Positions 1 through 36,196 of a DNA stretch of 36,196 nt are shown here, one piece after another. A program made the position numbers and the translations under genes. Source of the stretch: a virus; the IMG/VR virus record IMGVR_UViG_3300025168_000266, positions 1 through 36,196 of that record; one strand, 5' to 3'. The notes beneath the pieces were generated by a model, which made no database searches, was not told where the DNA came from, and saw only the letters and a list, made by a program, of their open reading frames with translations. The stretch's first letter is position 1, and each line of letters begins with the position of its first letter.

Positions 1-127
1 GCGGCAGCGCCGCTTTTTCTGCCTCAATGGACGACTTCTACAGGGGTCGAAATGACGCCTACCAAGGCGCACAAAACGCAGCTATTCAGGCCGGTGGCGC
101 GGAGCAATCCAGGCTCTTCGGGTTAGG
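1..127. repeat. Exact 127-base copy of 33364-33490 (assembly-type overlap)
   Basis: Every base of 1-127 equals 33364-33490. The first mismatch is base 128 (t) against 33491 (a). After that the two copies stay similar but differ at scattered positions. The exact length of 127 and the start at base 1 suggest a k-mer overlap left by a short-read assembler. Confidence 0.9.
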
Positions 128-1139
128 TTCGACGGCTCGACGTAATGCAATCTCTGAACAGAATTATCTGCGTGACTCAGTAGGCAGAGAGCAAGGCCAA
201 ATTCTTGGGCAGCAAGGCCAACTGGCGAGCCTGCAAGACAGAATTCGCAGCAGAGGCGCACAGGAACGTCTGTCGGAGCGCGAGGTTGGTCTTAATGAAT
301 CTGAGAGACTGCAAGCGTTACGGGGCAGGCAATTCACGGCGGAAGGTGCCGCCAGAGACAGGTCTGTTCAAGAGCAATTAATAGATAGAGATCGCCCGCT
401 TGAGGAAGCGGAGCGGCTCCAAGGCCTGCGCAGCAAGCAATTCGGTGTGGAGTCGGCGGCTAGAGATAGGTCCACCAGCGAGGAATTAACGCTGCGAGGT
501 CTTCCCGCTCAAGAGCAGGCCCAAATCCAAGCCATGCGTAGAGCGGCATTTGACGCACAAGGGCTGGAGAGATCGCGTGGCATTGGAGAGCAAGACAGTC
601 TCCGCAACCGCGCACTGACGGAGCAGCAAGCTAACTACAATATGCAAGCCGGTCTGTTTGGTCTCGACCAAGGCGCAAGGCAGCGCGCAATTGAAGAGTC
701 TGCGTATCTCCGTAACATGCCATTGAACGAGACATCAGCTTTGATGTCTGGCAACCAGATCATGAACCCGTCGTTTGGCGCTGCACCGAATACTGCGATT
801 GCTAACACTGATTATTCCGGGTTGGTTCAGAACCAGTACGCGGGTCAACAGAACCAGTACAACCAGCAAGTCGCGGCTAACAATTCGAAACGGGCTGCAA
901 TGGCTAGTATGGCGGGGACGTTGGGTAGTGCCATGATAAGTGACCGCAGAGTTAAACAAAACATAACCAAGGTTGGCACACTTGATAATGGCCTTCCCGT
1001 TTACTCCTTCCAGTACATCTGGGGCGGTCCACAGCAGATCGGCCTTATGGCTCAGGACGTTGAGAAAGTTAATCCTTCGGCTGTTTCTGAGGGTGAAAAC
1101 GGCATCAAGGGCGTTAATTACTCTGAAGCTGTGAAATAG
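1..1139 (+). CDS. Repeat-rich tail protein with C-terminal S74-type domain, 3' part (5' end cut by window edge)
   Basis: The frame is open from base 3, so the first in-frame ATG (27) is probably not the start. The product is homologous to the C-terminal half of the protein encoded at 32166-34625. Joining 32166-33363 to base 1 keeps the frame and gives a 778-residue protein. Visible parts, counted from the ATG at 27: a charged helical region, three 36-residue repeats (bases 321-644), an Asn/Gln-rich stretch containing PLNETSALMSG, and a C-terminal domain beginning SDRRVKQNI and containing IGLMAQDVEKVNP. That last part matches the start and core of the Peptidase_S74 intramolecular chaperone found at the end of trimeric phage fibres and spikes, but it is short (about 66 residues) and ends soon after the conserved VNYS segment. 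A structural tail role is inferred. Whether this short S74 domain self-cleaves cannot be told. SD-led gene 1149 follows after 9 bases. Confidence 0.8.
   Translation, partial: GSAAFSASMDDFYRGRNDAYQGAQNAAIQAGGAEQSRLFGLGSTARRNAISEQNYLRDSVGREQGQILGQQGQLASLQDRIRSRGAQERLSEREVGLNESERLQALRGRQFTAEGAARDRSVQEQLIDRDRPLEEAERLQGLRSKQFGVESAARDRSTSEELTLRGLPAQEQAQIQAMRRAAFDAQGLERSRGIGEQDSLRNRALTEQQANYNMQAGLFGLDQGARQRAIEESAYLRNMPLNETSALMSGNQIMNPSFGAAPNTAIANTDYSGLVQNQYAGQQNQYNQQVAANNSKRAAMASMAGTLGSAMISDRRVKQNITKVGTLDNGLPVYSFQYIWGGPQQIGLMAQDVEKVNPSAVSEGENGIKGVNYSEAVK
321..644 (+). repeat. Three 108-bp (36-residue) coding repeats
   Basis: In-frame units begin at 321, 429 and 537. Each starts with a charged R-x-x-x-F motif followed by a segment of the type RDRS-x-x-E. 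The homologous stretch at 33684-34331 holds six such units, so copy number differs between the two versions. Confidence 0.85.
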
Positions 1140-1148
1140 GAGAATATC

Positions 1149-2708
1149 ATGGCTCGATCTAGATACTCACAATCTGATTTATTTAAAAAAGCGCTAAAAT
1201 TAACTGGCGGCAAAGGCGTTATTAAAAAGAAAAAACCCTCGTCACTAAAAGGCGCTGACTTTCCCACCAATATATCCATGTATGCTAACATCGCTAAACA
1301 ACTTAGTGACGCCTATTCTGACAAGCAAGCTGCCACAGCCGACAAGGCTGACCGTGACGCTGCCAGTAGGATGTTTAAAGATTACTTAAAGCCCCAAAAA
1401 GATTGGAACGTGGAGACAGATGGCACGACCCCTGACGCGCTTCGGGCTGCGACAATGCCTGGCGCTCTTACCGGAAATGTAGGGGCGACGTATGACCCCA
1501 ATGTGAAGCCCAAGCCTAAAGAGTATGAGTATGATGGAGAAGAAGGCCAAGCACTGCGTATGGCCGCAGCACTTGGCGCACCTAACGCAGCCCTTGGGTC
1601 ACCACTGGACCCTGGGCAACCATACGCCGTAGGCACTGACGAAGAAGGCGACGACGCCAACTGGATGAGCGCCCCGGAACATGCAGAGTTTTATAAGAGA
1701 GCAGCAGCGGAAGCACAGGCAGGATTTGACGTAGATAACCCTACGGGCATGGCCCGCGTTGACCAAGGCAATTATGGCGTCGCTAAACCACAATCGTTCC
1801 TTGGTCAGATTTTTGGTGGTCCGGCTCCTGTTTCTGAAGAGCAAACTAACACTCTAGCTATGCGAAATCTCTTAATGGGCGATACTATTGCTAAGAGGGA
1901 ACGTGATGAAGAGCGGGCATACCAGGAGAGCCTGTTACTCGCGGCAGAGGAGCGGAAAAAAACGTCCACAGCGCTGGGTGTAACTAACCGAAGGATCGAC
2001 GACACAACTTTAAACAACCGTAAGATCGAAGCTGCAGAGCGCAAGAGATTAAATGATCAGGAGGTTTCGCGCGCAAAAGAAAAGCAGGATCGGATTAATT
2101 GGGACTATGAGTTTGGTAGAACCGACGAAGGCAAGAAAGCTGCCGCCAAGGTTAAAGCTAATCACGTAAAAACTAATGAACAAATGACACAATTAATAGA
2201 TATTGCCAAGGCTCGGGCTGGCAATAGACCTCTAACATTAGAGCAAGGAAAGTCCGGTGGATTTGCCCTCCGCATGGACGGTGCCAACTCAGACCTTGAT
2301 AAGATCAGATTTGGACCTGACGGCGTTGAGGGAACTAAAGATGACTACGACCCCACGGGAATGCGAGATGTATTTTCGGGCAAAGCACCTCGACTCCTTG
2401 CCAATCTTACAATGTCATTAGAGGGGCGATTGTTCAGGCAGGCTAAGGAGAACTGGGTGACTGCTAATCTGCGCAAGGAGAGTGGCGCAGTTATCACCCC
2501 CTCCGAAATGGATAATGAAGTTCTGAAATACTTCCCAGAATCTTTTGACACCCTGGAAATAATCAAGCAAAAGCAAGACTCCAGAGACAGGGCATACGCT
2601 GGCATGAGGACTATGGCTGATCGAGCTTACGATATAATGAAGCGCGAGCTAGCGAATGTTAAATCAAGGCGCACAGACGGCGGCGTGTATCGCATCAAAA
2701 AACAATAA
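1149..2708 (+). CDS. Presumed virion protein, 519 residues
   Basis: I do not assign a definite function. An AGGAGA Shine-Dalgarno lies at good spacing before ATG 1149. The N-terminus is lysine-rich (cluster KKKK near residue 27). Then comes an Ala/Asp-rich low-complexity region, a highly charged helical stretch (about residues 245-310) and a globular C-terminal part (about 420-505). That part contains RQAKENWVTANLRKESGA and PSEMDNEVLKYFPES, a pattern I recognise from unannotated structural proteins of other podophages. It sits between the tail protein and another large presumed virion protein, which suggests an internal, ejected or tail-associated virion component. The gene at 35341, cut by the right edge, has a similar N-terminal layout but little sequence identity and looks like its positional counterpart. 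Confidence 0.75.
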   Translation: MARSRYSQSDLFKKALKLTGGKGVIKKKKPSSLKGADFPTNISMYANIAKQLSDAYSDKQAATADKADRDAASRMFKDYLKPQKDWNVETDGTTPDALRAATMPGALTGNVGATYDPNVKPKPKEYEYDGEEGQALRMAAALGAPNAALGSPLDPGQPYAVGTDEEGDDANWMSAPEHAEFYKRAAAEAQAGFDVDNPTGMARVDQGNYGVAKPQSFLGQIFGGPAPVSEEQTNTLAMRNLLMGDTIAKRERDEERAYQESLLLAAEERKKTSTALGVTNRRIDDTTLNNRKIEAAERKRLNDQEVSRAKEKQDRINWDYEFGRTDEGKKAAAKVKANHVKTNEQMTQLIDIAKARAGNRPLTLEQGKSGGFALRMDGANSDLDKIRFGPDGVEGTKDDYDPTGMRDVFSGKAPRLLANLTMSLEGRLFRQAKENWVTANLRKESGAVITPSEMDNEVLKYFPESFDTLEIIKQKQDSRDRAYAGMRTMADRAYDIMKRELANVKSRRTDGGVYRIKKQ

Positions 2709-2729
2709 TGTACAAACCTAGGGCATAGC

Positions 2730-4643
2730 ATGGAAACAACAGTAATACGGCCTGACGGTACGGAAGCGGTAGTGACGCATCCTAAGGGTGCGACCAGTGA
2801 TCAGATAATTGCGCTTGCTAGAGCCATGCACGAGCGGGAAAAACCCGTGGAGACTGTTGCCGCAGTGACAGCACAGCCCGACTCGGCACCGGCAGAATGG
2901 AATGAGCTTCCTGGTAACCTCGCTCCCACATTAGGCAAGGCTGCTGTAGGTATGTATGACGGCCTTGTCCAAATGGTATCTAGCCCAGTCGATACCACTG
3001 TCGGCCTGCTAGAACTTATTATAGGAACTGCCAGTAGAGCTTTCCCTGACGTGGCTGAAGAAGAGGGCGGCCTGCAGAAGATGGAGGCGCTGTCCCGTGA
3101 CGCACAGGACGCTATACTTGCACGTTACGGTGGATGGGCGGAACTTAAACAGACTGTCATTACGGACCCTGGCGGCGTTGCTGTAGACATTGCCTCGTTC
3201 TTTCTCCCGGCGATTGGTGCTTCCGCGAAAGTTACAGGGCTGGCTGGCTTGGCTAATAAAATTCGTAACTCCGCGCCTGTTACGTCAGCCGAAACGAAGT
3301 TGCGTAACGCTCCCATAGTTAAGGATTTAGAGAAAGTTATAGCCAGCAAAAACGCGCAATCAATGCAGACCGCGTTAAGGGTTGCAGCAGACCCAACTAA
3401 AATACTAGATAGCATACCATCGGCCTTGGGGAAAACTGCAAGAGGAGCCGGTAACGCAGCCATGCAGGTACTCAGTAAGACCACGGGGGTGGGCGTCGAT
3501 AACTTTAAAGACCTATTTACTGCCGGGAAGGTCGGCAAAAACGACGCAGTTGTCGCAGCCAGGAATATGAGAAACCCAGATGACAACCTAGACGACATGA
3601 TCGACTACGCCACGGACGGTGCGGAGAACCTGCGCCGCACCAGATCAGCGGAATACACGTCTGGCATGGGGCGTTTAGGTAACGACCCGACAGAGCTATC
3701 TTTAGATGGTATTAACGAAGCAATGGCTAAGGCCACGGCAGATAACTCCTTCCTTGATCAGCCCAAATCAAAGGCCAAACAGGCAGCCCTAAAAGAAGTC
3801 CAAAAGGAGATTGATGATTGGGCTGAGTTGGGCCCAGAGTACCGCACCCCTCTGGCACTCGACGCCTTAAAGCAGCGTATCAGCAGCCTTACCAATTGGA
3901 AGGACAAGACCTCTGACACAAACAATATATACGCAGGAACAGCCGGGGCAGTCAGAGAGACCATAGAAAAGCAGGCTCCAGAATATGGCAATATCATGCG
4001 TGATTATGCCTCTGCATCAGATGATCTTAATGACATAAAGAACTCTCTGGGGGCGTTAAAGAACAAGGATGTGACGCATAGGCGGTTAAGATCGTCTGGA
4101 CAAAACGATGTAAACGCTGCATTCGGGCAACGCCGCGAATCCGTCAACCTACTCGACAGCGCAACTGAGGCGCCTCTAAAGCCAGCAATTGCGGGGCAGT
4201 CTGCAGCATCGTGGACGCCACGCGGCATGGCTGGCGCACTCTCCCCCATTACCGCCCTTGGCGCCGGAACGCTGTCGCCCTGGGCGCTGTTAGCGGCTCC
4301 GATTATGAGTCCTAGAGTTATGGGTGAGGCGGCACTGGCTACAGGCAGAGTGGCTGACAAGGTAAATAAATCAGGGCCAGCGTTGAAGGCGCGCATGGGG
4401 CCACGGGTTGTGGAAGCTCTAGGCCCCCAGAAACGGCCTGTTGGACCGGGCGAAGTCCCAAGCATGGAAGAAGCTCTCATCCCTAGCATTGAAGTTGGCC
4501 GGCTAACAGGTAGGGGTCTATCTAACACAGCTAAGGTCGGAATTGTGGTAGATAGACTAGAAGAACAGAAACGAGAGTCTGAAGAAAAACGGAAAAAACA
4601 ACAAGCGTTACAAATGCTGCGCGCATTAATAGGAGACGAATAA
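2730..4643 (+). CDS. Presumed internal virion (ejection) protein, 637 residues
   Basis: The protein begins with a small beta-type segment (METTVIRPDGTEAVVTHPKG, then GATSDQI), a kind of N-terminal motif common in large internal proteins of podophages. Residues about 65-185 are rich in Ala/Gly/Val and amphipathic. They include a hydrophobic stretch near residues 150-175 that could interact with membranes. The rest is helical and charged, with another small-residue-rich stretch near 490-540 and a very basic/acidic helix at the C-terminus (EEQKRESEEKRKKQQ). Such composition fits a protein ejected into the host envelope with the DNA, but no enzymatic domain is visible and the role is inferred from composition and position. 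The next gene starts one base after its stop. Confidence 0.75.
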   Translation: METTVIRPDGTEAVVTHPKGATSDQIIALARAMHEREKPVETVAAVTAQPDSAPAEWNELPGNLAPTLGKAAVGMYDGLVQMVSSPVDTTVGLLELIIGTASRAFPDVAEEEGGLQKMEALSRDAQDAILARYGGWAELKQTVITDPGGVAVDIASFFLPAIGASAKVTGLAGLANKIRNSAPVTSAETKLRNAPIVKDLEKVIASKNAQSMQTALRVAADPTKILDSIPSALGKTARGAGNAAMQVLSKTTGVGVDNFKDLFTAGKVGKNDAVVAARNMRNPDDNLDDMIDYATDGAENLRRTRSAEYTSGMGRLGNDPTELSLDGINEAMAKATADNSFLDQPKSKAKQAALKEVQKEIDDWAELGPEYRTPLALDALKQRISSLTNWKDKTSDTNNIYAGTAGAVRETIEKQAPEYGNIMRDYASASDDLNDIKNSLGALKNKDVTHRRLRSSGQNDVNAAFGQRRESVNLLDSATEAPLKPAIAGQSAASWTPRGMAGALSPITALGAGTLSPWALLAAPIMSPRVMGEAALATGRVADKVNKSGPALKARMGPRVVEALGPQKRPVGPGEVPSMEEALIPSIEVGRLTGRGLSNTAKVGIVVDRLEEQKRESEEKRKKQQALQMLRALIGDE

Positions 4644-4644
4644 A

Positions 4645-6690
4645 ATGGCTAGGAATGGTTCAGGCACCTACTCAAATCCCTACAGTAACTTCGTGTCGGG
4701 GACTGTAATATCGTCCACTCAGGTCGACGCCAACAACAGCGACATCGCAACGGCGCTGACGCAATCAATTGCGGTCGATGGGCAATCCACTGTGACCGCC
4801 AACCTTCCAATGAACGCCAAGAAGCTTACTGGCCTTGCGGTTGGCGCTGCGGCGACTGACAGCCTTACCTTAGGGCAAGCCCAAGCCGAAGCGATGGTCT
4901 GGTGTGGGACGGCTGGCGGTAGTGCCAACGCCATCACATTGTCCCCCACACCCGCCATAACGGCCTACGCAGCCGGGCAACGCTTTGTCTGGAAGGCAAG
5001 TGGCAGCGTGAACACTGGGGCCACTACAGTCGCCGTTTCGGGCCTTGGGGCCATTGCTCTGCAAGATAATGGTAGTGCCTTAGCGGCTGGCCAACATCAA
5101 GCGAATAAGATATTTATGGGGATACTCGACACGACCTCGACGGTCCAGGTCACTCAGGTGCAGATAAGCGGAACTGATCCGCTGGTTGTGACTAGTTTGA
5201 CGGTTTCTGGAACTGCCACTGTTGGCGGCGCTTCACAGTTTAACTCAACTGTAACCGTAGGGGCGGATGGAACAGGCTACGACGTTACGTTTCACGGAGA
5301 TACCGCTAGTAGATATGTCAAGTGGGATGAGAGTGCCGACAGCTTGCTTTTTAGTGATAATGCCAAAGCAGTATTTGGCCAGCCTGGAAACGATCTACAA
5401 ATAGTTCACGACACTAATAATAGCTTCATAACCGACGCTGGCACAGGCAACTTATATTTGGATAGTAACGCCGGAAATATCTATTTAAGAGTTAATGCCA
5501 GCGAAAACGCCCTTGAAGCTGTAGGAGATGGTGCCGTAACGCTGTATCACAATGGCAGTCCTAAGATTGCAACGAGTGCTGCTGGTGTAACTGTCACGGG
5601 CGGTGTCTCGGGTGTAACCGGCATCAACTCAGGCCAGATTGGCGGTAGACGCAACATATTCTATAACGGTGAGATGAAGGTAGCGCAGCGTTCTACTTCA
5701 GAGACAGGGTTGGGTGCAGCATCAGGCTATTTCACGTTAGATAGATGGCAGATGTTTAGCAGTACAGCGGGTCGTTTTACAATGGCTCAAATTGCTGACG
5801 GACCGGCTGGTTTTGCCAACTCTTTAAAACTTACAACCACTACTGCTGATACATCCATTGCGGCAAGTGAGATTATTGTTCTAGCTCAAAACATTGAAGG
5901 TCAGGACGTACAGCAGATTAAAAAGGGCACGGCTTCTGCGGAACAATTGACGCTTTCGTTTTGGGTAAAGGGGAACGCATCAGCCACCTATGTTGCGGAA
6001 CTTTTTGATGCCGACAACACTAGGCAGATATCCAAATCCTTTTCCGTAACAACCTCGTGGGCTAAAATAACTCTGTTAATTCCGGCAGACACCACCGGAG
6101 TGTTGGACGATAATAATTTAACATCTTTTGGACTTAACATCTGGCTTCACGCCGGGTCGACCTACACCAGCGGCACTCTAAATAGCTCAGCATGGGCGGC
6201 GACTACTAACGCCAACAGGGCCGTTGGAATAAGCAGCATCGTTGACTCTACATCCCGCACATTCTTCATAACCGGCGTTCAGCTGGAGATTGGTGCAACA
6301 GCTACAGAGTTTGAACATAGAACTTTTGGTGAAGAGTTGGCTTTGTGCCAGCGATATCTTCAATCATCTTGGAGTCAAGGTTCTGCTATTGGGTCTACCG
6401 TGAGTTCAACGGCAAATGTAGTACAACAATCTTGGGGTTCGTCAAATTCAAGTGGCATAGCAGGACAAGCTTTTGTGTTACCAGTGACTATGAGAGCCAT
6501 ACCAACTTTAGTTACATATGATATAGCACTTAATACAGGCAAAGTGACTGCAATGAATGCAGGTGCAGGGCTGACAAGCAATGTGTCGGTAAATCAGAAC
6601 TATACGACTACGAATGTGTTTCAGGTTCGTATGTATGCTAACTCACAGCATGGAATAGTATTTGCTTACACATTATCAGCGGAGTTATAG
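4645..6690 (+). CDS. Tail fibre / receptor-binding protein, 681 residues
   Basis: The N-terminus (MARNGSGTYSNPYSNFVSGT, then the GQSTVTANLPMNAKKLTGLA region) is the standard virion-attachment start of many podophage fibres. The middle (about residues 200-320) is a beta-rich stem with repeated short motifs of the type YDVTFHGD, LYLDSNAGN and ALYHNG, expected to form a trimeric shaft. The C-terminal third (about 330-570) starts RRNIFYNGEMKVAQRS and has a carbohydrate-binding, jelly-roll-like pattern. It ends in the very common segment FFITGVQLEIGATATEFEHR followed by GEELALCQRYLQ, and a final variable beta domain follows. This is the likely host-recognition protein. GGAGA precedes ATG 4645. The small gene 6694 directly downstream is its likely partner. 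Confidence 0.88.
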   Translation: MARNGSGTYSNPYSNFVSGTVISSTQVDANNSDIATALTQSIAVDGQSTVTANLPMNAKKLTGLAVGAAATDSLTLGQAQAEAMVWCGTAGGSANAITLSPTPAITAYAAGQRFVWKASGSVNTGATTVAVSGLGAIALQDNGSALAAGQHQANKIFMGILDTTSTVQVTQVQISGTDPLVVTSLTVSGTATVGGASQFNSTVTVGADGTGYDVTFHGDTASRYVKWDESADSLLFSDNAKAVFGQPGNDLQIVHDTNNSFITDAGTGNLYLDSNAGNIYLRVNASENALEAVGDGAVTLYHNGSPKIATSAAGVTVTGGVSGVTGINSGQIGGRRNIFYNGEMKVAQRSTSETGLGAASGYFTLDRWQMFSSTAGRFTMAQIADGPAGFANSLKLTTTTADTSIAASEIIVLAQNIEGQDVQQIKKGTASAEQLTLSFWVKGNASATYVAELFDADNTRQISKSFSVTTSWAKITLLIPADTTGVLDDNNLTSFGLNIWLHAGSTYTSGTLNSSAWAATTNANRAVGISSIVDSTSRTFFITGVQLEIGATATEFEHRTFGEELALCQRYLQSSWSQGSAIGSTVSSTANVVQQSWGSSNSSGIAGQAFVLPVTMRAIPTLVTYDIALNTGKVTAMNAGAGLTSNVSVNQNYTTTNVFQVRMYANSQHGIVFAYTLSAEL

Positions 6691-6693
6691 ATC

Positions 6694-6984
6694 ATGTATA
6701 AATTAACAGATAATACTCAAATCATCCGCATTTCAGATAGCGCATTTATTCCTGCTGACCCTGCTAACAGTGATTATGCTGCTTACTTGGAATGGGTAGA
6801 AGAAGGTAACACACCGGAAGCTGCCGACGTTCCACCAGCCCCTACATACAAAGAACTCCGCGCCGCTGAGTACAACCTCAAGACAACGGGCGAGCAGTTC
6901 GGGATGCAGTATGATGACGCCAAGAACAGCACGACGACTTGGGTCGATTGGCAGACTGAAATCAAAGTAAGAATCCCGGAGTAA
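6694..6984 (+). CDS. Small tail-fibre-associated protein (fibre assembly-like), 96 residues
   Basis: The sequence contains SAFIPADPANSDYAAYLEW and EGNTPEAA, a pattern frequent in small proteins encoded directly after phage tail fibres and often annotated as fibre assembly proteins or chaperones. The second half (KELRAAEYNLKTTGEQF, then an acidic segment and TTTWVDW) is also typical of that group. It lies 3 bases after the fibre stop, with GGAG before the start. A chaperone role is inferred from family and position. Confidence 0.7.
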   Translation: MYKLTDNTQIIRISDSAFIPADPANSDYAAYLEWVEEGNTPEAADVPPAPTYKELRAAEYNLKTTGEQFGMQYDDAKNSTTTWVDWQTEIKVRIPE

Positions 6985-6993
6985 TGTGTCAAA

Positions 6994-7341
6994 ATGGAGC
7001 TAGACGCGCGTCTGCTAATTACCTTGGCGGGGATGATCGCGTCTGTGGTCGCCTCATTTGTACTTACGCGCGCAAAGTGTGTCGAACTTGAAGAAGATAT
7101 TAAGACGATCATCAAGCGTTTAAACCACTTAGATAACGATCTGGACAAGAATAATACGGCGACACAGATATCAGAGCAGCGTGTTAGTGTGCTTAGTAAA
7201 ATGCTTGATCCTCAGTCGCGGGAAGTATTGCACCGATCTCTTGAACGTATCACGGTTGAAATAGAACATTTAAGAGTAGAATCAAACCGCATGGCTAAGA
7301 TGCATAATGGCGAGCATCGGCCTATTAAGGACGGTGATTAA
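6994..7341 (+). CDS. Membrane-anchored coiled-coil protein of the lysis region, 115 residues
   Basis: One hydrophobic segment at residues 7-26 is followed by a long charged helix (about 30-105) with coiled-coil character. This is the layout of small phage membrane proteins near holin genes (DUF2730-like in form). It overlaps the next gene by one base (TAATG at 7339-7343). It could assist lysis or act as an anchored tail or lysis accessory. No catalytic motif is seen. Confidence 0.65.
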   Translation: MELDARLLITLAGMIASVVASFVLTRAKCVELEEDIKTIIKRLNHLDNDLDKNNTATQISEQRVSVLSKMLDPQSREVLHRSLERITVEIEHLRVESNRMAKMHNGEHRPIKDGD

Positions 7342-7646
7342 TGGCACAGAAAAAACTACAGCCGGACAGCCAGTATCAAGCTCTCGATTTGGATGGCGAT
7401 GGGACTGTGTCTGACGCTGAACTGGCTGTGGTAGAAGCTCTGGAGACTGCTGAGAAGATGGATGCCCAGCGTAGGATGGCTTGGTCTGCGTTGGCTATTA
7501 TGGCTTTGATGACCGGGCTTCTGTTCTTTGTGGTGAGTGAAAGTAGGTTAAAATCAATTAGTGACCTACTTGGTTTGGCGTATATAGCATTCTCAGGTAT
7601 TACCTGCGCCTACATGGGCATGAGTGCCTACATGAGTCGGAAATAA
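7341..7646 (+). CDS. EF-hand membrane protein, holin candidate, 101 residues
   Basis: Residues 16-27 form a canonical 12-residue EF-hand calcium-binding loop with acidic or polar ligands at positions 1, 3, 5, 9 and 12 (D16, D18, D20, S24, E27). Two hydrophobic segments follow, at about 46-64 and 75-95. Size, two membrane spans and placement in front of the spanins and lysozyme make it a holin candidate. A cytoplasmic calcium-binding loop on a holin would be unusual but has been noted in marine phage proteins. Calcium binding and holin function are inferred. Confidence 0.65.
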   Translation: MAQKKLQPDSQYQALDLDGDGTVSDAELAVVEALETAEKMDAQRRMAWSALAIMALMTGLLFFVVSESRLKSISDLLGLAYIAFSGITCAYMGMSAYMSRK

Positions 7647-7656
7647 AGGAATTATC

Positions 7657-7830
7657 ATGATTGTATTAGATTGGATTGTCGGAAGATTTACAGAAGCGTC
7701 GAGTTATGCGGCAATAGGAGCGGCTGGCGTCGGAATTGGCCTTTTGACCGGTTATGAGGTTATCACTATTTCGGCGATAGCCGTAGCCGTCCTGGGGCTG
7801 GTACTAAGGGAAAAGAACCTAATTCTGTGA
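7657..7830 (+). CDS. Small hydrophobic membrane protein, holin candidate, 57 residues
   Basis: The gene reads ATG (7657) to TGA (7830) after AAAGGA. The product begins MIVLDWIVGR. It has two closely spaced hydrophobic segments (about 17-33 and 35-50) joined by a short polar turn, and ends with a basic tail (REKNLIL). This is a classical small holin or antiholin layout. Its stop overlaps the GTG start of the i-spanin by a GTGA junction, so the two are translationally coupled. Which of the neighbouring small membrane proteins is the actual holin cannot be decided from sequence. Confidence 0.65.
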   Translation: MIVLDWIVGRFTEASSYAAIGAAGVGIGLLTGYEVITISAIAVAVLGLVLREKNLIL

Positions 7831-8219
7831 TCCGGTTATACGTCCTGATCGTAGTGGTTGGCCTTGTGGGCGGTGCTATAGGAGGGGCATGGTACTATGT
7901 GACCTCAACCCAGGAGCGCATCGAGACGCTAATCGCAAACGACGTGAAGCTCCGCATGGCAAAACAGGTCTTAGACAACACGATTAATACCTTAGTTGCA
8001 GACCAGAAGAAGTTTGCCAAACTGAATACGGACCTGCGTGCGAACCTGGACAAGGCCAACGAGTACAAGGATGTGCTTATCGGTAAATTGCGAAAACATG
8101 ACCTCAGTCGACTAAGTTTAAAGAAGCCACTTCTCGTGGAGGCCAGAATCAATGCAGCCACTGCCAAAGCGTTTAAATTGCTGGAAGCTCTGTCTGGCGC
8201 TGCCCCTCCTGTTAAGTAG
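7827..8219 (+). CDS. Inner-membrane spanin (Rz-like), 130 residues
   Basis: A GTG start at 7827 overlaps the preceding stop. Residues 4-24 are a hydrophobic N-terminal anchor, then a long periplasmic helix (about 28-90) with heptad character. It ends in a segment HDLSRLSLKKPLLVEARI that resembles the C-terminal region of i-spanins of other alphaproteobacterial and marine phages. The o-spanin starts inside this gene in another reading frame, which is a hallmark of Rz/Rz1 pairs. Role: fusion of inner and outer membranes at the last lysis step. Confidence 0.85.
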   Translation: MIRLYVLIVVVGLVGGAIGGAWYYVTSTQERIETLIANDVKLRMAKQVLDNTINTLVADQKKFAKLNTDLRANLDKANEYKDVLIGKLRKHDLSRLSLKKPLLVEARINAATAKAFKLLEALSGAAPPVK

Positions 8220-8535
8220 CGGTGCGTGCAGCAGCATTAAGGATGTCCTTGAAGTTAAGACCGTGGAGATCGAACGTAGCATCCCGATCCAGAACCGTCC
8301 CCGGCCATTGTTATTGAACGATGTTCATTTTTATGTGGTCACGCCAGACACCCGCCAGAATTTTGAAACACGCTTCGAAAAAGAGAACGGCGGGCTGGTC
8401 TACTATGCGTTGTCGGTACGTCACTATGAGGATTTAGGGCTGAATTTTGCAGAGGTGATTAGATACATCAAGCAAGCTCAGGCCACCATCCAATTTTATG
8501 AGAATGCAGCGACACCAACAGGGAGTGTAAAATGA
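8152..8535 (+). CDS. Outer-membrane lipoprotein spanin (Rz1-like), 127 residues
   Basis: It starts 68 bases inside the i-spanin gene in a different frame. The signal peptide has a basic start (KR at residues 6-7), a hydrophobic core and a lipobox-like LSSGAC ending at Cys26, the predicted lipidated residue. The mature part is about 100 residues, longer than the tiny lambda Rz1 and like the larger o-spanins of other phages. It overlaps the lysozyme start by ATGA (8532-8535). The lipobox has Ser instead of Leu at -3, which is tolerated but not ideal. Confidence 0.85.
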   Translation: MQPLPKRLNCWKLCLALPLLLSSGACSSIKDVLEVKTVEIERSIPIQNRPRPLLLNDVHFYVVTPDTRQNFETRFEKENGGLVYYALSVRHYEDLGLNFAEVIRYIKQAQATIQFYENAATPTGSVK

Positions 8536-8972
8536 TAGAACAACTCAAGAAAGAATTAGAAATAGACGAGGGATGCGTCAAAAAGATTTATCTGGACCAT
8601 CTGGGCTATAAAACCTGCGGCATTGGTCATTTGTGTAAGGAAGGCGAACCGGAGTGGCGTTTAAACGTAGGCGACCCCGTTAGCGATGAACGGATTGCAG
8701 AGTTATTCGCCGCCGATATTGGATGGGTTATAGCAGACTGCAAACAGGTATTCCCAGAGTTCGATACCTTACCACGAGAAGTGAAGCTCGTAATAAGCAA
8801 CATGATGTTCAACATGGGGCTGCCAAAATTCCTTGGTTTCAAGCATTTTATCGCTGCCGTCCACAACAAAGCCTGGGAAAGAGCGGCTGCTGAAATGGCA
8901 GACTCACGCTGGAATGAACAGGTTCCAGCGCGAAGCAACCGTCTTATAAAACGAATGGAAGCAGTCGAGTAA
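8532..8972 (+). CDS. T4-type lysozyme (glycoside hydrolase 24) endolysin, 146 residues
   Basis: The N-terminal motif IDEG...KIYLD...YKTCGIGH aligns with T4 lysozyme and places the catalytic residues at Glu13, Asp22 and Thr28 (Glu11/Asp20/Thr26 in T4). The remainder matches the helical lysozyme lobe, including a FNMGLPKFLGFKHF segment and a conserved Trp/Arg-containing C-terminal part. There is no signal peptide or anchor, so release should depend on a holin. It is preceded by GGGAG. It is the last gene of the rightward operon, and its stop codon directly abuts the stop of the convergent GcrA gene. Confidence 0.93.
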   Translation: MIEQLKKELEIDEGCVKKIYLDHLGYKTCGIGHLCKEGEPEWRLNVGDPVSDERIAELFAADIGWVIADCKQVFPEFDTLPREVKLVISNMMFNMGLPKFLGFKHFIAAVHNKAWERAAAEMADSRWNEQVPARSNRLIKRMEAVE

Positions 8973-9386
8973 TCACAGCACGCTTGTCATGTGGCTACCC
9001 CATCCCACGACTGGGCGAGGGTATATCCGACCTTTGCCCTCAACTTTAAATTTGTCGCCTTGCAAGCGTTGCCGGTAACAGCGTTTATAGTGATCCTTAC
9101 AATAAACGCTCGTACTGGCTCCAGGCGTTACCTCCTCCCCACAATAATGGTACGGATAGTCGCCCATCGGAAACTGGCACCCTGCCGCCTTTGCTGGAGG
9201 TACCAACGCCACCACAGCAACCTTCGCCGGTTTAGGCTCCCCAGCGGCGGCCCCAATCCGGTTTATCTTTCCAATTATCGAATTGCGGCTTCGATGCAGT
9301 ACCGATCCAATGTGCCGCGCAGTCTTTCCAGCCTCCCACAATATTCTCATTGTATTGATCTCGGCTTCTGTCCACTCTTTTTTCAT
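8973..9386 (-). CDS. gcrA: GcrA-like transcription regulator, 137 residues
   Basis: The N-terminus is a GcrA helix-turn-helix: EWTEAEINTMRILWEAG, then a turn, then RSRNSIIGKINRIG. The C-terminus has the GcrA signature of spaced Cys/His residues (CQFPMGD, HYCG, VYCKDHY). In Caulobacter and relatives GcrA binds sigma70 and activates promoters carrying CcrM-methylated GANTC sites. The phage copy probably modifies or copies that host programme. The start was set at 9386: a GGGAGA precedes it and the ATG overlaps the upstream stop as ATGA (9383-9386). A longer open frame to 9536 is less likely because it would lie inside the upstream gene. It is the last gene of the leftward operon. Confidence 0.88.
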   Translation of the reverse strand: MKKEWTEAEINTMRILWEAGKTARHIGSVLHRSRNSIIGKINRIGAAAGEPKPAKVAVVALVPPAKAAGCQFPMGDYPYHYCGEEVTPGASTSVYCKDHYKRCYRQRLQGDKFKVEGKGRIYPRPVVGWGSHMTSVL

Positions 9387-9721
9387 CTCATTCTCCCTCG
9401 CCTGGCTCTCAGGCGTATTTCTCGTAATTTCTCTGAGGTCCGGCGAACCTTTGCTTTGTGCAATTGCTGCCGGATCGAGTTTGGCGTTCGGCCAAACCGC
9501 GCACTCAGGCTGTCGATATCGTCCCCGGCACGCCAAGCGTTAAATAGACGTTGCAGGTCGGGGCCTGTCCAGACCTTGGGAACTGCTTTCTTTACCTTGT
9601 CGTCGTCTTCCAAGGCCTCACGGGCAATATTCGCATACCACGCTGCGCCCTCAGTGGGAATTAGGCTTGCGACATCCACTATATCCTGCAAGGCTTGCCG
9701 GAGATCGTCTATTCTTGTCAT
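9383..9721 (-). CDS. Helix-turn-helix protein related to the GcrA DNA-binding part, 112 residues
   Basis: From about residue 50 it carries VWTGPDLQRLFNAWRAG, then GRTPNSIRQQLHKA. This aligns without gaps over about 40 residues to the HTH of the adjacent GcrA gene, with 9 identities including W-T, W-x-A-G and R-x-x-N-S-I. The GcrA Cys/His C-terminal part is missing and the end is strongly basic (RLRARRGRMR). It is therefore probably a second, divergent GcrA-type DNA-binding protein, perhaps from an old tandem duplication. Start 9721 overlaps the upstream stop as ATGA with GAAGAA before it. An in-frame ATG at 9736 is possible. Confidence 0.7.
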   Translation of the reverse strand: MTRIDDLRQALQDIVDVASLIPTEGAAWYANIAREALEDDDKVKKAVPKVWTGPDLQRLFNAWRAGDDIDSLSARFGRTPNSIRQQLHKAKVRRTSEKLREIRLRARRGRMR

Positions 9722-9960
9722 TTCTTCAACAGCCATTCATATTTGGTTGTTTTGGTTTCACAGCCGCCGCAGGTCAAATGTTTCCACGCAAAATTCTTGA
9801 CGTGTTCAGTCCTATTACATTTAGGGCAATAAACGTCTCGCCCGCCGCCTTTTGGGGCGTGTGTCCATTTTGGTACCGGTACGAATTGATTACTGAGCGG
9901 CGTATCTTCGATCCACTCCGGTTTTGGAGTTAAAAACAGGCTTTTGATAAATTTGAACAT
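9718..9960 (-). CDS. Small zinc-ribbon protein, 80 residues
   Basis: Two CxxC knuckles (CPKC near residue 45 and CGGC near 64) separated by about 16 residues form a zinc ribbon, in the second half of the protein. The N-terminal half is short and aromatic/basic. Small zinc-ribbon proteins are common in phage early operons; DNA, RNA or protein binding is possible and no specific role can be given. Its stop overlaps the next gene's start as ATGA. Confidence 0.7.
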   Translation of the reverse strand: MFKFIKSLFLTPKPEWIEDTPLSNQFVPVPKWTHAPKGGGRDVYCPKCNRTEHVKNFAWKHLTCGGCETKTTKYEWLLKK

Positions 9961-9969
9961 CTTTTGCTC

Positions 9970-10035
9970 CTATCCAAAAACAATATAAACTGATGTCATT
10001 GACAACATAAAGGCAAACCAACCCAGCGTCTCCAT
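9970..10035 (-). CDS. Possible 21-residue hydrophobic peptide
   Basis: An ATG at 10035 overlaps the stop of the gene upstream (TGATG). It encodes a 21-residue, almost wholly hydrophobic peptide starting METLGWFAFML and ending VYIVFG, long enough for one membrane span. It fills the gap between two coupled genes, and translational coupling could supply initiation. Two longer frames also cross this stretch (9970-10176 and 9890-10144 minus), but they lie inside the better-supported neighbours. The call is tentative because so short a frame can arise by chance. Confidence 0.35.
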   Translation of the reverse strand: METLGWFAFMLSMTSVYIVFG

Positions 10036-10223
10036 CACTTTGAAGCGTTTTGGATGTGAACCTTGAGCAGGTTGCTCTTGGTCTGTTCGGACAGGCGAGT
10101 CTTGTCTGCTTCCTCGAAGTCTTTCCAGTCGGTTTCCAGACCAATGGTTTTGCGGTATTCCGTAATGCCGGGCCATTTGGTTTCTCCTTTTAAAAACTGT
10201 TTAAACTCTTCTAGCATTGTCAT
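10035..10223 (-). CDS. Small hypothetical protein, 62 residues
   Basis: This is a charged, helical small protein (about residues 1-62, many Lys/Glu) with no recognisable domain. The start at 10223 overlaps the upstream stop as ATGA (10220-10223). A second ATG two codons later (10217) is equally usable. Of three overlapping frames here I prefer this one because it fits the stop/start chain of the operon and has a soluble-protein composition. Confidence 0.6.
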   Translation of the reverse strand: MTMLEEFKQFLKGETKWPGITEYRKTIGLETDWKDFEEADKTRLSEQTKSNLLKVHIQNASK

Positions 10224-10444
10224 GCTACCAATTCCTTTCTCTGATTCTCCAGGTACAGATCAATGCTGCAATCTAAATCTGCACCAAGGCTAGCCTGTGT
10301 CGTGCCATCTTCTTGCAACTCAAGAATGGCGTAAGCATCATAATCATAGGCGATTATATCGCCAATCGCGTCATCCCAAGACGCGAAGGTTTGTTCGGCG
10401 GCGATTACTGCGCCGCCTTTTTCAATGAGGATTGTGTAGATCAT
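10220..10444 (-). CDS. Small acidic hypothetical protein, 74 residues
   Basis: An AAAGGAAA Shine-Dalgarno precedes ATG 10444. The protein is acidic (many Asp/Glu between residues 20 and 60) with a beta-type N-terminus (MIYTILIEKGGAVI) and an AYDYDAYAIL motif. I do not recognise the family. Small acidic early phage proteins often bind host proteins or mimic DNA, but nothing here proves that. About 66 bases separate it from the nuclease gene upstream, enough for a separate promoter, though I see no convincing one. Confidence 0.6.
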   Translation of the reverse strand: MIYTILIEKGGAVIAAEQTFASWDDAIGDIIAYDYDAYAILELQEDGTTQASLGADLDCSIDLYLENQRKELVA

Positions 10445-10510
10445 TTTAATTTCCTTTTTCCTGAGCGGTCAGATTATCTAGTTGCTCAATATTTAATCAC
10501 CTTAAATTGT

Positions 10511-10858
10511 TTATCCCCAAGTGTAAACACCTACATCACACAAAGATGTGATTTTATTTTTAGCATCCTCGCAGCCGTATCCAATGATCACCGTGTCGCC
10601 GCACGATTCTAGATATTTAATCCACTCCTTTTGAGGTGGTGAAAGTTTTCCGCCTTTCTCACGTTTCATCTCGACCCAGCATCGCCAGTACGGAATGTAT
10701 AGATCAGGCACTCCAGCCGAGACGCCTTCGGCCTTCAGCTTTGCACCTGTGGTGCGGCTCCGTTGCCCGCCGTTTGGAATGGCAAATATCCGCGCCTCCT
10801 TGTGCGTCTGTCGCATCCACATAACGAATTCAGCCTGTTCAAGGTGTTCTGATTTCAT
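10511..10858 (-). CDS. VRR-NUC domain nuclease, 115 residues
   Basis: The whole protein is a VRR-NUC domain, a small PD-(D/E)XK fold. It has HLEQAEFVMWMRQ at the start, then AIPNGGQRSR, the catalytic GVPDLYIP, VEMK (acid-x-Lys) and LSPPQKEWIKYL. The phage type usually stands alone, as here, and is thought to act on branched or nicked DNA together with an SF2 helicase. The adjacent helicase gene fits, and the two overlap as ATGA (10855-10858). Start 10858 was chosen because AGGAG sits 6 bases before it; the ATG at 10864 would leave no spacing. A frame extending to 10930 lies within the helicase gene. Confidence 0.88.
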   Translation of the reverse strand: MKSEHLEQAEFVMWMRQTHKEARIFAIPNGGQRSRTTGAKLKAEGVSAGVPDLYIPYWRCWVEMKREKGGKLSPPQKEWIKYLESCGDTVIIGYGCEDAKNKITSLCDVGVYTWG

Positions 10859-12435
10859 CCCCATCTCCTGTTTGTTACGCGGTAAAATTTTCCATCCTGC
10901 CGGAATTTTATAATCCCCGGCGGCTCGCACGCATTCATTTCATCGACCAGGTAGTCCAGGTCTGAATTGTCCCGGTCAAAATTAGCGCCACATTTCATCG
11001 CTATCTCCGCGAATAATGTTCTCGATTTTTGTCCGGCGTAACCTTCGTGCAAAACGGTCAAATATTCGTTCACAGGCTTGTCGGACAATGCCCCGTAATA
11101 TGTAACCAAAAGCATCTCCTTGCCGCTTGTGCGGCTTGTGTGGCGTCTCCACTGCCACTCGGTGACTTGCATACCGTCGGTGTCGAGTCCCATTATATCT
11201 AAATTATGCAAAACAGGCTTTGGTTTTGGCGGAGGTGGAAACATATAGCCACAGTCTGGACATACTTTGGCTGACAGGTGAACGATGGAATTGCACTCCG
11301 GGCAGTATTTTATGGGTGCTTCACCGTTCCCAGCCTTGCGGCCAGGATCAATATTAGTAATTGGTCCGTGCGATTCCACCACGCCCGCGAAGTCTAAAAC
11401 TCGACAGTGATCCGTGTGTAATTTTGGGCGCATTCCCCGCCCTGCCATTTGAACGTATAGGCTCGCGCTCGCGGTCGGTCGCAGCATGGCAATCATATCA
11501 ATGTCGGGATGATCAAACCCGGTCGTCAGGACGTTGGCATTTGTCACTGCCTTAATTTTGCCTGATTTAAAATCAGCGATGATTTCAGCGCGTTCGTTTT
11601 TCGGTGTCCCGCCCGTGATTGTCGCCGCGCTAATACCGCGATCTAATAATTCATTTCGAATATTGTGGGAATGCTCGACGCCAACGCAAAATATTAGCCA
11701 GGATTTTCGGTCGCCAGCCTGAGCAATTATTTCATCGGCGACTGGCCCGTTGATTTCCTTCCGGTCAACTGCTGCTTGCAGTTCGCTTTCAATATATTCA
11801 CCGCCGCGCTTGTGGACGCCATCAGCTGATATCTTTGCTACCGTTACCTTGGATTGCAGCGGTGCAAGATGCTTTTTATAGACTAGCTCTTCAATGCTGG
11901 TCGGGGTAATGATATCGGCGAACAGCGCCGGGTCGTCTGTTATAAGGCCATGGCCCAACCGATACGGCGTGGCCGTCAGCCCAATCACTCGCATCGCCGG
12001 ATTAATACGCGCCAAGGCGTCGATCAACTTTCGATAGCCGCCCTCCTGCTTGTGCGAAACGAGGTGACATTCGTCGATCAGCACCAAATCAAAGTGGCCA
12101 AGCGCGGCGGGATCAACGCGCCTGATCGACTGAATGCTGCCAAACGTAATGTCATCAAATCGCTTTGAGCCAAGGCCAGCCGAGTAAATGCCGAGCGGTA
12201 CTTGAGGCCAGTGTTGCCGCAATTTCTCCGCATTCTGTTCGATCAGTTCCTTAACGTGCGTCAACATTAAAATGCGCGTATCCGGCCACTGCATCTTGGC
12301 GTCCTGGCACACCGCCGCGATAATGTGTGATTTGCCGGACCCGGTCGGCAACTCAATGCACGGGTGACCTTTGTGACCATCCGCAAACCATTTGTATAAC
12401 TGGTCGATGGTGCGTTGCTGGTATTCACGTAGCAT
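10855..12435 (-). CDS. Superfamily 2 DEAD/DEAH-type DNA helicase, 526 residues
   Basis: Motif I PTGSGKS is at residues 30-36, motif II DECH at 121-124, motif III GLTATP follows, and motif VI-type QMAGRGMRP lies in the second RecA-like lobe. After the helicase core come four cysteines (CPECN...CPDCGY), a zinc ribbon. The remainder (about 415-526) is a C-terminal accessory domain ending in FYRVTNRRWG. It resembles phage helicases of the RecQ/UvsW-like or ERCC3-like group that unwind branched DNA. It probably works with the VRR-NUC nuclease next to it in recombination-dependent replication or repair. Start 12435 has GAGGA at 8-base spacing; the frame open to 12516 is inside the upstream gene. 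Confidence 0.9.
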   Translation of the reverse strand: MLREYQQRTIDQLYKWFADGHKGHPCIELPTGSGKSHIIAAVCQDAKMQWPDTRILMLTHVKELIEQNAEKLRQHWPQVPLGIYSAGLGSKRFDDITFGSIQSIRRVDPAALGHFDLVLIDECHLVSHKQEGGYRKLIDALARINPAMRVIGLTATPYRLGHGLITDDPALFADIITPTSIEELVYKKHLAPLQSKVTVAKISADGVHKRGGEYIESELQAAVDRKEINGPVADEIIAQAGDRKSWLIFCVGVEHSHNIRNELLDRGISAATITGGTPKNERAEIIADFKSGKIKAVTNANVLTTGFDHPDIDMIAMLRPTASASLYVQMAGRGMRPKLHTDHCRVLDFAGVVESHGPITNIDPGRKAGNGEAPIKYCPECNSIVHLSAKVCPDCGYMFPPPPKPKPVLHNLDIMGLDTDGMQVTEWQWRRHTSRTSGKEMLLVTYYGALSDKPVNEYLTVLHEGYAGQKSRTLFAEIAMKCGANFDRDNSDLDYLVDEMNACEPPGIIKFRQDGKFYRVTNRRWG

Positions 12436-12925
12436 TGTGCAAATCCTCAATATATTCGAGCAATTGCCATCCACTAACAGCAACGCGATAGCCCGCCTTG
12501 CGCCTGGGAGCATCAAGTTTGACTGACCCCAGTAAATCGTCCGAGATCAGTTTTTCAGCGCGGGAGCGGGTCAACCCAAAAGCGGATAAATCAGACAAAT
12601 CATAAAACGGTTTTAAAGTTGTCACCATGTGCGTCAATCTTGTCTTCGACTTCTCAATATAAGTGATAACCCTTTTCTTTTTCGGAGGTTTTGTTTTAAG
12701 TTTATTGTGCAAAGGCTTTTCTGCCTGAATTGCATCTGTCTCTGCAATCATGGCCGCCTTCCTAGTTTCAAACTCATCAATCTCTATTCTTTTTATATCC
12801 CTCGCCCACGGCGAACAGTGTATATGCTCCGAGGTTCGTTTTATTGCGTTGAGGGAGATGCCGACGTACAGCAACACGTTATCGTCGTCAAAATGGCGGT
12901 ATAGATTTGTTTTTCCGTTTTCCAT
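12425..12925 (-). CDS. GIY-YIG nuclease-like protein with C-terminal HTH, 166 residues
   Basis: Residues 7-75 form a GIY-YIG fold: NLYRHFD and LLYVGIS for the two beta strands, an Arg in AIKRTSEH, a Glu in AETDAI and a final Asn in PLHN. After a basic linker (PPKKKRV) residues 115-163 resemble an excisionase/MerR-type winged helix (FGLTRSRAEKLISDD, then YRVAVSGWQLLEYI). The combination suggests a nuclease directed to a sequence or structure by the HTH, possibly a free-standing homing-type or repair enzyme. It couples to the upstream nuclease by a one-base TAATG overlap and to the helicase downstream by an 11-base overlap. Confidence 0.75.
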   Translation of the reverse strand: MENGKTNLYRHFDDDNVLLYVGISLNAIKRTSEHIHCSPWARDIKRIEIDEFETRKAAMIAETDAIQAEKPLHNKLKTKPPKKKRVITYIEKSKTRLTHMVTTLKPFYDLSDLSAFGLTRSRAEKLISDDLLGSVKLDAPRRKAGYRVAVSGWQLLEYIEDLHNAT

Positions 12926-13959
12926 TAGATCACCCTCACTACTTCAGCGCCGGGAAATGTGCCCTTTACAGCCGCCACAGTTTCATTGGCGCAAGCCTCT
13001 CCGCCAGCGATCAACTCCTTGCTGGAAAAAGTAAAGGCGTCAGCCTCGCCGTTGCGAATATCCTTGCCATCTATGTCATAGATTGCCTCATGCGGATCGT
13101 TGCTGTCCTTGATAGTCCACGGGACCATATCAGGGTGCAGCACATGGCTTTCGCAGCCGACCTTCTGAAAGTCGCCGGGGATGTTTTGACTTTCCCATCG
13201 GGCGCAAGACCAGGTGCCGTCATCTTCCGGTGTGGCGTGCGCGCATGTCCGGCAGTTCACTTCTTGCGTCAACTGCTCCTTGTGGCAAAAGCTGTGCGCC
13301 GCGCAAAACTTGCATTGATACCAACTTGCGTTGGTCGATATCGGCGGTGGAATGCGCTCCGTGGTTGATATCCGCTTGCCGCGCTTTATCAAGTCACCGG
13401 CTGACTCTCTGTCGAGCGTGACCCGCTCAGTATATAGCGCATCGTCGTCCTTGCAGACCGCGACATATAACGCGCGGTTAATTGATGCCCCGGCCATGTA
13501 GACCTGCATTTGAGACCAGTGCATCGGCTTGGATTCTTTGACGCCTTTCTTGCACAGATCAGAGAATGACTTTTTATTGTGCGTTTTTATTTCCAATATG
13601 TGTCGCGTTTTGGTGGCCCCAGGAACGCCGGATTCAATAATGCCGTCGACCGAGCCGCCCAGATGACCGCCAAAATCTAAGCGCCTTTGATCGTCGCCGG
13701 TCTCCGTGATGTTTAATCCAATGGCCTCCAGGTCGCTGACCACGATGGATTCCTCATTGTGTCCGCGCCGGAATAGCCGCCGGATGCGACCGGGAAACTT
13801 CTCACGTACCGCCCAGCGGAATGATAGCCACATCCATCTTTCGCAGTGGTGACCCAGGCCGGAGCCGCCCATGTGAAGCCTTGGCTCGTCGTCCTGGTCG
13901 GCGTGGTGATCGTCAATCATGTTGGCGATTGTGTGGATGGGTTCGTCTATTTTAGTCAT
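12925..13959 (-). CDS. RecB/Cas4-type PD-(D/E)XK exonuclease with predicted Fe-S cluster, 344 residues
   Basis: The nuclease motifs are GSVDGI (Asp105), LEIKTHN (Glu123, Lys125) and WSQMQVYM (Gln150/152). One cysteine near the N-terminus (Cys39, in GHHCERWMWLSFR) and three after the core (Cys216, Cys219, Cys225) match the one-plus-three arrangement that holds a 4Fe-4S cluster in Cas4 and AddB nucleases. A further Cys-rich stretch (236-252) may form a zinc site. In this context it is the likely 5' exonuclease that creates ends for the Sak4/DUF669 module. Its start overlaps the methyltransferase stop as ATGA. The Fe-S cluster is inferred from spacing only. Confidence 0.85.
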   Translation of the reverse strand: MTKIDEPIHTIANMIDDHHADQDDEPRLHMGGSGLGHHCERWMWLSFRWAVREKFPGRIRRLFRRGHNEESIVVSDLEAIGLNITETGDDQRRLDFGGHLGGSVDGIIESGVPGATKTRHILEIKTHNKKSFSDLCKKGVKESKPMHWSQMQVYMAGASINRALYVAVCKDDDALYTERVTLDRESAGDLIKRGKRISTTERIPPPISTNASWYQCKFCAAHSFCHKEQLTQEVNCRTCAHATPEDDGTWSCARWESQNIPGDFQKVGCESHVLHPDMVPWTIKDSNDPHEAIYDIDGKDIRNGEADAFTFSSKELIAGGEACANETVAAVKGTFPGAEVVRVI

Positions 13960-14477
13960 GGTAGTCTCCCAAAGAATTCTGTCTGGTTGCCGCTAGGTGC
14001 GTTGAACAAATACCAGGCGCAATTGTCCTTACCCGTCATCTTGCTGTCGGGAATCCATTTGACGCGCCCGATTGAAACAATCTTTTTGCAACGCAGCATG
14101 TAAGGTTCGGATTGACGTGTGTGCATCCAATCTGCGTCGAACAGCAACCACGTTGGCGCAATGCTGGATAGGTGCGTGATCAGCGGGTGCAGAATATCTC
14201 TGTCCCAAGGCGGGTTGGTTACGAACGTGTCGCCTACACATTTTTTAATATCAAAAGCATCTTTTCTTTCGATTTGCGACATCTGCGGCTCTATGTCAGA
14301 CATTGAACTGCATATCCTTCCCGTGCTTTCCAGGATATCAACTAATGCCGCATTCCCGGCGCACGGTTCATCAAAGCTAACATATGGATCAAGATGCGGC
14401 AGCAGTGGGGTAACAGCGGCATACGGGGTTGGGTAGAAATCCCGGTCGCGCCGCTCAAAGTTTGATCTTTTCCCCAT
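13956..14477 (-). CDS. Adenine-methyltransferase-like protein, 173 residues
   Basis: The layout is that of a class I SAM-dependent N6-adenine methyltransferase: DFYPTPYA at 13-20, a SAM-binding motif DEPCAGNAAL at 36-45, an acidic DIEP at 61-64 and a catalytic-type NPPW at 88-91. It lacks any clear target-recognition domain and is short, so it may be a minimal DNA methyltransferase or an inactive relative. The start ATG 14477 lies right behind the U-tract of a predicted terminator (14480-14511) and has no Shine-Dalgarno. Translation probably depends on special conditions or an unrecognised transcript. Downstream it couples as ATGA to the exonuclease. Confidence 0.78.
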   Translation of the reverse strand: MGKRSNFERRDRDFYPTPYAAVTPLLPHLDPYVSFDEPCAGNAALVDILESTGRICSSMSDIEPQMSQIERKDAFDIKKCVGDTFVTNPPWDRDILHPLITHLSSIAPTWLLFDADWMHTRQSEPYMLRCKKIVSIGRVKWIPDSKMTGKDNCAWYLFNAPSGNQTEFFGRLP

Positions 14478-14479
14478 GT

Positions 14480-14511
14480 AAAAAAAATGGCTGGGGTTAT
14501 TAGCCCCAGCC
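14480..14511 (-). terminator. Rho-independent terminator between DUF669 gene and methyltransferase gene
   Basis: An 8-bp perfect stem (14504-14511 pairing with 14489-14496, GGCTGGGG/CCCCAGCC, 7-base loop) is followed in the minus direction by eight T residues (14480-14487, after one A). It begins about 6 bases after the DUF669 stop and ends two bases before the methyltransferase ATG. It probably reduces expression of the downstream half of the operon unless readthrough occurs. Confidence 0.85.
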
Positions 14512-14517
14512 TCTCCC

Positions 14518-15009
14518 CTATTTTGCAGCCCATGGCGGTGATGCGGATGTCGCAGTCGATGCCGTTGCTGCTGGTTTCGATTTGCTAACCGCTGGCGGGG
14601 CGGACCCGTTCGCGGCCTTGAAGCCCTTGATTTCATTGCCTGGGCCATAGTTAGGATCATTTTTGACCGTAACCTTGATTTGTAGGCTACCGCCCAAAAG
14701 CTGGTCCGAATCTTCCAGCTTTGCCAGCCCGATCGCTCGCATGATCGTGCCTAATTGTTGTCGGCCGATCTCCTCAGCCTTCGGGTTTGGATTTCTGGTG
14801 TTAAGGTTACACCAGACAACCCGGCCTTGATATTCTGGGCCAATAATGTCGAACCTAACCGCGATGTATTTCCCGGTACCGGCCTTGGTATCCTTCGCAT
14901 CTGCGCCGGAAATGCTGGCCGTGTACCAACCGGCTGGGACCGGTGTGAAATCCCGTGTCGCCTCAACTGGCATATCTTTTATGTCGAATGTCTCTTCTAA
15001 AAAACCCAT
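14518..15009 (-). CDS. DUF669 family protein, probable single-strand DNA-binding partner of Sak4, 163 residues
   Basis: The pattern PAGWYTASISGADAKDTKAG, YIAVRFDIIGPEYQGR and VVWCNLNTRNPNPKAEEIGR is that of DUF669, an OB-fold-like phage family. It is usually encoded beside an AAA-type recombination ATPase and is believed to coat single-stranded DNA. The last 30 residues are a flexible Ala/Ser/Pro/Lys tail ending PPWAAK, comparable in form to SSB tails though not acidic. AAAGGA precedes ATG 15009. The frame that stays open to 15066 enters the preceding gene. The gene ends just before a strong terminator. Confidence 0.85.
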   Translation of the reverse strand: MGFLEETFDIKDMPVEATRDFTPVPAGWYTASISGADAKDTKAGTGKYIAVRFDIIGPEYQGRVVWCNLNTRNPNPKAEEIGRQQLGTIMRAIGLAKLEDSDQLLGGSLQIKVTVKNDPNYGPGNEIKGFKAANGSAPPAVSKSKPAATASTATSASPPWAAK

Positions 15010-15013
15010 TTTT

Positions 15014-15391
15014 TTATTCCTTTGTAATAGTGAATGATGCCCGGTTGGGCGTGGTCGTGATGCCATCCGAAAATGGATCGGTGATAGTCTTGGCGGCGTC
15101 CTTCCACACCTTTAAATTTAAATCCGGTTTCCAGCGAAACAGCGTTGAAAGATGCTCTTGCAGATCATTCTCCGCTGCGATTTCTTGGACCTTTTTACTG
15201 TCCACCTTGTGGCTGACGCGGTTGGTGATTTTGATCTCAAAAGGACCGGCCTTGTGCGTCGTGACACCTTCAGCAGAATTCAGCTTTAATTCTGAAAGGA
15301 TGGCGTCCTCAGCCGACCGGCGAAACTCGACGGCTTGCTTTTCCGATATCTTTGCCGCCATCCATTGCGCGGCGAGTTGGTCTATGCTCAT
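15014..15391 (-). CDS. Conserved phage protein of the recombination module, 125 residues
   Basis: The N-terminal half (MSIDQLAAQWMAAKISEKQAVEFRRSAED) is a helical pair like that in small proteins found between Sak4-type ATPases and SSB-like genes. The second half has a beta-type segment (GVTTHKAGPFEIKITNRVSH) and then a helix. It may assist the ATPase or the nuclease, but no catalytic motif is visible. Start 15391 follows AGGGAG and lies two bases after the Sak4 stop; the ORF open to 15478 runs inside that gene. Confidence 0.7.
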   Translation of the reverse strand: MSIDQLAAQWMAAKISEKQAVEFRRSAEDAILSELKLNSAEGVTTHKAGPFEIKITNRVSHKVDSKKVQEIAAENDLQEHLSTLFRWKPDLNLKVWKDAAKTITDPFSDGITTTPNRASFTITKE

Positions 15392-15393
15392 AA

Positions 15394-16059
15394 TTAACTC
15401 CCTATCTTTGCGATGATTGCCGCCAGGTCTGGCGCTTCCCAGACATCTAATTTGCCGGACCGATCTTTGGCTTGCCAAATGCCGTCACTTTCGAGCATCA
15501 ACGCGCGCTGCGTCAGGCCCTCGTCGTCTTTTTCGACCCGCAAGGCTGCTACGATGTCAAAGTAGTATGGAAGAGCCTGGCCCGTTTTATTCCCTGGCAT
15601 ACTGGGTGCATACAAAATGCGACCCATCTCATCCTGGGATTTTTCCAATTTCGCCGTCATTAAAACGTGCTTATCTAAATCGCGAAACGTTCTGATAACC
15701 TCGGCCATAGTGGTTTGCATCTCGCCGTATGCCTGTCGAGGGTCTTTGGCTGTGGCTTTTTCCGCACCCAGGCAGACCTCAGCGACTTCGCTTATGCTGT
15801 CGATGGCAACCGACTCAAATTGCTTCGACTCGTCACTGTCGGTGAGCCATTTGTAGGCCTCGCGCAGATCATCCATGCCGCCGATTTTAACGAACGGGAT
15901 GTCGTGCTTTGATATAGACAGCAGGCCACCCTCCGCGCTGAGAATAACCGGTGTAGGTAACGTAGGTATCAGGCTGGTTTTGCCCGACCCGGCTTGGCCG
16001 TAGGCCAACGCTTTGATGCTGGCCGTTTTGACGGTCGTTGTGCTAGTTAGATTAATCAT
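15394..16059 (-). CDS. Sak4-like RecA-fold recombination ATPase, 221 residues
   Basis: Walker A GQAGSGKT is at residues 21-28, and Walker B-type FESVAIDSI near residue 85 follows a short insertion. The size and the TPVILSAEGG segment fit the AAA_24/Sak4 group of phage proteins, which pair single-stranded DNA strands with the help of an SSB. Its neighbours, a DUF669 protein and an exonuclease, make up a typical Sak4 recombination set. The start overlaps the stop of the 69-residue gene by 8 bases (16052-16059). Confidence 0.85.
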   Translation of the reverse strand: MINLTSTTTVKTASIKALAYGQAGSGKTSLIPTLPTPVILSAEGGLLSISKHDIPFVKIGGMDDLREAYKWLTDSDESKQFESVAIDSISEVAEVCLGAEKATAKDPRQAYGEMQTTMAEVIRTFRDLDKHVLMTAKLEKSQDEMGRILYAPSMPGNKTGQALPYYFDIVAALRVEKDDEGLTQRALMLESDGIWQAKDRSGKLDVWEAPDLAAIIAKIGS

Positions 16060-16261
16060 TCATTTTACTCCGAATTTCAACTAGAGATGCCGAGATCGAT
16101 TCGACGTATGCTTCATCTTTTGCGCGCTTCATCTCGTCTTTACTCAAGCCAAAGCTGGCTGCAATTTTGACACATTCGTCAACTTGATTTTCTGTCTGCG
16201 CTGTTAGAGCCAGACTCAAAGCCAACACGGTGGCCTCGTAAGGTGTTTCTGGAGTGTTCAT
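16052..16261 (-). CDS. Small helical hypothetical protein, 69 residues
   Basis: The protein is entirely helical in character (ATVLALSLALTAQTENQVDECVK, then a charged second half). It overlaps the upstream gene as ATGA (16258-16261) and the Sak4 gene by 8 bases, so it is almost certainly co-translated. The family is not recognised; it may be an accessory of the recombination module by position only. Confidence 0.65.
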   Translation of the reverse strand: MNTPETPYEATVLALSLALTAQTENQVDECVKIAASFGLSKDEMKRAKDEAYVESISASLVEIRSKMND

Positions 16262-16563
16262 ATCGATCTCACTTTTTTCAGGATCGCATTAATCCTGCGC
16301 GGATCGCCGGTATGGCAAACGCTGCGGCGTGGAAATTTCTTGAAGTATTTCTCTTCCCGCTTACGCGATGCGGCGCTTGGAATATTTACACCAAGCTCTT
16401 CCGCCCGGTCGCCACGAGGCAAAATGTATTTCTGCCATTTGCGCGGACCTTCTTCGAAGGCATCGGCCGGAGCGGCAAAATCGTATCCGGCGATAATTCC
16501 CAGTGCGCGAATTTCGGCGGCACTGATGTCCATCCGCTTGCCGTTTAAAAGTATCGTCTTCAT
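16258..16563 (-). CDS. Hypothetical early protein, 101 residues
   Basis: AAGGAAA precedes ATG 16563, which starts MKTILLNGKRMDISAAEIRA. The second half is basic (KREEKYFKKFPRR, NAILKKVRSI) and would suit nucleic acid binding, but no motif is recognised. A frame reaching 16611 exists without a ribosome-binding site. The gene lies just behind a terminator-like hairpin (16617-16647). Confidence 0.65.
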   Translation of the reverse strand: MKTILLNGKRMDISAAEIRALGIIAGYDFAAPADAFEEGPRKWQKYILPRGDRAEELGVNIPSAASRKREEKYFKKFPRRSVCHTGDPRRINAILKKVRSI

Positions 16564-16616
16564 GTTAGTTTCCTTATTTTGCTGGTTGGCGTCATGCCGG
16601 TCAGCTTGCACCCAAA

Positions 16617-16647
16617 AGCCCCGCTGCGGGATGATCCGAGCGGGGTT
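16617..16647 (-). terminator. Hairpin, probable (bidirectional) terminator or attenuator in the leftward operon
   Basis: CCCCGCT at 16619-16625 pairs with AGCGGGG at 16639-16645, and CGG/CCG pair inside after a one-base bulge, around a GATGAT loop. In the minus direction TTTT follows the stem; in the plus direction TTGTTTT follows. It lies about 20 bases after the stop of the first leftward gene, so it may hold back the rest of the operon. Confidence 0.6.
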
Positions 16648-16664
16648 GTTTTGGGGGAGGGTGA

Positions 16665-16856
16665 TTAGGCCAGTTCAGCGCTAACCCCAAGTTCTTTCAA
16701 TTCTTTAACAATGTGATCGGCTTCAATTTTATTAAATTGTTGCGCCCCGTATTCTCCGCCGTAGGTCCATTCAGTTCCATCAACCTTCGTGGCGTCGCCA
16801 TAATATGCGCTGAGATATGAGGGGAAGGCTTCTGTGGTTCTAACTACGTAAATCAT
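16665..16856 (-). CDS. First gene of the leftward operon, small hypothetical protein, 63 residues
   Basis: AAGGAAA sits before ATG 16856, which starts MIYVVRTTEAFPSYLSAYYG. It is a small mixed alpha/beta protein with a helical acidic C-terminal half. It is the promoter-proximal leftward gene and is followed by a terminator-like hairpin, so it may be made earliest and in the greatest amount. That is a common position for host-takeover or anti-defence proteins, but its role is unknown. An ORF extending to 17045 crosses the promoter region and overlaps the divergent gene, and was not used. Confidence 0.65.
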   Translation of the reverse strand: MIYVVRTTEAFPSYLSAYYGDATKVDGTEWTYGGEYGAQQFNKIEADHIVKELKELGVSAELA

Positions 16857-16913
16857 AATCTTGTTTCCTTGTTTAATCGCGGTCGGCCAATCCGGTTGCG
16901 ATTTCGTATTTAC

Positions 16914-16942
16914 AATATACATAACTTGAACTAAGGTGTAAA
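16914..16942 (-). promoter_or_regulatory. Sigma70-like promoter of the leftward operon with inverted half-sites
   Basis: On the minus strand TTTACA (16937-16942) and TATATT (16914-16919) are separated by exactly 17 bases, close to the TTGACA-17-TATAAT consensus. The same TTTACA word occurs on the plus strand at 16909-16914, so two inverted half-sites frame the promoter and could be an operator for the divergent Cro-like protein. The whole 114-base gap (16857-16970) separates divergent genes. No equally good plus-strand promoter is seen. Confidence 0.7.
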
Positions 16943-16970
16943 CAATAAAATGCAACAAAAGGGAAATAAA

Positions 16971-17135
16971 ATGACAACCGACCAAGCAATATCGCATTTC
17001 GGGAGCCGTAAAAAGATGGCAGATTTCTTTGGCATCTGGCCGCACGCCACGTATCGGTGGGGTGAATTCCCGCCTAAATTGCGGCAGTTTGAAATTGAAC
17101 GCCTCACCGGCGGCGAGCTGAAGGCGGAATCATGA
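16971..17135 (+). CDS. Cro-like DNA-binding regulator, 54 residues
   Basis: The segment TTDQAISHFGSRKKMADFFGI, followed by ATYRWGEFPPKLRQFEIERLTGG, is the compact helix-turn-helix of Cro/YdaS-type regulators (first helix, recognition turn and the x-W-x-x-F-P-P-x loop). It is the first rightward gene, opposite the leftward promoter, the classical position for a switch protein. No CI-type partner is present. AGGGA precedes ATG 16971; the in-frame ATG at 16950 has no such site. Its stop overlaps the next start as ATGA (17132-17135). Confidence 0.8.
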   Translation: MTTDQAISHFGSRKKMADFFGIWPHATYRWGEFPPKLRQFEIERLTGGELKAES

Positions 17136-17377
17136 ACGTGTTAGAGGAGCGCGCCAAGACGCACGGACAATTTTGCGATGTAGCTAGGTCGGCGCAGGTG
17201 ATTAAATCGGAAATAAATAGGGCGGACCATTTGGACTTCACGCAGATCGAGGCGCTTGACATGATAGCGTCAAAGATCGCTAGAATTTTGCATGGCAACC
17301 CAAATGAGCCGGACCACTGGCTAGATATCGAAGGGTATGCCAGATTGGTGCGGCTCGAATTGGAGGATAAGACGTGA
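17132..17377 (+). CDS. DUF6378 family phage protein, 81 residues
   Basis: The pattern LEERAKTHGQF, EALDMIASKIARILHGNPNEP and HWLDIEGYARLV matches the DUF6378 family, small phage proteins of unknown function encoded near replication genes. His/Glu/Asp residues at conserved positions (THG, DHW, D-I-E-G-Y) could bind a metal or nucleotide, an inference. It is coupled upstream by ATGA and downstream by GTGA. Confidence 0.75.
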   Translation: MNVLEERAKTHGQFCDVARSAQVIKSEINRADHLDFTQIEALDMIASKIARILHGNPNEPDHWLDIEGYARLVRLELEDKT

Positions 17378-19365
17378 CAAATATTACCGATATGTTCGGC
17401 GGGGCATTTATACCGCCGGGTCAGCAACAAGTCGACCCACCTGAATTACAACTTGCCGATGCCATGCGGTCAGCCGGGATCGACCCGCCACACAAGCTGG
17501 AGATAGATGGACAGTTGCATCGCTTTAGCACCAAGGGCCGAAAGCGAGACGATTCCGGTTGGTATGTAATCTTCCCAGATGAGCCGGTCGCGGGCCGGTT
17601 TGGCTGCTGGCGAGATCAAATTGATTGCGTGTTTAAAGCGAATATTGGTCGCGATCTAACCGCATCTGAGAATATGGCCATTATAAGGCGGCAGACTGAG
17701 GCGAAAGAGGAGCGCGAAAGGGCGCGAGAAAAGAAGGCGTCCCTTGCCGCCAACACGGTTGATACCATATGGAGCGAAGCCATAGGGGCCAGCCCGGATC
17801 ACCCATACCTCAAGCGCAAGGGCATTGAGCCGCATGGAGCTAGATTAACCGGCGACGGTCGCCTGATCGTCCCGCTCTACAATGCAGACGGTGAACTGGC
17901 ATCGCTTCAATATATCTCTGAGGACGAGAAACGCTATCACCCAGGAGGCACCACAAAATCATGTTCCTGGACATTAGGCGAGGTAACGCCAGGACCGATA
18001 TTCGTGGCCGAAGGTTACGCAACCGCCGCGACCGTCCACGAGATATCCGGTCGGCCCTGCGTGATATCATATTCAGCAAACAATCTACCTACCATCGTAG
18101 GCCAATTACGCGAGGCACACGGTCAGACGCAAGAGCTAGTGATCGTGGCCGACAACGATGCGAGCGGCGTGGGACGCAACAAGGCAGACGAGGCCAGCGC
18201 CAAGCACGGCGGGCGAATTGTAATGCCGCCGGCCGAGGGCGATGCCAACGATTATCTGGCGGGCGGCGGTGACCTGGCCGCGCTGCTATTTCCAGCCGCA
18301 GACGATTGGTTAATTCCAGCCGATGACTTCTCGGAGCAGCCTGACCCTATCCGCTGGCAGATCAAGCGATGGCTGCAAAGCCAGGCGCTGATAATGGTCC
18401 ACGGTCCCAGCGGCGGCGGCAAGACTTTCATGGTGCTGGATATGGTGCTGGCGGTCGCATCAAAGGGCGCGGTGCCAGAATGGTTTGAAAACAAGGTGCG
18501 ACCCGGCACAGTCGTGTATCTGGCCGGTGAAGGTCACCATGGGTTGCGAGGCCGAGTAGCAGCCTGGAAGCAGCACAATGCTGTTGGGTCGCTGGACATG
18601 TGGCTCTCGCGGCATGGTTTAGATTTAAACACGCCAGCAGGTTATCAAAAGACGGTCGATGCTATTCGGACACTGCCAAATTCGCCAGAGATTATTGTGG
18701 TGGATACGCTGCACAGATTTCTGGATGGTGACGAGAACAGCGCGGCAGACGCTAAGTCAATGCTGGACGCATGCGCGGCCATGATCAATGAGTTTGATTG
18801 CAGCGTGATCCTGGTCCACCACACCGGGGTGTCAAATGAGGCCCAACACCGGGCGCGCGGATCATCAGCTTGGCGCGGTGCGCTGGATATTGAGATCAGT
18901 GTGGTGCCCGGAGATACCATTGAGATCGTGCAGCGTAAATCTAAGGACGCCGAGGAAGCCGCGACGATATTTGTAGAGTTGCAATCGGTGCCAATTACCG
19001 GATGGCTAGACGAAGATGGCGAGCAGGTTACGTCAGCGGTGTTGGTCGCCGGTGTTGAACCTGCTAAAGCTAAGAAGGACAGCCCGCTCGCAAAGCATAA
19101 AAAGATGTTCGAGAATGCGTGGTGGGATTCCGGCGCGGAGGATTTAAAAGGTGTGCCGTATTTGTCGCGGTCGGCGTTTGCGGCATACCTTGAGAGGCAG
19201 AGATTTGAGCCGGGGACTATTAAGAATTATCTCAAACCATCATACAAAGGCGGACCTATTTTGGCGCTACAGGAAGCTCAAATCGTTCAAGCAGAATCCT
19301 CTGGGTGGATAATTATAGATCAAGTATGGGCCGGGGCGATGATGGTAACCAGGGATATCAAGTAG
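17374..19365 (+). CDS. TOPRIM primase - RepA/RecA-type helicase fusion, 663 residues
   Basis: The GTG start at 17374 overlaps the preceding stop. Residues about 1-200 are the N-terminal part common to phage primases (FGCWRD segment, then a charged helix and a SxxHPYLKRKGI motif). Residues about 205-290 are a TOPRIM domain with FVAEGYATAATV (Glu) and VIVADNDASG (Asp-x-Asp), followed by DANDYL. Residues about 330-545 are an AAA_25/RepA-like ATPase with Walker A GPSGGGKT near 344, a PEIIVVDTLHRF Walker B and a VILVHHTG strand. The last 100 residues form a winged-helix-like tail. It should prime and unwind phage DNA. A cluster of palindromes begins at its stop codon and may be its site of action. 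Confidence 0.9.
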   Translation: MTNITDMFGGAFIPPGQQQVDPPELQLADAMRSAGIDPPHKLEIDGQLHRFSTKGRKRDDSGWYVIFPDEPVAGRFGCWRDQIDCVFKANIGRDLTASENMAIIRRQTEAKEERERAREKKASLAANTVDTIWSEAIGASPDHPYLKRKGIEPHGARLTGDGRLIVPLYNADGELASLQYISEDEKRYHPGGTTKSCSWTLGEVTPGPIFVAEGYATAATVHEISGRPCVISYSANNLPTIVGQLREAHGQTQELVIVADNDASGVGRNKADEASAKHGGRIVMPPAEGDANDYLAGGGDLAALLFPAADDWLIPADDFSEQPDPIRWQIKRWLQSQALIMVHGPSGGGKTFMVLDMVLAVASKGAVPEWFENKVRPGTVVYLAGEGHHGLRGRVAAWKQHNAVGSLDMWLSRHGLDLNTPAGYQKTVDAIRTLPNSPEIIVVDTLHRFLDGDENSAADAKSMLDACAAMINEFDCSVILVHHTGVSNEAQHRARGSSAWRGALDIEISVVPGDTIEIVQRKSKDAEEAATIFVELQSVPITGWLDEDGEQVTSAVLVAGVEPAKAKKDSPLAKHKKMFENAWWDSGAEDLKGVPYLSRSAFAAYLERQRFEPGTIKNYLKPSYKGGPILALQEAQIVQAESSGWIIIDQVWAGAMMVTRDIK

Positions 19366-19479
19366 GGTACAAAAGGTACATTGTACCCTAAATGTACATT
19401 GTACCCTGGGGGGGCAGGAATGGCAGGACTAGGGTACAAAAGGTACAACACCCCTTTAGGGGTGTACCAAATGTACCCT
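19365..19479. repeat. GTAC palindrome/iteron cluster, candidate replication origin
   Basis: Eight GTAC cores occur in 115 bases (starting at 19367, 19376, 19383, 19394, 19401, 19434, 19443, 19464 and also 19473, counting nine with the last). They are arranged as direct and inverted copies of GGGTACA and TGTACCC. A GGTACA...GTGTACC pair (19442-19468) can form a hairpin with a TTTA loop. The cluster follows the primase-helicase directly, as origins often do. An operator is the other possibility. Confidence 0.7.
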
Positions 19480-19496
19480 CTGCCAGCGAGGGTGAC

Positions 19497-19525
19497 TTGT
19501 GAGGATTAGTATGCTAGATGATAAT
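19497..19525 (+). promoter_or_regulatory. Sigma70-like promoter for the packaging/structural operon
   Basis: TTGTGA (19497-19502) and GATAAT (19520-19525) are 17 bases apart, matching 4 of 6 and 5 of 6 consensus bases. Transcription would start near 19532 and read into TerS. The start would fall inside the left arm of the hairpin at 19526-19592. Confidence 0.55.
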
Positions 19526-19592
19526 TGTCGCCAGCGGACATGCAGCTCGCAGATGCCTCCCTGTTTGCTACAGCGCGTGGAAGCTGGCGACA
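19526..19592. other. Long perfect inverted repeat upstream of TerS (structured RNA or pac-type site)
   Basis: GTCGCCAGC (19527-19535) is exactly complementary to GCTGGCGAC (19583-19591), with one more T-A pair outside, giving a 10-bp stem around a 47-base interior. The interior contains a smaller CTGT/ACAG hairpin. It is not a tRNA: no T-loop or anticodon arm can be placed. It has no U-tract, so it is not a terminator. Confidence 0.5.
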
Positions 19593-19643
19593 CTAATGAA
19601 AACTAGAGGGTGGTGGGATTATTCCCCACTATAAAGAGATGTA

Positions 19644-19982
19644 ATGGCAAAGCGCGGACCTCCAACATTCAAACCAACCGACGAGGAGCGTGATCTGGTC
19701 GAACAGATGTGCAAGGTCGGAATCCCCCAAGAGTCTATATGCCGCGTGATTAGAGACGGCATAGACGACAAGACGCTTCGAAAACATTTCCGGCGGGAAC
19801 TGGATACATCGAAGATTAAGGCTAACGTCGCCGTCGCTGGCGCGCTGTACAACAAGGCTGTGAACGGCGACACGGGCGCGCAGATATTTTGGGCCAAGAC
19901 GCAAATGGGCTGGAAGGAAAAAAGCGAGATTGAACACAGCGGCGACATCAACTGGTCCATTCAGAATATTTACGAGAAATGA
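19644..19982 (+). CDS. terS: Terminase small subunit, 112 residues
   Basis: The N-terminal part RGPPTFKPTDEERDLVEQM, GIPQESICRVI and DKTLRKHFRREL is the helix-turn-helix of small terminases. NVAVAGALYNKAVNGDTGAQIFWAKTQMGWKEK is the conserved oligomerisation helix pair of this group. It recognises the packaging site and passes DNA to the large subunit. The ribosome-binding site is weak (AAGAGA). The stop overlaps the TerL start as ATGA (19979-19982). Confidence 0.88.
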   Translation: MAKRGPPTFKPTDEERDLVEQMCKVGIPQESICRVIRDGIDDKTLRKHFRRELDTSKIKANVAVAGALYNKAVNGDTGAQIFWAKTQMGWKEKSEIEHSGDINWSIQNIYEK

Positions 19983-21355
19983 TAGTCCAGCGCCGCATCA
20001 GGAATTACCAGGCCCCGCTGCATAGGTATATGGTGGACGGTGGGATGCTCGATAAAAGGGCAATCTGGCTGGCTCACCGAAGAGCCGGGAAGGACGAAGT
20101 GGCATTGCAGGTGACATTCCAGGCACTGATTGATAGACCAGGCTCGTACTGGACGTGCTTGCCTACCTATTCTCAATGCAGAAAGGCGCTTTGGGCGGCA
20201 GTGAACCCGCACACGGGAGTTCGACGTCTTTCTGAGGCATTCCCGGAGGAACTGAGAGAGTCGACAAATGAAAATGAGATGTTCATCAGGTTTAAAAATG
20301 GCTCAACCTGGCAGCTAATTGGCGCGGATCAATACAACACGCTTGTCGGCGCATCTGTCGCTGGCGTCACGTTCAGCGAGTGGGCGTTGAGCAACCCTTC
20401 GGCCTGGGGCTACATATCGCCTATGCTGCGCGAGAATAACGGCTGGGCGATGTTCATCACAACGCCGAGAGGAAAGAACCACGCATACGATATGTATAAT
20501 TATGCGCGCAAAACTGATGGCTGGTTTGCCGAGGTCTCCAGCGCCATGGACACCGGCGCATTCGCAACTGCGCAACTTGACGAGATCAAGGCCGAATATG
20601 TGGCGTTATATGGCCGCGACTTTGGCTCGGCTCAATTTGAGCAGGAATATATGTGTTCCTTTGAAGCCGCCATATTGGGTAGTTTCTACGGTACTGAGCT
20701 GGCGGCGGCGCGCTCAGAAGGTCGCATCTGCGATGTGGCATACGATCCAGACCTGCCGGTGATGACTGTCTGGGATATTGGCTATTCGGACGATACGGTT
20801 ATTCTGTTCGTTCAGATCATCGCCAATGAGGTTCGGATCATCGATACTTATAGCTCGAACGGGCAGAATTTGGCTCATTACGCTGGAGTTATTTCCGGCA
20901 AGCCTTACGAGTATTCGAGGCATGTGCTGCCCCATGATGCGCAGGCCAAGACGCTAGCGGCGGCTGGGCGGTCAGTATATGAGCAGTTCACGAAAGATTA
21001 TGACCTGAAGAACGTCACGATACTGCAAAACAGAAACACCGAGATGCAGGGCATACTGGCCGCCAGGCACCTATTCTCTAGGTTATGGATAGACCAGGGC
21101 CAGGAAGATTTCCTCAACGCTCTGGGGCAATTCAGGCGTGAATGGGACGACGACAAGAAATGCTTCAGAGATCGGCCCGTACACGATTGGACAAATCACT
21201 TTGCCGACGCCTTGCGATATCTGTCATGGGTCTGGAAAGAGCCGGTCAGGAAGAAAACTCCCGTCCCCAACCCCACGCTAAGCATCGGCGGTCAATCGAC
21301 CATGACGATGGGCGACCTGATGAAGTCGGTCAGACAACGCCATGTGTACGATTAG
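19979..21355 (+). CDS. terL: Terminase large subunit, 458 residues
   Basis: The ATPase has a Walker A variant HRRAGKD at residues 33-39, a Walker B region ending VTFSEWAL (catalytic Glu), and a coupling motif ITTPRGKN. The nuclease domain shows VWDIGYSDDT (metal-binding Asp) and, near the end, HDWTNHFADALRYL (last catalytic Asp). The protein packages DNA into the prohead and cuts it. The overall form is like headful-packaging terminases of P22-type podophages, which would fit a circularly permuted genome, but the packaging type cannot be proven from this sequence. Confidence 0.93.
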   Translation: MIVQRRIRNYQAPLHRYMVDGGMLDKRAIWLAHRRAGKDEVALQVTFQALIDRPGSYWTCLPTYSQCRKALWAAVNPHTGVRRLSEAFPEELRESTNENEMFIRFKNGSTWQLIGADQYNTLVGASVAGVTFSEWALSNPSAWGYISPMLRENNGWAMFITTPRGKNHAYDMYNYARKTDGWFAEVSSAMDTGAFATAQLDEIKAEYVALYGRDFGSAQFEQEYMCSFEAAILGSFYGTELAAARSEGRICDVAYDPDLPVMTVWDIGYSDDTVILFVQIIANEVRIIDTYSSNGQNLAHYAGVISGKPYEYSRHVLPHDAQAKTLAAAGRSVYEQFTKDYDLKNVTILQNRNTEMQGILAARHLFSRLWIDQGQEDFLNALGQFRREWDDDKKCFRDRPVHDWTNHFADALRYLSWVWKEPVRKKTPVPNPTLSIGGQSTMTMGDLMKSVRQRHVYD

Positions 21356-21402
21356 TTTGCAATTACCGTTGCGTTTGTGTCATCATTGATTTAGAGGGCA
21401 TT

Positions 21403-21507
21403 ATGAGTAAGACTATGAAGCCGAAGAAACCGAATAGTGGCATGGTTGCCGCGTTGATGGGCACAACCAACGGGAAACCCAAGAAGAAGGGCGGCTATGC
21501 AGGATAA
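21403..21507 (+). CDS. Small basic protein between terminase and portal, 34 residues
   Basis: AGAGGG precedes ATG 21403. The 34-residue product is very basic at both ends (KTMKPKKPN, KPKKKGGYAG) with a short Met/Ala core. It overlaps the portal start by 11 bases. Small Lys/Gly-rich proteins at this position are common in related phages; their role is unknown. Confidence 0.6.
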   Translation: MSKTMKPKKPNSGMVAALMGTTNGKPKKKGGYAG

Positions 21508-23884
21508 TTCATATCAAGCTGAAGAAGGCACCCTGGTCACGCCAGCGGATGCAGGTAAAGGCGCACCCGGCGTTGTTGCGCGGTGGATTGCAGAGCTAGA
21601 CCTGAGCGACAAGGTCGAAGCAAATTGGCGATCCCGTGCAAAGGACGTGGCCGCTCGATACAGAGACGAGAAGTCCCAGTCGTCTCAAGGCGGGCGCTAT
21701 GCTGGCGCGAACCGGTACAATATTCTTTATTCCAACATCCAGACGATCTGCCCGGCGCTGTACAACCAGTCTCCCAAGCCTGACGTCCGGCGGAGATACA
21801 GAGACGCTGACCCGATTGGCAAAGAGATATCCGACGTCCTGGAGCGCGCATTGTCCTACACGATGGACGAGTGCAACTTCGACCGCTACATGAGAATGGC
21901 GGTCAAAGACCAGCAACTGTGCGGTCGCGGTGTCACACGGGTGCGCTACGACCCGGTGTTCGCGGAGGAACCTGATGATGAAGGCGGAATGTACGACGAC
22001 CTGAAAGGCGAAGAGGTCAAGTTTGAACACATCAATTGGGCTGACTTTAGACATGGCCCAGGTCGCATATGGGAGGAGGTCGAGTGGATCGCCTTTCGGC
22101 ATTTGATGACCCGCGACGACTTGACGTCCAAATTCGGTGAGAAGATCGGCGACGAAGTTACGCTCGATTACTCACCAATCGGGATGGAAGACAAGGACGG
22201 CGACGAGGTAGCCAATACGTTTAAGCGCGCTACTGTCTGGGAGATATGGTCTCACCGTGACAAGGAAGTGATATTCATATCCAAGAGCCTGAAAGAACGG
22301 CCACTGAAAGTCGACCCGGACCCGTTGCAACTGGCTAATTTCTTTCCGACGCCGCGTCCCATTTACGCGACCGAGAATACCGACAGCCTTGTGCCCGTCG
22401 AGCCATTCCGGTTCTACAAAGACCAAGCGGACGAACTGGACAACATCACGCGCCGCATAAGCGGGATCATAGCAGCCTGTAAAGTGCGCGGCATCTACGA
22501 CAGCACCATCACAGAGATGTCTAACCTGATGGACGCTGGCGAAAACATGATGGTCCCGGCGCAAGATGTATTGCCTTTAATGCAGTCTGGCGGACTTAGC
22601 AACGCCATCTGGATGTGGCCGATTGAGAAGATTGTTGGCGTTCTTGGGCATCTGTACAACCAGAGAGAACAGATAAAAACGACGGTATACGAGATCACCG
22701 GTATTGCAGACATTATGCGCGGTTCGTCGTCATCGTCGGAAACTCTCGGCGCGCAGCAACTCAAAGTGCAATTTGGTACGATGCGACTTGACGACATGAG
22801 CCGCGACGTCCAACGCTATGCCCGCGATCTAATCCGCATTGCGGCAGAGATTATCTCAGAACAGTTTAGCCCTGATAGCCTTGCCATGATGACTGACGTT
22901 AAACTGCCAAGTCCTGAAGAAAAGATGCAAGCGCAACAGCAAGCTCAGATGATGGCACAACAGCAGCAACCCATTCCGGGGATGTTGCAGGAGGTGCTAG
23001 ACAAACCGACCTGGGAAGAATGCCTGCAGGTGTTACGCGACGACAAACAGCGATCATATCGTGTCGATATCGAAACTGACGCGACTGTCTCCGGCGATCA
23101 GGCGTCGGACCAGAAGGCAATGACCGATTTATTGCAGGGCGTATCGTCGTTCATAGGCAACGCTGGCCCGGCGGTTGCCGCTGGTTATCTGCCGTTGGAA
23201 GCTGCCAAGACTATGCTGATGTCTGCGGTGCGTCGATTTAAGATGGGGCGCGAAGTCGAAGACGCTCTGGACATGATCGGCGAAGATCAACAAGGCGGTA
23301 AAGATGAGGCGGCGCAACAACAGCAACAAGCAGCCCAACAGGCGGAACAGCAAGCAGCCCAGCAAGAACAGGCCGCTGCTGCCCAAGAAGCCCAAGTTCA
23401 CATGCAAATAGAGCAACAGAACGCCGCGCTCAAAGCGCAAGAGGTGCAGCAGAAGGCACAGCTTGAGCAAGCCAAGATGGAACTGGAATCGTCTTCCAAG
23501 CAGGCCGACATGATGATGGCTGAGAAGGAAATTGCGTTAAAAGAACGCGAAATGTCTCTCAAAGAGTACGAAGCCCAGAAGCCGGAGCCAGACCCAGCCA
23601 TGAAGATACAGGCCGACATGCAGATGGCGCGCGACCGTATGGAATTTGATGCCAGTGAAGCCGACAAACAACGCCAGGTCGACCTTGCGAAGACCATCAT
23701 GGCTGAATTTAGTGGCCCAGAAGGCAGTCTAACTGACCCGGAACAGGCTCTAAACCGCGCATCGGAGATAATGTCGCGTATTAATGAGGTTATAGCTGCC
23801 ACGCGCATGGTTGGCGGTGATATTCCTCTGTCTGAGACCACGATCATGGTCGCTGAAGGCGAAGAACCAACGGTGCTGATGTAG
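21497..23884 (+). CDS. Portal protein, P22-like, 795 residues
   Basis: The N-terminal and central parts contain motifs typical of large podophage portals: RYNILYSNIQTICPALYNQSP, PRPIYATENTDSLVPVEPF and YNQREQIKTTVYEITGIADI followed by MRG-S-S. Residues about 600-740 form an extended Gln/Ala/Glu-rich coiled coil, like the barrel or tube that some P22-like portals extend into the capsid. The twelve-subunit ring is the DNA entry and exit channel and the docking site for the adaptor (27447). The length fits the P22 group (about 725 residues) with a longer helical tail. Confidence 0.9.
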   Translation: MQDNSYQAEEGTLVTPADAGKGAPGVVARWIAELDLSDKVEANWRSRAKDVAARYRDEKSQSSQGGRYAGANRYNILYSNIQTICPALYNQSPKPDVRRRYRDADPIGKEISDVLERALSYTMDECNFDRYMRMAVKDQQLCGRGVTRVRYDPVFAEEPDDEGGMYDDLKGEEVKFEHINWADFRHGPGRIWEEVEWIAFRHLMTRDDLTSKFGEKIGDEVTLDYSPIGMEDKDGDEVANTFKRATVWEIWSHRDKEVIFISKSLKERPLKVDPDPLQLANFFPTPRPIYATENTDSLVPVEPFRFYKDQADELDNITRRISGIIAACKVRGIYDSTITEMSNLMDAGENMMVPAQDVLPLMQSGGLSNAIWMWPIEKIVGVLGHLYNQREQIKTTVYEITGIADIMRGSSSSSETLGAQQLKVQFGTMRLDDMSRDVQRYARDLIRIAAEIISEQFSPDSLAMMTDVKLPSPEEKMQAQQQAQMMAQQQQPIPGMLQEVLDKPTWEECLQVLRDDKQRSYRVDIETDATVSGDQASDQKAMTDLLQGVSSFIGNAGPAVAAGYLPLEAAKTMLMSAVRRFKMGREVEDALDMIGEDQQGGKDEAAQQQQQAAQQAEQQAAQQEQAAAAQEAQVHMQIEQQNAALKAQEVQQKAQLEQAKMELESSSKQADMMMAEKEIALKEREMSLKEYEAQKPEPDPAMKIQADMQMARDRMEFDASEADKQRQVDLAKTIMAEFSGPEGSLTDPEQALNRASEIMSRINEVIAATRMVGGDIPLSETTIMVAEGEEPTVLM

Positions 23885-23893
23885 GGGGTGATG

Positions 23894-24223
23894 ATGAACG
23901 GTTATAAAGACAATTACAGCAAGATCGAATGGTCTCACAAGCCTGTTGAACCAGGAAAACGGGTGTATATGGAGTCCAAACGGTCTCACTTAGCAGCGCC
24001 AATGGTATCCGGCGACTATGAGACCTACAATTGCCCGATAACCGGACGCAAGATTGAAGGCAAGGCGGAGCATAACGCAAATTTGCTCAAGCACGGTTGC
24101 CGAATTCAAGAAAAGGGCGAATTCGAGGACGTGAAGAAGCACGGCCAGAACAGGATCAACGCAGAGATGGATAAAGCCATCGACAAATCCGTTGACGCCA
24201 TTGCGAGTCAAATAGACTTTTAA
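23894..24223 (+). CDS. Small conserved head-region protein, 109 residues
   Basis: It contains YETYNCPITGRKIEGKAEHNANLLKHGCR in its middle, a Cys/His-bearing motif that recurs in small proteins encoded between portal and scaffold genes of podophages, followed by a charged helical end. It may bind a metal, but only two Cys and two His are near each other. Start 23894 is the ATG with the best spacing after AGGGGG; ATG 23891 and GTG 23888 are also in frame. Function unknown, presumed head assembly. Confidence 0.65.
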   Translation: MNGYKDNYSKIEWSHKPVEPGKRVYMESKRSHLAAPMVSGDYETYNCPITGRKIEGKAEHNANLLKHGCRIQEKGEFEDVKKHGQNRINAEMDKAIDKSVDAIASQIDF

Positions 24224-24235
24224 AAGGGAAAAGAT

Positions 24236-25255
24236 ATGTCGGAAGTTACCGAAGACGTTGTAGAAACACAGTCCATGGACGACTTCATGGGCGAACAGTT
24301 TGACGTTCTGGAAGCGGAATCACCTGAAGAATCTGCACCCGTTGAACAAAGTGCTTCGGAGGAAGCGCACACAGATGACGTTGTTGACGAAGCAACAGAT
24401 ATCGACACAGAGAGCGAAGGTTCTGAACCTGATAATCAGACCATCACAGCCCCGCAATCTATGTCGGCGAAAGACCGCGAAGCCTTTTACACCTTACCGC
24501 CTGAAAGTCAGCAATGGATTTCAGATCGCGTTAAGTCACAAGAGGCAGACTACACGCGGAAAACTATGGAAGTCGCAGAACAAAGGAAAATGTACGATAA
24601 GTTGGAACAGGCCATTGCGCCTCGCCGACAGCAATTTGCAATGGGTGGAATGGACGACAGCACCGCAATCGGTCAGCTATTTGCCCTTTCCGACTACGCA
24701 GAAAGCGATCCGGTGGGTTTCTCGCGCTACCTGTTAAATCAGCGTGGAATTCCTATTTCTGCTTTAACTGAACCCGGCGTGGAGAACCACGTCGATCCTC
24801 AAATGCTTGCCATGCAGAACCGTCTGCAAGGCTTCGAGAATCATTTTGCACAACAGCAAGCGCAGCAAAGCGAACAAGAAGGGGCCGTCGTTTCGGGCGT
24901 CATCGATGGATTTGCATCTGAAAATCCATTCTATGGCGAACTTGAATCCGAAATGATCCCAATTGTCTCCGCGTTGCGTGAAAGCAAACCCGGTCTAACC
25001 AGCGAACAGTATCTTGCCACGGCTTACAAAATGGCTATTGCAGCCAATGATGAAGTTGCGGCCAAGATTAATGTTGATATTAAGGCCAAATCTGAGGCTG
25101 AACGTATTTCCAAAGCCAAAAAGCAGTCGTCGGCTGCTAAACGGGCGGGCGGGACAAGGGTTAGTTCAACTGGCGTGCTGCCAGCGGGTGCTGCTAAAGC
25201 GAAAAGTGTGGATGATTTTATCGGAGCTTTAGTTGACGACCGCATGACAGCCTAG
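24236..25255 (+). CDS. Scaffolding protein, 339 residues
   Basis: Position between portal and capsid, a very acidic N-terminal 80 residues, a helical centre (YTRKTMEVAEQRKMYDKLEQA, then a Gln-rich helix) and a basic C-terminal part (KAKKQSSAAKRAGGTR) are the usual features of phage scaffolds, whose basic end binds the capsid protein. AAAAGGGAAAAG precedes the start. No protease motif is seen, so it is probably recycled or ejected rather than cleaved. Confidence 0.85.
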   Translation: MSEVTEDVVETQSMDDFMGEQFDVLEAESPEESAPVEQSASEEAHTDDVVDEATDIDTESEGSEPDNQTITAPQSMSAKDREAFYTLPPESQQWISDRVKSQEADYTRKTMEVAEQRKMYDKLEQAIAPRRQQFAMGGMDDSTAIGQLFALSDYAESDPVGFSRYLLNQRGIPISALTEPGVENHVDPQMLAMQNRLQGFENHFAQQQAQQSEQEGAVVSGVIDGFASENPFYGELESEMIPIVSALRESKPGLTSEQYLATAYKMAIAANDEVAAKINVDIKAKSEAERISKAKKQSSAAKRAGGTRVSSTGVLPAGAAKAKSVDDFIGALVDDRMTA

Positions 25256-25273
25256 ACTAGAAAGGTCTAAATC

Positions 25274-26248
25274 ATGGGCGCTAATAGCTCGTTTACCGAA
25301 ATTGCGGCACTTACGTATCGCCATTTCAAAAACACGTATCTGGAAGATAACGTGTCGAACCATACGGCTCTGCATCAGCGGCTGACAGAAAAAGATCGCA
25401 TTGATCTTATTTCTGGAGGTTGGGAAATTCAGGTTCCTCTGGATTATGCTGAGAACGGCACATACCAACGCTACAGCGGCTACGATACGCTGGACATTGC
25501 GCAATCGGAAGTCTTTACCGCTGCCAATTTTGCGTGGAAACAGGTCGCCATCAACGTCGTAGCTTCTGGCCTCGAAGTTCGCCAGAACAGCGGCAAAGAA
25601 GGCGTTATCAAACTTGTGAAAAACAAGTTGAAGAATGCGATGCGGACAGCGGGAAATAACTTCTCGACCGACCTCTACAGTGACGGCACGGCTGCTAACC
25701 AGATTAATGGTCTGCAAGCTCTTGTGTCGGATGCTGGAACGGGCACGGTTGGTGGAATTAATTCCAGCACTTACACGTTCTGGAAAAGCATTCTTCAGTC
25801 TGCGGCCTCACCGCTGCAAGGCGGAGCTGGTATTACGCCAAGCGCCACAACCATTGAGAGCCTCATGCTCCCACTGTGGTTGGCTCTGACTCGTAACTCG
25901 GATATGCCGGACCTCATCGTAATGGACGATACCTATTTTACCTTTTTCGACGGTAGCCAAACGTCCATCCAACGCTATACCAACACCACGGATTTAAAAA
26001 CCGGAAGCACTTCCATCAAATACAAAGGTGCTGATGTGGTGTATGATAGCTCGGCTTCTGGTATGCCGGACGCGCACGCGTACTTCCTCAACACTGACTA
26101 TATCGGTATTTGCGCCCATCGTGACGCAAACTGGACGGAAGTCCCTGAGAAGTCTTCGGTGAACCAGGACGCGCAGGTTTTGCCGATCATTTGGCAAGGC
26201 AATTGCACCGTCTCTAATCGTTCACTTCAGGGCGTAATGAAAGCCTAG
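25274..26248 (+). CDS. Major capsid protein, 324 residues
   Basis: The order portal, scaffold, capsid, and the segments WEIQVPLDYAENGTYQRYSGY, NFSTDLYSDGT followed by QINGLQALVS, and DLIVMDDTYFTFFDGSQ, are characteristic of a family of HK97-fold capsid proteins in podophages and siphophages. The codon usage is regular and the leader (AAAGG) good, as expected of an abundant protein. The capsid is probably not cleaved, because no protease or delta domain is encoded. Confidence 0.9.
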   Translation: MGANSSFTEIAALTYRHFKNTYLEDNVSNHTALHQRLTEKDRIDLISGGWEIQVPLDYAENGTYQRYSGYDTLDIAQSEVFTAANFAWKQVAINVVASGLEVRQNSGKEGVIKLVKNKLKNAMRTAGNNFSTDLYSDGTAANQINGLQALVSDAGTGTVGGINSSTYTFWKSILQSAASPLQGGAGITPSATTIESLMLPLWLALTRNSDMPDLIVMDDTYFTFFDGSQTSIQRYTNTTDLKTGSTSIKYKGADVVYDSSASGMPDAHAYFLNTDYIGICAHRDANWTEVPEKSSVNQDAQVLPIIWQGNCTVSNRSLQGVMKA

Positions 26249-26271
26249 ATCAACTCTGAAAGGAGAGTAAA

Positions 26272-26775
26272 ATGTCAGACTACCAAATTACGAACTCGAT
26301 TGTCGGGGCGCAGAACATCTCTGTAACCTCGACAACCCAAAACCATGCACTTGGGCTTATCGTCCAAGCTGTTGATCGCGCCGCCACGGCGTATGGTGCT
26401 GGTGAGTTCGTCTACCTCAAAGGCGTCGCATCGACGGTCTTGGGTTCTTTTGTAACGTACAACGCCGACGACAACTCAACCGCGCTTTTGGCTGCGAACG
26501 CCATTGGCCCGGTTGCAACCTCGATGTCGATTAATGTTGCCAGTTCTTTTGGCTGGTACCAGATTTCGGGCAAAGCGGTTGGTAAAGCCAAAGCCAGCTA
26601 CGCTGACAACGGCCTTGTCTACGCGACTTCCACGGCTGGCAGCATCGACGATGCCGTCGTCGCTGGTGATCGTGTGAAATTGGCGTTGGGTGCATCTGCG
26701 GTGGACACACCGTCCAGCGGCCTTGCTGAGTTTGAGATTCAGCGGCCATTCATGGACGATGGGACTGCTGCTTAA
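26272..26775 (+). CDS. Probable capsid decoration or head protein, 167 residues
   Basis: A strong AAAGGAGAG precedes ATG 26272. The protein is beta-rich and made mostly of small polar residues, with FVYLKGVASTVLGSFVTYN and GWYQISGKAVGKAKAS, resembling small beta-barrel head proteins found right after the capsid gene. A decoration or cement role is inferred from position and composition. A hairpin follows its stop. Confidence 0.65.
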   Translation: MSDYQITNSIVGAQNISVTSTTQNHALGLIVQAVDRAATAYGAGEFVYLKGVASTVLGSFVTYNADDNSTALLAANAIGPVATSMSINVASSFGWYQISGKAVGKAKASYADNGLVYATSTAGSIDDAVVAGDRVKLALGASAVDTPSSGLAEFEIQRPFMDDGTAA

Positions 26776-26783
26776 TTATGGAC

Positions 26784-26815
26784 GGGGGCGCTCTTTCGAG
26801 GGCGTCCCCATCTTT
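26784..26815 (+). terminator. Hairpin after the capsid genes, possible weak terminator
   Basis: GGGGGCG-CTC (26784-26793) pairs with GAG...CGTCCCC (26798-26809), with a GG bulge, one G-T pair and a TTTC loop. Only ATCTTT follows, so termination is probably partial. That could lower expression of downstream tail genes relative to capsid. Confidence 0.5.
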
Positions 26816-26834
26816 AAGTTGAAAGGGAGAGATC

Positions 26835-27446
26835 ATGGTTGAGATGTTACAGGAAGAACGGCACGGGTTTTACGTCGAGTTTGAATTACGGCCGGAAGAA
26901 GACCGGGAGGAAACTATAGCTCAAGGGATGCCGGTTTTTAAAGATGTCGAATTTGCTATGATTACGATGCCCGGCGGCGGATTAGTCGTAGATAAGCCAA
27001 TTAATGAAGCGTTGCTGCATGAATGGAAGAATGGCGACAACCGAAGGAAGCCACCGTCTCCTTTTGCGTACCGCGCATATGAGGCCTGGAAGGAAGGCCG
27101 CGAGGCTCCTGTAAACGGCACAGACTTGAAGAACTGGCCTGGAGTGACCCCGGCACAGTTAAAGACCTGTCAGAATGCGACAGTCAGAACAATTGAGGAT
27201 TTAGCTGAGGCTAACGCCGATACGATACGCAAGCTGGGAATGGGCGGCGTAGCGATGATGGAAAAGGCGAAGGCATACCTGGCGTCTGCGAATCAGAACA
27301 AGACTTCGGAGGAAGTTTCTGCTCTAATGGTCAAACTTGATGCGTTGTCTGATACAGTTAAACGTAAAGACGAACAGATTTCTGATTTGTTGGAGCGGCT
27401 AGATGAATCTACTAAAAAGCGTGGTCGACCCCGAAAAGAGGACTAA
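26835..27446 (+). CDS. Hypothetical virion-region protein with helical-hairpin segment and AT-hook-like end, 203 residues
   Basis: The first half is mixed alpha/beta (FYVEFELRPEE, AMITMPGGGLVVD) followed by an aromatic/proline stretch. Residues about 115-155 (LKTCQNATVRTIEDLAEAN, then IRKLGMGG) look like a helix-hairpin-helix. The C-terminus is a short coiled coil ending in KKRGRPRKED, which contains the GRP core of an AT-hook. Both parts suggest DNA contact at the head-tail interface. The next gene begins directly after the stop. Confidence 0.65.
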   Translation: MVEMLQEERHGFYVEFELRPEEDREETIAQGMPVFKDVEFAMITMPGGGLVVDKPINEALLHEWKNGDNRRKPPSPFAYRAYEAWKEGREAPVNGTDLKNWPGVTPAQLKTCQNATVRTIEDLAEANADTIRKLGMGGVAMMEKAKAYLASANQNKTSEEVSALMVKLDALSDTVKRKDEQISDLLERLDESTKKRGRPRKED

Positions 27447-28145
27447 ATGACACTTTTAACCATCGTCCAGAACTCGTGCGATATAATTGGCCTGACGCGG
27501 CCAACGGTTGTGATTGCGTCTCAAGACCAGAATGTACGCACATTACTGGCGTTGGCGCAGGTTGAGGGCAGAGAGCTTCTTGACCGCTATTCCTGGCCCG
27601 CCACTCAGATTGAGAAGACGCACACAAGTCTGGCGGCAGAGGTGCAGGGCGTTATGACAACCCTTGCGCCGGGGTTTTCTTATATCACCAGCGGCACGTT
27701 CTGGGACCGGACTCTGACGCAGCCTGTGACGGGACCGCTGTCTCCTATCGAATGGCAAGCCCTGAAGGCCCGCACAGCGACGGGACCATACCCTAGCTAC
27801 AGATTGTTTGGGGGTAAGCTCTACGCCTACCCAGCGCCCGCTGCGGGGAATACATGGGTCTTTGAATACCAATCGACATACTTCTGCCAGTCCAGCGCCG
27901 GAGCAAATCAATCGGCATGGGCTGTCGATACAGATGTCGGCGTGCTAGACGAGAACCTGATGGAATTGGGGATTGTCTGGCGGTTCAAGAAGAAAAACGG
28001 ATTAGATTATTCTGAAGATTTTAGGTCTTATGAGCAGAAACTAGCGAACGAAACTTCACGCGCTGGCGGACGGCGGGTGTTAGATATGACCGGAATGGGT
28101 TCCGCTGCACGCGGCGTTTACGTCCCCGAAGGAAGTTGGGCTTAA
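27447..28145 (+). CDS. Head-to-tail adaptor protein, 232 residues
   Basis: A start (MTLLTIVQNSCDIIGLTRPT) rich in helix formers, then QVEGRELLDRYSWPATQ, and a C-terminal region with RFKKKNGLDYSEDFRSYEQKL, are the pattern of phage adaptor proteins that bind below the portal (the job of gp4 in P22). The central part (PSYRLFGGKLYAYPAP, WVFEYQSTYF) is a beta-hairpin insert. It precedes the nozzle gene, as expected. Confidence 0.82.
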   Translation: MTLLTIVQNSCDIIGLTRPTVVIASQDQNVRTLLALAQVEGRELLDRYSWPATQIEKTHTSLAAEVQGVMTTLAPGFSYITSGTFWDRTLTQPVTGPLSPIEWQALKARTATGPYPSYRLFGGKLYAYPAPAAGNTWVFEYQSTYFCQSSAGANQSAWAVDTDVGVLDENLMELGIVWRFKKKNGLDYSEDFRSYEQKLANETSRAGGRRVLDMTGMGSAARGVYVPEGSWA

Positions 28146-28160
28146 AAAGGAATATTCGAT

Positions 28161-28541
28161 ATGATGGATGGGCAGATCAGCAAAGAAGACATCATGAGAT
28201 TGTTGGAAAGCGAAGAAGGCAAAGCTATTTTACAGGAGATAATGGGAGCAGAAAGCTCTGGCGAAGCTGTTGGTGGTGAACCAATGCATATGATGCCTGA
28301 TGGCTCTATGATGAAGGGGACCACTCATACGGATCGGTCTGGTGCGGAGTTGACTGAAGATATTTTTAACCAATCGCCAGATGCAGGGAATGCACTGGAT
28401 GACCCTAGCAAGGTGCCGATGATAACGGAAACTGGAATTGTTGACCCATATTCGTCGGAGTCACTCGAAAAAAGAAGGATGATTGAGGAATACTTGCAAG
28501 CTCAGAGGAACAAAATGGGGAACGCCTTAACAGGCCGATAA
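28161..28541 (+). CDS. Small acidic Met-rich hypothetical protein, 126 residues
   Basis: AAGGA precedes ATG 28161. The protein has a helical start (SKEDIMRLLESEEGKAILQEIMG), a Met/Gly-rich middle and a helical end (RRMIEEYLQAQRNK). No family recognised. It stands between adaptor and nozzle genes and may be a minor virion or assembly protein. Confidence 0.6.
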   Translation: MMDGQISKEDIMRLLESEEGKAILQEIMGAESSGEAVGGEPMHMMPDGSMMKGTTHTDRSGAELTEDIFNQSPDAGNALDDPSKVPMITETGIVDPYSSESLEKRRMIEEYLQAQRNKMGNALTGR

Positions 28542-28545
28542 TAGA

Positions 28546-30087
28546 ATGCTCCAACCTCTTACAGACAACTCCAGGAAGTCCAAAGTATCGCAAAGCGCGA
28601 GTATTCCTGCGCCTGTGAAAGGTTGGAATGCGCGGGATTCATTGGCGAACATGGCCGAAGATTTCGCTGTTGAGCTTGAAAATGTGTTCCCCAACCTGAC
28701 AAGCTGCGATCTCAGATCAGGCTTTGCCTCGCATTCCACGGGGAATGGCACTGGCGCGGTCGAGACTCTGGTCGAATATGCGGGGCCATCGACACGCAAA
28801 CTTCTGGCCGCCGCTGGCTCTGTGATATATGACGCCTCTGCTGCCGGTGGCTCCACGTCGATTGCTACGGGAAAATCAAACGCACGATGGCAAACGGTTA
28901 TGTTTGGAACGTCGGGCGGCAACTTTCTCTACATGGTCAACGGCCAGGATGCGCCTGTTTACTATAACGGCAGCGCCTTCGTAACGCCAAGTCTTGCCGG
29001 TGTAACAGCGGCTAACATTGTGAATGTTGCGGCGCACCATCGACGCCTGTTCTTTGTTTTTAACGATAGCCTGATATTTGGATATCTTCCTGTCGTATCT
29101 GTGGCCGGGACGGTCGCGACATTTGATATTGGCGGACTCTGTAAGAAAGGCGGATACATTCAAGCCATTGGTAGCTGGACGCGGGATGGCGGGTCCGGCC
29201 CTGACGATCTATTTGTCGCGATCACCAGCGAGGGTGAATGCATCATCTATTCCGGCAACGATCCTTCCAGTGCTACAGCGTGGAATCTAGTCGGCGTGTT
29301 TAGTATCGGAAAGCCTATTGGCCGTAGATGCCTGGAAAAGGCTGGGTCTGATCTGACGGTTATCACACAGGACGGCGCTATATCCCTGGCGACGTTCCTT
29401 CCGATTGACCAAGTGGCTGGATATAGCCAAGCGATGTCCACAAACATTCAGAATGAGTTTCTTGCGTCTACAAGGTTGTATTCTTCCATCTTCGGGTGGC
29501 AATCCATCCATTATCCGCAAGGCTCTTACTCGCTATTCAACATTCCCAAGACCGCTTTGCTGGCTGATCAATATGTCATCAATACGCAGACTGGTGCGTG
29601 GTGTAAATTTACCGGGCAGAACGCGGCCTGCTGGTCGTTATTCAATGGCGACCTATACTTTGGCGCACAAGATGGCGGCATAATCTACAAGGCCGACACT
29701 GGCCAAAGCGATAACGATGCGGACATAGATTGGAAAATCAGACCTGCCTTTTCATATTACGGGTCGAGAGGGAACCAGAAACTATTCAATTTGTGCCGTC
29801 CTAATTTCACAACAAACGGCGCTCCTGCGTTTGCCATTGATTTAAACCTGAACTTCTCAGACATAAATCCGACTAACGTCCCAACAACCCCAACTCTGAG
29901 CGTTGGCGTCTGGGATGTGTCTAAATGGGATTCTGCGGATTGGGCTGATGAAGTTGTCAATCAATCGTGGACGACGGTCTTTGGCATAGGCGAGTGTGCG
30001 TCACCAACCATTCGCGGTAGCACCAAATCGATAACCTTGTCGTTCACGGCGTATGACATGGTTTGGCAGCAAGGCGGGGCGCTTTAA
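28546..30087 (+). CDS. Tail nozzle / packaged-DNA stabilisation protein (P22 gp10-like), 513 residues
   Basis: The protein starts with a PAPVKGWNARDSLANM segment, typical for tail hub proteins of this group. Through most of its length it shows repeated beta-strand blocks with aromatic and Gly residues (for example WQTVMFGTSGGNFLYMVNGQ and HHRRLFFVFNDSL), the mark of a beta-propeller. Size and position after the adaptor match the gp10 nozzle ring. It closes the tail channel and carries the fibres. It ends in a TAATG overlap with the next gene. Confidence 0.83.
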   Translation: MLQPLTDNSRKSKVSQSASIPAPVKGWNARDSLANMAEDFAVELENVFPNLTSCDLRSGFASHSTGNGTGAVETLVEYAGPSTRKLLAAAGSVIYDASAAGGSTSIATGKSNARWQTVMFGTSGGNFLYMVNGQDAPVYYNGSAFVTPSLAGVTAANIVNVAAHHRRLFFVFNDSLIFGYLPVVSVAGTVATFDIGGLCKKGGYIQAIGSWTRDGGSGPDDLFVAITSEGECIIYSGNDPSSATAWNLVGVFSIGKPIGRRCLEKAGSDLTVITQDGAISLATFLPIDQVAGYSQAMSTNIQNEFLASTRLYSSIFGWQSIHYPQGSYSLFNIPKTALLADQYVINTQTGAWCKFTGQNAACWSLFNGDLYFGAQDGGIIYKADTGQSDNDADIDWKIRPAFSYYGSRGNQKLFNLCRPNFTTNGAPAFAIDLNLNFSDINPTNVPTTPTLSVGVWDVSKWDSADWADEVVNQSWTTVFGIGECASPTIRGSTKSITLSFTAYDMVWQQGGAL

Positions 30088-31730
30088 TGGCTGAGAACGA
30101 CTTCTGGGAAGAACAATTACGCAACTGGGTGGAACAATCATCTAATAAGAATTCAGCCAGAGCGTTGCCCCCTAAAACTATGAGTGAGGCATTGAATAAC
30201 CGGTCAAAGGTTAAGCGCATGTCGCTCTTGCCGTACCCTCGACGGGGGGCTGACGGCGATATTGATATGACGGACTGGGTTGCGCCACAGGTCGCGATTG
30301 ATCTAATAGAGTCCGCCCAACTTCCGGGGCAGGTCTATCGCGGCGAAAAGGCGGGAACGCCAGAGGAAGCGCGCAAGATGGCGGTGGACGTCAACTTCGG
30401 TTCTGCGTTGCTGGGAAAGGCCCCTGCTGGGTCGCTGGGGATGAATATGCTGCGGCGCGAGCCGAAGATGCCTAGTCCATACGCCGCCGCGCCGGGATCG
30501 GACCCCAAGTATCTAGGGGCGGCACCGGACCGCACAGACATGTCTTTTCTAAGGTATACCCCAAAGAAAAATACGGCGCGCGTTGAGGCGTCTATCGCAG
30601 CTCTGCGTGACCCTGAAAACCCTATGCGACAACAAATGATGGCGGATATTGAAAAGGGGCAGAAACTTGGTGGCGACGACTGGTACAATACGGAAGAGTT
30701 ACGCGATTGGTTTGTGAAGGAACACGGCGCGAAGGAGGGCCACAGACAGTGGGCCGAGTATATGGATTTGATGGGCGCAACGTCGCCTGGATCAAAGGTT
30801 CCCGCAAATATGGGGAATGCGTCGGCCATGCGTCAACGGATGTATTCTGAAGAAATTCCGGGCGGTTCAAACCGTACCACAGGCGAAATATATCGCGATG
30901 ACCTTGCTGCTGTAGATAACTTAGAAACTGCCCGTCCGCTGGCTCGTGGCAGAGAGCCTGGGTATGGACACAAAACTCAGGGGCTGCAAGAATTAATTGC
31001 GGCGCGGCAGGCTCAAGGAAATTGGACCGGAGGTTTGCAGCCGGGCGTCCCTGCTGGCAAGGGTTCCTGGCGAGAAAATCCAAAGCCGAAAGGGTTTGCA
31101 CAAAGCCTAAAGGGCAGCGAGCGCAACATTGCTGCGGACCTGCACTTCACGCGCTATATGGCAATGGCTTCGAAAGACCCTGAATGGTTGTCTGGGAATG
31201 CTGAGATAGGGCAAGATGTCCTGTCTAAGTTAAGGTCTGTTGGCGGCGATGGCATAGAGAAGTACATAAAAACACGCGAAAAAGACGGGAAGGTTTTAAC
31301 GTCCTTTAACGTAAAAAAGGCGGCGAAGGATGGAGCCATTACGGTTGATGAGGTCTCCAAGTTGGATTCTCCACAAATGTGGGCTGATAAGCCCAATGAC
31401 AGTGAGTACGCTGCCATGGAACAACTTATGTACGAGATAGGGAAAGGGACAGGGCAAACCGGCCCTCAACTCCAGGCGTCCTTGTGGATGGGCGCGGCTG
31501 ACAGAACCGGCGTTGACCCTACCAGTCAAGGAACCTTTATGGAGCTACTCCGAAGGCGCGCGGCCAAGCGTGGGGAAAAAGAGGGGCTAACAGAGCAGCA
31601 AGTTCTCAAGAGGTTTGTGAAAGACCGTGGTTTACTGTCCAACCCCGGCGACCCACTATCCGCAGCCGCAGCGTTACAGAAGCAATACGAAGACGAACAG
31701 CTTCTGAAGTTTCTTGAAACAGGCGCTTAA
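30087..31730 (+). CDS. Large hypothetical virion-region protein, 547 residues
   Basis: The ATG at 30087 overlaps the nozzle stop (TAATG); an upstream frame to 30063 lies inside it. The protein is hydrophilic, without membrane segments or repeats. The central part has LQELIAARQAQGNWTGG, then PKGFAQSLKGSERNIAADLHF and RYMAMASKDPEW. The C-terminal part contains QLQASLWMGAADRTGVDP. These segments recur in unannotated proteins (DUF7178-like) of marine podophages. A role in the virion interior or as an injected factor is possible. Confidence 0.7.
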   Translation: MAENDFWEEQLRNWVEQSSNKNSARALPPKTMSEALNNRSKVKRMSLLPYPRRGADGDIDMTDWVAPQVAIDLIESAQLPGQVYRGEKAGTPEEARKMAVDVNFGSALLGKAPAGSLGMNMLRREPKMPSPYAAAPGSDPKYLGAAPDRTDMSFLRYTPKKNTARVEASIAALRDPENPMRQQMMADIEKGQKLGGDDWYNTEELRDWFVKEHGAKEGHRQWAEYMDLMGATSPGSKVPANMGNASAMRQRMYSEEIPGGSNRTTGEIYRDDLAAVDNLETARPLARGREPGYGHKTQGLQELIAARQAQGNWTGGLQPGVPAGKGSWRENPKPKGFAQSLKGSERNIAADLHFTRYMAMASKDPEWLSGNAEIGQDVLSKLRSVGGDGIEKYIKTREKDGKVLTSFNVKKAAKDGAITVDEVSKLDSPQMWADKPNDSEYAAMEQLMYEIGKGTGQTGPQLQASLWMGAADRTGVDPTSQGTFMELLRRRAAKRGEKEGLTEQQVLKRFVKDRGLLSNPGDPLSAAAALQKQYEDEQLLKFLETGA

Positions 31731-31747
31731 CAACAGGGCGGGGCACT

Positions 31748-32173
31748 TTGAACCAACTGATCTGTGGCCGCGACGAAGAACTCGCGGAATGGGCGGAAGA
31801 TCACTACCCCGACTGCGCGCCGTTATCGCGACCTTTGACATCAATAGGCGTGGCGTCAGATAGCGGTGATATTATGGGGGTTGCCATTTTTCACAATTAT
31901 CGTCAGAATGACATCGAAGTCACTTTCATAACCGCGACCCCAAGGTGGGCCACGCTGGGAACTATACGGGGAATACTTCATTACCCGTTTAAACAGCTAG
32001 GCGTTAAGCGGATGACGGCTATTACTAATAAATCAAACAAGAAGGCCCGAAAGCTATTAACCGGTCTTGGGTTCGTCCTGGAGGGCGTGCATCCTTTTGC
32101 AGCTACAGACTGCACATCAGCTTGCACATACGGGCTATATGCTAAAAACGCGGAGAGATGGTTAAATGGGTAA
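31748..32173 (+). CDS. GNAT-type acetyltransferase, 141 residues
   Basis: A GNAT pattern is seen: GVAIFHNYRQNDIEVTFI as the central strands, then RWATLGTIRGILHYPF (acetyl-CoA-binding helix) and a strand with a KSNKKARKLLTGLGFVLEG ending. The only in-frame start in a suitable place is TTG 31748, after GGGCGGGG. It is encoded within the structural block and overlaps the next gene by 8 bases. In other phages a GNAT gene also sits between virion genes; the substrate is unknown. Confidence 0.8.
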   Translation: MNQLICGRDEELAEWAEDHYPDCAPLSRPLTSIGVASDSGDIMGVAIFHNYRQNDIEVTFITATPRWATLGTIRGILHYPFKQLGVKRMTAITNKSNKKARKLLTGLGFVLEGVHPFAATDCTSACTYGLYAKNAERWLNG

Positions 32174-34625
32174 AAAAACTCCACAGGCTCCTACTCCTCC
32201 CGATCCGGTTAAAACGGCGCAGGCTCAGGGTGTCATCAATAGAGAGACGGCAATCACGCAAGCCAATCTAAACCGGTTTGATGAATATACGCCGTATGGA
32301 TCGTCTACTTGGTCTCAGCAGGGGGGCAGGGCAACTCCAGGGACTCCAGGAACTCCAGGAACCGCAGGCACTCCCGGCACCCCAGGGACGGGGGGAACCC
32401 CAGGGACTCCAGCTTCCAGAGAGCCTATTTATTCTGAAGATTCATGGGTCGAGGGTTATGACGACGACGACAGCGAGGGCGGCACTACATATGTCCCCGG
32501 ATATATGAAAAAAGGGGGAGAGATAACCGGATATAGGGATATTGCTGCCACCCCAGGCACTCCCGGCACCGCAGGAACCCCAGGTACTCCCGGCACTCCA
32601 GGCACCGCAGGGACGCCAGGCGGATATGACCCCAACGACCCTACTCAAAGGTGGACAAGAACAACAACGCTCGACCCAGAGCAGCAAGCACTTTTCGATA
32701 AGCAGACGGCTGTTACCAATGAACTAAATCAAACGGCTTTGGATCAAGTTGGAAGGGTTGGACAAGCCCTCTCCACACCATTCTCATATGAAGGTATCTC
32801 TCCTGCTGGTTCGACGGCTGGCGCTAGGTCTGCGGCTGGAAGAGTCGCAGATATTAGCAACACGGCCTACGACTATTCTGGACAGCCAGCGGCACCAAGT
32901 GCGCGAGGCATTACGGATTCAGCCGATATTGCCGCTCGATCTGTTAGCTCTCCGTTCTCTTTTAGCGGTCAAGCCCCCAGCACTTCTGGCGTAGCTAACG
33001 CGGCTCAGATGGGTGCTAATGCTGTTAGTACGCCATTTGCCTTGCAAGGCAGAGGGCCGGGTACTGCTGGCATATCTGGCGCTGCCGACCGTGCAGAGGC
33101 CGGTATGGCGCAGCGGTTCAATTACGATGGGTTGCCAGCGGGGTCAACTGCCGCAGGGTCTCAGGCTGCTGTCCAGCGGACCACTGACGCCTACGGGACG
33201 CCACTTAATTACGATGGCGCACCAGCGGCACCCGGTGCAGATTCAGCGGCCCGTCAGCAAGTTATCGATTCACTGTACCAACAGCAGACGTCTCGCCTTG
33301 ATCCTAGATTTGCAGGCGAGTTAGTACAAAAAGAGACACAGCTTGCGAACTCTGGCATAACGCGCGGCAGCGCCGCTTTTTCTGCCTCAATGGACGACTT
33401 CTACAGGGGTCGAAATGACGCCTACCAAGGCGCACAAAACGCAGCTATTCAGGCCGGTGGCGCGGAGCAATCCAGGCTCTTCGGGTTAGGATCAACGGCT
33501 CGACGTAATGCAATCTCTGAACAGAATTATCTGCGTGACTCAGTAGGCAGAGAGCAAGACCAAATTCTTGGGCAGCAAGGCCAACTGGCGAGCCTGCAAG
33601 ACAGAATTCGCGGCAGAGGCGCACAGGAACGCCTAGCGGAACGCGAAGTTGGTCTCAATGAATCTGAGAGACTTCAAGGAATGAGGGGCAGACAATTTTC
33701 GGCGGAAGGTGCCGCCAGAGATCGTTCTGTCCAGGAGCAATTAATTCAGCGTAATAAGCCCATGGAAGAAGCCGCTCAGTTGCAAGCGTTAAGGGCGAGA
33801 GAGTTTGGCGCGCAAGGCACCGCCAGAGACAGGTCTGTGCAAGAGCAATTAATAGATAGAGATCGTCCGCTTGAGGAAGCGGAGCGGATGCAAGGTATGC
33901 GTAGAGCAGAATTTGACACTCAATCTGATGTAAGAGACAGGTCTGTTCAAGAACAATTAATAAACAGAGATCGTCCGCTTGAAGAAGCGGAACGGCTTCA
34001 AGGCATGCGTAGAGCAGAATTTGACACTCAATCTGATGTAAGAGACAGGTCTGTTCAAGAACAATTAATAAACAGAGACCGTCCGCTTGCGGAAGCGGAG
34101 CGGCTTCAAGGCATGCGCAGCAACCAATTCGGTGTGGAGTCGGCGGCTAGAGATAGGTCTACCAGCGAGGAATTAACGCTGCGAGGTCTTCCCGCTCAAG
34201 AGCAGGCTCAAATCCAAGCCATGCGCGGTGCGGCATTCGACGCGCAGGGGCGAGAGAGATCGCGTGGCATTGGAGAGCAAGACAGTCTCCGTAACAGAGG
34301 TCTAACAGAGCAGCAAGCTAACTATAACATGCAAGCTGGGTTGTTTGGCCTCGATCAATCAGCAAGGCAGCGCGCAATTGAGGAATCTGCGTATCTTCGT
34401 AATCTTCCATTGAACGAGACTTCAGCTTTGATGTCTGGCAACCAGATTATGAACCCGACGTTTGGGTCTGCTTCGCCAACAGCGGTTGCTAACACAGATT
34501 ATTCCGGGCTGGTTCAGAACAATTACAACGCTCAGGTTAATGCGGCAAACGCGGCAACGGGAGCGAGAAATGCCCAGACGGGCGCTCTGGCTGGAATAGC
34601 CAGTGCTGGAATAACGGCGTTCTGA
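32166..34625 (+). CDS. Repeat-rich tail protein with collagen-like segments, long-repeat version without S74 domain, 819 residues
   Basis: In order: a conserved start (TPPDPVKTAQAQGVINRETA, then NRFDEYTPYGSSTW), two collagen-like Gly-x-y stretches (residues 59-82 and 131-151), and about six degenerate 27-29-residue repeats of the type F/Y-x-G-x-P (about 205-370). A helical region with LDPRFAGELVQKETQLANSGI follows, then six 36-residue charged repeats (507-722) and the PLNETSALMSGNQIMNPTF end. This general form is common in podophages and siphophages. A fibre or tail-tip function is inferred. This version lacks the S74 domain seen at 1139; from residue 400 on it may be an alternative end of the same gene. 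It ends in a TGATG overlap with the PAPS reductase gene. Confidence 0.82.
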   Translation: MGKKTPQAPTPPDPVKTAQAQGVINRETAITQANLNRFDEYTPYGSSTWSQQGGRATPGTPGTPGTAGTPGTPGTGGTPGTPASREPIYSEDSWVEGYDDDDSEGGTTYVPGYMKKGGEITGYRDIAATPGTPGTAGTPGTPGTPGTAGTPGGYDPNDPTQRWTRTTTLDPEQQALFDKQTAVTNELNQTALDQVGRVGQALSTPFSYEGISPAGSTAGARSAAGRVADISNTAYDYSGQPAAPSARGITDSADIAARSVSSPFSFSGQAPSTSGVANAAQMGANAVSTPFALQGRGPGTAGISGAADRAEAGMAQRFNYDGLPAGSTAAGSQAAVQRTTDAYGTPLNYDGAPAAPGADSAARQQVIDSLYQQQTSRLDPRFAGELVQKETQLANSGITRGSAAFSASMDDFYRGRNDAYQGAQNAAIQAGGAEQSRLFGLGSTARRNAISEQNYLRDSVGREQDQILGQQGQLASLQDRIRGRGAQERLAEREVGLNESERLQGMRGRQFSAEGAARDRSVQEQLIQRNKPMEEAAQLQALRAREFGAQGTARDRSVQEQLIDRDRPLEEAERMQGMRRAEFDTQSDVRDRSVQEQLINRDRPLEEAERLQGMRRAEFDTQSDVRDRSVQEQLINRDRPLAEAERLQGMRSNQFGVESAARDRSTSEELTLRGLPAQEQAQIQAMRGAAFDAQGRERSRGIGEQDSLRNRGLTEQQANYNMQAGLFGLDQSARQRAIEESAYLRNLPLNETSALMSGNQIMNPTFGSASPTAVANTDYSGLVQNNYNAQVNAANAATGARNAQTGALAGIASAGITAF
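32340..32411 (+). repeat. Collagen-like Gly-x-y repeat, 8 triplets
   Basis: Residues 59-82 of the tail protein are eight Gly-Thr-(Pro/Ala/Gly) triplets encoded by near-identical 9-base words. This is expected to fold as a triple helix or flexible stalk. Confidence 0.9.
32556..32618 (+). repeat. Second collagen-like repeat, 7 triplets
   Basis: Residues 131-151 of the same protein are seven Gly-Thr-(Pro/Ala) triplets, separated from the first block by an acidic linker. Confidence 0.9.
33364..33490. repeat. Second copy of the 127-base terminal overlap
   Basis: Identical to bases 1-127. From 33491 onward the sequence follows a different branch from bases 128 onward. Confidence 0.9.
33684..34331 (+). 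repeat. Six 108-bp (36-residue) tandem coding repeats
   Basis: Units start at 33684, 33792, 33900, 34008, 34116 and 34224. Units three and four differ at only four bases, indicating a recent duplication. Consensus core: RDRSVQEQLI-x-RDRPLEEAE. The homologous copy at the left edge has three units. Confidence 0.9.
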
Positions 34626-35341
34626 TGAATAAAGCTATACAATTTTCTGGGGGTAAGGATAGCATTGTTTGCTTACACCTGTTCAAAGACGAACCTGATA
34701 TAAAGGTTATATTCACCAATACGGGGAATGCCTTTCCTCATGTTCTGGATTTTGTATCTGAGACCTGTGAGAGCTTTGGTTTGCCTTTGATTGTTGCTGG
34801 ACCAGAAAAGCCTGTTTCTGATTGGCATAAAGAGGTTGGGTTTCCTGCTGATATTGTTCCCTGGGATTCAACACCAGCTATGGCAGAAGTGTCAGATAAC
34901 AGCTTCGGAAAGACACTGGTTCCTTATACCGACTGCTGTTCTGCGAATATCTGGCAACCGATGAACAGAGCAGTCATGGAGAATGACATAGGATATATAG
35001 TCAGAGGGTCAAAATCTTGCGACTCGAAGGTCGGTGTTCCAGATGGATTTGTCGATGAGAATGGAATCCATTACCACTCACCTCTTTGGGATTGGACCGA
35101 TAAGGATGTCTTTGATTACATATCTGAACACAAGTTATCTATCCCTGACCAATACGAGAGGGAGCATAACGACAGTTTGGATTGCTGGTGCTGCACCGCA
35201 TATATGAGTAAATCCGGTGCTGCCAGGTTATCTTACACTAAAGAGAAATATCCCGATCTATATGATATAGTCCAACCAAACATATTGGCGGTAAACTCTA
35301 CCGTTAAGGCGGCTTTAGATTATTACGCGGAGGGCTTTTGA
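34625..35341 (+). CDS. PAPS-reductase family protein (ATP-pyrophosphatase type), 238 residues
   Basis: SGGKDS at residues 8-13 is the PP-loop of the PAPS reductase / N-type ATP pyrophosphatase superfamily; FTNTGNAFPH and SPLWDWTDKDVFDYI are further family segments. Cysteines at DCCSAN, KSCDSK and DCWCC could bind a metal or act in redox. Phage homologues are frequent, and known relatives act in sulfate reduction, DNA phosphorothioation (DndC) and nucleotide modification; the actual substrate here cannot be told. The gene is coupled on both sides by TGATG overlaps and is absent from the other version of this locus (1139 to 1149). Confidence 0.85.
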   Translation: MNKAIQFSGGKDSIVCLHLFKDEPDIKVIFTNTGNAFPHVLDFVSETCESFGLPLIVAGPEKPVSDWHKEVGFPADIVPWDSTPAMAEVSDNSFGKTLVPYTDCCSANIWQPMNRAVMENDIGYIVRGSKSCDSKVGVPDGFVDENGIHYHSPLWDWTDKDVFDYISEHKLSIPDQYEREHNDSLDCWCCTAYMSKSGAARLSYTKEKYPDLYDIVQPNILAVNSTVKAALDYYAEGF

Positions 35342-36196
35342 TGGCTGGAAGATTCGGTTCTTTAAAATTTTACGACGACGATATGAAAAAAGCGTTGCGT
35401 GGAGCCACCCCCAAGAAGCTGGACCGTGTTAAACTAGACACATCCCCAACAACAGCTTTAGGCGGCGTAGCCAGAGTGGCTGGAACCTTTGCAGAGCAGA
35501 TAAGGGCAGCTAACGAAAAGAAAGTGTCCGAAGAGCGCAGAAAGATGAGGTCTGCGTTGTTACGGGCGTATATGGCTCCGAAGAAAGTCTTCGATCCCAC
35601 TGCGGGAGAGGCTTCCATAATGGACGACGACGCGCCGGAAGAAATGCCGGAAGTGAGTCAGTATGATGATGCAGAAGCAGCCTTTAAATTGAATAATCCT
35701 TCTCGAATGGAAGCTGCCCTCCGCGCCCAAAGTGAATTTGTACCGCCCGAATCAGGTATGTTTGGTCCTGGGGCAGGCGCCTATGCTGGCATGGGCGACG
35801 AAACAATAGATGAGCTTTCTCTCTTAGAGTACAACAATCGTCTGGCGGAGGAAGAAAGAGAGAGGGCGCTTGCTGAAACAATAGACGCTGAAGGACGTAA
35901 ACAAACGAACGCGATGGAGCTTGCGGCTTACAGACGGGAAAAGGGCGGCAATGCGAAATATAGCAACACCCCTATTTGGGGAGAAGATTCGGAAGGAAAC
36001 CCTGTTTTAATGCAGACGAACAATGCCGGAGGGGAGTTGAGGATAGCAAAACTACCGCCTGGAGTAACCGCCCGGCGCGGCCAAACTTCAAGAGTTGACC
36101 TAGGTGATAAGTGGGCTATTCTTGACGCCAACGGCACAGTTATTGGACACCAGCCTAAGGGCCTAGCGCCGAAACGCGTCGTAAACAAGGCAGGGG
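35341..36196 (+). CDS. Presumed virion protein, cut by the right edge (285 codons seen)
   Basis: The start overlaps the previous stop (TGATG) and the frame is open at 36196. The N-terminal 120 residues are basic then acidic (KKALRGATPKKLDRVKL, ARVAGTFAEQIRAANEKK). A charged helix (LLEYNNRLAEEERERALAE) follows, then a beta-type region (WGEDSEGNPVLMQTNNAGGE, GDKWAILDANGTVIG). The layout resembles the N-terminal half of the 519-residue protein at 1149, with little identity. It is probably the positional counterpart of that protein in the alternative version of the locus. Function unknown. Confidence 0.65.
   Translation, partial: MAGRFGSLKFYDDDMKKALRGATPKKLDRVKLDTSPTTALGGVARVAGTFAEQIRAANEKKVSEERRKMRSALLRAYMAPKKVFDPTAGEASIMDDDAPEEMPEVSQYDDAEAAFKLNNPSRMEAALRAQSEFVPPESGMFGPGAGAYAGMGDETIDELSLLEYNNRLAEEERERALAETIDAEGRKQTNAMELAAYRREKGGNAKYSNTPIWGEDSEGNPVLMQTNNAGGELRIAKLPPGVTARRGQTSRVDLGDKWAILDANGTVIGHQPKGLAPKRVVNKAG

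Follow-up and report, generated by a model that had tools for sequence, protein, structure and literature searches.

Repeats at the ends of viral contigs cluster at the k-mer lengths used by assemblers, such as 55, 77, and 99, and they are left by assemblers that break circular templates (CheckV; PMC8116208). The k-mer lengths of the JGI metaSPAdes recipe are 33, 55, 77, 99, and 127, according to the assembly descriptions of two papers that use it (PMC11584781; PMC10604447). The sequence analyzed here (the window) is the IMG/VR virus record IMGVR_UViG_3300025168_000266 at its full length of 36,196 nucleotides. It resembles the CheckV overlaps in that the contig start recurs at an exact k-mer length, as when a circular template is broken. 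Unlike them, it appears to leave on its second pass by the branch of another strain, and the repeat is internal and followed by 2.7 kb of a foreign allele. Because the repeat is internal, a test for terminal repeats would label the record linear.

A genome of the same layout is that of the uncultivated phage ctMlz233 from Manatee Spring (MW202489.1; circular, 40,250 bp), in which genes for TerL, portal, head, tail, stabilization protein, GNAT, the virion structural protein S1, two large proteins, and a collagen-like fiber follow one another as in the window, with leftward early genes thereafter. The portal and head proteins are 37% and 57% identical to those of the window, and ctMlz233 has its own DNA polymerase. 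Its one S1 gene lies between the GNAT gene and the positions of A2, A3, and the fiber gene, where A2 and A3 are the two large genes behind S1 in the window; its counterparts of A2 and A3 match by position only. Three IMG/VR contigs, L043 (3300028548_003993), L045 (3300047668_000487), and L047 (3300030105_002289), carry the virion module of the window, and parts of the locus match at 86–94% DNA identity. The window holds two versions of this locus, branch A from base 1 and branch B from base 33491, whereas each of these contigs holds a single one: the layout of L045 is A-like, although it lacks the S74 end described below, and L043 and L047 have layout B.

The exact identity of bases 1–127 to bases 33364–33490, with the copies parting at the next base, had been reported in a first-pass annotation of the sequence, and self-comparison of the window reproduces it exactly, with the first mismatch at 128/33491. 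This pair is the longest exact direct repeat of the window; its first copy would be the start of branch A and its second the node copy with an out-edge to branch B, both on the plus strand, as are the parts of branches A and B, the S1 start, the virion module, and the match at 25130–25256 described below. No contig carrying the node sequence was found by an exact-pattern scan of IMG/VR. Homology persists beyond the node, at 94% over 1–382 and at 88% over the 486 bases of a second stretch (354–839 versus 34041–34526), the 324-bp offset between the copies corresponding to three more 108-bp units in the second copy than in the first; DNA-level relatedness is lost after about base 839 (42% ungapped). 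The copies differ at 24 of 255 bases past the node, positions 128 and 131 included, and at this mean rate a clean run of 127 bases has p ~4e-6. The length alone is weaker evidence than this value, because the bases just past the node are well conserved (only three mismatches in 128–248), and the argument that the run is improbable in itself was dropped for this reason. The telling features are that the match begins exactly at contig base 1 and that its length is exactly a known k, 127 being the top k-mer of the JGI recipe.

Overlaps of exact k length also occur where sister contigs break. When exact matches of at least 31 bases between the end of a related IMG/VR contig and another contig were collected (n = 177), the commonest length was 99 bases (11 of 177) and a length of 127 bases occurred once, the majority being of non-k length. 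Individual overlaps are of 127 bases in L007, 99 in G010, and 77 in G008. The identity of L007 (sample 3300046532) to the window is otherwise 89%, but its end matches 25130–25256 exactly over 127 bases; this stretch, a probable second k=127 node, lies at the end of gene 24236–25255, just before the head gene. This match is as expected if two strains shared a k=127 graph and points to that origin, and it hints that the window derives from the sample of L007 or from a related assembly, although chance keeps some weight because conservation is high at 25130–25256. The k list of the JGI and the k-length overlaps of relatives support the earlier proposal that an exact match of 127 from base 1 marks a de Bruijn branch, and the assembly of the window itself presumably used k=127. 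Any branch gives an exact match of length k at a contig start, so the node does not give the upstream extent of strain identity.

Two relatives have repeats of their own. In G008 (L090; 3300030105_002171), which wraps at 33,790 bp, bases 1–77 equal 33791–33867 exactly in the orientation analyzed, and about 1.1 kb of a diverged branch with 87–95% identity lies past this 77-base node; judged from its sequence, G008 shows the wrapped-contig artefact of the window at a different k. In G010 (L118; 3300028925_003154), bases 1–99 equal 35548–35646, an exact 99-base overlap of start and end, and this contig is probably a complete circular relative of 35,547 bp.

When the window is closed from 33363 to 1, a gene becomes intact again and the gene order agrees with that of relatives (L045, L047, G001, and MW202489). 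The open reading frame upstream of the node (32166–33363), which contributes the N-terminal 399 codons of S1 (phrog_6121, virion structural protein) and is read into both branches, joins 1–1139 in frame to give 779 codons including the stop; unjoined, it continues to 34625 as an ORF of 819 amino acids. That the closure keeps the frame and yields a protein of 778 residues, as had been suggested, is thereby confirmed, and the restored protein ends in a Peptidase_S74 domain as in L059 and L061. In the closed map, the virion module at 19979–32173 (TerL, portal, major head protein, tail genes, amidase/stabilization protein, and GNAT) leads to S1 and then to A2, A3, and the fiber gene. The single contig G001 (36,288 bp) carries S1, PAPS reductase, fiber, helicase, primase, TerL, portal, and head genes in the order obtained by closing the window, but it is opened at another point of the circle. 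The order of the 33,363-bp map is secure, and 1–33363 is probably the complete phage map. The closed map may be circular or circularly permuted/concatemeric; the assembly fits virion DNA that is circular, permuted, or terminally redundant alike.

Two further observations concern the virion module. An ORF of 555 amino acids (30063–31730), which has no match in Pfam or PHROG, lies between the amidase/stabilization gene and the GNAT gene; it is absent or different there in nearly all relatives, and L045 keeps only its first 45 residues. No relative of the major head protein was found across 84,980 bacterial and archaeal genomes, and no host is therefore proposed.

The two branches differ both in the C-terminal part of S1 and in the genes behind it. 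The N-terminal half of S1 contains collagen-like GTPGTPGTA repeats. In branch A, the C-terminal part (1–1139) ends in a Peptidase_S74 chaperone domain (PF13884, 3.3e-9), and this C-terminus is also found in L059 and L061. Next come A2 (1149–2708; 519 aa), A3 (2730–4643; 637 aa), a gene of the structural region with homologs at the same place in L047, L064, L069, L090, and L125, and the tail fiber gene A4 (4645–6690; phrog_4492), a homolog of the collagen-like protein of MW202489. A pattern-based search found no close relative of the A2 protein, whereas HMM comparison of neighboring genes found homologs, which occupy the same place in L045, L047, L054, and L059. In branch B, the C-terminal part of the 819-residue version (33491–34625) has three extra 108-bp/36-residue repeats and no S74 domain, and it is also found in L043, L046, and L047; version A has the motif RS..E[EQ]L at residues 520 and 556, and version B has it at residues 520, 556, 592, 628, and 664. 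The S1 gene of branch B is followed by a moron gene for PAPS reductase (34625–35341; PF01507, 2.4e-18; phrog_424, 1e-27), which is absent from branch A and has counterparts with 85–99% identical proteins at the same place in L046, L047, L043, L048, L123, and L054. The last gene, B3 (35338–36196), runs off the end of the contig (286 aa, open) and is a homolog of A2 by HMM comparison: a profile built from B3 and four relatives, with A2 left out, matched A2 at 5.5e-31. An exact-pattern scan of IMG/VR with the last 60 bases found no contig that continues branch B past 36196.

With B3 homologous to A2, branch B represents another allele of this locus, and this homology together with the gene orders of L047 (S1, PAPS reductase, a B3/A2-type gene, A3, and fiber on one contig) and L045 (S1 directly into an A2-type gene) places the B-branch S1, PAPS reductase, and B3 where the A-branch S1 and A2 stand. 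A complete S1 gene was found in 28 related contigs, the circular genome MW202489 included, with one copy each within the contig sequence, and in these contigs it precedes the A2, A3, and fiber genes or their positions; the fiber gene lies downstream on the same contig in 10 of the 28. Thus, the locus has one copy per genome and its flanking genes are homologous on both branches, as expected of alternative alleles. The C-terminal ends of S1 appear exchangeable among relatives, being an S74 domain, a short end in AF followed by the PAPS reductase gene, or neither. The S74 version is present in five of the 28 contigs, the PAPS reductase gene in 13, and both in none, although three of the five S74 contigs stop too early past S1 to exclude the reductase gene. 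The first-pass annotation had read 33491–36196 as another version of the locus from a related phage or subpopulation, a view supported by the homology of B3 and A2 and by the single-copy S1 of relatives; it can now be refined, since branch B is more than a diverged copy and has three more 36-residue repeats, no S74 domain, and an added PAPS reductase gene.

Taken as a whole, the record is very probably a k=127 walk once round a 33,363-bp circular map and then into allele B of a related strain. The record would be a linearized walk through the de Bruijn graph of a mixed phage population: the walk would leave the branch node via allele A, circle the map once, re-enter the node, and leave a second time via allele B, whose 2,706 bases end inside a gene. 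S1 is a virion structural gene with one copy per genome; it has an S74 chaperone end in allele A, and in allele B it has additional coiled-coil-like repeats and a short C-terminus and is followed by a PAPS reductase gene. The apparent repeat is an artefact of assembly: the genome of the phage is shorter than the record, and it contains the gene only once. Real strain variation probably underlies the two alleles, which would come from co-occurring strains; beyond the artefact, the biology is that of ordinary microdiversity among phages, in a virion gene that is rich in repeats and whose C-terminal modules are exchangeable.

A possible, though not favored, qualification is that the circle is itself a mosaic, with crossings between strains at shared stretches of at least 127 bases (e.g., 25130–25256), such that 1–33363 is the right map and not the genome of one strain. 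L007 joins the window at such a 127-base node, and phasing of strains across conserved stretches longer than k is impossible for de Bruijn assemblers (PMC11443906); on the other hand, gene content and base composition give no direct sign of a break. This reading modifies the explanation by a wrapped walk more than it competes with it. It is rather unlikely that one population keeps two interchangeable S1 C-terminal modules, S74-chaperoned and PAPS-linked, swapped by within-gene recombination at the 36-residue repeats, which would diversify receptor or assembly properties while the remaining genome does not diverge.

A real tandem duplication, in which S1 and its neighbors are present on one molecule as two diverged copies (B, then A), perhaps as an exchangeable tail/virion cassette, would accord with two in-frame, intact copies that are 88–94% alike on one contig. 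However, copy A lacks the 5′ part and a start of its own, beginning mid-gene at contig base 1, so that two starts do not stand on one molecule; a second copy was seen in none of the 28 related contigs with a complete S1 and nowhere in the long records G001, G002, and G008–G010, each taken whole; the S74 and PAPS versions were never found together; and B3 and A2 are homologs at the same place. This reading was rejected as highly improbable. Programmed switching of one phage between states A and B, by inversion, a diversity-generating retroelement, or a recombinase, would suit a repeat-rich protein of a virion-exposed type that varies in its C-terminal half, but it was likewise rejected and has very little probability, because the window contains no inverted repeats of at least 25 bases, the ORFs scanned include no recombinase, invertase, or reverse transcriptase, and the differences are scattered substitutions and gene content and not a swap between fixed sites.

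The wrapped walk through two strains is an artefact of a kind already known, of which the window is a clean case and G008 a second one among its relatives. If the record is taken for one linear molecule, the genome length comes out wrong (36.2 rather than about 33.4 kb), a gene falsely appears duplicated, an S74 virion protein is falsely associated with PAPS reductase, and what is probably a complete phage map receives the label “linear, incomplete”. The flaw is shared by at least one relative (G008), so a simple test of whether the first k bases occur again within a contig would bring to light complete phage genomes missed by end-repeat tests.
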